A stretch of 64,000 nt of DNA from Gynuella sunshinyii YC6258 (GTDB taxonomy: Bacteria; Pseudomonadota; Gammaproteobacteria; Pseudomonadales; Natronospirillaceae), in contig NZ_CP007142.1 of NCBI RefSeq assembly GCF_000940805.1, positions 3,882,593-3,946,592 on the forward strand. The letters are read 5' to 3'. This document shows positions 1 through 64,000 of the stretch, piece after piece. The translations under genes were made by a program, and so were the position numbers. Numbering within the stretch: the first letter of the stretch is position 1; each line of letters opens with the position of its first letter. A model generated the notes under the pieces. It did no database searches, had not been told where the DNA came from, and worked only from the letters and a program-made list of their open reading frames with translations.

Positions 1-1366
1 ACCGTCATCGGCATTGAATAGTGCCTGCGGACGATGCTCGTCAGCGCAGTATTCCTCGATGATGGCATGAGCATTGGAGCCACCGGCACCGAAAGATGAT
101 AATCCGGCCATACGCGGCCGTTCCTGCATGACGCCATTGATTTCCAGCTGCGGGCGCGGCCATTCAGCCAATGACTGCTGCACCACAAACGGCGTGCTGG
201 CGAAGTCGATTTTCGGATTCAGAACCTCGCTGTGCAGACTGGGTACCAGTTGCTGATGCTGCATTTGCAGGATGATTTTGGTGAGACCGACAATACCGGC
301 AGCGGCTTCCAGATGGCCGACATTGGATTTGACCGATCCCAGCGCGCAGAAGCCGTTATCGTCGGTCTGCCGGCGGAATGCCCGGGTCAAACCGGAGACT
401 TCAATCGGGTCACCGAGTTCGGTGCCGGTACCATGAGCCTCAACATAACTGATGGCACGGGCATCAATGCCGGCCTTGTCGATGGTCCGGGCAATCAGCG
501 CCGCCTGGGCGGTTGGGTTCGGCACTGTATAACCATTGGTCTTGCCACCGTGGTTGACACTGCTGGCGCGGATCAAGGCATAAATGTGGTCGCCATCCGC
601 CACCGCACGATCCATGGGCTTGAGTACGACCGCACCAACGCCCTCGCCGGGAACAAAACCATTACCACCGGTACCGAAACTTTTACAGACACCATCGACC
701 GACAGCATCAGCGCGGTACACAACTCAACGTAGCTGGATGGATGCAGATACATATTGGCACCGCCGGCGATAGCCACTTCGCAGTCGCCGCGCCGCAGGT
801 ATTCGCAGGCTTCGTGAATGGCCGTCAAAGACGCCGAACACATGGTATCGATGGGAATACTCGGGCCATTGAAATTGAACAGGTAGGACACCCGGTTGGC
901 CACGGAACAAAATGAAGTCCGTGGGAATAACTGCTCTCCAGCGGCCCACAGATCCGGTCCGTGAATACCGAAATCATATTTTGACAGCCCGACAAAGACG
1001 CCGACATTGCTGTTGTAGCGACTGTTCAGCTCGGCGCGGGTATAGCCGGCGTCTTCTATCGCGTGCCAGCAGATCTCGATAAAGAGCCGCTCGTGAGGGT
1101 CCATGTTGTAGGTTTCACGCGGCGAAATGGCAAAAAACAGCGGATCGAATTCATCAAAGCCGTTAATAAACGCACCCCAGCGCGAGTACATCTTGCCCTC
1201 GCTCTGGGCCGTGGCCGGATCGGCTTCGAAATAGTCCTGCCAGGCCCAGCGGCTGGCCGGAATTTCGGTCACACAATTGACGCCATTTGCGAGGTTCTGC
1301 CAGTAGGCATCGAGATCATCGGCCATGGGATAACGACCACTGAGACCGATAATGGCAATGGCACTG
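1..1366 (-). other. Module 16 (partial): KS and start of linker
   Basis: KS 1366-49 with active-site Cys at 838-840 in DTMCSAS (Ala replaces the second Ser of CSSS), HGTGT and SNVGHLE histidines, and a terminal EEY. About 16 residues of linker follow to the window edge. Its processing domains are off-window, so its chemistry cannot be read. It follows a methylating module and resembles the KS that follows the other methylating module (module 4) in being of the DTMC type. Confidence 0.9.
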
Positions 1367-4300
1367 TTGGGTTCAACTGTAGGACTGGCTGCTGGTTGCG
1401 CCGGCTGGCTCAGAGTTACCGGCCGGGAGGTGCGAATGGTGACGGCGGTACTGGTGCTGGTTGCCGCCACACTTGGGGTAACTGCTGGCAGGACAGCCGC
1501 TGGCGTTGCCGGGATCGGGTTTTCCAGCCCCAGCACCTTCACCAGAACATCATGCTGAGTGTCGATAAAATGATCGACCAGGGCGTTGACGCTCTGACAT
1601 TCAAACAGCAGCGTGCTGCTGACACCCTCGAAATGTTCGGCCAGGGCATTGGTCAGTTTGACCGCCAGAATGGAATCCAGCCCGTAGGTTTCCAATGCCT
1701 CCGCCGGATTGATCTCGCGGCTGTTCATTTTCAGGGTTCTGGCGATCAGCGCGGCGAAATAGTTGCTGGCGCGATCTCTGAGTCGCCCACCATCGTAGGA
1801 GTGATTCCCTGCCGTGCCAGTGTTCCGGGGCAGTGCTGCCGGCGGTGGTAACACCGGCTCGACCACAGGCACCGCAACCGCCTCAGGTTCTGGCGCTGGC
1901 ATAGATGCAACCGCCGGCGTTGCGGACTGGCTCTGGCGAACCGTACCATCACTGCTGGCGACAATAATCTGCTGCCCCAGGTAATGAGCCGGTTGCACCG
2001 GGAACGTCACCTGATGATATCCTTCACATTTCAACACCCAGTCCCATGCTGAGGATTGCAGCGCCGGAGAACCGGGCAGACGCAGTGCCTTGTCTTCATA
2101 CAACCACCAGCCATCCAGCAAACCAAAGGTCAGATGACTGAACAGCGGGGTGTCACTCATTTCATTGAGGATCAGCACGCCGCCGGTTTTCAGGGCGGCT
2201 TTGACGTTACGCAGGGTGCGGCTGATATTACTGGTGGCATGGAGAACGTTGGTGGCGATCACCACGTCGTAGGCTCCGGGATCTATGCCCTGCTCCGCCA
2301 GCGCCTTGTCAGCGTTGAAAATTGCGCAGTGCAGATAAGGTGCCACGTCACGGTAATGGTCTTCTGCATGTTGCAAAAATGCCTTGGACAGATCGGTATA
2401 ACAGTATTCGGCAATATAGGACTGATACGGCTGTAATGCCTGAAAGACACCGGCACTGGTTCCGCCGGTACCGGCCCCCACTTCCAGAATCCGGATAGCC
2501 CGCTGCGACATGGCATTGTTCTGTAATCTGGGTGCCAGGCAGCTCAACAGCGCTTCGGTGACCTGAAGATTGAAATAATCAGCCACTGGATTGTTCTTAT
2601 AGACCGGTTCCACCAGTTCCATCGATGACTGCGGAAACATCACATCAGTCGCCAGCCGGACACCGGTGAGAATATCGGTCAATGACCGCAGGGTCGCTTC
2701 CATCAACGCTGCCTGAGCGGCCAGCGCCCGATTCCCGGCCCATTGTTGTTTATGGTCATCCCACTCCTGCCACAACTGCCCGGCTCCCGCTGCCACAGCT
2801 GCCTGGGCGGCGGCGGTCAATTGCAGATCACTCTGTGAGTGACTGAGAAAGCCGCCCTTAACCAGGTAATCCATACTTTTATCAAACCACTGCCGATACT
2901 GACCGCTGACCTCTGCCGGCAGCCGTGAAGGCCGGATATAACCGTCCTCAATGACAGGTAATGTGCTCAACTCAGCCATCAATACCCGACATACCAGGGG
3001 TTCGATGGCGTCCATCTGTTCACCCGCGTGCCGGGCCAGCGCCAGTGCATCCGTGTGCTGAACAGATAGATCTTTGGGCAGTGCGGTTTTGATGGCCGTT
3101 TCACCGGGATAGCTGCCGGTGCGTTCGTGAGCAGCGAGGCCGGTCAGACCGGTCGTAGAAGCGGTTTTCATGTAGGCCAGCTGATCGACCGGAGCATTCA
3201 ACAGATTATCCAGCGCTCTCCAGCCATCCTTGGGCTCAATGGAGGCAACCCCAAGAGCGGCCATGCGGTCGCGATATGACTCGGTGGCGACAACACCGAC
3301 GTTGCCCCAGAAACTCCAGTTGATGGTTTTGACCGGACACGACCACTGCCGGGCCAGACGCCGCGACAGCGCATCCTGAAAGACCGAGCCAGCGATGTAA
3401 TTGCATTGTCCCGGTGGCCGGGTAAACGCTGCCAGGGTGGAAAATACCAGCAGAAAATCCAGTGCTTCGCCGGCAAACACGGAGGCCACGGCAATACTGA
3501 CATCCACTTTGGCGCGCAGTCCTTCATGGAACCGGACTTCCTCCATCTGCGCCAGGCTCTGATCACGCAGCACAATTGCGGCATTGACCACGCCACAGAT
3601 ACGGCCATAGCGACGATTGATCTCATCGCGCACCTGCGCCAATGCCTCCACATCACTGCAGTCGGCGCTGAAATATTCCGGTCTTGGGCCAATCCCGGCG
3701 ATAGCATCCAGCTGTCGATTCAGGGTTTCGTCCAATGGCCGCCGCCCTACCCAGATGATCCGGGCCTGATATTTACGGGCCAGATGTTCGGTCCAGGCAA
3801 AACCGATCCCACCGGCACCGCCAATCACCAGGTAGACTCCCTGATGACGGTAAGCCGTTACCGGTGACAACGCGTCAGTGGCCTGCGGCAGATACGGTGA
3901 CAATTGCTGGCGATACCATTGCCCCAGGCGTTGACCGGGTGCGCAACGGTACAGTAAGGGACGACCATACGGATCAAACGGAGCCGCAAACAGGGTTGCC
4001 AGCGGCCAGTCGCCACCATTGGCAAAGCGGCGTTCCAGATCCAGCAGGCGGATGTTCCAGAGTTCATATTCCTTGGCCATGGTACCGATCAGGCCATGCA
4101 ATCCAGACGCCGACAGATCAACCTGTTCGACCTCATGATCGAGTCCCTGAGCGGCAAAGGTGATGATCGTCCAGTTCACCGGGCGAGTACCGTATTCCAG
4201 TGCCAGCATGGCTTTAATCAGACGGAAAAACGCGGTAATGGTGCGATGATGGGCCGCACCGAGACCGGCATCGATGGCCTCGCTGTCATAACCGGGCGCA

Positions 4301-7300
4301 ACCCAGATCAAATGAGTCACCGGCTGATGACGCTGCAACAGTGCCATCAGCGCTTCGACATCATCGGTAAAGTCAATATCGGCGATGCGCACACTCGGAA
4401 AAGTACCGGTGATCAGTCTGCGCACCGGCTCGGTGGCACCGAACAGCAGAGTGCCGGAGCCCGGCGTTACAGAAGATTTGTCCAGTTTTGGGGTTGGCAG
4501 TACCGCCTCCCAGACCGGCAGCGCCAGTAATTCACCCACCAGATCGTCAACTGGCGCGGTGGCGGTTAAAGCTGACACTCCGACGGTATCGAGTACCCGG
4601 GCGCTGAAACCATAGAAACTGGCGAACGTGGTACCGTCCCCGGCCAGAATTTCGATGTTCAGCTTTTGAATATCCTTGCTCGTTCCAGCTTCACGGATAT
4701 GCACCCAGAGTTCCCGACCGGTGGACATCACCGCACTGTCGGCTGCAATGTGCAGTTGTATCCGATCCACAGAAAACGGCAGCACCGGGCGCAGATTACC
4801 ACTGTCACCCTGGCTCAGGTTCATGGCCAGAGTGGCCTGTAGCGCCGAATCCATCAGACAGGGATGCAGCACATAGGTTCCTGCTCCGGTTACCAGAGAT
4901 TCCGGCAACTGTAGTCGTGCCAGTACGCTGGACTGCCCCAGATACACACAGTCAATACCACGGTGACACGGACCATAATCGATGCCCATGGCAGTAAACA
5001 GCTCATAACACTGGGCACCACTGAGTTCACCTTCACCGTGAGCGGCTTTAAGCGCGGCGAGATCCTGAACCGGAGCCGCCGTCAGCGTCTGCAACAGGCC
5101 CTGGCCCTGACTGTGCAACAGTTTTTCGGTGTTGGCATCGCTGTAAATCTGATAATCGATGTGCTGACCGTCTTCGGTGCTCAGACTGATGTGTAATGGC
5201 TGTGGCGGAACCGCAACGGTAAATGGCCGCAGCCAGACCACCTGCTGCAATGTCAATGTCAGCGCTTCCGGCTGTTCCAAAGCAGCGGCTTCGAGTATGG
5301 CGGCACGGGCCATCTCCAGATAGGCCACTCCAGGCAGAACGCCCTGACCATTGACTTGATGATCTGCCAGAAAGAATTCCGAACCGTCAAAGGTGCTGCT
5401 GAAACGCGGTTCAGCAAAGGTAGAAGTATTGCGATGCAGCAGCGGATGCAGGAAGCCGGCGCTACTGACCGCAGCGGTCTTGCCCGCTGAAGGCATAAAG
5501 GCCGCCGTCGGCAGATGATCGGTCACCCAGATCCGCTGACGTGCGAACGGATACAACGGCAGACGGATGATATTGGGGCGTCGCGCCAGCAGATTGTGAT
5601 CCTGATAGAGTTTTTCCCAGCTGACCGTCACACCCTTGCTCCAGAGTTCCACCAGCCGGGTGAATTTGTGGCGTGCCATCCAGGTATCGAGGGTGTCACG
5701 GAGGTCATCATCAGCACTGAAAATGGCGGTGGCACCTTTGAATTCACTGGCCCGGCCACGATAGCCATCATCGATATCGGTATCGCCATCCAGCACCGAC
5801 CTCAGGCGCTGCTGCAAGGTTTCCAGACTGTCAACCACCAGCCCCAGGCGTTCATCCATGGCTTCACGGCCCACCTGCAGGGTATAGGCGAGATCGAACA
5901 GATCCACCTGCGGATGATGTTCGATGAACACCTGCAAATCCCGCACGGCTTCGAGCAAGCGGGTCTCATCCCGAGCTGACAGCAGCACCATGGCGGATTC
6001 CGGCGACACGGCTGAGGGTACAATTTGCGGCTGAGGATATTCCTCAACAATCACATGCGCATTGGCACCGCCGGCACCAAACGAGGAAATCGCCGCAATC
6101 CTCCGCTGCCCGGCCCGCGCCAGGGCCCAGTCACTGAGGGTTTGTTGCACCACAAACGGGGTGCGTTCGAAATTGATGTTGCTGTTGAGGGTCTGCGCAT
6201 GCAGGCTCGGCACCAGCTGCTGATGCTGCATTTGCAGAATGATTTTGGTCAGTCCGGCAATTCCGGCGGCGGCTTCCAGATGACCGATATTGGATTTGAC
6301 CGATCCGAGCGCGCAATAACCGGTTTCCGCCGTATCGGCGGCGAATGCCTGAGTCAGGCCGGTCACTTCAATGGGATCACCGAGCTGGGTACCGGTGCCG
6401 TGAGCCTCGATGTAACTGACATCCCGGGCATTGATGCCGGCGCGGCTCAAGGTTTTACGGATCAATCGTGCCTGAGCGGTGGGATTGGGCACGGTGAAAC
6501 CATTGGTTTTACCGCCATGGTTAATCGCCGAAGCCCGGATCACGGCATAAATACGGTCTCCATCGGCTTCGGCCGCCGCCAGCGGTTTCAGCAGTGCAGT
6601 GCCCACACCCTCGCCAGGTACAAATCCGTCACCTCCTTCGCCAAAACTACGACAAACACCGCGTTGCGACAGCATCTGAGCGGCACTGAGTTCGATATAA
6701 CAGGCAGGATGCAGATACAGGTTGACGCCACCGGCAATGGCCAGTTCGCAGTCGCCACGACGCAGATGCTCACAAGCCTCGTGAATGGCGGTCAGCGACG
6801 ACGAACACATGGTATCGATGGGCATGCTCGGACCATCGAAGTTCATGAAATAGGACAGCCGGTTGGCCAGAGAACTGAACGAGATACGCGGCAACACCTG
6901 TTCGCCGTGTTGCCAGAGGATGGGTCCATAGAGTTCAAAACCGGTTTTGGTCACCCCGGCGAATACCCCTACCCGGCCCTGATGCTGGCGGGCAATCCGT
7001 TCACGGCTGTAACCGGCATCTTCAAGGGTATGCCAGCTGCTCTGCAGAAACAGGCGTTCCTGCGGATCAATATTGGCGGCCTCCAGCGGAGAAATGCCAA
7101 AAAACAACGGATCGAATTCCGCAAAACCATCAATGAAGCCGCCATGTTTACAATAACTGGCACCCAATTCCTGGGCCTGATGGCGGTCCGGATGATAGAA
7201 GCCCTCCAGAGACCAGCGCTCAGCCGGAATTTCACGGATGCAGTCTTTACCTGCAACCAGGTTCTGCCAGTACTCCTCAAGATCAGCGGCCTGAGGATAA

Positions 7301-10300
7301 CGGCCACTGAGACCGATCACCGCAATCGCAGCACCGGCATCGATTGTCGACTGAGACGGGACTGGGGAACGGCGGGATTTCGGTACCGCAGCTTTGCGGG
7401 TTTTGACCACTGTACTGGCCGACAGACCGGTCCAGCGCACACAGGCTTCGCGATGAGCCGAGACAAAATATTCCGCCAGCTGTGCCAGAGACTGATATTC
7501 ATACATCAGGGTTTTCGACAGTTCCCCGAACACCTCACCGAGACGACGGTTCAACTGCGTGATCATGATGGAATCGATCCCGTACTGCTCCAATGCGGTG
7601 TCAATATCGATACGGGCGGTTTTGATCCGGGTGACCTCTGCAAACAGCTGCTTCAGTCGCCGCGCGGTTTTGTCGTACAGGGTGCTGTTATCAATCGCCG
7701 TTTCGATGAACTCGAAGGTTTCCTCGCACTCAGCAGACTCGAAATCCTCTTCCAGTGCTGTTTCGATCATCTGGCCATTCAAGCCGGCAGCGAATTGCTT
7801 CCGCAAACGCGACGAATCCCCTTCCACCACCAGCCATTGACTGCCTTCACTGGCCAATGCCCGGTAAAACGCCTGAAACCCCGCCATGCAAGATAACGGT
7901 ATAATTCCTGTTGCGTCGGTCAATGCCAGCCGGGCATGGTCATCAATCTGCATGCCGCCATCAGCCCATAACGGCCAGTTAATCGCCACGCTGCGACCAT
8001 GGCATTCACCGGCAGCCACCCGCTCATTGCGATGGTGTACGTAGCGATCCATAAAGCTGTTGGCCAGCGCGTAATCGAGCTGCCCGACATTACCGGTGAC
8101 CGCCGTCAGAGACGAAAACACCGCCAGAAAATCCAGTGTAAATGCGCGACTGCTCTGATCGAGATTGATCAGGCCATCCACTTTCGGCGTCAACGTGCCA
8201 TGCATCTGTTCGGGGGTTTTGTTCAGAATCAGCTGATCGGACAGGACACCGGCACTGTGAATAATGCCGTTAAGACCGCCGGTCAGGGTTTGCAGCTCTG
8301 CCATCAGCGCATCAACCGCTTCGCGGTCAGCCACATCCAGGGCGCGATACAGCACCGTAGCACCGGCATCACGCAGAACTTCAAACGCCCGTTCAAGTTC
8401 ATCATTGGCAGCAGAGCGACCACACAGAACCAGCGTCGGCCAACTGGCCTGACGGGCAATCTCACGGGCAAACAATAATCCGAGCCCACCATTGCCGCCG
8501 GTAATCAGATAAACGCCGTGATCCCGCCAGGGCATCTCAGCGGCCGATTGCGGTTCTGTTTCATGCCATTGCGGCCACAGCAGCTGATCCTGATGCAGAC
8601 GGGTAATGGCCATCTGACCGCTCTGCCCGGCCATCGACAGCCACTGCAAGATTCGCTGATGATCGTCTGGCTGATCGGCCAGCAGCAGTTGTCCGGTCAG
8701 CGCCGGATACTCCTGATGCGCCGACAGCAGGCCGCCATACAGCCCGGCCAAAGCCTGATCAGCGTCCTGGCCGTGGATCACGATTTGAATCAAGGTCGGG
8801 GCCTGGGTATCGAGTGCCTGTAACCGGGTCAGCAGCTGTTCTGCATACTGGTGATAGCGTGCAGCAAGGTCATCTGTATCGGCATGCAGGCATTCAATGT
8901 CAGCTTTGGGAAACTGTGCGCTGATGGCCTGCTGCAAAGCCTCTCCGGCACCACACAGCCAGATCAGATGACGATCCGGAATGGCCGCTGGCACCGTGGA
9001 GACCGGCGCTTCCGGCTGCCACTGCAATTGCATCTGCAGTTGTCCGCCGGCTGACAGCGGCATCCAGTATTCCGTGGTTTCAAATGGATACGTCGGAGCG
9101 CTCACCCGGCGCGGCCGGCGGTGCTGATAAAGCCGGTTCCAGTCGATGTCCGCACCGCTGACCCAAGCCTGCGCCAGCAGATCATGGCGGCGCTGTTGCA
9201 GCGCATCCTGAAGCTCATCTGATACGGTTTCCTGGCCGGCAGCCTGACCATGCCAGCACGAGGGAATATCCGTTTGCTGATCCACAAACCCTTGCAGAGT
9301 GCTGATCAACGCCTGCCGATCAGTGGCCACCACGGCCAGCCGGGCATCCATGGCGTTGCGTCCGGTTTGCAAGGTGAACGCCAGATCCGCTAATGACTGG
9401 TCATCGTGGTCGCGCAGATGATTCAGTAACCGCCGGGCATAAACCCGCAGCCGCTCATCGTCGCGGGCTGACAGTACCATCAATACTTCTTCTTGGTGAT
9501 CATTGGTCGCTGCTGCCGGCTGATATTCCTCCAGAATCACATGGGCATTGACGCCACCAAAACCAAAGGAACTCACTCCGGCGCGGCGTGGCAGCGGCTG
9601 GCCATCAGCGGCGGTCAGCGCCTCCCAGTCACGATTTTCGCGGACGATGTAGAACGGACTGTCGGCCAGCTCGATATACGGATTGATGGTGTCGCAATGC
9701 AGGGTTTTGACCAGCGTCCGGTGTTTGAGCTGCAACACCACCTTGAGCACGCTGGCCATGCCAGCCGCCATTTCCAGATGGCCGATGTTGGATTTCACCG
9801 AACCGACGCCACAGTAATTGGCCGCAGGCATGGTGCTGCCAAACTGCTGATACAGATGTTTAAACGCTTTTTTGAGGCCGTTGATCTCAACCGGATCACC
9901 GAGTTCGGTGCCGGTGCCGTGGGCTTCGATATAACTGACCGTGGCCGGATCGATGCCGGCACGCTGATACACCGTCTGCAACAGCGCCGCCTGAGCATTG
10001 GGATTGGGTGCGGTCAGGGAATTGGCACGACCACCGTGGTTTTCACCGCTACCACGAATCACCGCATAAATATGGTCGCCATCGGCTTCGGCAGCCGCCA
10101 GCGGCTTGAGCACCAGCATGCCCACCCCTTCACCACGGACATAACCGTTGGCCTGATCGGAAAAGACCTTGCAACGGCCATCTTCACAGAGCATACCGGC
10201 CTTGTTGAAACTGATATAAGCCGCCGGATACACCAGGGAATTGACGCCACCGGCAATGGCCATGGAGCAGTCCCCCGATTCAATCGCCCGAATGGCCCGG

Positions 10301-11280
10301 TGAATGGCAACCAGTGAACTGGAACAGGCCGTCTCAATCGGCTCGCTCGGACCATGAAAATCGAGGAAGTAACTCATGCGGTTCGGGCCGACCGACGGCA
10401 CCACACTGGTGGCCGAGTAACCTTCGATGCCCGTGCCGGATTCCGCCACCCGCTGCTCATAACCGGTTCCCCCGGTGCCAACAAAAATCGCGGTGTCAGA
10501 ACCGGCCAGCGCAGCAGCGGCATAACCGGCGTCTTCCAGGGCCATCCAGCTGTAGGTCATCAGCAGTCGCTGCTGCGTATCCATGACTTCCGCCTCGCGC
10601 GGCGAAATACCGAAGAACAAAGGATCAAACTCGGCAATGCCGTCGATAAAACCGCCCCATTTGATATTGCATTTGTCAGCCTGTTGCGCCGGATCCCCGT
10701 ACCAGGCCTGCCAGGACCAGCGGTCAGCGGGAATTTCCCGGATAGCATCGGTGCCGTTTTGCAGGTTGTGCCAGTAATCCTGCAGATTTCTGGCGGCCGG
10801 AAAGCGACCGCTGATGCCGATGATGGCAAATGCAGACGGTCCGTTTTCGGCGGCCGCCGGAATGGTCTCTATGGTCTGCTTTGCCGTTGCCCGACTGAGA
10901 CCTGGTAATGGCTTTGTCGGGCGCATGCTTTCAAGAAAGCGGGTTGAGTCGGGAGTCGTCACGCTCATCACTGCCTGGGCAGTTTCCGTTACGACAGGCA
11001 CCGGCGTTTCATCGCCTTCGCCAGCAGCAAAAGCCTGTGGATATTCCTGCAACAGATAATCCGTCAGAGCGTTGATGGTGGTGTATTCAAAAAACAGCGC
11101 CGGATTCAGGGCCAGCTGATACGTCTCATTCAACTGATTGGTAAACCGGGTCAGGGTGATTGAATCAAAGCCGAATTCACTGAAATCGTCATCGCCATCG
11201 ATCATCTGCGAATCGATCTCCAGTAACCCGGAAATCGCGGATGACAGTATGTTTTTTACGGTATCAAAGGCTTGTTTCAT
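1..11280 (-). CDS. Trans-AT polyketide synthase, module 13 ACP through module 16 KS (3' end outside window)
   Basis: PKS subunit open for 3,760 codons from ATG 11278-11280 to the left edge. Order by approximate residue: ACP (6-80, Ser 40); KS (148-586, Cys 319); KR 744-1157; ACP (Ser 1237); KS (1317-1748, Cys 1492); DH 1942-2227; KR 2267-2710; C-methyltransferase 2777-3104; ACP (Ser 3203); KS (3305-3744, Cys 3481); linker continuing off-window. The start overlaps the upstream stop as ATGA and has only a weak purine-rich stretch before it, so translation is probably coupled to the preceding gene. The protein begins directly with the carrier domain that completes the upstream KS-DH-KR module; no separate docking helices precede it. 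No AT domain was seen. It supplies one beta-hydroxy unit and one alpha-methyl unsaturated unit before a further extension. Confidence 0.96.
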   Translation of the reverse strand, partial: MKQAFDTVKNILSSAISGLLEIDSQMIDGDDDFSEFGFDSITLTRFTNQLNETYQLALNPALFFEYTTINALTDYLLQEYPQAFAAGEGDETPVPVVTETAQAVMSVTTPDSTRFLESMRPTKPLPGLSRATAKQTIETIPAAAENGPSAFAIIGISGRFPAARNLQDYWHNLQNGTDAIREIPADRWSWQAWYGDPAQQADKCNIKWGGFIDGIAEFDPLFFGISPREAEVMDTQQRLLMTYSWMALEDAGYAAAALAGSDTAIFVGTGGTGYEQRVAESGTGIEGYSATSVVPSVGPNRMSYFLDFHGPSEPIETACSSSLVAIHRAIRAIESGDCSMAIAGGVNSLVYPAAYISFNKAGMLCEDGRCKVFSDQANGYVRGEGVGMLVLKPLAAAEADGDHIYAVIRGSGENHGGRANSLTAPNPNAQAALLQTVYQRAGIDPATVSYIEAHGTGTELGDPVEINGLKKAFKHLYQQFGSTMPAANYCGVGSVKSNIGHLEMAAGMASVLKVVLQLKHRTLVKTLHCDTINPYIELADSPFYIVRENRDWEALTAADGQPLPRRAGVSSFGFGGVNAHVILEEYQPAAATNDHQEEVLMVLSARDDERLRVYARRLLNHLRDHDDQSLADLAFTLQTGRNAMDARLAVVATDRQALISTLQGFVDQQTDIPSCWHGQAAGQETVSDELQDALQQRRHDLLAQAWVSGADIDWNRLYQHRRPRRVSAPTYPFETTEYWMPLSAGGQLQMQLQWQPEAPVSTVPAAIPDRHLIWLCGAGEALQQAISAQFPKADIECLHADTDDLAARYHQYAEQLLTRLQALDTQAPTLIQIVIHGQDADQALAGLYGGLLSAHQEYPALTGQLLLADQPDDHQRILQWLSMAGQSGQMAITRLHQDQLLWPQWHETEPQSAAEMPWRDHGVYLITGGNGGLGLLFAREIARQASWPTLVLCGRSAANDELERAFEVLRDAGATVLYRALDVADREAVDALMAELQTLTGGLNGIIHSAGVLSDQLILNKTPEQMHGTLTPKVDGLINLDQSSRAFTLDFLAVFSSLTAVTGNVGQLDYALANSFMDRYVHHRNERVAAGECHGRSVAINWPLWADGGMQIDDHARLALTDATGIIPLSCMAGFQAFYRALASEGSQWLVVEGDSSRLRKQFAAGLNGQMIETALEEDFESAECEETFEFIETAIDNSTLYDKTARRLKQLFAEVTRIKTARIDIDTALEQYGIDSIMITQLNRRLGEVFGELSKTLMYEYQSLAQLAEYFVSAHREACVRWTGLSASTVVKTRKAAVPKSRRSPVPSQSTIDAGAAIAVIGLSGRYPQAADLEEYWQNLVAGKDCIREIPAERWSLEGFYHPDRHQAQELGASYCKHGGFIDGFAEFDPLFFGISPLEAANIDPQERLFLQSSWHTLEDAGYSRERIARQHQGRVGVFAGVTKTGFELYGPILWQHGEQVLPRISFSSLANRLSYFMNFDGPSMPIDTMCSSSLTAIHEACEHLRRGDCELAIAGGVNLYLHPACYIELSAAQMLSQRGVCRSFGEGGDGFVPGEGVGTALLKPLAAAEADGDRIYAVIRASAINHGGKTNGFTVPNPTAQARLIRKTLSRAGINARDVSYIEAHGTGTQLGDPIEVTGLTQAFAADTAETGYCALGSVKSNIGHLEAAAGIAGLTKIILQMQHQQLVPSLHAQTLNSNINFERTPFVVQQTLSDWALARAGQRRIAAISSFGAGGANAHVIVEEYPQPQIVPSAVSPESAMVLLSARDETRLLEAVRDLQVFIEHHPQVDLFDLAYTLQVGREAMDERLGLVVDSLETLQQRLRSVLDGDTDIDDGYRGRASEFKGATAIFSADDDLRDTLDTWMARHKFTRLVELWSKGVTVSWEKLYQDHNLLARRPNIIRLPLYPFARQRIWVTDHLPTAAFMPSAGKTAAVSSAGFLHPLLHRNTSTFAEPRFSSTFDGSEFFLADHQVNGQGVLPGVAYLEMARAAILEAAALEQPEALTLTLQQVVWLRPFTVAVPPQPLHISLSTEDGQHIDYQIYSDANTEKLLHSQGQGLLQTLTAAPVQDLAALKAAHGEGELSGAQCYELFTAMGIDYGPCHRGIDCVYLGQSSVLARLQLPESLVTGAGTYVLHPCLMDSALQATLAMNLSQGDSGNLRPVLPFSVDRIQLHIAADSAVMSTGRELWVHIREAGTSKDIQKLNIEILAGDGTTFASFYGFSARVLDTVGVSALTATAPVDDLVGELLALPVWEAVLPTPKLDKSSVTPGSGTLLFGATEPVRRLITGTFPSVRIADIDFTDDVEALMALLQRHQPVTHLIWVAPGYDSEAIDAGLGAAHHRTITAFFRLIKAMLALEYGTRPVNWTIITFAAQGLDHEVEQVDLSASGLHGLIGTMAKEYELWNIRLLDLERRFANGGDWPLATLFAAPFDPYGRPLLYRCAPGQRLGQWYRQQLSPYLPQATDALSPVTAYRHQGVYLVIGGAGGIGFAWTEHLARKYQARIIWVGRRPLDETLNRQLDAIAGIGPRPEYFSADCSDVEALAQVRDEINRRYGRICGVVNAAIVLRDQSLAQMEEVRFHEGLRAKVDVSIAVASVFAGEALDFLLVFSTLAAFTRPPGQCNYIAGSVFQDALSRRLARQWSCPVKTINWSFWGNVGVVATESYRDRMAALGVASIEPKDGWRALDNLLNAPVDQLAYMKTASTTGLTGLAAHERTGSYPGETAIKTALPKDLSVQHTDALALARHAGEQMDAIEPLVCRVLMAELSTLPVIEDGYIRPSRLPAEVSGQYRQWFDKSMDYLVKGGFLSHSQSDLQLTAAAQAAVAAGAGQLWQEWDDHKQQWAGNRALAAQAALMEATLRSLTDILTGVRLATDVMFPQSSMELVEPVYKNNPVADYFNLQVTEALLSCLAPRLQNNAMSQRAIRILEVGAGTGGTSAGVFQALQPYQSYIAEYCYTDLSKAFLQHAEDHYRDVAPYLHCAIFNADKALAEQGIDPGAYDVVIATNVLHATSNISRTLRNVKAALKTGGVLILNEMSDTPLFSHLTFGLLDGWWLYEDKALRLPGSPALQSSAWDWVLKCEGYHQVTFPVQPAHYLGQQIIVASSDGTVRQSQSATPAVASMPAPEPEAVAVPVVEPVLPPPAALPRNTGTAGNHSYDGGRLRDRASNYFAALIARTLKMNSREINPAEALETYGLDSILAVKLTNALAEHFEGVSSTLLFECQSVNALVDHFIDTQHDVLVKVLGLENPIPATPAAVLPAVTPSVAATSTSTAVTIRTSRPVTLSQPAQPAASPTVEPNSAIAIIGLSGRYPMADDLDAYWQNLANGVNCVTEIPASRWAWQDYFEADPATAQSEGKMYSRWGAFINGFDEFDPLFFAISPRETYNMDPHERLFIEICWHAIEDAGYTRAELNSRYNSNVGVFVGLSKYDFGIHGPDLWAAGEQLFPRTSFCSVANRVSYLFNFNGPSIPIDTMCSASLTAIHEACEYLRRGDCEVAIAGGANMYLHPSSYVELCTALMLSVDGVCKSFGTGGNGFVPGEGVGAVVLKPMDRAVADGDHIYALIRASSVNHGGKTNGYTVPNPTAQAALIARTIDKAGIDARAISYVEAHGTGTELGDPIEVSGLTRAFRRQTDDNGFCALGSVKSNVGHLEAAAGIVGLTKIILQMQHQQLVPSLHSEVLNPKIDFASTPFVVQQSLAEWPRPQLEINGVMQERPRMAGLSSFGAGGSNAHAIIEEYCADEHRPQALFNADDG
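1555..7331 (-). other. Module 15: KS-DH-KR-cMT-ACP
   Basis: KS 7331-6038 (DTMCSSS, Cys 6805-6807). DH at about 5455-4600 is complete: HQVNGQGVLP, IDYGPCH and HPCLMDSALQ. KR at about 4480-3150 has GGAGGIG near 3825 and the active Tyr in CNYIAGSVF, but the usual catalytic Ser is Thr (FSTLAA) and the tetrad Asn is Ser. The C-methyltransferase at about 2950-1970 has EVGAGTGGTS near 2475 and FGLLDGWW. The ACP is YGLDSI (Ser 1672-1674). The expected product is alpha-methyl, and probably alpha,beta-unsaturated if the KR works. Confidence 0.9.
7430..10836 (-). other. Module 14: KS-KR-ACP
   Basis: KS 10836-9523 (ETACSSS, Cys 10324-10326). No DH follows the YPFETTEYW linker near 9080. KR at about 9050-7810 has GGNGGLG near 8500, FSSLTA and YALAN, with HSAGVLSD. 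The ACP is YGIDSI (Ser 7570-7572), followed by CVRWTG. A beta-hydroxy unit is expected, as from modules 1 and 5. Confidence 0.91.
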
Positions 11281-14200
11281 AGTTGACTCGTCTCTTGGGT
11301 CGTTGGCAGCACGGGCGTGGTAACGGTGTTGGAGTGCTGCGAAACCGGGATATTGGTAAACGTCTGGTGAACGGATGACGGCGTGGCATGGGTGCGGGAA
11401 AACAACAGCGACTCAATCCGCCCGATATCGCCATGAAGAACTGCGGTCTGGCTGCCACCGCAGCGCAGACAGTCATGGAATACCCGCAGTCCGGTTGCGG
11501 CGGGCATGATTTTCATCCCGGTACGCAGCTCCATCAGTCGCTGATCTTCGGCGCTGATGCCCATGCCTTCGCTTTGCCATAAAGGCCAGTTGATGGAAAT
11601 GGCGGTGCCATGGCGCAGCCCCTGTCTTTGCAGGTGGTTGCGATAGTCGGCCCAGGCATCCATAAAACCATTGGCGGCACCGTAGTCCGCCTGACCAACA
11701 CTGCCAAAAGCGCCGGCCAGGGAGGAAAACAATGCGATAAATTCGAGTTCAAGGTCGCGACTGGCTTCGTCCAGATGAATCAGGCCGGTGACCTTCGGTG
11801 CCAGCACCGCCTCCAGTTCACGGCTGTCTTTGTGGCGCAGCAGGGCGTCCTGAATTACTCCGGCACAATGCAGGATGGCGGTCAGTCTGCCGTGATCCGC
11901 CACCACCGCACGGATCAGTTCACGGCTGTCTTCAGCACTGCTGAGGTCGGCACGGCGGTACTCAGCTCTGGCACCATGACCACGCAGCGTCTCAATCAAG
12001 CCATCAATGCGATGATCCGGCTGTGACCGGCCAACCAGAATGATGCTGCTGTGAGTCAGCGTGGCGGCAATATCGGCGGCCAGCAGCTGTCCCAATCCGC
12101 CGGCACCACCGGTGATCAGATACACCCCGCCTTCACGCCAGGCCAAGGTGTCTGCCGGCCCTTGCACTGGTAGCACCGGCATGGGTTGCCAGTCCTGCCA
12201 ATACAGCACCTGATCACGCTCGCGCAAATCGGCATAGGGCCGTTCGGCTGCCTGTTGCAGATATTCGGGCAGCTGCGCCACAGAGGCATCATCGGTGCTG
12301 AGTGCCAGCAACTGGGTGCGCAGCTTGGGATATTCCTGGGCAGCGCTTTTCAGCAGTCCGGAAAGCCCCTGAAACAGGCTTTGATGGGGTTTTGACTGAA
12401 TCACTACCAGCTGAATCAACTGATTAGCGGACGTCTCTTGAGTCCACTGCTGAATCAAGGCCAGCACATCGGCGCAGGCCTGCTGATAGGCCATAGCGAT
12501 ATTTTCGGTCGCTGCGGGCAGAGTCAGCCCCTGACAATCGACTTCCGGCAGCTGCCGGTTCAGTGCGGTGATCAGCCGGCTGACCGGAAACTCACCAAAA
12601 CTGCACAGAATCACATGATGGCTGGATGCTCTGGCCACTGCTTCTTCATGCGCAGCGGACGCCACTTCAACCCACCTGGGTTGCAGTAACAACGTTTCAG
12701 CTTCGACCGCAGGCCGGGCCAGCACAGGCACCGGTGCCTGTGCCACAGGGCTTTCAATCGTGGCGGTGCTGTCGATGGTCGTCGTGCCGTCGAACCGCCG
12801 GCAGGTGAATTTACGAATCGCCACACAGACATTGCCGGCGTCATCGCACAGATCCATATCGAGGGTCAGATTGCCATCGCGTCCGCCATTCCCGTTGCCG
12901 GTGCCATGACGGCTTTGGCGTATCCACACCCACATGTCCGCCTGGCACGGCCGGATCAGCGCCAGACTGCCCAGAGCAAACGGCAGACCGGGGCCTGAAC
13001 CATCGGCATCACTGTTTCTCAGGGCAAATCCAATGGACGCCTGGAACGCCGAGTCCAGCAATCCCGGATGCAGCACATAACCCGGCTCGGCAGTGAGCAG
13101 CTCCGCAGGCAATTGCAGCCGCGCCAGCACACCCTGCTGACCGGTATACAGCGCCTGAATACCGCGATGCGCCGGGCCATAGTTGAGGCCGGCAGAAGCA
13201 AATAACTGATAACAGCGCCCGGCATCGATCACGCCATCCCGACAGTGCTGTTGCAGAGCGGCAATATCGAGCGCAGACGGCAGTTCGGCCACATCCAGAT
13301 CGATACGGCCCTGACAGTGAAGCTGTTCCCCATCGCTGCACACTTCAAAGCCCAGCTGTTCATGGCTCATCGCCGTCAGACGGATATGAATGTCATCGTT
13401 ACCCGTGGCGAAAAACGGTGTCAGCCAGACCACGTTATGCAAGGTCAGCGAGCGTGGCTGATCGGGATTATCGAGTTCCAGCGCCCGGGCGGCGGCGGCC
13501 CTGGCCATTTCCAGATAGGCGGCACCGGGCAGCACTGCACGGCCGTGCACACGGTGATCATTGAGGAAGAACTCGCTGCCCCGGAAACGCGAACTGTAAC
13601 GCTGTTGCAGCAGTGATGAAGTATTGCGATGCAACAATGGATGCAGTCTGGTTTCGGTCTGCTGTAACGGGGCTTCCGCACTTTCGCGCACGATCCAGTA
13701 ACGTTCATGGGAAAACGGATATACCGGCAGTTCCAGGGTCCGCAGTCCGGGCTGGCCAAGCCAGTACTGCGACCAGTCGATTTCCAGGCCCTGTACCCAG
13801 AGCTCCAGCAGTTTGTGGAACTTGCCGCGCTGCATCCACTTGTCTACGGCTTCACGCAGTTCCTCATCCTCGGTAAACGCGCTGACCGTGGCCCGTCCCT
13901 GACGGACCTGGCCGCGATAGCAGTCTGCCAGGCTGCTTTCTCCGTTCAGCAGAGCCTGTAACTGGCCCAGCAACTGCTCGTAACTGCTGACCAGCAGCCC
14001 CAGACGCTGTTCCATGGCATCCCGCCCAACCTGTAAGGTGTAGGCCAGATGCGGTAGTTGAGTTTCGGGATGATCCTGCAGGTAATCGTGCAACTGACGG
14101 ATGCGGGCCTGCAATTCAGCTTCGGTACGGGCCGACAGCAGTACTGCCAGCGGAGCGGTCGAAGCCGTTTCGGTATGGGTTTCGGGTGCCTGATATTCCT

Positions 14201-15500
14201 CGATGATCAAATGCGCATTGGCACCGCCGGCGCCAAACGATGACAGCCCGGCAATGCGCGGTATCTCCTCGCCTCTGGCGTTCTGAGGTCGCGGCCATGC
14301 AGTCAGTTGCCGCTGCACCACAAACGGCGTCCGGGCAAAATCGATGTTCGGATTCAGAGTCTCGGCATTCAGACTGGGCACCAGCTGTTGATGCCGCATT
14401 TGCAGCAGAATCTTGGTCAGACCGGCAATGCCGGCGGCGGCTTCGAGGTGACCGATGTTGGATTTGGCGGATCCCAGGGCGCAGAAGCCGTTGTCATCGG
14501 TATCGCCTCTGAAGGCCTGCACCAGACCGGTGATCTCGATGGGATCACCCAACTGAGTCCCGGTGCCATGGGCTTCGATGTAACTCAGTTCACTGGCCTT
14601 GAGGCCGGCTTTATGCAGTGCTGCGGCAATGAGCTCGCCCTGGGCATTGGGATTGGGCACGGTGTAACCATTGGTTTTGCCACCGTGGTTGATATGACTG
14701 GCGCGGATCAGACCATGGATCGGGTCACCATCGGCCTGCGCCGCCGTCAGCGGCTTCAGCACCACCACGCCGACGCCTTCACCGGGCACAAAGCCATCGC
14801 CATCGGCACCAAAGCTTTTGCACTGACCTTCACGGGACAGCATGTTGACCGCACAGAGACTGATGTAACTGGCCGGATGCAGATAGAGATTGACGCCACC
14901 GGCGATAGCAACCTCGCAGTCACCCCGGCGCAGATACTCACAGCCCTCATGAATGGCGGTCAGGGAGGAGGAGCACATGGTATCCACCGCCAGACTCGGA
15001 CCACGCAGATTCATAAAGTATGAAAAACGATTGGCCACTGAACTGAACGAGGTACGGGGCAGCATCGCCTCACCCTGACGCCACAGCTCGGTGCCATACA
15101 GTTCATAGCCGGTCTTGGTAATGCCGGCGATGACGGCCACCTGCCCCTGGTGGCGGCTGGCAAAGCGCTGACGGCCATAACCGGCGTTTTCGCAGGCATG
15201 CCAGCAGCATTCCAGGAACAGTCGTTCCTGCGGGTCCATGATACGGGCTTCCAGCGGCGCAATGCCAAAAAACAGCGGATCGAAATCGGCGTAACCATCG
15301 ATGAATCCGCCCCATTTGCAGTAACTTCTGCCCTGTTTCGCTGCCGTTTCCGGATCTTCGACGTAAAAATCAGCCATCGACCAACGCTCCGCCGGCACTT
15401 CAGCAATGCTGTTGCGACCGTGTTGCAGATTGTCCCAGAAGCCTTCCAGATCCGCCGCCTGAGGATAACGGCCACTGATACCGATGATGGCGATGGGCTC
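11040..15500 (-). other. Module 13, split: KS-DH-KR // ACP
   Basis: KS 15500-14193 (AVDTMCSSS, Cys 14973-14975) has ACENAGYG where the other KSs have EDAGY. DH at about 13650-12795 has HRVHGRAVLP, LNYGPAH and HPGLLDSAFQ. KR at about 12700-11400 has GGAGGLG, LFSSLAG and YGAAN. The protein ends after a Thr/Ser/Gln-rich tail, and the ACP (FGFDSI, Ser 11161-11163) is the first domain of the next gene. A double bond is expected. A break between KR and ACP requires specific subunit contact. Confidence 0.9.
11277..11280 (-). promoter_or_regulatory. ATGA stop-start overlap (translational coupling)
   Basis: On the minus strand, ATG (11280-11278) and TGA (11279-11277) overlap. The upstream bases AAGAGACGAG give at best a weak Shine-Dalgarno match. 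Coupled re-initiation would keep KS-DH-KR and its missing ACP in step. Confidence 0.8.
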
Positions 15501-18500
15501 GGCGTAGCCGACCGGTTGCGGCCGCGAAACCGCCTGAACAGTGGCAGTACGGGGCGCGGAGACTGACATCTGAGGCGTCGCCGCAACAGCCGTTTCGCCA
15601 AGCCAGCGCCGGCAGGCCTCGCCATGACTGCGACAGAAATAATCAGCCAGCGCATTCAAGGTCTGATGTTCAAACACCAGGGTTTTGGACAAACCGCCGA
15701 AGATAGCTGCCAGCTGCTCGTTCAACTGCTTCACCAGCAATGAATCCAGACCATACTGCTCGAAGCTTTCGTAGGGATCGATATCGGTTTCCGCGATCTT
15801 GGTCAGGCGGCTGAACAAGCCGGTCAGGCGCTGGCGCACCCGGGGCAGTAACAAATCCTGAACATGGCCGGCAGTCACCGGCTGGCTGACGGTCCGGGTA
15901 GCTGCCGGCGACGACTGCATGCCGATCCAATGACGGATACGGGCAAACGGATAACCTGGCAGCGCCAGACGCCGGGGCCGGCGTGGCAGGCGCTGATACA
16001 GCACCGGCCAGTCGATATCGTGGCCCTGGCACCAACTGTCCCGCAAGGCTTCCAGTTGACCCTCGGTCAGCCAGTCAGCCAACTGAGAGGCAGATACCTC
16101 TGGCTGGCTGCTGCCCACCGCCGTGCGCCGGGAACGGGCATTGCCGAGCACATAGCGTTGTCCGGCCGCAGTGCCGGCAACGAACTGTTGCAGTACTTCC
16201 AACAGCTCAGCGCGACTGCTGACGACCATGGCCAGGCGCTCGTCCATGGCATCGCGGCCCAGTTGCAGGGTATAGGCGAGATCGATCAGGCGGGTGTCTT
16301 CATGACTACCGAGCCAGTCCTGCAACCGTTCGGCCCGTTCACGCAACTGTTCCGGAGTTCTGGCCGACAGCGGGATCAGCACTGCGGTGTCCGGATCTGC
16401 CGACGACAACGACAACGGCTGGTACTCTTCCAGTACTACGTGGGCGTTGACACCGCCAAACCCGAAGGAACTGACGCCAGCCCGGCGCGGCAGTGCCACA
16501 CCATTGGCATCGTATACAGGTTCCCAGGGCCGGTTCTCGCGTACCAGATAAAACGGTGAATCGTGCAGGTCGATATGGGGGTTGATGTCGTCGCAGTGCA
16601 AGGTGCTGACCAGGGTCTGATGCTTCATTTGCAGCAGCACTTTGATGACGCCGGCCACCCCGGCGGCCAGTTCCAGGTGACCAATGTTGGTTTTCACCGA
16701 ACCAACACCGCACTTTGAAATAAATTCTTGTTTTTCAATGGCTTGCAATGATTTTGAAGAATTAACTTTAGATTCAGCAGCTAACTTGTCTGAATTTATA
16801 GATTCTGTAGTTTTATTGATCAGTTGATCAGAAAGCGCTTTAAAAGCATCTTTTAATCCTTTGATTTCTATGGGGTCACCCAAAGGCGTTCCTGTTCCAT
16901 GGGCTTCGATATAGCCGACCGTCCGGGGATCGATACCGGCCTGACGATAAGCCGCCAGCAACAGCGCCGTCTGGGCTTTGGGATTGGGTGCGGTCAGGGA
17001 ATTGGCCCGACCGCCATGGTTCTCGGCACTGCCGCGAATGACGCCGTAGATGTGGTCACCATCGGCTTCGGCGGCGGCCAGCGGTTTGAGCACCAGGATG
17101 CCCACGCCTTCGCCACGGACATAGCCGTCAGCCTGACTGGAAAAGGTCTTGCAGCGGCCATCGTGACTGAGCATACCGGCCTTGGTGAAACTCATATGCA
17201 GTAACGGCGATACCAGGGTATTGATACCGCCGGCAATGGCCAGATCACAACCACCGGTAGCCAGGGTCAGCATGGCCCGGTGAATGGCCACCAGAGAGCT
17301 GGAACAGGCGGTTTCAATGGGTTCACTGGGGCCGTGCAGGTTGAGCATGAAACTCATACGGTTAGGACCGACCGATGGCACCACGCTGGTGGAGGAATTC
17401 CCCTCCACCGGGGTACCCGCGCTGGCCAGCACCTGCTCATAACCGGTGGCACCGGTGCCCATGAAAATGGCGGTCTGACTGCCGGAAAGGCTCTGGGCCG
17501 AATAACCGGCATCTTCAATGGCCTGCCAGACAAAGGTCATCAACAGCCGCTGCTGCGGGTCCATCAGCTCCGCTTCACGCGGCGAGATACCGAAGAACAG
17601 CGAATCGAACTCATCGATGCCTTCCATGAATCCGCCCCATCGGACATCCGGATAGTCCTGCCAGCGCCAGCGCCACGCGGGGATCTCACTGATGCAATGG
17701 CGGCCGTTTACCAGGTTCTGCCAGAAGCCATCAAGATCATCGGCACCGGGGAATCGGCCGCTCATGCCAATCACCGCAACAGCGGGCGCCTGTTGCGCCG
17801 CCGGTGCACTCACCACTGGCTGGACCCGTCCCGCAGCCTGACGGCGACTGGAACGCCGGGTCACCAGTGCCGCCGGTTCCGGAGTGATATCAGCGGCAAC
17901 CGATGACACCACCGCACCCGGCTCTGGCTGACTGACCACCACATCGGCATGATGCTCCAGCAGATAGTCTGCCAGCTGCCGAACGGTGGGATATTCAAAG
18001 AACAGCGTCGGACTCAGACTCAGGCCATAGTGATCATTCAAGCGGTTGGTAAACCCGGTCAGGGTCAGGGAATCAAACCCAAAGGCACTGAGTTCTTCAT
18101 CGATATCGATGTTCTCAAGGGCAATATCCAGCAGCGCGGAAATACATTCAGACAGTACCAATCGGACCTGTTGCAGCGCCTGCGCAGAGTCTCCCTCGGC
18201 ACCAGTCCGCACCGGTGACGCTGGAACGACCACAGGCTCAGCAGCCGTGGTCGGCCCTTCACTGCCACCAATACGCGCTGCCAGGGTGGCTACCGGCTCG
18301 TTAACCCGCAGTGCCGGCAACAGCAGCCGTTGCATCGCTGCGACATCGCCCTGCACCACTAACGCCTGCGAGGCTCCCGCAGCCAGACACTGATACAACG
18401 CCTGTACCCCGGCCGGCGTCTGCAATGGCTCCATACCGGTATGCTGGCGGATCAGTCGCTCATTGCCGGCATCCACGCCCATGCCACCCTCACGCCATAG

Positions 18501-21500
18501 CGGCCAGTTGATCGACAGAGTCCGGCCATGTCGCTCACCTTTGGCAACCAGGCGGTTACGCTGCCCGGCGAACTGGTCCATAAACGCATTGGCAGCGGCA
18601 TAATCGGCCTGCCCGGCATTGCCGGTGACGGCGGCAATGGATGAAAACAGCACCATGAAATCCAGTGACAGATCAGCACAGGCACGATCCAGCGCCAGTA
18701 AACCATTGATCTTGGGACCAAACACCGCATCGATTTCGGCCTCGGTCTTACTGCCGATAAGGCTGTCACGGTTCATGCCGGCGCTGTGCAGAATGCCGTC
18801 GAGGTGTCCTTTTTCAGCTACCAGCCGCTGTACCAGCGCGGTCACGGCACCAGCATCGGCCATATCCAAAGAATAATATTCAACCTTGGCACCGTGCTGG
18901 CGCAGGGTTTTGAGCTGCGCGGAACGATGGCTGTCCAGGACCGAACGACCGGTCAGAATCAGCTTCGGCTGGCGGCAGTTCAGGGCAATTTCCGTGGCGA
19001 AAATCATGCCCAGCCCACCCAGGCCGCCGGTAATCAGATAACAGCCCTGATCCTTCCAGGGCAACTCATGGCGACCTTGTTGCGGCAACGATTGCCAGAT
19101 GGCTGCCTGTCGTTGCAGCTGGTCGTCATAACGCAGATGAGTGGCCCAGGTCAGCGCACGGCTGTCATGCAGAGAAGTGATCATCCCGGCGACGCTCAGC
19201 GGTTGCGGAAATTCCAGCAGCTGCATGACCAGCGCCGGGCATTCCCGCTGCGCTGATTTCAATAATCCTGATAGTGCCGCCAGACCATCGCTGTGGGCGT
19301 GATCGGTAAAAATCACCACCTGTACCAGCCAGGGCCGGGAACCGACCCGGGGCAGCAGTTGCTGAATCCGCTGGAACAATTGCAGATACAGCGCGCGGAA
19401 CCTTGCTGCCGGGGCATCTGCGGTGCTGTCAAAACAACTGACCGCAAACGGCTGCGACTGCCACTGCGGATCGTTGCGCAGCGTCTCGGCAGGCTGACAC
19501 AGCCAGACTTCATGGCCGGCATAGTCCGGTTCGGCATCGTCAGTGACCGGCAGATCCCGCCAGCCCGGCTGCAACAGCAGCGTGTTATCGAGACCTTCCC
19601 GCAGGTCAGGTCGAGGCGTTGCCGGCCGTGCCGCAGCGGTTTCGTGTTGCTCTGCTTCACTGCGCAGCAACCGCGAAGAAAAGCCTTTCAGCACAATGCG
19701 GACCTGACCGTCTTCACTACACAGGTCCACGTCCACCCGCACGACGGTGCTGGTAGCGGGTGCATCACCATTGGACAGCCGCACCCAGACCCACATCTCC
19801 GGCTCACAGGGACCGTAAATCTGCACCTCATCGACAGCAAATGGCAGCGCAGTGCCGGTTTCGCCCGCCAGTGACAAGGTCACAGCGGCCTGTAAAGCCG
19901 AATCCATCAGACTTGGATGCAGACAGTAATCACCGCCGCTATTGGCCACAGCGGCCGGCAGTCGCAGCCTGGCGAGCGCCTGGCCGGTACCGATGGCCAG
20001 GGTTTCAATGCCCTGATGACCGGGTCCGTAGTTGAGTCCGGCTTCGGCAAATGCCTGATAACACTGCGCACGATCGAGACGCTGTTGCTGACAGGCCTGT
20101 TGCAAAGCAGCCAGATCCAGGGCCGGTATGGCAGCAGGTTGTTGATACCGGGCGCTGCCCTGACTGTGAACTATCTCCTCCTGATCATCCACCCGGCTGT
20201 AAACATCGAAGGTCATACCATCTTCGACACTGCCGCTCAGGGCAATGTGCACAGTGGTCGGTTCTGAAACCGCCAGCGGCTGCATCCAGACAATATTACT
20301 GAGGCTGAGCCCCGGCACCGGCTGGTGTCGATGGTCGGTGTCATCATCGCTGTCGGTACTGCTCGCCAGGGTCAGCGCCATACGGGCCATTTCCAGATAT
20401 GCGACCCCCGGCAGCACCCGCTGCCGGCCGACCTGATGATCCGCCAGAAAGAATTCTTCGCCGCTGAAACGGCAGCTGTAACGCTGTTCCGCCAGAGTCG
20501 AGGTATTGCGATGCAGCAGAGGATGGATCTGTGTTTCGTTGCCGGATCCGCTGGCGATGGCGATGGCGTTCATACCATTCTCAAGCGCCGGCCACAGCCG
20601 CTGTCTGGCAAATGGATAGACCGGCAGGCGGATAATCGCCGGCAGGGTTTTATGTCCGGCCCAGAGCAGCCCGACCCAGTCGACCGCCAGCCCTTTCACC
20701 CACAGCTCCAGCAGTTTGTGATACTTCCCGGACGCCACCCAGCGTTGCAGGGTTTCGCCGAACTCACTGTCGGAGGTGAACACGGCCAGAGCTTCGCGAT
20801 GCTGTTTGACCCGGCCGACAAAACAATCCTGCTGACGCTCGCCAGCGATAAATCCCTGCAACTGCCGGATCAACTGATCAGGAGTGGCAGCCAGCAGCCC
20901 GAGGCGTTCATCCATGGCTTCCCGACCCACTTGCAGCGTATACGCCAGATCCGTCAGATCAAGCTGCGGTTGTTGATTCAGATGGGCCAGTAGCTGCCGC
21001 GCGGACTCTTCCAGCTGCGCCGGCGTTCTGGCCGACAGTACCACCAAAGCCGGTCCCTGATGGGCAGTCCGGGCACGCTGACGGGGTTGGTATTCTTCAA
21101 CGATGACATGCGCATTGGCACCACCCGCACCGAATGAAGACACCGCTGCCAACCGGCGTCTGCCGTTGTCCGGCGATGGCCAGTCGGTCAGTTCCCGTTG
21201 TAAGGAGAACGGCGTCTGCGTCAGATTGAGATTGCTGTTGATGGTTTGTGCATGCAGCGTCGGCACCAGCTGATGATGCTGCAGCTGTAAAACGATCTTG
21301 CTGAGCCCGGCGATGCCGGCAGCAGCTTCCAGATGACCGATATTGGATTTGACTGATCCCAGCGCACAGTAGCCGCTGTCGTCGGTGTCCTGACGGAATG
21401 CCTGGGTCAGCCCGGATACTTCAATCGGATCCCCCAGCCGGGTGCCGGTACCATGGGCTTCGATATAACCGATATCGCGGGCATTCAGACCGGCGCGATC

Positions 21501-23795
21501 CAGGGTTGAGCGGATCAGTTCTGCCTGGGCAACCGGACTCGGTACGGTGTAGCCGTTGGTCTTGCCGCCATGATTGATCTGACTGGCGCGGATCAGCGCG
21601 TAGACCGGATCACCGTCCCGTTCCGCTGTCGCGAGTGGTTTCAGCAGCACGCTGCCCACCCCTTCACCCGGTACAAAACCGTCGCCACCTTCACCAAAGC
21701 TGCGGCAGCGGCCATCAGTGGCCAGCATCTGCGCCGCGCTCAGGGCGACATAGGCAGAAGGATGCAAATACAGATTCACGCCGCCGGCGATGGCCAGCTC
21801 ACAATCGCCCCGGCGCAGGTGTTCACAGGCCTCATGAATGGCGGTCAGGGAGGATGAGCACATGGTGTCGATGGGCATGCTCGGGCCCTGGAGATTCATG
21901 AAATAGGACACCCGGTTGGCCAGCGAGCTGAACGAGGTGCGTGGCACCAGTTTATCGCCCTGCTGCCAGAGACCGGGACCAAGCAGTTCGTAACCGGTCT
22001 TGGTGATGCCGGCAAAGACTCCGACCCGGCGCTGATGCTGCTTCTCAAGCCGCTCGCGGGTATAGCCGGCGTCTTCGAACACGTGCCAGCAGCATTGCAG
22101 GAACAGCCGTTCCTGGGGATCCATGCTCAGTGCTTCACGCGGGGAAATATTGAAAAATGCCGGATCAAAATCGGCAAAGCCGTCGATAAAACCGCCCCAT
22201 TTGCTGTAGCTCTTGCCCTGCTCCACCGCACGTTCAATGCCTTCAACAAAGAAATCCTGCAGCGCCCAGCGTTCCGCCGGGATTTCACTGATGCAGTCGC
22301 GGCCGGCACAGAGGTTCTGCCAGAACTGGTTCAGATCCCCGGCCTGGGGATAGCGGCCGGCCAGACCGATAATGGCAATCGGGGTGCTGACATCCACGTG
22401 AGCAGTGCGGGTTTCCACCACATTGCCCTGCTCATCGAGTCCGATGGACTGTCGCGCCTGGGCCAGCTCTGTCGCCGACAGCTCCGTACCCGGTAGCAAC
22501 GGCGTCAGTACCGGCCATTGAAAGGCTTCCACATTCGATTCAGTGCTGCCAGCGCTCTGTTCCAGACCGCTCCACTGGGCGCAGATATCACTGAAATGAT
22601 CGAGCAGATAGTCGTTGAGCTGTTCCAGGGTCTGGCATTCAAACAGCAGGGTCTTGGGCAGTTCGCCAAACCGCTGCTGCAATTGCTGATTGAGTTTGGT
22701 GATGGTGACGGAGTCGATACCGTAATTTTCCAGTTCCAGATCCGCTTCAATTTCGCCAATGTCAATCTTGAACACATCGCTGAACAGGCATTTCAGCTGA
22801 TACAGGGTACGATCCCGCACCACATCCGCCGCCGGCAGCGCCTGTGCCGGGTGATCCGCCGCCGAACTGGCGCGGACCAGTGACAGGCCTTTGAGCTGGG
22901 CGCACAGCACGCCGTCTTCGGTGTACACATCGATATTGATCTGACAGACCAGCACGCCATTCTGTTTTTCCGTCAATCGCTGAACGGAGGCCCAGCCGCC
23001 CTGCGGGTAGGCACTTTGACCGAGCCAGACTTCATCGATCTGGAACGGCACAAAATCGTTTTTCTGCAAGTCCGGATAGGCACTGCCGATCACACCCAGT
23101 TGCAGCACCGCATGGATCAGCTGCAAGGCCGGTGATTCTGCCTGCAACGGTGAACCGTGGTGGCCGGCGGCATTCGGAAGCCTCGCCACCAGACCATTGG
23201 AGGTCAGATATACCTGCGGATACAGCGGATCGTTCAGAGTTTCCGACTGGCCATCCTGAATAAGCGACTCAATACGGCGGGTCTGCCGATGGGCGCGATC
23301 TTCCGCCCGGCTCAGATAACTGGCCTGGCCCTGGATCAACACCAGTGGTTGTGCACTGCCCTGTTGCTGCTGGGTTTCAAACCGTACCCGCTGGCTGTGC
23401 TCCGGATGCAGCCGAATCTGTAACTCAGCAGGGTCATCCTGATCATCCATGGGCGCTCCCCAGCAAACGTCCAGCAACTGGACATTGGTGCCCTCACCCA
23501 TCAGCTGCATCCGGCATGCGGCGGCGTGAGCCATGGCCAGGGTCAACGCGGCGGAAGTCAGCACATCCTGCTGTCGTTCGCCGTTCAGATCCGCCAACCG
23601 CAAGGATGACTCAAATTTGAGTCCGGACAGATCCGAGGTATTGCGATGCAATAACGGATGCAGACGGGCATTCTGCTGCCCCTGCTTTGCCACAATGCCC
23701 TGTTGTTCCAGCTGGTGCAGCATTTCTGCGGCTTCGTGCTTGGATAGTTGATTACTCTTCACCTGTTTGACCAGGTACTGTAAAAAATCTGCCAT
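11277..23795 (-). CDS. Trans-AT polyketide synthase, rest of module 10 through module 13 KR
   Basis: Complete 4,172-residue PKS subunit. Domain order by approximate residue: docking helices 1-35; degenerate DH 43-308; ACP (Ser 362); KS (470-902, Cys 646); DH 1090-1375; KR 1400-1830; ACP (Ser 1909); KS (2004-2458, Cys 2164); ACP (Ser 2685); KS (2766-3201, Cys 2941); DH 3382-3667; KR 3700-4130; then a Ser/Thr/Gln-rich tail. The ATG at 23793-23795 is chosen because GAAAGGTG lies four bases upstream and the N-terminal helices start there. The protein begins in the middle of a module (DH without KS) and ends in the middle of another (KR without ACP), so it must work physically joined to both neighbours. 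The gene lies 55 bp after the preceding stop, with no terminator between, and its TGA overlaps the next ATG. An AT-rich patch sits in the second KS. Confidence 0.97.
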   Translation of the reverse strand: MADFLQYLVKQVKSNQLSKHEAAEMLHQLEQQGIVAKQGQQNARLHPLLHRNTSDLSGLKFESSLRLADLNGERQQDVLTSAALTLAMAHAAACRMQLMGEGTNVQLLDVCWGAPMDDQDDPAELQIRLHPEHSQRVRFETQQQQGSAQPLVLIQGQASYLSRAEDRAHRQTRRIESLIQDGQSETLNDPLYPQVYLTSNGLVARLPNAAGHHGSPLQAESPALQLIHAVLQLGVIGSAYPDLQKNDFVPFQIDEVWLGQSAYPQGGWASVQRLTEKQNGVLVCQINIDVYTEDGVLCAQLKGLSLVRASSAADHPAQALPAADVVRDRTLYQLKCLFSDVFKIDIGEIEADLELENYGIDSVTITKLNQQLQQRFGELPKTLLFECQTLEQLNDYLLDHFSDICAQWSGLEQSAGSTESNVEAFQWPVLTPLLPGTELSATELAQARQSIGLDEQGNVVETRTAHVDVSTPIAIIGLAGRYPQAGDLNQFWQNLCAGRDCISEIPAERWALQDFFVEGIERAVEQGKSYSKWGGFIDGFADFDPAFFNISPREALSMDPQERLFLQCCWHVFEDAGYTRERLEKQHQRRVGVFAGITKTGYELLGPGLWQQGDKLVPRTSFSSLANRVSYFMNLQGPSMPIDTMCSSSLTAIHEACEHLRRGDCELAIAGGVNLYLHPSAYVALSAAQMLATDGRCRSFGEGGDGFVPGEGVGSVLLKPLATAERDGDPVYALIRASQINHGGKTNGYTVPSPVAQAELIRSTLDRAGLNARDIGYIEAHGTGTRLGDPIEVSGLTQAFRQDTDDSGYCALGSVKSNIGHLEAAAGIAGLSKIVLQLQHHQLVPTLHAQTINSNLNLTQTPFSLQRELTDWPSPDNGRRRLAAVSSFGAGGANAHVIVEEYQPRQRARTAHQGPALVVLSARTPAQLEESARQLLAHLNQQPQLDLTDLAYTLQVGREAMDERLGLLAATPDQLIRQLQGFIAGERQQDCFVGRVKQHREALAVFTSDSEFGETLQRWVASGKYHKLLELWVKGLAVDWVGLLWAGHKTLPAIIRLPVYPFARQRLWPALENGMNAIAIASGSGNETQIHPLLHRNTSTLAEQRYSCRFSGEEFFLADHQVGRQRVLPGVAYLEMARMALTLASSTDSDDDTDHRHQPVPGLSLSNIVWMQPLAVSEPTTVHIALSGSVEDGMTFDVYSRVDDQEEIVHSQGSARYQQPAAIPALDLAALQQACQQQRLDRAQCYQAFAEAGLNYGPGHQGIETLAIGTGQALARLRLPAAVANSGGDYCLHPSLMDSALQAAVTLSLAGETGTALPFAVDEVQIYGPCEPEMWVWVRLSNGDAPATSTVVRVDVDLCSEDGQVRIVLKGFSSRLLRSEAEQHETAAARPATPRPDLREGLDNTLLLQPGWRDLPVTDDAEPDYAGHEVWLCQPAETLRNDPQWQSQPFAVSCFDSTADAPAARFRALYLQLFQRIQQLLPRVGSRPWLVQVVIFTDHAHSDGLAALSGLLKSAQRECPALVMQLLEFPQPLSVAGMITSLHDSRALTWATHLRYDDQLQRQAAIWQSLPQQGRHELPWKDQGCYLITGGLGGLGMIFATEIALNCRQPKLILTGRSVLDSHRSAQLKTLRQHGAKVEYYSLDMADAGAVTALVQRLVAEKGHLDGILHSAGMNRDSLIGSKTEAEIDAVFGPKINGLLALDRACADLSLDFMVLFSSIAAVTGNAGQADYAAANAFMDQFAGQRNRLVAKGERHGRTLSINWPLWREGGMGVDAGNERLIRQHTGMEPLQTPAGVQALYQCLAAGASQALVVQGDVAAMQRLLLPALRVNEPVATLAARIGGSEGPTTAAEPVVVPASPVRTGAEGDSAQALQQVRLVLSECISALLDIALENIDIDEELSAFGFDSLTLTGFTNRLNDHYGLSLSPTLFFEYPTVRQLADYLLEHHADVVVSQPEPGAVVSSVAADITPEPAALVTRRSSRRQAAGRVQPVVSAPAAQQAPAVAVIGMSGRFPGADDLDGFWQNLVNGRHCISEIPAWRWRWQDYPDVRWGGFMEGIDEFDSLFFGISPREAELMDPQQRLLMTFVWQAIEDAGYSAQSLSGSQTAIFMGTGATGYEQVLASAGTPVEGNSSTSVVPSVGPNRMSFMLNLHGPSEPIETACSSSLVAIHRAMLTLATGGCDLAIAGGINTLVSPLLHMSFTKAGMLSHDGRCKTFSSQADGYVRGEGVGILVLKPLAAAEADGDHIYGVIRGSAENHGGRANSLTAPNPKAQTALLLAAYRQAGIDPRTVGYIEAHGTGTPLGDPIEIKGLKDAFKALSDQLINKTTESINSDKLAAESKVNSSKSLQAIEKQEFISKCGVGSVKTNIGHLELAAGVAGVIKVLLQMKHQTLVSTLHCDDINPHIDLHDSPFYLVRENRPWEPVYDANGVALPRRAGVSSFGFGGVNAHVVLEEYQPLSLSSADPDTAVLIPLSARTPEQLRERAERLQDWLGSHEDTRLIDLAYTLQLGRDAMDERLAMVVSSRAELLEVLQQFVAGTAAGQRYVLGNARSRRTAVGSSQPEVSASQLADWLTEGQLEALRDSWCQGHDIDWPVLYQRLPRRPRRLALPGYPFARIRHWIGMQSSPAATRTVSQPVTAGHVQDLLLPRVRQRLTGLFSRLTKIAETDIDPYESFEQYGLDSLLVKQLNEQLAAIFGGLSKTLVFEHQTLNALADYFCRSHGEACRRWLGETAVAATPQMSVSAPRTATVQAVSRPQPVGYAEPIAIIGISGRYPQAADLEGFWDNLQHGRNSIAEVPAERWSMADFYVEDPETAAKQGRSYCKWGGFIDGYADFDPLFFGIAPLEARIMDPQERLFLECCWHACENAGYGRQRFASRHQGQVAVIAGITKTGYELYGTELWRQGEAMLPRTSFSSVANRFSYFMNLRGPSLAVDTMCSSSLTAIHEGCEYLRRGDCEVAIAGGVNLYLHPASYISLCAVNMLSREGQCKSFGADGDGFVPGEGVGVVVLKPLTAAQADGDPIHGLIRASHINHGGKTNGYTVPNPNAQGELIAAALHKAGLKASELSYIEAHGTGTQLGDPIEITGLVQAFRGDTDDNGFCALGSAKSNIGHLEAAAGIAGLTKILLQMRHQQLVPSLNAETLNPNIDFARTPFVVQRQLTAWPRPQNARGEEIPRIAGLSSFGAGGANAHLIIEEYQAPETHTETASTAPLAVLLSARTEAELQARIRQLHDYLQDHPETQLPHLAYTLQVGRDAMEQRLGLLVSSYEQLLGQLQALLNGESSLADCYRGQVRQGRATVSAFTEDEELREAVDKWMQRGKFHKLLELWVQGLEIDWSQYWLGQPGLRTLELPVYPFSHERYWIVRESAEAPLQQTETRLHPLLHRNTSSLLQQRYSSRFRGSEFFLNDHRVHGRAVLPGAAYLEMARAAAARALELDNPDQPRSLTLHNVVWLTPFFATGNDDIHIRLTAMSHEQLGFEVCSDGEQLHCQGRIDLDVAELPSALDIAALQQHCRDGVIDAGRCYQLFASAGLNYGPAHRGIQALYTGQQGVLARLQLPAELLTAEPGYVLHPGLLDSAFQASIGFALRNSDADGSGPGLPFALGSLALIRPCQADMWVWIRQSRHGTGNGNGGRDGNLTLDMDLCDDAGNVCVAIRKFTCRRFDGTTTIDSTATIESPVAQAPVPVLARPAVEAETLLLQPRWVEVASAAHEEAVARASSHHVILCSFGEFPVSRLITALNRQLPEVDCQGLTLPAATENIAMAYQQACADVLALIQQWTQETSANQLIQLVVIQSKPHQSLFQGLSGLLKSAAQEYPKLRTQLLALSTDDASVAQLPEYLQQAAERPYADLRERDQVLYWQDWQPMPVLPVQGPADTLAWREGGVYLITGGAGGLGQLLAADIAATLTHSSIILVGRSQPDHRIDGLIETLRGHGARAEYRRADLSSAEDSRELIRAVVADHGRLTAILHCAGVIQDALLRHKDSRELEAVLAPKVTGLIHLDEASRDLELEFIALFSSLAGAFGSVGQADYGAANGFMDAWADYRNHLQRQGLRHGTAISINWPLWQSEGMGISAEDQRLMELRTGMKIMPAATGLRVFHDCLRCGGSQTAVLHGDIGRIESLLFSRTHATPSSVHQTFTNIPVSQHSNTVTTPVLPTTQETSQL
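15620..17785 (-). other. Module 12: bare KS-ACP
   Basis: KS 17785-16422 (ETACSSS, Cys 17304-17306, HGTGT and NIGH intact) is followed by its YPFARIRHW linker and then directly by an ACP (YGLDSL, Ser 15741-15743); DH and KR are absent. The ACP lacks the Trp expected six residues after the Ser for beta-branching. The expected product is a beta-keto thioester unless modified in trans. The ACP is followed by C-x-x-W-x-G. The KS contains an AT-rich patch and the longest version of a variable loop. Confidence 0.9.
16711..16870 (-). other. AT-rich patch inside module 12 KS
   Basis: Hand count gives 46 G+C in 160 bases (about 29%); a flanking stretch, 16921-16980, has 39 of 60 (65%). The patch stays in frame and encodes roughly residues 2309-2362 of the second PKS: the end of the conserved DPIEI segment plus a Lys/Ser/Asn-rich loop before CGVGSVKTNIGH. 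The loop runs about 47 residues from the GL of GLKDAF to the CG, against about 15-25 in seven other ETAC-type KSs of this window. Codons there are A/T-ending, unlike the rest of the gene. Confidence 0.9.
17950..22388 (-). other. Module 11: KS-DH-KR-ACP
   Basis: KS 22388-21090 (DTMCSSS, Cys 21858-21860). DH at about 20530-19665 has HQVGRQRVLP: His and Pro are in place but the Gly of HxxxGxxxxP is Arg, with a Gly one position earlier. LNYGPGH and HPSLMDSALQ are normal. KR at about 19590-18300 has GGLGGLG near 19025, LFSSIAA and YAAAN, with HSAGMNRD. The ACP is FGFDSL (Ser 18069-18071). A double bond is expected. Confidence 0.9.
23690..23795 (-). other. N-terminal docking-like helices of the second PKS
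   Basis: The first ~35 residues (starting MADFLQYLVKQVK, then HEAAEMLHQLEQQ) form a predicted basic amphipathic helix pair before the DH-fold signature HPLLHRN. It is basic where the tail of the preceding protein is acidic, which suits an electrostatic match across the split module. Confidence 0.65.
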
Positions 23796-23850
23796 ATTTC
23801 ACCTTTCAGACTGACTGAGGTTTTACCCTTCGCCGGTTATGATTCCTGGG
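23796..23850 (-). promoter_or_regulatory. Intergenic gap with ribosome binding site
   Basis: The 55-bp gap between the two large genes carries GAAAGGTG (complement of 23800-23807), four bases before the ATG at 23795. No inverted repeat with a T-run and no promoter-like pair of boxes is seen, so the genes are probably co-transcribed with independent initiation of the second. Confidence 0.8.
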
Positions 23851-26800
23851 TTACTGGTCGGTCAGTTCTGCCGTAATCCGGGCGACTGCCTCATCAATGT
23901 CGATATCGTCTCGGGTCATTTCGTCCAACAAATTCAGATAGAACTGTGGGTCATTGCCGGTACGCGGTACGTGACCATGGGCCACCGGAGACGGCTCCAC
24001 CGCTTGGGTCTGCTCTGCCACCCAGCAGCGCACGGCATCAAACGGATAGGTCGGCAGACTGATTCTGCGCGCCCCGCTTTTGCCATGAAGCAGACTCCAG
24101 TCCACCACTTGCCCCTGCACCCAGCTTTGTGCCAGCTGCGACCACTGCCACTCCCGAATCCATTGCTGCTGCAACGCATTCACATCCTGCCGAACCTCCT
24201 CACTCTGCCGCTTCGCACCATTGTTTCTGGCCCGACCACGGAATATCCCGCCAGCTTCGGTAGCAGCGCTTTCGTCAGCCAGAAAATCCGTCAGCTTGCG
24301 GCATACCTCGGCAATCGAGCCGGCGACAATGGCCAGTCGTTCGGTCATGGCATCACGGCCCAACTGCAGGGTGAATGCGAGGTCGTTCAGGCAGGTTTCT
24401 GGATGATCATTGAGGTGATCCAGCAGCTGTCTGGCATAACGCTGCAGCTGTGTCGCTTTGCGGGCAGAAAGCACGATGATGCCAGTACTCTGGAGCGGTT
24501 CCCGGTCAGCATCCACGGACTGGCCAACCGGCAGATATTCCTCCAGCACTACATGCGCGTTCACGCCACCAAAGCCAAACGAACTGACCCCGGCCCGGCG
24601 CGGTAGCCGCTGTCCGTCGATGCCCTGCTGCGCTTGCCAGTTCTGGGTTTCGCGAACCACGAAGAACGGCGAATCCTGCAAATCGATGTACGGATTCAGG
24701 CGCTGGCAATGCAGGCTCGGCACCAGGGTCTGATGTTTCATCTGCAACAGCACCTTGATGACGCCGGCGACGCCGGCGGCGAGTTCCAGATGACCAATGT
24801 TGGTTTTCACCGTCCCCAATCCACAGCGCCAGGCCTGTTCGCTGGCCAGCGGCGATGCACCGGCGCTATCGGTCAGTGTTGAAAATGCATTCTTCAGCCC
24901 TTCGATTTCCACCGGATCCCCGAGCCGGGTGCCGGTACCATGGGCCTCGATGTAGGTCACCGTGCGCGGATCAACGCCGGCGTTGCGATAAGCCCGCTGT
25001 AATACTTCGGACTGCGCTTTGGGATTGGGGGCCGTCAGCGAGCTGGCGCGACCGCCATGGTTTTCAGCGGTACCGCGAATAACCCCGTAGATGTGGTCAC
25101 GGTCCTGTTCGGCCACACTGAGTTTCTTCAAAAACAGAATGCCGACCCCTTCGCCACGCACATAGCCATTGGCCTGATCGGAGAAGGTTTTGCAGCGCCC
25201 GTCTTCGCACAGCATGCCGGCCTTGTTGAAGCTGATGTGCAGATCCGGCGTAACAAAGGTATTGGTGCCACCGACCAGGGCCATGTCACAGCCACCATCA
25301 CGCATGGCACACACGGCCCGGTGAATGGCGACCAGAGAACTGGAACAGGCGGTTTCAATCGGCTCACTGGGACCATGCAGGTCCAGGTGATAACTCATCC
25401 GGTTGGGACCGACGGATGGCACCATGCCGGTAGAGGAATAGCCTTCGATCTGACGCTGACTGCGGGCCATCAGTTTTTCGTAACCGGAAGAACCAGTGCC
25501 GATCAGAATCGCAGTATTGGTGCCGGCCAGACTGGCAGCGGAATACCCGGCGTCTTCCATGGCCTTCCAGACGTACAGCATCAACAAGCGCTGTTGCGGG
25601 TCCATCTGCTCGGCTTCCAGCGGCGAGATGCCGAAAAACAACGGATCGAATTCGTCGATGGCATCGATAAACCCGCCCCATTTGATGTTGCAGCAACCGG
25701 CTTCGCTGTCCGGGTCGCCGTATATCTCACGCCAGTCCCAGCGCTCTGCCGGAACTTCACGGATGCAGTCACGGCCATTGAACAGGTTGTCCCAGAACGC
25801 GCGCAGATCCTCTGCCGCCGGGAAACGGCCGGCCATACCAATAATGGCAACGGGTTCCGGCGCATTGGCTGCCGCCGGCGACTGAGCCATTTGTATCGCT
25901 GGCTGGCGGCTGAACACCCGTTCTGCCAGCAGCCGATGACCGTTCTGCGCTTTGACCGCCGGGGCATGGCTGGTACCGTTGATTACCGGTGACGCGGCAA
26001 CCGCAGGTGCCGGTTGCTCAGGCCTGGAGACAGCGACAGCCGGGGCAAAGGTCTCCGGGTATTCACCCATCAGATACTCCGCCAGCCGGCTGACCGTGCT
26101 GTACTCAAACAACAACGATGGATTCAGCGCCAGCCGGTATTCATCGTTGATGTGATTGACAAACTGGGTGATGGAAATGGAATCAAACCCGAACGCACTG
26201 AGTTGTTCATCGACATCGATGACCTCAACATCGATCTTCAGCAAGCCGGCGATGACCGTTGCCAGGGTTTCCTGTAGATCATCGACAGATGCAGCCGCTG
26301 TCGGCGTGGTGACCACAGGTGCTGAGACTTCAGCAGCCACCAGCAGTGACAGCGGTGCAGAAGCACTATTGGGCTTAAGCGGAGATGACACAGCGGGCGT
26401 CAGCGCTCCGGTCAGCAACGACTGCAATCGCCCGGTATCACCTGACAGTACCAGTGCCTCGGTTTCATCACCGGCAAACAGACGGTACAGACAGGCCAGT
26501 GCGGCCTCGGTGTCGAGGGGCTGCAAGCCGGTTTGAGCCGCCATCTGCCGGATGAGGGCATCATCAAGCTGCATACCGCCGTCACGCCACAATGGCCAGC
26601 TGACCGCCAGGGTACGACCGGAACACAATCCCTGTTCCACCCGCTGACGGCGATAATCGGCGTAGCGGTTCATGAATGCATTGGCGCTGGCGTAGTCGGC
26701 CTGACCGACATTACCGGTGGCCGCCGCCAGCGAGGAACACAGCAGCATGAAATCCAGTCGCAGATGCTGACTGGCGAGATCGAGATTCACCAGACCGGCC

Positions 26801-29800
26801 ACTTTCGGAGCCATGACCCGGGCGCTCTGGGCCGCATCTTTAGCAACGATACGGGCATCGGCGAGCACACCGGCGCTATGAATAATGCCGTGTAAATCAC
26901 CATGGTCACGGACGATATCGGCGATTAATGCGGTGACCGCCGGCTGATCCGTCACATCCAGCGAACGGTAGATAACAGTCGCGCCGCGCTGCTGCATGGC
27001 CAGAATACGCGCCGTTGCCGCCTCGCTCGGTGCGACCGCACGACCACTCAGAATCAGCACCGGTCGGGTGACTCTGGCGGCGATTTCTTCGGCGAAGATC
27101 AATCCCAGACCGCCGGCTCCCCCGGTAATCAGATAAACACCGGCATCTTTCCAGGGCAAGGTATCGGTTTTGGCAGCGCGTTCGAGAGGCTGCCAGCGAT
27201 GAGTCAGGGTCTGGCCGTTCTGATAACGCAGGCACTGCATGCCTGGCATCCTGCGGGTACGATCCAGCAGTTCAACCAGCTGAACCGGCAGAGTGGTATC
27301 GCCAGCCTGCTCGTCCTGATATTCGAGCAAGGTTGCCGACAGTCGTGGGTATTCCAGCTGCGCGGTTTTCAACAGCCCGGTCAGCGCTGCCGACAACGCA
27401 GCTTCGCCGGTACCAAACACCACTACTTGCAGACAGGCATCCTGACCGCTGTGCAGCAGGTTCTGAACAATACTCAACAGCCGATCAAAATATTCCTGGA
27501 ATCGTGCTGCCACAGTCGCCGCCGCAGAGGTGAGGGTCATGCAGTTCACCGGACCCAGCTGTGCCGCCAGCGACTGACAGTAATTGGCGGCGGGTTCACA
27601 TAACACCAGCCAATGCTGACCGTCAGCAAACGCCACCGGTTGAGCCGATGGTGGCACCAGGGTTTCAACCTGCCAGTGCGGTTTCAACAGCATGACCGAA
27701 TCAGCCGTTGACTTCGGTTCATTAACCAGCCGGCGGGCACTGAAGCCCTGCATGGACACACACACCCGGCCTTCGGTATCACACAGATCGATGTTCAGTT
27801 GCTGCACAGCATCATTGCCATGATTTGGCAATGGCACCACGGTCGCCCACATGTCAGTACCACAGGGATGCAACCACTGCACCCGACTGACGGAGAACGG
27901 CAGCATGGGTGCCTGCGCGGTGGCAGATACTGAGTCTGTCAGCACTAATCCCATGGACGCCTGCAACGCCGCATCCATAAGACTCGGTGGCAGGCCATAG
28001 GTTTGCAGATGCGAGGCATCCGCTGCCACGGTCTCCGGCAGCCGCAATTGCGCCAGCACCTGCTGATCACCGGTATACAGTCTGGTCATGGCCCGCATAC
28101 CGGGGCCATAGTAAAGACCGGTCTGGCTCAAGGCCTCATAACACTGTTCGGCACGAATCTCTGTGCCACAGCGTTGCTGCCATTGCGACAGATCGATGCG
28201 GGTATCCGCCGGCGTCCCGGACGAATGCAGTATCCGCCCCTGACAGTGCACGGTGCGCCCGGTGGCGGTGTCACTGACGATTTCAAAACCGATGATCCCG
28301 TCTTCGCGGGCTGCCAACAGCACATCCACGGCCACACTCTGATCGGCTACCAACGGTGTCAGCCAGACTGCGTTTTCGATGATCAGGGTGGTCTCGTCTT
28401 CGGCCTTCAGTTCCAGCGCCAGCGCCGCTGCCGCGCGAGCCATTTCGAGGTAGGCCACACCCGGCAGCACCGGCTGGCCGTTGACCTGATGATCGGCCAG
28501 GAAAAAGGCCCCCGGTTGCAACACCGAGCTGAAACGCTGCTCAAAAATAGTTGAGGTATTGCGTTGTACCAGCGGATGCAGATGCCCGGAAACCCCGTGC
28601 TGCGATGCCACCGCCTCTGCGGCCGGATGAATCCAGAAGCGTTCGCGACTGAATGGATAACCCGGCAGATGCAACCTGCTCGGTCGTTGCCCCTGATAGA
28701 GCAATGACCAGTCGATATTGACGCCCTGAACCCACAGCTCCATCAGCCGGGTGTATTTCTTGCGCGCCACCCACTGCTGTACCAGTTGCTGCAGGTCATC
28801 GTCGCCGTTGAACAGGCTGAAGGCATCACGGTTGTTGCGAAGCTGACCACGATAGACATCGGCTATTTCGCGCTCACCATCGATGCAGCACTGTAGCTTG
28901 TCCGTCAAAGTGGCCACCGAATCAGCCAGTATCGCCACCCGGCAGGCCATGGCATCACGACCCAGTTGCAGGGTATAGGCCAGATCAGCCAGCGCCGGAA
29001 CGGCGGAATCGCGCTGTAAGAATGTATGTAATTGCAGCAATTGCTGTTGCAGCCGTTCTTCATTACGCGCCGACAACACAATGACCACCGGATCATCGCT
29101 GGACGCTGATGCAACGGCGACAGTACTGCGGTATTCCTCGATCAGTACATGGGCGTTGACACCGCCAAAGCCGAACGAACTGACGCCGGCCCGACGCGGT
29201 AATGGCTGCCCGTGACGGTCAGTCAGAACCGGCCAGGGCTGATGATCCTGGACGACATAGAACGGGCTGTCGGTCAGATCGATATACGGATTGAGCGTAT
29301 CGCTGTGCAGACTGCGGGTCAGGGTCTGGTGTTGCAGTTGCAGCAGCACCTTGATAACCCCGGCCACACCGGCTGCCATTTCCAGGTGGCCGATATTGGT
29401 TTTCACCGATCCCAGACCACAGCTGGCCACGGCGATCTCACGGTCATCGCCGGTCCGCTCGCGATATTCGCTGTGCCAGCGCCGGAAAGCAGCTTTGAGA
29501 CCATTGATCTCGACCGGATCACCCAGCGAAGTACCGGTACCGTGAGCTTCGATATAACTGATGCTGCCCGGTTCGATACCGGCCTTGAGGTAGGTGTCGC
29601 ACAGCACATCGGCCTGGGCCTGGGCATTGGGAGCCGTTAATGAGTTGGCCCGTCCGCCATGATTTTCAGCGCTGGCGCGGATGACGCCGTAAATGCTGTC
29701 ACCATCGGCTTCGGCAGCAGCCAGTTTCTTCAGCAACAACATGCCGACCCCTTCGCCACGCACATAGCCATTGGCAGCATCAGAGAAGGTCTTGCAGCGG

Positions 29801-32800
29801 CCATCTTTCGATAACATGCCGGCACGATGGAAACTGCGGTGCAAATCCAGTGACACCAGGGTATTGATACCACCGGCCAGGGCCAGATTGCATTCCCCCA
29901 GAACGATGGACTGACAGGCCCGGTGAATCGCCACCAGCGAGCTGGAACAGGCGGTTTCCACCGGTTCGCAGGGGCCATGAAAATCGAGGAAGAAACTCAG
30001 CCGGCTTGGCCCGACCGAGGGCACCAGTCCGGTAGACACATAACCATCATCGAGCAGACCGGCAGCGGCGATGAGCTTCTCATAACCAGTGCTGCCGGTG
30101 CCGACAAAAATAGCGGTGTTACTACCGGCCAGACTGTGTGGTCCGTAGCCGGCATCTTCAATCGCTTTCCAGCTGTAGGTCAGCAACAGTCGCTGCTGCG
30201 GATCCATGAGTTCGGCTTCACGCGGTGAAATGCCGAAAAACAGCGAATCAAACTCATCAATCGGGTCGATAAACCCGCCCCAGCGGACTTCCGGCAGCTG
30301 CTGCCAATCCCAGCGACTGGACGGCACTTCACCGATGCAGTCGCGGCCATTGATCAGGTTGTCCCAGTATTCATCGAGATCCCGCGCCTGCGGGAAACAG
30401 CCACTGATGCCGATGATGGCAATCGCCGCCGGGGTTATGGTCGCGGAACCCGCATCAGCACTGGCATCCGGCCGCATAAACCGGCTGACCGCAGCGGACA
30501 ACTGCGAACGTGGTTGCGCCATTGGCTGCGACACTGCTTGTTCAACCGGCGATGCCGTTGCAGCGCTGCCAGCTTGGTCACCCGATAGCACTTTGAGGCG
30601 CTCAGTAAACAATTGCGGCTGGGTATCGATCAGATAGCCCGCCAGTTTTTCCACGCTGGAATGTTCAAAGAACAAGGTTGGACTGAGATCGAGAGACCAG
30701 TGCTGGTTCAACACGTTGACGAACTTGGTCAGCGTGATGGAATCAAAACCGAAGGCACTGAGTTCCTGATCGTATTCGATAAAGTCCCGTTCAATCTTGA
30801 GCAGTTCGGCAATCAAACCCGCCAGAGTCGACTGAACTTCCTGCTGTAAGGCAGCGGTGTCCGACGACGAATTTTGAGCCGGGCTTTGGGCCACGACTTC
30901 ACTGACAACGGCCTCAGCGGCTGCGGTTTCAACCGTGGTGGTATCGAGCAGCCGGGTACTGAAGCCACGGATACTGACACAGACATGACCGTCCTGAGCA
31001 AACAGATCGAGATCGAATTTCCGGATCTGGCCATCACCGCCACAACGGCGAACCCAGACCCAGAGTTGATCGGGACAGGCAGCGGTGACGGTCAGCTCAT
31101 CGATGGCAAACGGCAGACTCAACCCGGCCTGCTCGTCCTGCATCACCAGGGCAACGGATGCCTGCAAGGAGGCATCCAGCAGACTGGGATGCAGACCATA
31201 GGCCTGACGGTCAGTTTGCAGACCGGCCGGCAGTTTCAGCTCTGCCAGCACTTGTTCCGCGCCCAGATGCACAGCGGCAATCGCACGATGGCGGGCACCG
31301 TAGTCCAGCCCGGAACGGGCAAACAGATCATAAATATCGTCTGCCGCCAGCGCTCCATCGGTACAGCAATGCTGCAACTCCGACAATGCCGGCAGATCGC
31401 GTTCTGCGATAGCGGCATTGAGACGCACACGGGCCTGGCAATGCAGCTGCGCTGCTTCACCATGGATTTCACATTGCAGCTGTTCGGCTGTCTGTGGCAT
31501 CAGCACCAGTTCAACGCTGACAGGCTCAGTTGCCACCACCACCGGTTGCAGCCATACCACGTTGGACAAATGAATGGCTGCCGGTTGCGGTTGTGGCACA
31601 GACTGCTCCACCGCAGCCCGGATCATTTCCAGATAGGCCACCCCCGGCAGCACCTTCTGCCCCTGAACCCGGTGATCCGCCAGGAAAAACTCACGGCCAT
31701 CAAAGCGGGAACGGAAACACTGCTGTTGCAGATTGGAGATATTTTGATGCAGCAACGGGTGCAAGCGCGCCGTCGCAGCGGTGCTGGTCAAGGTGGCCGG
31801 GCTGTCCACCCAGCAGCGTTGCAACGCGAACGGATAGGTTGGCAGATGCAGACGCCGGACCGGCTCGCCGTCATAACAGCCGGCCCAGTCGATATTGAGT
31901 CCTTTGACCCACAGCTCCGCCAGTTTGTGCAGCTTGCCATGACGGAACCATTGCCGCGTGGTTTCAGCAAATTCGGCATCTGAGTCAAACAATTCCAACG
32001 CATCGCTCTGTTGTTTGATCTGGCCGGTAAATAATGACTCGGTGCCCTGCTCTGCACTTTCCGGATGATCGATAAAATGTCTCAATCGCTGTTTGAGCTG
32101 ATTGATGCTGCCGGCAATCACCACCAGACGGCAGTTCATCGCGTCCCGTCCCACCTGCAAGGTGTAACTCAGCGATTTCAACGAAACCTCAGAACCCTTA
32201 TCAAGATAACGGTATAAATGTTCAACCATCTGCTGCAACTGCGGCAGCGTTCTGGCCGACAACGGCACCAGACATTCACCATTCACTGGCGTAGCTGCTG
32301 CGGTCAGAGCATGGCTCTGCGGCTGATATTGCTCCAACACCACATGGGCGTTGGCCCCGCCAAAACCAAAGGAGCTGACCCCTGCCCGTCTTGGCAGTTC
32401 GGTGCCTGAGGCATCACTTGCGGCGGCCCATGGCATGGCTTCGCGCACCACGAAAAACGGGCTGTCCTGTAAATCGATATAGGGGTTAAGCTGCTCGCTG
32501 TGCAGGCTGGGCACAAGGGTTTCATGTTGCAGCTGCAACACCACTTTGAGGATACCGGCCACCCCGGCTGCAAGTTCCAGATGACCGATATTGGTCTTGA
32601 CCGATCCGAGACCACAGCGCGCCTGCGCAGCCCTGACCCCTTCTCCGTGCTGTTCATCCCATTCCTGACACAGCGTCTGGTAAGCCGCCCGCAGACCACG
32701 GATTTCGATTGGATCACCCAGCTCGGTGCCGGTGCCATGGGCTTCGATATAGCCAATGGAACGTGGATCAATACCGGCCTCGCGATAAGCCCGACACAGT

Positions 32801-35800
32801 ACCTCGGCCTGGGCTTTCGGATTCGGGGCGGTGAGCGAATTGGCGCGTCCGCCATGGTTGACGGCAGCGGCACGCACCACCGCATAGATGCTGTCGCCGG
32901 CCTGCTCAGCCAGCTGGCGGGGTTTCAGAAACAGCATGCCGACGCCTTCGCCACGAACATAACCATTGGCTCCGGCAGCAAAGGTCTTACAGCGACCGTC
33001 CTCACACAACATGCCGGCCTTGCTGAAACTGATGTGTGCCTGCGGTGTCACAATGGTGCTGACACCACCGACGATGGCCTGATGGCAGTCGCCGTTCTGA
33101 ATGGCCCGCAGGGCACGATGCATGGCGACCAGGGAACTCGAACAGGCAGTCTCCACCGGTTCGCTCGGACCATTGAGATTGAGCAGAAAACTGATGCGGT
33201 TGGGACCGACCGATGGCACCACACCAGTGGATGAAAATCCTTCCAGCGCCACGCCGGACTGCTGCACCAGGTGATCGTAACCGGTATTGCCGGTGGCAAT
33301 AAAAACGCCGGTACTGCTGGCCGCCAGACTGCCAGGCGCATAGCCGGCATCTTCGATAGCTTTCCAGACATACAGCATGGCCAGCCGCTGTTGCGGATCC
33401 ATCAGCTCGGCTTCACGCGGCGAAATACCGAAAAACAGCGGATCAAACTGATCCACGCCATCGATGAATCCACCCCATTTGACATTGCAGCGGTTGTCTT
33501 CTGTCTTCGGATCACCGTAGAACGCCCGCCAGTCCCAGCGATCTGCCGGAATTTCACTGATGCAGTCACGGCCGTGCAACAGGTTGTCCCAGAACACATC
33601 CAGAGTGGCTGCCTGCGGGAAACACCCGCTGATACCGACGATGACGATATCGTCGTGAGCAATCTTTGCGGATACCGGGTTCACCGGCTGATGGCCAAAA
33701 TTGAACGGCCGTTTTTGCAGCCCGGCGGAGCCAGAGGCAACTGCTTTCGTCATGGCCATCGGCGCGGATGCCGGCATGGGGGCCAGAGCGCTGCTATCGG
33801 GTTCCACAAAGGCGTGCAGATGACCGTCGACGAAATGATCCCGCAGGGCACGAATGGTGGGATATTCAAAAAACAGCGTCGGACTCAAAGCCAGACCATA
33901 GGTTTTATTGAGGTTGCTGGTGAACTGGGTCAGGGACACGGAATCAAACCCGAAGGCACTCAGCTCGTCGTCAATATCGATATCGCTGTGATCCAGCTTT
34001 AACAGGGCCGATACGGTATCAACCAGAATGGCCTGGATTTTCCGCCCGACGCGGTCCTGATCCACACCGGTAGCGGGAGTACTGACCCGGCTCACACTTT
34101 GAACACTGGCTGCCAGAGGTTGAGCCGGTTTGACCGCTGTCACCGACAGAACCTGGCGAATCTTCGCCAGCTCGCCTTCGGCAATAACCGTTTGACCACG
34201 ACCGGTATGAAGACACTGATACAGCGCATGCATGCCGTTCTGTGTGCTCAGCGCCACCATGCCGGTGCGCTGCTGCATCAGGGTTTCACTGGCGGCATCG
34301 ATGTGCATACCGCCGTGCTTCCACAGCGGCCAGTTCAAGGACAGGGTTTTGCCCCGGCAGACGCCACGCGCCAGCAGGCCGTTACGGTAATGGGCGTAAG
34401 CATCCATAAAGGCATTGGCAGCGGCATAATCCACCTGTCCGACATTACCAAAGGTGCCGGCAATAGAGGAAAACAGCAGCATGAAATCCAGATCGAAATC
34501 ACGGCTGGCCAGGTCCAGATTCACCAGTCCGGTCACTTTGGGAGCCAGCACGCTGGAAAACTGCTCGCTGGTTTTCTGGCGGATAAAACTGTCGGCAAGA
34601 ACACCGGCGCTATGGATGATGCCGTTGACGGCACCGTAACGCTGTCTGACATCCTCAAGCAGTTCGGCAACCGCGGCATAGTCGGTGACATCCACCGCGC
34701 GATACTCAACCTGAACGCCATGACCGGCCAGTTTTTGCAGTTCCGCATCGCGTTCGGCAGTCAGACTGGAACGCCCCGTCAGCACCAGATTCACATCGCT
34801 GACCCGGCCGGCGATTTCTTCCGCCAGCAAGCGTCCCAGTCCACCGGCACCACCGGTAATCACGTAGGTGCCGCCGGTACGCCATGGGCAGCCACTGGCT
34901 GCGACCATGGATGTTTCCTGCCATCTCAACTGTTCGCACTGCTGCTGGCCCTCGCTCTGCTGGCAATAGCGCAGATGCACGGGCGCGCCGGCGTAGTGAT
35001 TGTCCTGCAATTGTTGCAGCAGTTGTCCGGCATCGGCGTCGGTTTCAATCAGCTGCCCGCTCACATTCGGGTTTTCCTGCCAGGCGCTCATCAGCATGGC
35101 CATCAGCCCGGCAAACAGTTGCTGTTCATCGCCTGGATCATCAAAACGCCGAGGCACCACGATCTGCACCAGACAGGGCCGGCCACGCGGCTGTTCCATG
35201 CGGCTTTTGAGGACCGCGAGCAACTCGGCAAAATAATGCTGATAACGCTCCGCCACCGATGCCGAAGCGTGTTGCAGGCGCCGGATCTCAGCCGCCCCAG
35301 GCAGTTTCTGCAATGCCGACCACAAAGACTCATCGGGCTCGCAGCAGAACACCATAATGTCTTCGGCAGCCACCGCTGTGGTGACTGTATCCGTGGTTTT
35401 TGGCTGCCACACCGGCTCCAGCATTAACAGATTGTCTGGATGAACCGGTGCTGGCGTCACACGGCTGGCTGACGGCATTGTTGTGGTGGTACGGGAACTG
35501 AAACCTTGCAGGCGCACGCATAAGCGCCCTTCGGCATCGCAGAGATCCAGATCCAGTTTCAGTACCCCATCCACTTGCTCGGCGGCCGGGCGAATCCAGA
35601 CCCACATTTCAGCGCTGCATTCGGCAAACAGCTGCAACGATTCGAGGGCAAATGGCAGCGCTGGCGACAACTTGCTATCGAGATGCTGCAACTGCTCCGC
35701 AGTCATAAAGAACGGCAACGCACACTGCAACGCGCCATCGAGCAGGCTCGGATGCAACACATAACCGGTTTCGGAAGCAATGGCCGATGGCAGGCACAGC

Positions 35801-38800
35801 TGCGCCAGCACTTCTGATTCCCCGCGCAGCAGTTGCTGCATCACCCGATGGGCCGGACCATAGTCGATACCCATGGCGCTGAATGCATCGTAGCAACGGG
35901 TCACATCCATCACCGTTGCCCCACAACGTTGTTGCAGGGCTGGCAGATCCAGCTGGGGACGTTGAGGCCGGACACAGGACACCACCCGTCCCTCGGAAAA
36001 CACCCGCCTGTCCTCTTTAGTACCCTCTCCAGCACCCTCTCCAGTACAAACCTGATAACTCAGGCTGCCATCGCTCTGAGGTTGCAATTGCAGTTGGATA
36101 TGGGTTGGACCGTCGACCACACAGGGGCGCAGCCAGACCACGTTTTCGATGGCCAGCATCGATGCGTCGGTGTCGGAGTGGTCTTCCAAGGCATGCATCG
36201 CCGCTGCCCGTACCATTTCCAGATAGGCCACACCTGGCAATACCGGCTGACCATTAAGGCGGTGATCACGGAGGAACAACTCGTTGCCCTGATAACAGGC
36301 AGTAAAACTTTGCCGATACAGGGTGGAGGTATTCTGATGCAGCATTGGATGCAGCCCGACAAGCGGACTGCTCGAAGCGATGGGTGTCACTGTATCGGCA
36401 GTGCCTTCGGTGCTGCCCTGTAACCCGGTGCCGTTGTACCAGTAACGGTCACGCGTAAATGGATAGGTCGGCAGACTGATGCGACGCGGTTTTGCCGCAC
36501 CGTAAAATTCATTCCAGTTTAGATCCAGGCCACTGACCCATAACCGCAGCAGTTCGGGATAATGCCGCTGGGCGATCCAGTCGCTCAGCTGCTGCCGGCA
36601 TTCAGGATCAGTTTTATAAGGCGCAATGATGTCTCTGCCGGTTTTGACCGAAGCGTACAACGTGCCGTTGTCGGCCTGGATGGCCTGAGGATCCTGGGCA
36701 TCGATAAAACCCTGCAGTTTTTGCATGAGTTCAGAGATGGAATGACACAGCAATGCCAGTCGGGTTTCCATTGCCTCGCGGCCGGTTTGCAGGGTGTACG
36801 CCAGCGCCGGCAGGGTGATCGCTTCGTTTTCCTGTTTCTGTAACCAGGCCAGTAACTGTTGTGCCCGCTCCAGCAATCGCGGTGCGGTTCTGGCGGACAG
36901 CACTATGGGCAGCGGCTCATCGACGACGACCGTTGCTGGTGCTGGTGCGCTGAACTCCTCGATCAGCAGATGGGCGTTGGAACCGCCGGCCCCAAATGAC
37001 GAAATACCGGCAATGCGAGGGTATTCCGTGCGGCGGCCATCGATCTCCAGCACCGGGCGATGCCATTCAGCCAGCTGCTGTTGCAGCACAAACGGACTGG
37101 CATCGAAGTCGATATTGGGATTCAGGGTGCTGGCATGCAGAGACGGCACCAGCTGACGATGGCGCAATTGCAGCAGTACTTTGGTCAGAGCGGCAATACC
37201 GGCGGCGCTTTCACAATGTCCGATATTGGATTTGGCCGAACCGATGGCACAAAAGCCAACGTCATCGGTATGTTCGCGGAAGGCCTTGTTCAACCCGGCG
37301 ATTTCGATCGGGTCGCCAAGGGAGGTGCCGGTCCCGTGAGCCTCGATATAACTGACGGTTCTCGGATTGACCCCGGCATCACGATAAACCCTGGCAATCA
37401 CCGCAGCCTGGGCATTGGGATTGGGGACGGAATACCCATTGGTGCGACCGCCGTGGTTGATGGCTGAGCCTTTAATGACGCCATAAATATGATCGCCATC
37501 GGCCAGCGCCCGGGTTAATGGCCGCAGCAGTACCGCGCCAACACCTTCACCGGGCACATAACCTTCACCGCCGATACCGAAACTTTCACAACGTCCCTTG
37601 CTGGAGACGTACTTACCCTGACCGAGCATCAGATATTTATTCGGATGCACCGACAGGTTGACCCCACCGGCAATAGCCGCATGACATTCATTGCGGATCA
37701 GACTCTGACAAGCCAGATGAATAGCGGTCAAAGACGATGAACACATGGTATCGAGGGCCATGCTCGGGCCATGGAAACCACAGTAATAGGAGATCCGGTT
37801 GGCGATGGAGGCCGGACTGCCAGACAGCGCAATGGCGCGGCCGCGCTGAGTTTCCTCGGCACCGTACAGCTGGTACTCCTCGTACATAACGCCCACGTAA
37901 ACACCAATGGCCGCCTCACTCTCACCACCGCAGGCATCGATCAGGCTGGCGCGGGTATAACCGGCATCTTCCAGGGTTGCCATGGCACATTGCAGAAACA
38001 AACGCTCCTGCGGATCCAGAATTTCCGCCTCACGCGGAGAAATATTGAAATACAGTGGATCAAACTCATCGACGCCTTCGATAAATCCGCCCCATTTGCT
38101 GTAGGTCTTACCGACGGCTTCTTTATCGGCATCGAAATAACGCGAGTGGTCCCAGCGTTCGGCCGGAATTTCCGTGACACAATCGCGCCCGTCACGCAGG
38201 TTCTGCCAGAAGGCATCGATGTCACGCGCCTGCGGATAACGTCCGGCCAGACCGACAATGGCGATTTCCAGGGATCCGGATTCTGCCGCAGTGGTCACGG
38301 CGGCGGTGCGGGCAGCAAAACGATGGCTGCGTGGTCGGCTGGCCGCAACGATAGCACGCTGATCGCGACTGACCTCTGCTACGGCCTTGTGAGTGCCGGC
38401 GCTTTCCGGTGCCAGACGCTGAGTCAGGGTGGCATGGTGGTGACGGATAAAATACTGGCTCAGAGACTGAATATTGAGATATTCAAAAAACAGCGTTTTT
38501 GGTAAGGGCCCAAAGATGGTTTCCAGCTGATTGGTCAGACGGACCACCAGAATGGAATCGATGCCGTATTTTTCCAGCGCCGCATTGGCCTCGATCTGAT
38601 GCGCCGGCAATTCAATCACCGTTGCCAGCTGTTCAGTCAGAAACGCCACCACGGCGGTTTCAAAGCTTTTATCCAGCTGAGGGCTTTTTTCTGGCTGAGG
38701 GCTCTCTTCCGGCTGAAGGCTCCCTTCCAGCTGAGGGCTCTTATCTGGCTGAAGGCTCTTATCCGATTGAACGATCTCCGCCATCACCGGCCGGCTGTTC

Positions 38801-41800
38801 ACCCTCGCCGTACTGGCTGTCACCTGCTGCCGCAGGCGATTCACGTCTCCGCTCAGGATCAGTAATTGATCAGCGTTTGAACTCCAGGCCTGATAAAACC
38901 GTTCAAGCCCGGTGAGACTGGCCATGGGGGCCAGACCACTGCTGCGCCACAGGCTTTGCAGGGTGGCCTCATCCACGTTCATACCACCGTCACGCCACAA
39001 CGGCCAGTCCAGGGCCAGGGTCCGGCCATGGCGTTGACCGGCTCGCAGCAAGGCATTGCGATAACCGGCGAACGCATCCAGAAAACCATTGGCAGCGGCA
39101 TAATCGACCTGACCGGCATTGCCCATGGCTCCGGCCGCCGATGCAAACAGGCAGATAAAATCGAGTTCGATATCACGGGTGGCAGCATCGAGGTTAATGA
39201 TGCCCATGACTTTCGGTGCCATGACCGTCGCCAGCTCAGAGGCGGTTTTACGGGTCAGGTAGTTATCCTGTATCACCCCGGCACTGTGAATGATGCCGTT
39301 CAGGCGGCCATAATTGGCTTGAATGTCCTCGACCAGACGGTTCACGGCATCGGCATCATTGATGTCACAACGATGATAACGAATCCGGATACCTTCGCTG
39401 CTCAGTGCAGTGAGGCGCTTTTGCACCTCATCACTGAGCGCCTGACGGCCAGTCAGAACGATAGAGGCCTGACTGATACGGCGGGTAATCTCTTCGGCAA
39501 ACAGTAATCCCAGAGCACCGGCACCCCCGGTGATCAGATAAACCCCCTGCTCCTGCCAGACGGTTTTGACGGTTTCCAGAGTGTCTGCCGGCCGCCACTG
39601 CTGCACTTCCCGCTGCTCATGACGGTAACGGACCGTTTCGACCCCGGCACAGGATTGCAGCCTGTGATGTTCAGCCCGCAGCTGCTGTACCTGGGTGGTC
39701 AATGGCTGGGCCTGATCAAGTTCCAGCAATTGTGCCCGGAAACCCGGAAATTCTTTGGCCGCTGTTTTCAGCATGCCCGCCAGACCGTGGTAAAGACCGG
39801 CGATATCGGCTTGATGATCAGTCGCCGCAAACACCACGATCTGCATCATGGCCGGTTCGCCATGGCTCTGGCCCAAGCGTTGTTGCAAACGTTCCAGCAC
39901 GCCTTCGGCACAAGCCTGATAGTCATCGCCGATATGACCGGATGCACCGTGTAAATGCTGACAATGCACGCCCGGCAGCTGCGCCTGTAAGGCCTGATCG
40001 AGGCCGGCCGGTGCGGCGATCAGCAGAATATCCGCCGGCCCGGTCGGTCCAGTGGACAAGCCGTTGGTCGGCAAAGATTGCGGCTGCCAGTCGGGTTCAA
40101 AGGCAATACTTCCACTCTCCAAGGTTTCAATCGCCGCCATCTCCCGGGCGCTGAAACCCCGCAAACGAACGCAAACCTGGCCATGATCATCCAACAGATC
40201 GATGTCCATGCGGATGACATCGGCGCTGCTATCGGCACTGCGGCGTATCCATACCCAGGGTTGTGCCGGCACAGCGGCAACCAGTTGCAGTTCATCCAGA
40301 GCGAATGGCACAGCGGTACGCAGTAGTTGTTGGGACGCCGTCAGTGTCAATGCCACCGCCGCCTGTAAGGCCGAATCCAGTAGGCCGGGATGCAGCAGAT
40401 AGGATTGCCCGGAGGTTTTATCGGTCAGCGCGACTCTGGCCAGCACCTGATCGTCACCACGCTGCACGGCGGTCAGCAACCGGTGCGCCGGGCCATATTC
40501 GATGCCTGCCTGGGCAAACTGTTGGTAGAGATGATCGATCTCCAGCGGTTCACGGCAGCTGTTTTGCAGCGCCGTTAACTCCACATGATCCTGCTGTGGG
40601 TCTGACAATGCTGCGACATAACCACTGCAATAAACGGTATCGTTCGAGTGGCTGCGCGAGTTGCCATAGACGGAAAAACCGATGCGCCCATGGGCATCCG
40701 GGATCAGTTCCAGAGCCACCTCGCCACCACGGCAGGGCTGCATCCACACCACATTGCTCAGGCTGACCGCATCGAATGCCTCATCACTGGCGGCTGCGAG
40801 GGCGGCACGGGCCATTTCCAGATACGCCACGCCGGGCAGAATGCGCTGTCCATGAATCTGATGATCGTGCAGGAAAAATTCCTCACCGCTGAAAACCGAG
40901 CTGAAGCGCTGTACTGCCAGCGTCGAGGTATTACGGTGTAATAAAGGATGCAGCACTGCGGTTTGTGCCAATGCCGGTGAGGTGTCGTTCAGGCGTTCGG
41001 CGATCCAGTACGGATCACGCGCAAATGGATAACCCGGCAGACTGACAATCGCCGGGCGAACGGCATAACCGACATCATTCCAGTCGACCTTCAAACCGTT
41101 GACCCAGAGTTTCAGCAGTTTGTGGTACTGCCGCTGTTGCAGCCAGGTATGAATGGTCTGTTGAAACTCAGCTTCGGTGAATACGCTGTAGACATCTTTA
41201 TGATCCTGGACCTGACCGAGATAGCAGTCCTCGATGGCGGTTTCGCCGTTGAGGTATTGCTGCAAACGCTCGCAGGCTGCTGGCAATGAATCCACCACCA
41301 TGGCCAGTCGCACGTCCATGGCTTCACGTCCGGTGCTCAGGGTGTAGGCAATGTCCGCCAGTGCCAGTTGTTCGCCTTCGTGTTGCAGAAATTCCAACAG
41401 CTGCTGGGCACTGGCCTTAAGGCGGGTTTCGTTTTTGGCCGACAACAGCAAGGCCTGAGGGCCCGCTGGTAATGGCTGCGGGGTTGCCTGTGAGGGCTGA
41501 TATTCCGAGACCAGCAGGTGTGCATTACTGCCACCGGCACCAAATGACGAAACTCCGGCAATACGGGGATATTCCCTTGCCACGCCCTGCTCCTCAAGCA
41601 CCGGGCGCGACCACGCCGCAACCTGGCGTTGCAGCACAAACGGGGTTTTATCGAGATTCAGATTGGGATTGAGGGTTTGCGCGTGCAGGCTCGGCACCAG
41701 GGTCTGGTGCTTCAGTTGCAGCACGATCTTGGTCAGGCCGGCAATGCCGGCGGCGGCTTCAAGGTGACCGATATTGGATTTGGCCGACCCCAGCGCACAG

Positions 41801-44800
41801 TATTGGGTCTCGGCGGTATCCTGCCGGAACGCCTGGGTCAGGCCGGTGATCTCAATGGGATCTCCCAGAGATGTGCCGGTGCCATGGGCTTCAAGATAGC
41901 TGACCGCACGGGCGTTGATTCCGGCATCTTTCAGCGCCGCCCGGATCAGCTGCCGCTGGGCAACCGGATTGGGCACGGTAAAACCGCTGGTTTTGCCGCC
42001 ATGATTGATAGTGGCCCCGAGAATCAGCGCATGAATCTGATCGCCCTGCTGTTCGGCCAGGGACAGAGGTTTCAGCAACACCGAACCAACCCCTTCTCCG
42101 GGCACAAAGCCGCTGCCATCAGCACCGAAGCTGCGGCATTTACCATCCACCGATAACATATTGGCAGCACACATTGAACGATAGGCCGCCGGATGCAGGT
42201 ACAGATTCACCCCACCGGCAATGGCCATCTCACAACGACCATGAGCCAGATGTTCACAGGCTTCATAAATAGCCGTCAACGAAGACGAGCACATGGTATC
42301 GATGGGCATGCTCGGCCCATCGAGGTTCATGATGTAGGACAACCGGTTGGCGACCGAACCGAATGAAGTGCGCGGAAAAGTGCTTTCACCCTGCTGCCAC
42401 AGCGCCGGGCCATACAGCTCAAATCCGGTTTTGGTGATGCCGACAAATACGCCGACCCGGCCGTGATGCTGGCGGGCGATTTTGTCGCGGGTATAACCGG
42501 CATCTTCAAAGGTATGCCAGCAGCTTTCCAGGAACAGCCGCTCCTGTGGGTCTATTTCCTGGGTTTCGCGCGGTGACAGACCAAAAAACAAGGGATCAAA
42601 AGCCGCAAAATCGGTAATGAAACCACCCCATTTGCTATAGCTTTTTCCGGCGACAATCGCGGCGTTGCGATCGGCCAGATAAAAATCATCCAGCGACCAG
42701 CGCTCAGCCGGAATCTCACTGACGCTGTCCCGGCCTTCACGCAGGTTCGCCCAGTATTCCCGCAGATTGGCAGCACCGGGATAACGGCCGCTGATCCCGA
42801 TAATGGCGATGGGTTCACGGCCCTGATCACCATTACTGACGGGCTTTGGTGCTGTTGTCACCGGAGCGCTGGTGATGCGGCTGACCCGCTCATCCACCCG
42901 TGAGGCGGCCGCTACCGGCGCGACTGTCAGAGGCTTGGCGGCAGACTGATCCAGTCCGGTCCAGCGCAGACACTCCGAACGATAATCCTGCAACAAGTAT
43001 TGCGCCAAAGCCGACAGGGTCTGGTATTCATAAAACAGGGTTTTGGACAGCTCACCAAAGACATCATCGAGGCGGCGGTTCAGCTGCGTGATGACAATGG
43101 AATCAATGCCGTATTCTTCCATCGGCGCATCGGCATCGAGGCTGTCGGCTTGCATCTTGGTAACCCGGGAAAACACGCTTTTCAGCTGGAACAGGGTTTT
43201 TTCCAGCAAGCGCGCGTCATCAACGCCAGTATTGACTTCAACACCAACACTGACTTCAACACGGGCATCGGCGGAATCGGATACCGGCGCTGCCGCCATA
43301 ACCGCATTTTGCCGGGGCTGAAACAGCGCCTGCACGGCCTGAGGCTCACCGCACGCCACAGCAAACTGGCCGCCCTGACTCTGGCTCAGGCGATACAGCG
43401 CCTGCCAGCCGTCGGCGGTGGTCAGCGGCATCAATCCAAGCTCTGCCAGCTGCGCACGGGTGGTAGCATCCATTTGCATGCCGCCGTCAGCCCATAATGG
43501 CCAGTTCAGTGACAGGGTGATGCCATGACGCTCGCCCTGCCCGGCCAATGTCCGGCGGTAAGCGGCATATTGATCCATAAAGCCATTGGCAGCGGCGTAA
43601 TCGGCCTGACCGACATTGCCAAGCGCACCCGCCAGGGATGAGAACATCCAGAAGAAATCGAGATCAACCGAGTGACTGGCGTTGTCGAGGTTGATCAGGC
43701 CGCTCACTTTGGGTGCCAGCACCGCCTCAATGTCAGCCGCTGATTTACGCAGAATAAAGTCATCGCGAATAACGCCGGCCGCGTGAACGATGCCATTCAA
43801 GGCACCGTACTGTTGCAGAATGTCGCTGACCAATGCTTCAACCGCCGCCGCGCTGGCCACATCCACAGAGCGATATTCAAACCGGCCATCACCAACACCC
43901 AGGCTTTCGAGCTGGGGCGCGGTGGCCGAACGACCGACCAGTATCACCCGGGCATCCGGGGTACGGACAACAATTTCCTTCGCCAACAGCAGACCCAGTC
44001 CACCGCCACCACCGGTAATCAGATAGACCCCTTTTTCTTTCCAGGGAACCGGCACCAGCTCCGCAGCGGCGGCCACCGGCTGCCAGCTCAGAGACTGTAG
44101 TTGTCCCTGCTGGAGCGCAAAACGTCCGGCACCACACCGAGCCAGCAGCCCTTGCAGCTGGGTGGCCGCCATAACAGCCACCGGCAGTTCCAGCTGGGCG
44201 ACCTGCAGGCGTGGATATTCCCGTTGTGCGGTCTGCAACATCGCATACAGACCGGCACTGAGCGGATCATTGAACAACACCAGTTGGATCAACGCCGGCT
44301 GCCTGGCACGATCCGCCAGCCGTTGTTTCAGCAATCCAGCCAGGGCAATACAGTACTCACGATAACGACCGGAAGCTTCACGCTGATCACTACTGAGAGT
44401 GGCGACATCAAGCCCCATCGCGAGCAGCTCTTCCGCCACCGTTGCCGGCGGCTGGCAGAGAATGACCAGAGAGTCAGCAGTGCCGTTAGCATTGCTTTCA
44501 CTGGCCACCCAGTCAGGCCGTAACAGTACCAGCTCTCCCGCTTTCAAAGCTGCGGTTGTCGGTTCTGCCATTGACAACCCCGTGGCAGGCACCGGGCTGT
44601 CGACCTGGGCCAAATCATCGGTCGCAGCACGGCCCGCCGGCACCATTCGAACGCCTGCGAGGCCCTGATTCAGGGTTGCCGCGGTGGTATCCGGGGCCCA
44701 ATAACGATCTTTGCCAAATGGATAACCTGGCAGACTGATCCGGAATGGCCGGCTGGCGGCTTCACCATAACAGCGATGCCAGTTGACTCTGGCTCCCTGA

Positions 44801-47800
44801 ACCCACAACGCCAGCAGCTGTCGCAGTGCTTCGGCATTCACGGGCGAGTCGTTCAACAGCGTTTCAACGGCCTGACCATGATTGCTCTGACGGTCCCGAC
44901 CGAGACTGCCGTAATAGATATCCTGCGCCGGTAAATGCTGCGATTGGGTAATGAACTGGTCGAGTTTTGTCTGTAACTCAGCCACATCATTGACGATCAG
45001 ACCGAGCCGCACATTCATCGCTTCACGCCCGACCTGGAGGGTATAACTGACGTTACGCAACAGCGCCTCAGCAGAGGCGGAGGTAGTGCCAAGGGCCGTC
45101 AACGCTCTGGACAACTGCCCGGCTCGCTGACTCAGCTGCGCGGACGTTCTGGCCGATAATACGATTGCAACGGGTAAACCATGTTCAGACATGAGTTCAT
45201 CTTCGCTCTGTTGAGAAGAGTCCTGATACTCTTCGATGATGATGTGGGCATTGGCCCCGCCAGCGCCAAACGAGGAAACACCGGCAATGCGGGGGTATTC
45301 ACGGGTTTCGCCGTCGATGCTGACCACCGGGCGCTGCCAGTCAGTCAGTGCGGTCTGCAACACGAACGGGGTTTCGGCGAAATTGATATGAGGATTGAGC
45401 TGCTCGGCATGCAGACTGGGCACCAGCTGGCGGTGCTGTAACTGCAACAACACTTTGGCAACACTGGCGATACCGGCTGCTGCTTCGGCATGGCCGAGGT
45501 TGGATTTCACCGAGCCGATGGCACAGAAACCGACATCTGCGGTATCCCGCTGGAATGCCTGGGTCAGACCGTAAATCTCGATCGGATCACCCAGTTCGGT
45601 ACCGGTACCGTGGGCTTCGATGTAGCTCACCGTGCGGGCATGCACGCCGGCCCGTTGCAGTACTGTACTGATCAGTTCTCCCTGGGCTGCCGGACTTGGA
45701 ACGGTGTAGCCATTGGTTCTGCCACCGTGATTGATGCCGGTACCACGGATGACACCATAAATATGGTCGTGATCTGCCTGCGCCCGTGCCAGCGGTTTGA
45801 GCAGAATCGCACCTATGCCTTCGGCCGGCACAAAACCATCGGCCCCGGCGGCGAAACTGCGACACTCGGCACCGTTGCTCAGCATGCCGACGGAACACAG
45901 TTCGATATAGCTTTTCGGATGCAGATACAGATTCGCGCCACCGGCGATGGCCATGTCGCATTCACCGCGCAGCAGATGCTCGCAAGCTTCATGGATGGCA
46001 GTCAGCGACGATGAACACATGGTATCCACCGGCATGCTCGGGCCACGCAGATTGAGCAGGAAAGACACCCGGTTGGCGGTGGAACTCAGCGACGCCCGGG
46101 TCATGACCGGCTCATCATCCGGACATTGTTGTCCAAACAGCGCGAAGTCGGTGCGGGTGACTCCGGCGAACACCCCTACCCGGTTGTCAAACTGGTCGGC
46201 CAGGGTATCGCGGTTGTAACCGGCGTCTTCAAAAACATCCCAACAAGCCTGCAAAAACAGACGTTCCTGAGGATCCATACTGTAGGCATCGCGTGGGCTC
46301 AGACTGAAAAACAACGGATCGAATTCATCAAAACCGCTGATAAATCCGCCCCATTTGCTGTAGCTCAGTCGCTGATCCATGGCTTCCTGACGATCCGGAT
46401 GGAAGAAACCATCCAGCGACCAGCGCTCAACCGGAACCTCGCTGACGCAGTGCCGGCCTTCGATCAGATTGTGCCAGTACTCGGTCAGATCATTGGCCAT
46501 CGGGAAGCGTCCGCTCAGGCCAATGATGGCAACGCCGGAACGTGACTGTTCACGGCTCTCCGGTTCCTGATGGTGACGGACATCGGCCGCCAGAACGGTC
46601 CGACCGGCGATCAATGGACGGTTAGCCGGAACCGCCGCTGTCATCACTTCGACTGTGGTAGTGGATACCGGCGTGCCGAGCTGTTGCAGCAAGGTCTGTT
46701 TTTCGGTGTTGAGAAAATGCCGTGCCAGCGCTGCGACGGTCTGGCAATCAAACAACAGGGCACTGTTCACATTGGCAAAAACCTTGCGCAGCTCGTTGGT
46801 CAGACTGGTGACCAGAATAGAGTCAATACCATAGGACTCCATGGCCACGTCCGGATCGATCTGCGGTGCCGGCATCTTCAGTACATCAGCGACCATGGCA
46901 CAGAAATAAGCGGTGGCCTGCTGCAACAGTGACTGATCGTCCGCCCCTGCCGGAACCATAGCCGCCGGCGTGGTACGACTGGTGTCAACGCTGGCTGCTC
47001 TGGCCGCTGCAACGGGTTGAGCGCCTGCGGCGGGTAGAGCGCCTGCGGCGGGTAAAGAGCCAGGCACAGCAGCCGGGGCCTCGACTGCCAGCGGCTGCCG
47101 GCTCACACCATTACTGCGGGCCTGCACTACCTGTTGACCAAGGTAATGATGGGCTTTGGCCGGGAATCCAACCGCGGTAAAGCCCTCGGCTTCCAGAACG
47201 GTCTGCCAGTGTTCGCTGCTGAGCAGTGGTGATCCCGGAATCCGCAGGGATTCATCTTCATACAACCACCAGCCGTCCAGCAGACCAAAGGTCAGATGAG
47301 TGAACAGATGATTGTCACTGAGTTCGTTGACCAGTAATTCGCCACCACTACGCAACAGCGCTTTGGTATTTCTGAGGGTGCGGCGCATGTTCGGCGTGGC
47401 ATGCAGAACATTGGTGGCGATGGCAAGATCGAAACTGCCGGGGACGATATCCTGACCGTGCAAGGCATTACTGACGTTAAGGAAACGATAACTCAGGAAC
47501 GGATTGTCCGGCCCGAAGGTGGTTTCCGCATGCATCAGGAAGGCTTTGGAAATATCGGTGTAACAGTACTCTTCAATATGCTGCTGATAAGGTTTGAGAT
47601 GTTTCAGCACCACGGCACTGGTGCCACCGGTACCGGCACCGATCTCGACAATACGAATGCGGGCACTGGCATCGGCCTGCAATCGCCGCTCGATCCAGTT
47701 CACCACAGCAGCGGCAAGGGTTTCGTTGAAATAATCGGCCACCGCATTGTTGCGATACACCCCTTCCACCTTGGCCATGGAGGCATTCGGAAACAGTACT

Positions 47801-50800
47801 TCAGTGGCCGGCAATTGGCCGCTGAGGACTTCAGGCAAGGCGTTCAGACAGGCATCCACCAGATTGATCTGTGCCACCAGCGCCGGATTCTGTTGCCATG
47901 TCTGGCGTTGTTGCTGCCATTCCTGCCAGACCGTCTCGCGCTGCAAACTGGTATCCACCGTCACCGCGCTGTTGAGCATAAACCGCTGCTGTTCATCGCG
48001 TTGCAGATAGCCTGAAGCTTCGAGGACCTGCAGACTCTGTTCAAGCCAGCGCTGGTACGCCGGGGCCACTTGTGCCTGCAAGGTGGCCAGGGTCGCCGGC
48101 AGATCGGCAAACAGTCCATGGGCCTGCAATTGCACCCACAACACCCGGGCCATGAACATTTCCGCCGTGCGCATCTGCCGGGCCTGATTCTGTGCCGGCA
48201 GCAATAACGCAGCATCGGTTTCGACTCTGCCAGCAGCGATATTCAAGGCCACCGCACGATCATCGATATGCAACTGTTCGGTGACACCCAATCCTGCAAG
48301 TGCACTGGCATTATGCAGTTGGATCATCGCCAGCTGCGGCAGCGGGCTGGACAACAGTTCAGCCAATGCCGTCATCGCCGCTTCGGTCTCAATGGCAGCG
48401 ATACCGCTGTGCCGGAGTCGTTTTTTGTAGCTTTCCGGTACTGCTCTGGCGATGCCGGTGTCCTGCCACCAGCCCCAGTTCACGGTTCTGACCGGGCAAT
48501 CGAAGTGCTGGTCCAGCCAGCCGGACAAGGCATCCGCAAAGCAACAGCCACTCACATAACTGCCCTTGCCATGGGCTCTGGCAAAGGATTCCAGTGACGA
48601 GAAGAACAGCAGGAAATCCGCATTGACCGATCCAAACACCTGCGCCACACGGACGCTGACATCGACCTTGGCGGCCAGACCGGCACGGAATAAGGATTCA
48701 TCCATCACCGCCAGACTCTGGTCCAACGGCCCGACGACCGACACCACGACGCCGTTGATACGGCCGTAGCGTTCGAGGATCTGATCACAGGCATTCTGCA
48801 AGGCCTGGTGATCTGTCGCATCGGCCTGGAAATAGTCCGGTGCCGGACCGGTCTCTGCCAGTCGGGCTATCTGTGCATCGATTCCGGCATCACGCGACCG
48901 GCGGCCGATCCAGACGATCCGGGCATTATGCTGACGCTGAAGCCACTGACTCCAGATCGTGCCAATACCACCGGCACCGCCGATCACCACATAAACGCCA
49001 TCCTGCCGATAGAGCCTTGGTTCCGAAACCGTCTGTTCCACCACTGCCAGGGTACGGCGGTACCACTGGCCATCACGCCAGGCATTGATTTCACTACGAT
49101 CATCCAGGGATAAAGCATAAATGTCTGCCAGTGACGGCGTGCTGCCTGCGGGCAGATCCACCAGCCGAATGGTCCAGTCCGGCTGTTCCTTGCTCAGGGT
49201 GCCGAACAATCCATGCAGACCGGCGTGCAACGGTTGTTCGCACTCCGATGCCAGTATCCGCTGGGTGGCAAAGGTGATCACCGTCCAATCCAGTCTGCGT
49301 TGGTCATACCCCAATTGCAGCAGTGCCTTGATGACCCGGAAACAGAACAATACCCCGCTCTGCTGGGCCTCGATGGCGCTGTTGTCAACGCTGTCGAGCC
49401 GTTGTTCGGGCGCAAGCCAGATAATATGCTGGACGACACCCGGTTGCTCGCTGAGAGTCTGTACCAGAGTTTCGAGGCTGTCGGTCGGTTGCAGCGATAA
49501 CACCTGTGCATCGGGGCATTGACGCTGAATCGAACGGGCCTGATCCCCATCAACGCTGATAATCACTGGCGCAGCGGGTACGGCATCGGTCATCGCTGCG
49601 GGTACAGGACATTCCTGCCACACAGGCGCCAGCTGATAGAGCTGACTGCCCTGCTGACGATTGGCATCGATGGCCACCGGGCGCATGGCGAATCCTTCAA
49701 TCAGCACACACAACTGCCCTTCGGCATCAAACAATTCGAAATCAAACCGGGTATCGTCATGAGGCTGGCGAACCCGCACCCACATTTGGGGCTGACAGGC
49801 CTTCAGCACTGTTACAGCAGCAATGGCACCCGGCATCATCAGCGCCGGCAGACGCCATTCACCGGCCTTACTGCCAGGAACCGCCAATAGCCCGGCAACG
49901 GCCTGAACGGCGGCATCCAACAGACTCGGATGCAGGCAGAAAGAGGCCATGGCCGACAGCGCCGCAGCCGGTAACTGCAAGCGTCCGAGCGCTTCGCGAT
50001 CTCCAAGCCACAACTGCTCCATGGCCTGCTGGCTGCTGCCGTAGTGCACCTGAACCTGACGGAACAGCTCGTACAGCACCTCAGCCGGAATCTGTCCGCG
50101 CGGATAGTCACGGCTGAACTCTGCGTGAATATCCAGTGACGTCTGTTGCTGCATTTGACTGGCGGTTTCGGCAGCCATCAGGCTTACGGTCCCAACGCAG
50201 TGATCCCGCTGTTCGGCATCGGCTGTTGCCAGCTCGGCAACGGTGCTGAACACCCGGAACTGAATGGCCTGATCAGCAGTGGCCGTCAAGTCGATGTGCA
50301 GGTATCCGGGTTGTTCGTCGGTCACGGCAAACGGTTGCAGCAGAGTCATATCGGTGATCTGCAAAGTCAGCGCGGCGTGAGTGTCAGCCTCACCCAGAGA
50401 CTGCACAACCGCAGCATGAATCAGTTCCAGATAGGTCACTGCAGAAAATAACCGCCGGCCGTTGACCTGATGATCCCGAAGGAAGGGCTCGTGTCCGTGA
50501 AACACGGAGCTGTAGCGTTGCTGCGCCAGGGTGGAGGTATTGCGATGCAGCAATGGATGCAGCTGTGCACCGGTCGCCCCCTGCCCGGCATCGGCGTTGA
50601 CCCAGAAACGCTGTTGCTCAAACGGATAACCCGGCAGGCTGATGCGCGATGGGCGCTGCCCGTCATAGAGTTTTGACCAGTCAATTTGCAGACCTTTAAC
50701 CCACATCTGCGCCAGACGCGGCAGCTTTTTGCGTAACAGCCATTTGTCCACCGCTTCCAGCAGCTCTTCATCGGCACTGAAGGTTTCGAGGGTTTCCTGA

Positions 50801-53800
50801 TGGTGCTGACTGCGGCCACGGTAAATGTTGCCGGAACCACTGCGCCCGCCACTGGCGACCTCAGTGAACGGTTCGGCCAGCAGTTGTTGCAACTGTTGTT
50901 GCAGTTCCGCCACCGAACCGGTTACCAGCGCCAATCGCTGCTCCATCGGTTCGCGACCGATTTGCAGGGTATAGGCCAGTGAGGCCAACGGGGTCCCGGG
51001 ATGAGCATCGAGGAAATCCAGCAGTTCAATGCACTGCTGCCGCAGCCGGTCGGTATTTCTGGCTGACAGCAACACCAGCGCCCGATCCAGACTCATCGGA
51101 GCGGCTATTGTTGGTGGCTGATATTCTTCCACCACCACATGGGCATTGACACCGCTGAAGCCAAAGGAGCTGACCCCGGCGCGGCGGGGCAACGGTCGGC
51201 CCTGCTGATCAACCGGTGGCTGCCACGGTGTAGTTTCGCGCACCAGATATAACGGCGTGCCATCCAGTTCCACCAGCGGATTGACCGTTTCGCAGTGCAA
51301 CGTCGGCACCAGAGTCTGATGTTGCAGTTGCAGCAGTACTTTGATGACCCCGGCCACGCCAGCGGCCAGTTCCAGATGGCCAATATTGCTTTTGACGGAT
51401 CCAAGACCACAGCGGGCGGCCTGCTCCGGTGTGGCGGATCTGGCCATGGCTTTCCAGGCGGCCTTGATGCCGTTGATTTCCACCGGGTCTCCGAGGGGTG
51501 TCCCGGTACCATGGGTTTCGATGTAACTCAGGTCTTCAGCGTGGATGCCGGCCTTGTTCCAGGCCTGCTGCAATACCGCAGCCTGAGCCTTGGGATTGGG
51601 TGCAGTCAGGGAGTTGGCGCGGCCGCCGTGATTGACGGCAGTGCCGCTTAACAGCCCGTAAATATGATCGCCATCGGCTTCGGCAGCACTCAGGGACTTG
51701 AGCGCCAGCATGCCGACACCTTCGCCCCGGACATAGCCATTGGCGGCAGCGGAAAAGGTTTTGCAGCGGCCGTCTTCACTGAGCATGCCGGCTTTATTGA
51801 AGCTGACGTAAAAATCCGGGCTGGCCAGAGTGTTGACACCCCCGGCAATCGCCAGCCGGCAACTGCCTTCGGTAATGGCCTGAACCGCGTGATGAATCGC
51901 TACCAGCGAACTCGAACAGGCGGTTTCCACCGGCTCGCTCGGACCATGCAGGTTCAGGAAATAGCTGATGCGGTTGGGGCCAACAGACGGCACCAGACCG
52001 GTTGCGGAGTAGCCTTCGATGGTACTGTTGGCGCGCACCAGCAGTTTGTCGTAGCCGGTGCTGGTGGTCCCGACGAACACCCCGGTATCACTGCCGGACA
52101 GGCTTTGGGCAGAATAACCGGCATCTTCAATGACTTTCCAGACGTACATCATCAACAGCCGTTGCTGCGGGTCCATCCATTCGGCTTCACGCGGGGAAAT
52201 ATTGAAAAATCCGGGATCGAACTCATCCATGCCCTCTATAAATCCGCCCCATTTCACGCTGGTTTTGTTGGCATCGCTGTGCGGATCACCGTACCAGGCC
52301 TGCCAGTTCCAGCGTTCCGTTGGAATCTCACTGATACAGTCACGACCGTTGCGCAGATTGTCCCAGTATTCGGCCAGATCACGGGCTCCCGGAAAACGGC
52401 CACTGATACCGATCACCGCCACCGGTTCATTACTCTGACGGGGCTGGGACACCGGACTGCGACCGGGCAGACGCCACTGCCGCGCCACGTTGCCAGTCTG
52501 ATTGCGCACACTGGCCACCCGCTCGATGCGCGCGGGTGCGGTAGCTATAGCATGACCGGCCGCCGGGGCAAACTGATCCCGATGTTCAGTCATCAGATAG
52601 GCGGCAATGGCAGCAATGGTTGGGTATTCGAAAAACAGCGCCGGATTGAGGTTCAAGCGGTATTCACGATTCAATGCCCCGGCCAGACGGGTCAGGGCAA
52701 TGGAATCAAGCCCGAAAGCACTCAGTTCCTCTTCGGCATCCACTTCATGCTCAGCAATCTCCAGCAGCTCGCTGACGATAACCCGCAGCTGCTGAATCAA
52801 CGGTCCGTGATCCATGGGCGGAACTGTTTCGCCAACAAGGGATTCACCCACAATGACTTCGGGCTCAGTCACTCCAAAGCACTGGGCATGCTCTGTTAAC
52901 AGATAGCCGGCCAGACGGCCCAGCGTGGCATATTCGAAGAACAGCGCCGGATTCAGATTCAGGCGATATTCGCGATTCAGCGCACCTGCCAGACGGGTCA
53001 GGGCAATGGAGTCAAAGCCGAAACTGTTGAACTCTTCATCGACATCCAGGTCAGCCGGATCCACTCCCAGCAGCTCAGCGGCCAGATTTCGGAGTTGATG
53101 CTGTAGCGCCTGCAACTGTTCCGTATCAACGCTGTTGGATGTAGTCGCTGCGGACGCCGCCGGCGGTGCAAAATCGATCCGGGGAGACAGTAAGGTAGAA
53201 GTGATTTGATCAAGCTGGCCTTCGAGTACCAGCAGCTGATCAACGCCGGCCTCCAGGCCCCGGTAGAACGCCACCAGACCGGTCTGTGTGCTCATGGCCA
53301 CCAGACCGGTCCGTTGTTGCAGCAGCCGTTCGCTGTGTTCATCGAGCTGCATGCCGCCATCACGCCACAACGGCCAATTGATGGACAGAGTATGACCATG
53401 GCGTAACTGTTGGCGTTGCAGATCGTTACGGTGACGGGCAAACACATCCATAAAGCCATTGGCAGCGGCGTAGTCAGCCTGACCGGCATTGCCCAAAGCG
53501 CTGGTCATGGATGAGAACAGCACGATGAAATCCAGTTCGACATCGCGGCTGGCCTGATCGAGATTGAGCAGACCGGTCACCTTGGGTGCCAGTACCTGCT
53601 CTATTTCGGCATCGGTTTTCGAAGCCAGATAACTGTCCTGCAATACCCCGGCGCAATGAATGATGCCGTGCAGGCCACCATAATCATGACAAAGGCGATC
53701 GATCAGCGCCTGAACCGCCTGAGCATCGGTGACATCCAGACTGACGTATTCAACCCTGGAACCCTGCTGTTGCAGGGCCTGCAAAGCTGCGCCAGGTGTC

Positions 53801-56800
53801 GCACTGCGACCGGTCAGGATCAGTCTGGCTCGTGGTGCATGGCGCATAATTTCCTGACTGAACAGTAGACCCAGACCGCCAAGCCCACCCGTCAGCAGAT
53901 AAACCCCTTCTGGTCGCCAGGGCATCGCTGGCACGTTTGCGACGGCTGGCAAAGTCTGCCAGTCATGCTGCCAGCGCTGCTGATCACGGTAGCGGATATG
54001 AGTGCTGGTATGAGACTCTGCACGGTTTTCGTGCAACCGCTGTTGCAGGATAGCGGCCTGAATATCGGCTTCAACGGCAATTAACTGAGTGCGAAGACGA
54101 CTGTATTCCTGAGCAGCGGTTTTGAGCAGGCCGGCAATCCCGGCAAAGTAACCGGAGTGCTCATCTTCAAAAATCACCACCTGTACCAGTCGTTCAACAC
54201 TGTTGGTTCTGGCAAGTGTACTGATCAGGGTTTTGACCAGACCCTGATAACGCTGACCGATGTCTCCGCTGTGGCGTTGAATCACCTGCACCTGGGTGTG
54301 TGGATCTTTCTGAGCCGTCAATGCCTGGGCCAGTTCAGCCGTTGGATGACACAGTACGATCAGGGTTTCCAGGGCGGCATCGGTTGTAACAGCGGTGACT
54401 GGTTTGGGCTGCCACTGCGGTGTCAGCAATAACTGTCCGATCTGTTTCTGTGGTTGTGCCGGCAGCAGTCGGCACCCGCTCAAACGGGCACAGATGCGGC
54501 CGTCATTGTCAAACAGGGTAACGGTAAATGGTTGGGTGGGATGAAGATCATCGGCATCCGTTTCCAGCAATGCCCAGGTTTTGGCGGGTAAACTGTGATA
54601 GACCTGCAACTCATCCAGCGCATACGGGATATGGGCCTGGCCATTTTGTTCGAACAGCGCCAGAGATGCCTGTAACGCGCCATCGAGCAGCCCCGGATGC
54701 AGTTGATAGTCATGCTGCGGATCAACCATCACCGGTAATGTCAGTTCTGCCAGTACCTGTCGCTTACCTTTCCACAAGGCCGAAACCACTCTATGGCTTG
54801 GTCCATAGTTCAAGCCCTGACGGGTAAACACGTCGTAGAACTGTTCGGTGTTTTGAGAATGTGGCGATAACTGCGACCGCAATTGCGATAGATCGAACGG
54901 TGCCGGAACCATGGTGGTCGCGTGTTCAATCACGGCTTCGCCTTCACAGAACACCCGCGCCTCGGCATCGTCGGAATACACGCCAAAGATCAAACGGTCA
55001 CTGCCGTCCGTGCCAACCTGTCCGGCTTGCAGGCGGATTTCGAGACCTCCGGCAAACGCCGGTTGCAGCCAGACAACATGTTGCAGAGTCACGGTGGTGG
55101 TCTGCTCAGCAGGATCGAGATCCATGGCCTGAATCACCGCCATGCGGATCATTTCCAGATAAGCAGCAGCCGGAAAAACCCCGCGACCATTCAGCTGGTG
55201 ATCCGCCAGAAAGGGTTCATCGCCACTGAAATGGCTGTTGAAACGCTGTTCGAACACTGTTGAGGTGTTTCGGTGCAGCAATGGATGCAGCCATGCCTGC
55301 CCCGCCAGGGTTTGATCAGACTGCGACGCCCCGGCTTTGAACCAGCAGCGCCGGCGGGCAAATGGATAAGTGGAAACCGACAGTCTCTGCGGTTGGCCTT
55401 TGTCATCATTGTGATAAAGCTGATACCAGTCGATGGCCAGACCCCGGCACCAGAGTTCGGCCAGTCGGGCGTATTCGCGCTGTTGCAGCCATTGATTCAG
55501 AGAGCCGGAAAATTCTGCATCATCATGCAACGATTCCAATGCTTCTCTACTCTCGCGGGCCTGACCGGTGAAAGTTTCAATCGAATGTTCACCACCGCTC
55601 AGATAATCACTCAACCCGGTTTTGAGGCTTGCTACGGAATCGACGATCAACGCCAGTCGATGCTCCATGGCATCGCGGCCAACTTGCAGGGTGTAGGCCA
55701 GATTGCGCAGATCAACGTGATTCTGTTGCACATACGTCAGCAGGTTTTGGGCATATTCCTGCAACCGTTCCGGCTGTTTGGCCGACAGCAGTATCAGTAC
55801 CGGTTCAGCAGACTCAGCTTTGGTGATTGTGCACGCGGCTGGCAGATATTCTTCCACCACGACATGGGCGTTAACCCCCCCGAAACCGAACGAGCTGATG
55901 CCGGCCCGTCTGGGTTGTAACTGGCCGGCGTTGTTTTGACGTGGAACCCAGGGGGTGTTTTCACGCACCAGGAACAACGGCGTGTCATCCAGTTTTATCA
56001 ATGGATTCAGGGTGTCACAGTGCAGACTGCGCACCAGGGTGTTGTGCTTCAATTGCAGCAGCACTTTGATCACCCCTGCCACACCAGCCGCCAGTTCCAG
56101 ATGACCGATGTTGCTTTTGACCGATCCCAGACCACACGGCTGAGTTTCACCACCGGTAGCCAGCTGTCGATATGCCGAAGTGATACCGGTGATTTCAATT
56201 GGATCTCCCAGGGCAGTTCCGGTGCCATGGGTTTCGATGTAGCTCAGGGCTTCTGAGGCGATACCCGCTTTTTGCCAGGCTGAGGTCAGTACCGCTGCCT
56301 GCGCTTTGGGATTGGGTGCGGTCAGCGAGTTGGCCCGACCGCCGTGATTGACTGCACTGCCGCTGATCAGACCATAAATATGATCACCATCGGCTTCTGC
56401 CGCTGCCAGCGGTTTGAGCAGCAGCACCCCGATACCCTCACCACGAACATAGCCATTGGCAGCCTGGGAAAACGGTTTGCAGCGGCCATCTTTACTGAGC
56501 ATGCCGGCTTTACTGAAGCTGATGAACTGATCCGGACTGACCAGGGTATTCACACCACCGGCAATGGCGAGTTTGCACACGCCCTGTTGCAGTGCCTCAA
56601 CCGCCCGGTGAATGGCGACCAGTGAGCTGGAACAGGCCGTTTCCACCGGTTCGCTGGGGCCATGAAAATTCAGCAGAAAACTGACCCGGTTCGGTCCTAC
56701 AGAAGGCACCAGGCCGGTTGAGGAATAGCCTTCGATGCTTTCACCGGAATGACTCAGCAGAGTGCCGTAATCAGAGTTCCCGACACCGGCAAATACCGCA

Positions 56801-59800
56801 GTATCACTGCCTGCCAGGCTCTGACAGGCATAACCCGCGTCTTCGATGGCATGCCAGACATGCATCATGAGCAGCCGCTGCTGGGGGTCCATCAATTGGG
56901 CTTCGTGGGGTGACAGGTTAAAAAACTGGGGATCGAATTCATCCACGCCATTGATAAAACCGCCCCACTTGATATTGGTCTTGTTGCGGTCGGTCAGCGG
57001 ATCGCCGTAATAGTCCTGCCAACGCCAGCGGTCAGCGGGTATTTCGCTGATACAGTCACAGCCGTTGACGAGATTGTCCCAGTAACCATCAAGATCGTCG
57101 GCTCCCGGAAACCGGCCACTGATGCCGATGATGGCAACCGCTGCGGTGGTGGTCTGGTTGATGATCGGACTACGGATGGCATCCAGACGCCGGAACCGAG
57201 GGGCTTCAGCGCGGATGGCTGTCGTGTCAGGGTTAGGCTCCACCACGACAGACGCAGCAACAGACGTGGATAGTGAGTTGTGCGGCTGCACAGATACGGC
57301 ATCGTGATGTTCTGCCAACAGGTGTTCTGCCAGCTGCGCCAGAGTCGGAAACTCGAAAAACACCACCGGACTCAGGCTCAGACCATATTCCTTGTTCAGC
57401 TCTCCAGCCAACCGGGTCAGGGAAATGGAATCAAAGCCGAAGGCGTTCAGTTCTTCGTCCACATCCAGATCAATGGGATCGATATGTACCAGTTGGCTGA
57501 CGATGACTTTCAGGCGACGGATGACCCCATGGGTGCCGTCACTCTGGCCGGTTTCCGGGGCTGATGTCGCCTGAGGTTGTTTCTCAATCCTGGGCTTTGG
57601 CAGCCGCTGATCCGCAATCTCGCTGGCGGCGATACCCAGTACGCCCTCACGACGCAGTACGGTTTGTTGTATACGTGCCAGTTCACCTTCCACCACCAGT
57701 ATCCGGGTGCTCTTGCTCGCCAGTCCGAGATAAAACGCGTTCATCCCGGTTTCGGTTCTCATGGCAGTCATGCCGGTGCGTTGTTGCAGCAACTGCTCGG
57801 TTTCCGCTTCGACGCTCATGCCGCCTTCCCGCCATAGCGGCCAGTCAAATGCCAGGGTCAGACCATGCCGCTGACCGAGGTTCCGCAGCGCATTTCGATG
57901 ATCGACAAAGGCATCCATAAAACCGTTGGCCGCGGCATAGTCAGCCTGACCGACACTGCCCAGGGCACTGGCCAGCGACGAAAACAGCACCAGAAAATCC
58001 AGCTCCATCGTCCGGCTGGCTTCGTCCAGATTGAGTAATCCGGTTACTTTGGGGGCCAGTACCTGTTCCACTTCGGCGGTGGTTTTGGCCAGCAGTCGAC
58101 CATCCTGCAACACGCCGGCACAGTGCAGGATGCCATGCAGGCCGCCGTAACTCTGGCGCAGGTGCAGCATTAATGCCTGAACCGCCGCGCGGTCCGTCAC
58201 ATCCAGCTGGACATATTCGACCTGACCGCCATATTTGCGTAAGGCGTTGACCTGAGCCGGATCAATGGCCGAGCGTCCGGTCAGAATCACTCTGGCCCCC
58301 GGTGACTGGGTCAGAATTTCGCAGGCAAACATTCTTCCCAACCCACCTGCGCCACCGGTAATCAGATAGACACCTTTATGACGCCAGGGTTTGGCGGACA
58401 ATTCGATCTCTTCCGACAGTGGCTTCCAGGTATGAACCTGCCGTTGCCGGTTCTGGTAGCGAATGCGGTCTGAGCCGGGCTGATGAAGATTGGCGGACAG
58501 CATCGCGTACAGTTGTGCAGCATCATCGACAGCGGCGATTTCCAGCATTTGAGTGGTCAGTCGGCTGTATTCCTGCTCCGCGGTCTTGAGCAGGCCGGAT
58601 AAACCGGTCAGCAGGTGCGCGTGATCGACTTCGTCAGTGCTGAACACCACCAGTTGCAGGAAGATCGTGTCAGATCCGTTACTTTTCAGGGTTTGCTGCA
58701 GAATCTGCAACAGCCCGTTGACCATTTCCCGATAGCGGTCATCGGTGTCGGTGAGTTCAACCGGCACGTTCAGAGACATGACAGTCTGTCCCTGTGGCAG
58801 GTGTGCTGTCAGTGCGGTTTCCAGCTCCGGTGCTGAGCCGCACAACACAATGATCGAGTGGTCTGTCGCCGGCATCGCCACGGTCGGTGACTGCTCCTGC
58901 CAGTGGGATGCGAGCACCAGATGTTCGACAGATGACTGCTGCGGACGATCCAGTACTCTGGAGGTATAACCACGAATTTCGGCACAGACCCGGCCCGATG
59001 GATCACACAGATCAATATCCAGACGCTGGAGCGTATTATTTTGATGATTGCCGGTGCGCTTCATCTGCCGCACCCAGGCATACATTTCCGGCTGATGACA
59101 GGCCCCATGGACAGTAATGCTGTCGATACTGAACGGCAGTGCCGGTTTCAGGTGCTCCTCATCCAGACTGCCATCGTCATTGAGATTCATGGCAATGGAG
59201 CCCTGAAGCGCGCAGTCCAATATGCTGGGATGCAGGACAAACTGCCTGGCATCAGCACTGATGCTCTCAGGCAGCTTGAGGCTGACCAACGACTGATCCT
59301 GACCGGCGTGAATCCCGGTGATGCCCTGATGTGCCGGACCATAGTTGAGACCGGAACGGGTAAACGCCTCATAACATTGCTCAGGGGTATAGATGGCGCG
59401 GTTACACTGATCCCGCAAGACTGCCAGATTGAGTGTCTCCGAGGCCGCTTTACCGGGATCGCTGAGGTACTCAGCCTTACCCTGGGCGTGCAGAACCTCG
59501 CTCTCACCGGCACCACTGATGACGACGAAATCAATCGACTCCGCTGTCTGAGGATGCAGCTCTACGGTGACCTGCTGCGGTGGGTCCGTCACCACAATCG
59601 GACTGACCCAGACCACATTGATCAAGCGGACACAGCCGGGATCATCGGTTTCAAGGGCCTGACACAGCGCTTCTCTGACCATTTCCAGATAGGCCACACC
59701 GGGAAGAACCGGTTGTCCATGCACCCGGTGGTCATCCAGGAAAAACTCATGACCATCAAAGGTCGAGGTAAATCTCTGCGCCTGAAACGTGGAGACATTG

Positions 59801-62800
59801 TGGTGCAACAAGGGATGGTGGATCGCAAAGGCAGTTTGTGATTGCCGAACACCTTCCACCAGTTCAGTAAACCAGTAGGTCTGTCTGGCAAACGGATAAG
59901 TTGGCAGGCTCATGCGCCGTGGATGAACATTGCCATACAGCCTGGCCCAGTCGAGGTCGACGCCATGGACCCAGCTTTCCAGCAGACGGGAATAATTTTT
60001 GTCGGCAAACCAGTTGTTCAGTCGGGTTTCCGGCTCTTCATCGGCCGACAAATCCAACAGCTGGTATGGATCAAAATACTTGGAGCGAGTGGTACTGATC
60101 AACAGCTCACCATCGGTCACCGTACCATCCAGAAAAGCCTGCAATCGTTGCACGGCTTCCGCCATGGTACTGACCTCAGTGGCCAGCCTGGCAGTCATGG
60201 CTTCGCGCCCGGTCTGCAAGGTGTACACCATGGATGCCAGATTCTGATCGGTCAGTTCCCGCTCTTTGATAGTATCGATGAGTTGCCCGGCCTGCTGTTT
60301 GAGGCGTTCTTCTGTGACCGCCGACAGCACAAGCAGGTACGGTCCGCTGAATGATGGCTGAGCATCCGTGGCAACATATTCTTCGAGAATGGCATGGGCA
60401 TTGGCACCGCCGGCACCAAAGGATGAAACGCCGGCCCGCCTCGGATACTCCACCGGTTGACCATCGATCACGAGCTGCGGCCGTGGCCATTCGGCCAGAC
60501 CTTGTTGCAGCACAAAAGGCGTCTTGTCAAAACGGATATTCGGGTTGGTTTGTTCGGCATGCAGACTGGGCACCAGCTGGCCATGCTGCATTTGCAGAAT
60601 GATTTTGGTCATCCCGGAAATACCGGCTGCCGCCTCAAGATGACCAATATTGGACTTTACCGACCCCAGAGCACAAAACTGCAGATCCCGGGTATGGCGC
60701 GAAAATGCCTGCGCCAACCCGCGAATTTCAATGGGATCTCCCAGTGCCGTACCGGTACCATGGGCCTCCAGATAACTGATACTGCGAGCATCGATACCGG
60801 CCCGCTCAAGGGTTTCAGCGATCAGTTCGGCCTGGGCCCCCGGACTGGGCACGGTATAACCATTGGTACGACCACCATGATTGATCCCGGTTGCCAGCAC
60901 CGTGGCATAAATATGGTCGCCATCCGCTTCTGCACAGGACAAGGGCTTCAGCAATACCGCCCCCACCCCTTCACCTGGGACAAAACCGTCACCACCGGCA
61001 CCAAAGCTTCTGCATTCACCCTGGGCAGACAACATGCCCATGGCACAGAGATCGACATAGGATGACGGATGCAGGTACAGGTTAACCCCACCGGCGATAG
61101 CCATCTCACATTCACCGCGTCGCAGATGCAGACAAGCCTCGTGCAAAGCCGTCAGCGACGACGAACACATGGTGTCAATCGGCATGCTGGGACCGTGCAG
61201 ATCCAGCAGATACGACACCCGGTTGGCGATCGAACTGAACCAGGTCCGTGGCAGCATGGTTTCGCCAAGACGCCATAATTCCGGTCCGTACAGACCAAAA
61301 CCACTTTTGGTCACGCCGGCAAATACGCCGACTTTTTGAGCATGCAGGCGCTTGATGGACTGTCGGGTGTAGCCGGCATCTTCAATCACCGCCCAACAGG
61401 TTTCGATAAACAGGCGTTCCTGCGGATCCATGCACAGTGCATCTTTGGGACTGATATTGAAAAACAGCGGATCAAAATCGGCAAAACTGTCAATCATGCC
61501 GGCCCATTTGCTGTAGCTTTTCCCCTCCACCATCGCTTTGTCCCGATCAGCCTGATAAAAGTCGTTCAACGACCAGCGCTGGGCTGGAATTTCACCGATA
61601 CAGTTGGTGCCGGATACCAGATTGCGCCAGAACTGCTGGAGATTTTCAGATTGGGGATAGCGACCACTGAGGCCGATGATGGCAATCGGCTCCGCAAGAT
61701 CCTGTGCTGGTGCGAGTACCGGCTGAACGTGATCCTCAACAGCAGACGTTAAGGGATCTTTAATGTCCGCTGGACACTCACCGGCCGTCCATTCAATGCA
61801 CTGATCGGCATACTCGGAGACGAAAAAACCGGCCAGTTCTGCCAGGGTGAAATATTCAAAAAACAGCGTTTTGGGGATATCGCCAAAAATGTTACCCAGT
61901 TGCAGGTTCAAGGCGGAGATCAGAATGGAATCAATGCCATAATTTTCCAGTGACACATCACCACGTATGGAAGCCGTTGGCATTCTGGCAGCATCAGCAT
62001 ATAACTGGATGAGTTTTTTCAGTGTCTGCTGTTGCAGGTTTCCGGCAACCGGTTGGACACCGGATACCGACGACAGGGATTCGGCATATTGCGGCAACGT
62101 TGTCTGTTTCAGCACCGCCTGCCGTATTTGAACCGCATCTCCCTCGAACGCCAACACCTGTTGTGCTTCGACAGCCAGGGACCGATAAAAAACATCAAAT
62201 CCGACACTCGCCCGCATCGGCACCATGCCAAGCTGCTGCCGCATCTGCTGCCGGGTCTCATCGTTGACCTGCATGCCTTCGGATTGCCACAACGGCCAAT
62301 TGATCGCCAGGGTATGACCACTGCGCTGGCCAGCGGCCAACAAGCGGTTGCGGTAACCCGCAAAGACATCCATAAAACCATTGGCAGCGGCGTAGTCCAC
62401 CTGCCCGGTATTGCCAATAGCGCTGGTCATGGAGGAAAACAGCAGGAAGAAGTCCAACGGTTGATGACGGGTGGCTTCATCCAGGTACACAAGTCCATCG
62501 ACCTTAGGCTTGAGTACCGAGGTAAATTCTTCTGGAGTTTTGCGGATAATAAAATTGTCGTGAATGACGCCGGCGCAATGCAATATGCCATTAATGCCTC
62601 CCCAGCGCTTAGAGACGGTCTCCGCCAGTTGCTGCCAGCCTTCGGCGTCACCGCTATCAAGTTGAAAGTACACCAGCTCAATGCCGTCCTTGCGTAGCGT
62701 TTCGAGTATCGAATTCACACGCTGTTGATCGGAACGGCCGGTCAGAATAACAGTGCCCTGTGTTAACGAGGTGCAGATTTCTCCGGCAAAAAGGCGCCCA

Positions 62801-64000: not shown

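Follow-up and report, generated by a model that had tools for sequence, protein, structure and literature searches.

Organization of the assembly line

The polyketide synthase (PKS) genes concerned all lie on the minus strand of the window, i.e. the whole 64,000-nucleotide stretch that was analysed: ORF A (23851-63999) is open at the window edge, ORF B spans positions 11277-23795, and ORF C starts at position 11280 and runs off position 1. The window holds 16 ACPs and 15 KSs with an ACP ahead. No GHSxG acyltransferase motif is listed in ORFs A-C, and no acyltransferase family was detected at E <= 1e-5 in the 16 inter-domain stretches. The PKS is a trans-AT polyketide synthase: its modules have no integrated acyltransferase, and their order is non-canonical (module 12 is bare, module 10 is divided between two genes, and ACP3 is a tandem). 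Beta-branching ACPs are characterized by a conserved Trp in helix II after the serine; on inspection, 0/16 window ACPs carry a W within the ten residues that follow the serine. ACPs with a VEWVN-type helix occur elsewhere in the same genome, outside the window.

Judging from its architecture, the assembly line can very probably be identified as the lacunalide (lcn) PKS of Gynuella sunshinyii YC6258, since the five published lcn architecture points that we looked up all agree with this locus. Like the lcn PKS, it features an ACP-less KS1 at the start, a KR-ACP ahead of KS6, a bare ACP ahead of KS13, the order DH-KR-ACP-KS14-KR-ACP-KS15 and an N-terminal tandem ACP ahead of KS24. The excerpts of the literature consulted give CP007142 as the accession of the lcn record.

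Pairing of each ACP with the next KS in the window

An earlier, sequence-only reading had divided the ACPs into an F-type and a Y-type, after the first letter of the motif around the serine, and the KSs into an ETAC-type and a DTMC-type. In the order of the assembly line (all domains on the minus strand), the Y-type ACP1 (61807..62067; YGIDS, PKTLFFE) precedes the DTMC-type KS2 (60397..61689), and the F-type ACP2 (57304..57567; FGFDS, SPVVFFE) precedes the ETAC-type KS3 (55867..57141). Next comes a tandem pair of F-type ACPs, ACP3a (52885..53148) being the first and ACP3b (52579..52839; FGLDS, NPALFFE) standing next to the ETAC-type KS4 (51142..52425; FGFSG). Three Y-type ACPs follow, each ahead of a DTMC-type KS: ACP4 of a DH-KR-MT module (46699..46959; YGIDS, NSALLFD) with KS5 (45247..46536), ACP5 of a KR module (42979..43239) with KS6 (41521..42813), and ACP6 (38434..38694), the sole Y-type ACP among the DH-KR modules, with KS7 (36973..38268; FGIGG, without LYLHP). 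Three F-type ACPs then stand ahead of ETAC-type KSs: ACP7 of a DH-KR module (33817..34080) with KS8 (32347..33651), ACP8 of a DH-only module (30616..30879) with KS9 (29152..30426; without VPSVGPNR), and ACP9 of a DH-KR module (26056..26319) with KS10 (24556..25854; RASSLTAP). The Y-type ACP10 (22590..22850), whose module is split over two genes and has a weak DH-like domain, precedes the DTMC-type KS11 (21111..22382); the F-type ACP11 of a DH-KR module (17946..18209) precedes the ETAC-type KS12 (16443..17783); and the Y-type ACP12 (15621..15881), from the module without processing domains, precedes the DTMC-type KS13 (14214..15497). Module 13 has its DH-KR at the end of ORF B; ORF C opens with the F-type ACP13 (11038..11298; its HMM envelope extends slightly beyond the ATG at 11280 on the upstream side), ahead of the ETAC-type KS14 (9544..10833). 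Finally, the Y-type ACP14 of a KR module (7450..7710) and ACP15 of a DH-KR-MT module (1552..1812; YGLDS, SSTLLFE) precede the DTMC-type KS15 (6058..7329) and KS16 (70..1362; DTMCSAS).

The type of the ACP therefore matches that of the next KS at 15/15 junctions (F-type to ETAC, 7; Y-type to DTMC, 8), as had been claimed. With 15 junctions and two types only, a coincidence might be suspected; under these totals, however, the probability of a perfect match is 1/6435. The division into types stands, although several of the motifs listed for it turned out to be less universal than noted: FGAGG is found in 4/8 DTMC KSs (the rest have FGIGG, FGEGG, FGEGG and FGTGG), LYLHP in 6/8 and DTMCSSS in 7/8 (KS16 being the exception); VPSVGPNR and RANSLTAPN are each found in 6/7 ETAC KSs, KTLxxE in 6/8 Y-type ACPs, and strict PxLFFE in 5/7 KS-proximal F-type ACPs.

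By contrast, the type of the ACP shows no association with the KS of its own module. Across modules 2-15, the two are concordant in 7/14 cases (3/4 versus 4/3, Fisher p = 1), so the earlier remark, which cited module 14, holds; modules 4, 10 and 12 behave alike. Separate trees of the window ACPs and KSs, a check proposed in the same reading, gave an identical 7/8 split, supported at 100/99 in the ACP tree and 100/100 in the KS tree. On the ACP tree, the downstream-KS label changes once, versus six changes for the own-module-KS label. Consistently, the Mantel correlation of the ACPs was 0.78 with the downstream KS and -0.06 with the own-module KS (13/15 junctions).

The ACP type could be a mere proxy for module chemistry, the processing domains setting the types of both ACP and KS. 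In the window, the F/ETAC pairs indeed close DH modules without methyltransferase, and the Y/DTMC pairs stand at the end of modules that are KR-only, methylating, bare or split; the exceptions are the DH-KR module 6 and module 10 with its weak DH. Domain content and the KS correlate here at r 0.53. The KR was considered as the cause of the module 6 exception and rejected: by eye, 10/12 window KRs, including that of module 6, have V-x-x-D (the other two being module 11, with M-x-x-D, and module 4, which deviates). Since module 6 keeps the common V-x-x-D, KR stereotype gives no explanation of this exception.

Pairing in other clusters

We collected KS hits from the same genome (84) and from external loci (234), of which 79 and 198 were full-length, giving 72 and 153 junctions, a junction being defined as an ACP within 160 residues upstream of a KS in the same ORF. 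Selection of the external loci relied on KS patterns favouring [DE]T[MA]CSSS. Thirteen external junctions were excluded as possibly cis-AT by the GHSxG pattern; with 12 DTAC KSs and one DTLC, they are too few for testing as a cis-AT contrast. When 398 genomes of the phylum were searched for ETAC-like KSs, 3 gave matches at E <= 1e-140, our own included.

The link with the downstream KS was found in both sets, with Mantel correlations of 0.49 in the own genome outside the window (42/57 junctions) and 0.61 for external between-locus pairs (78/140 junctions, 43 loci), versus 0.18 and 0.20 for the own-module KS (the junction fractions are those used in the own-module tests). On the KS tree of 212 junctions, the upstream ACP motif requires 34 changes versus 99 when shuffled. 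For the 121 KSs that could be labelled by the ACP of their own module, that label requires 52 changes versus 56 shuffled (51/500 shuffles as low), and the upstream ACP 17 versus 57. Conversely, on the ACP tree, the downstream KS class requires 31 changes versus 72 shuffled, while the own-module KS class gave 40 versus 40.5 (240/500 as low). Given the downstream KS, a weak residual link of the ACP to the own-module KS persists (external, 0.16, p = 0.0015; own genome outside the window, 0.12, p = 0.04). ACP clades thus match downstream KS clades and not own-module ones, as in the redefined module. The core of the earlier reading stands, here and in unrelated clusters: the ACP goes with the KS downstream of it and has little to do with that of its own module. 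Three parts of that reading needed correction. As none of the 500 shuffles of the downstream tree labels gave as few changes and the Mantel link to the downstream KS has p = 0.0005, the probability that the pairing arose by chance is vanishingly small.

We also considered that a few modules might have been copied recently within the gene cluster. Repetition among the modules speaks for this, as do the tandem ACPs, which hardly differ in protein between helices II and III and are 77% identical in DNA over 146 bases. However, no pair in the lcn region matches at 80% or more over 250 bp, the best 40 of 347 match rows are 69-75% identical, each spanning a KS, and the pattern is also present between loci of different phyla. 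Recent copying is thus very improbable as an explanation, recent duplication being ruled out, at the level tested, by the low DNA identity.

Coupling of individual domains to the downstream KS

After correction for reliability, the correlation with the downstream KS (own genome / external) was 0.77 / 0.82 for the ACP, 0.46 / 0.48 for the KS flanking subdomain, 0.49 / 0.29 for the DH, 0.35 / 0.37 for the KR and 0.22 / 0.12 for the upstream KS. When KR-containing modules were compared alike, KR and KS correlated at r 0.32-0.33 versus 0.68-0.70 for ACP and KS. The ACP-KS correlation stays at 0.64-0.72 given KR and domain content, whereas the KR-KS correlation given ACP and content (-0.49, 0.00, 0.13) was not significant in any of the three cases; in the window, the KR correlates with the downstream KS at r 0.06 (11 modules). 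In a nearest-neighbour test across loci, the KS partner fell in the closest 10% for the ACP in 50/89 cases, versus 36 for the KR and 19 for the upstream KS.

These results bear on the proposal that module chemistry sets both types. Domain content explains little in the larger sets (r 0.10 and 0.19). Among external DH-KR modules, P-type ACPs, named after a proline in helix III, lead to KSs without M in 15/15 cases and xTL ACPs to KSs with M in 17/18 (p = 1.5e-8; 36 rows, of which 3 with other ACP motifs were left out). Furthermore, in the 50 DH-KR modules of all sets, ACP and KS still correlate at 0.70 given KR and DH sequence, with the KR retaining a minor contribution once the ACP is accounted for (0.18, p = 0.047). 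Finer chemistry (stereochemistry, a trans-acting enoylreductase) may separate the classes. We regard the proposal that the processing domains set both types as rather unlikely.

The tightest pair is therefore the ACP and the next KS, above KR, DH and KS flanking subdomain, even at identical DH-KR content. The earlier reading took the natural unit to run from the processing domains through the ACP into the next KS. Its ACP-KS tie is borne out, but the processing domains are held more loosely and the KR adds little given the ACP. Since coupling of DH, KR and pre-KR with the KS does exist (r 0.25-0.49), the published larger unit is not wrong.

Motif carrying the signal

Scoring of the motifs across other clusters, as the sequence-only reading had suggested, went against the F/Y letter, which was uninformative in the 140 external junctions (Fisher p = 1). 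We rejected it as a general code: external ETxC KSs are preceded by a Y-type ACP in 9/10 cases. The F/Y letter is a local marker. Two ACP features do carry information externally, namely the GxDS letter (F or not F) and helix III (P or xTL). Of these, helix III serves as the transferable marker, with proline ahead of an ETxC KS and xTL ahead of an xxMC KS: outside the window, P stands ahead of ETxC KSs in 14/15 cases, the lone exception being an ETTC KS behind an NRPS-like carrier, and xTL ahead of xxMC KSs in 55/67.

In a held-out set, ETxC KSs followed a P-type ACP in 4/4 cases, and the 9 xxMC KSs followed xTL in 7, another motif in 1 and an unparsed one in 1; here the rule also accepted TL one position earlier, and three rows, all after P-type ACPs, had an unreadable KS class and stand outside these counts. 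Held-out rows classed by reading were GPSVAVETAC (confirmed as ETAC), GPSVAVDSMC and one junction on a thiomarinol-type plasmid that the GHSxG filter had wrongly flagged.

Consequently, the claim that the ACP predicts the KS holds well when the ACP is inferred from the KS; from ACP to KS, the relation is not binary. External P-type ACPs lead to an ETxC KS in only 10/54 cases. P-type ACPs mostly precede other KSs without M, and do so even further along the assembly line of the window. In the own genome outside the window, the KS after an F-starting ACP belongs to neither class in 8/8 cases, three of which lie further along this assembly line. Further exceptions are xTL ACPs ahead of KSs without M (14/53 external and 7/16 other own-genome cases) and P-type ACPs ahead of 2/45 external xxMC KSs.

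Origin of the pairing

The pairing is best explained, with high probability, by co-inheritance of the ACP and the following KS. Each ACP and the KS behind it would be inherited together as a pair, as assembly lines would evolve by swapping segments, with breakpoints behind the KS and, less clearly defined, between the processing domains and the ACP. Exchange at those points would bring in a donor ACP along with the KS that accepts its cargo; in the published view, the KS would act as gatekeeper for the intermediate of the upstream module.

Alternatively, residues of ACP helices II and III might co-evolve with the surface or gating loops of the downstream KS as a direct recognition code, mismatched pairs being selected against, as chain transfer requires the ACP to dock. 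Coupling is stronger from helix II onwards (C half r 0.57-0.64, N half 0.35), exceeds that of the KS with its adjoining flanking subdomain and skips the ACP-KS linker (r 0.01-0.18), although the linker alignment is poor and uninformative (reliability 0.11-0.22). Counted from the serine, the top ACP columns are +20, -6, +11, +7, -2, -29 and +3, of which we take +20 and +11 to be Asp56 and Glu47 in AcpP numbering. The KS motifs RANSLTAPN and FGFGG appear to align with the two gating loops of FabF. In the part of PMC7138838 consulted, AcpP Asp56 and Glu47 touch FabF. However, no enrichment was seen for the FabF-contact columns taken together (p = 0.37), the residual coupling on the KS is weak and diffuse (best 12-column block, 0.15), and it peaks just before the docking patch and also in stretches that there is no reason to place at the interface. 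We thus consider such a code unlikely. Equally doubtful is the stronger proposal that the ACP and the downstream KS form the true indivisible trans-AT unit, which selection on chain transfer would keep through a code for docking or cargo presentation, located in GxDS, on the +3/+7/+11 face and at position +20, with freer recombination of the processing domains.

Relation to published exchange units

The pairing is real, but the rule is already published for trans-AT lines, and it is observed here in a seemingly known cluster. According to the excerpts consulted, a study of 526 ACPs from 33 assembly lines showed that ACPs clade by module type (cited via PMC6164871 and PMC8549798), and that KSs group together when they follow the same type of ACP, which is not so for the KSs lying upstream (PMC6164871). 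Our finding is the same as that of the 526-ACP study, as there described, with no difference in kind; what it adds to the excerpts consulted is that the ACP-KS pair ranks strongest against KR, DH and flanking subdomain. The signal is visible in the carrier itself, as the earlier reading had it, but is not new in light of these excerpts (PMC6164871, PMC8549798). The excerpted bacillaene PKS ACP:KR work reports clade-specific ACP sequence logos, finds activity only in the cognate combinations among the ACP:KR pairs tested, and has the ACP signature serve KR docking (PMC8549798). Unlike that emphasis, KR and ACP correlate here at r 0.33-0.47, below the 0.68-0.76 of ACP and KS.

In the sections consulted of Mabesoone et al. 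2024 (PMC11260071), exchange units are cut behind the KS flanking subdomain, so that, like the pairing described here, the ACP moves together with the following KS. According to the same sections, lcn units were moved or deleted and products obtained, and foreign non-matching KSs together with their own ACPs work at 3- to 50-fold lower signal, which indicates that matching is helpful and not strict (PMC11260071). If ACP and KS must match, engineering should move both together and may cut between KR and ACP, and helix III (P versus xTL) would offer a rapid way to judge compatibility and to spot broken or hybrid lines. The general rule is already in engineering use. The actionable results are the domain-pair ranking and the DH-KR split, where the ACP tells more than the domain list.

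Pairing of ACPs with downstream KSs in the window

The giant PKS genes lie on the minus strand of the window (one complete, two cut by the window edge), and we infer that the long ORFs found on the plus strand are only shadows of this coding strand. A domain search recovered 16 ACPs and 15 KSs with a preceding ACP. As the sequence-only reading had claimed, ACP type (F-type, FGFDS/FGLDS; Y-type, YGIDS/YGLDS) matched the type of the next KS (ETAC or DTMC) at 15/15 junctions; some of its motif details needed correction, which left this pairing unaffected. Phylogenies built separately for the 15 paired ACPs and the 15 paired KSs both show a fully supported 7/8 split, and ACP type was independent of the KS of its own module (agreement in only 7/14 cases). 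Recent copying does not account for the pairs, since nowhere in the line do two stretches match at 80% DNA identity or more over 250 bp; identity in the 40 top-scoring DNA matches within the line is 69-75%.

Generality of the coupling

The comparison took in 57 further junctions from this genome plus 140 external ones, the latter from 55 of the best 80 loci in one genome-contig scan whose patterns favour ETAC/DTMC-like KSs. Whole-sequence coupling generalised: for between-locus pairs among the 78 external junctions with both KSs in the matches listed, ACP distances correlated with those of the downstream KS (r 0.61) far more than with those of the own-module KS (0.20), and tree-label tests agreed. 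By contrast, the F/Y letter code did not generalise. Among the matches listed, external ETxC KSs followed one F-type and nine Y-type ACPs, and xxMC KSs five F-type, 35 Y-type and five with other letters, so that the first letter was uninformative (p = 1 for the F/Y rows); the two KS classes were split by the third letter (F or not; p ~2e-8) and by helix III (P or xTL; p ~5e-9). With a later set of 10 loci included (eight plasmid records and two genomes), P-type ACPs preceded 14/15 ETxC KSs outside the window and xTL ACPs 55/67 xxMC KSs (the others: two after P, nine after other types, one unparsed), external junctions again being those among the matches listed.

Read forward, from ACP to KS, the prediction was complete inside the window but not binary elsewhere. 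Among the matches listed, 54 external P-type ACPs led to 10 ETxC, two xxMC and 42 other KSs, and 53 xTL ACPs to 39 xxMC and 14 others; in the same genome outside the window, 16/16 P-type ACPs led to other KSs, and xTL ACPs to nine xxMC KSs and seven others. Three F-type ACPs further along the same line (FGFDS, helix III PAVFF; genome positions 3858631, 3866116 and 3873778) precede third-type KSs with FGMSG, none of ETxC or xxMC class (the one active-site motif printed is NTACSSS). F-type is therefore not specific to ETAC.

Separately, NZ_CP083716.1 (Bacillus velezensis pDMB05-1, 807 kb) is typed as a plasmid and carries PKS genes adjoining miaA and hfq, which suggests a mislabelled chromosome piece.

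Extent of the coupled unit

Distances for each segment were compared with downstream-KS distances and corrected for the segment's own noise. The ACP gave 0.77 in the same genome and 0.82 externally, compared with the KS flanking subdomain (0.46 and 0.48), pre-KR (0.47 and 0.39), KR (0.35 and 0.37), DH (0.49 and 0.29) and upstream KS (0.22 and 0.12), all external values being among the matches listed. In KR-containing modules (37 own, 52 external among the matches listed), the ACP gave 0.70 and 0.68 and the KR 0.32 and 0.33; given ACP and domain content, KR-KS coupling fell to 0.00 and, among the external matches listed, 0.13 (neither significant). Across 50 DH-KR modules, ACP-KS coupling was 0.72, and still 0.70 given KR and DH, while that of the KR given the ACP was 0.18 (p = 0.047). 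In external DH-KR modules alone, among the matches listed, P led to non-M KSs in 15/15 cases and xTL to M in 17/18. Since the coupling survives identical DH-KR content, the carrier is more than a stand-in for the domain list. The proposed unit, from processing domains through ACP into the next KS, is thus tightest at its ACP-KS end, the KR adding little given the ACP. With regard to KR and DH this ranking is firm; the flanking subdomain's place in it is softer, because module numbers differ by segment and the linker and subdomain align poorly.

Possible basis and relation to published work

The pairing, its generality and its excess over other segments are direct observations; their origin most likely lies in exchange of ACP-KS pieces, by which both domains would be co-inherited. 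Such pairs would persist because each KS acts as gatekeeper for the intermediate that its ACP delivers. A physical ACP-KS code is possible, since the ACP signal runs from helix II onwards, with best columns +20, -6, +11, +7, -2, -29 and +3 from the serine, and since mupirocin ACP simulations, in the part of PMC6619796 considered, have the X of GxDS and helix III also shaping the acyl groove. Against such a code, the FabF-contact column set on the ACP was not enriched, and the KS-side signal was diffuse.

In the portions of the literature compared, ACPs of the same module type clade together, as do downstream but not upstream KSs (526 ACPs, 33 lines; PMC6164871), a pattern that this line shares; the module logically closes with the next KS, with recombination sites behind KSs (PMC7930024, PMC11260071); and ACP logos are clade-specific, with ACP:KR matching (PMC8549798). 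Relative to those portions, therefore, the finding correctly rediscovers a known rule by means of a local marker, to which a modest refinement is added. The domain-pair ranking and the helix III P/xTL marker were not met in them and may be in print.

Module content and cluster identity

As read from Pfam domains, modules 1, 5 and 14 contain KR; 2, 6, 7, 9, 11 and 13 DH-KR; 3 DH-KR with a tandem ACP; 4 and 15 DH-KR-MT; 8 DH; and 12 no processing domains. Module 10 (22851-23795, minus strand) is spread over two genes, with a DH-like start of ORF B (E 4e-8 and 9e-7) that may lack activity or represent a cyclising relative, given the weak match and the lack of a listed HxxxGxxxxP motif. In both DH-KR-MT modules (46960-51141 and 1813-6057, minus strand) the KRs are unlike the others: IGG replaces TGG, and the tyrosine motif is not followed by asparagine. 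In module 4 the DH also carries S where the motif has P. Judged by these motifs, the divergent domains may lack activity or differ in specificity. Module 6 (38695-41520, minus strand) stands alone among the DH-KR modules in pairing a Y-type ACP with a DTMC KS, and none of the KR and DH features inspected accounts for it.

Counted along the line, KS1 stands at the start without an ACP, a KR-ACP precedes KS6, a bare ACP precedes KS13, the order DH-KR-ACP-KS14-KR-ACP-KS15 is present, and a tandem ACP at the beginning of a protein precedes KS24. The same five features are described for the lacunalide PKS of Gynuella sunshinyii YC6258 in the part of PMC11260071 considered, and on this architecture the window is taken to be that cluster. 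The genome, a single contig of 6.48 Mb, has 91 KS-family matches; two dense regions (3.76-4.06 and 3.09-3.17 Mb) hold most of the 84 KS-model hits in the stretches fetched, a heavy assembly-line load for one genome.
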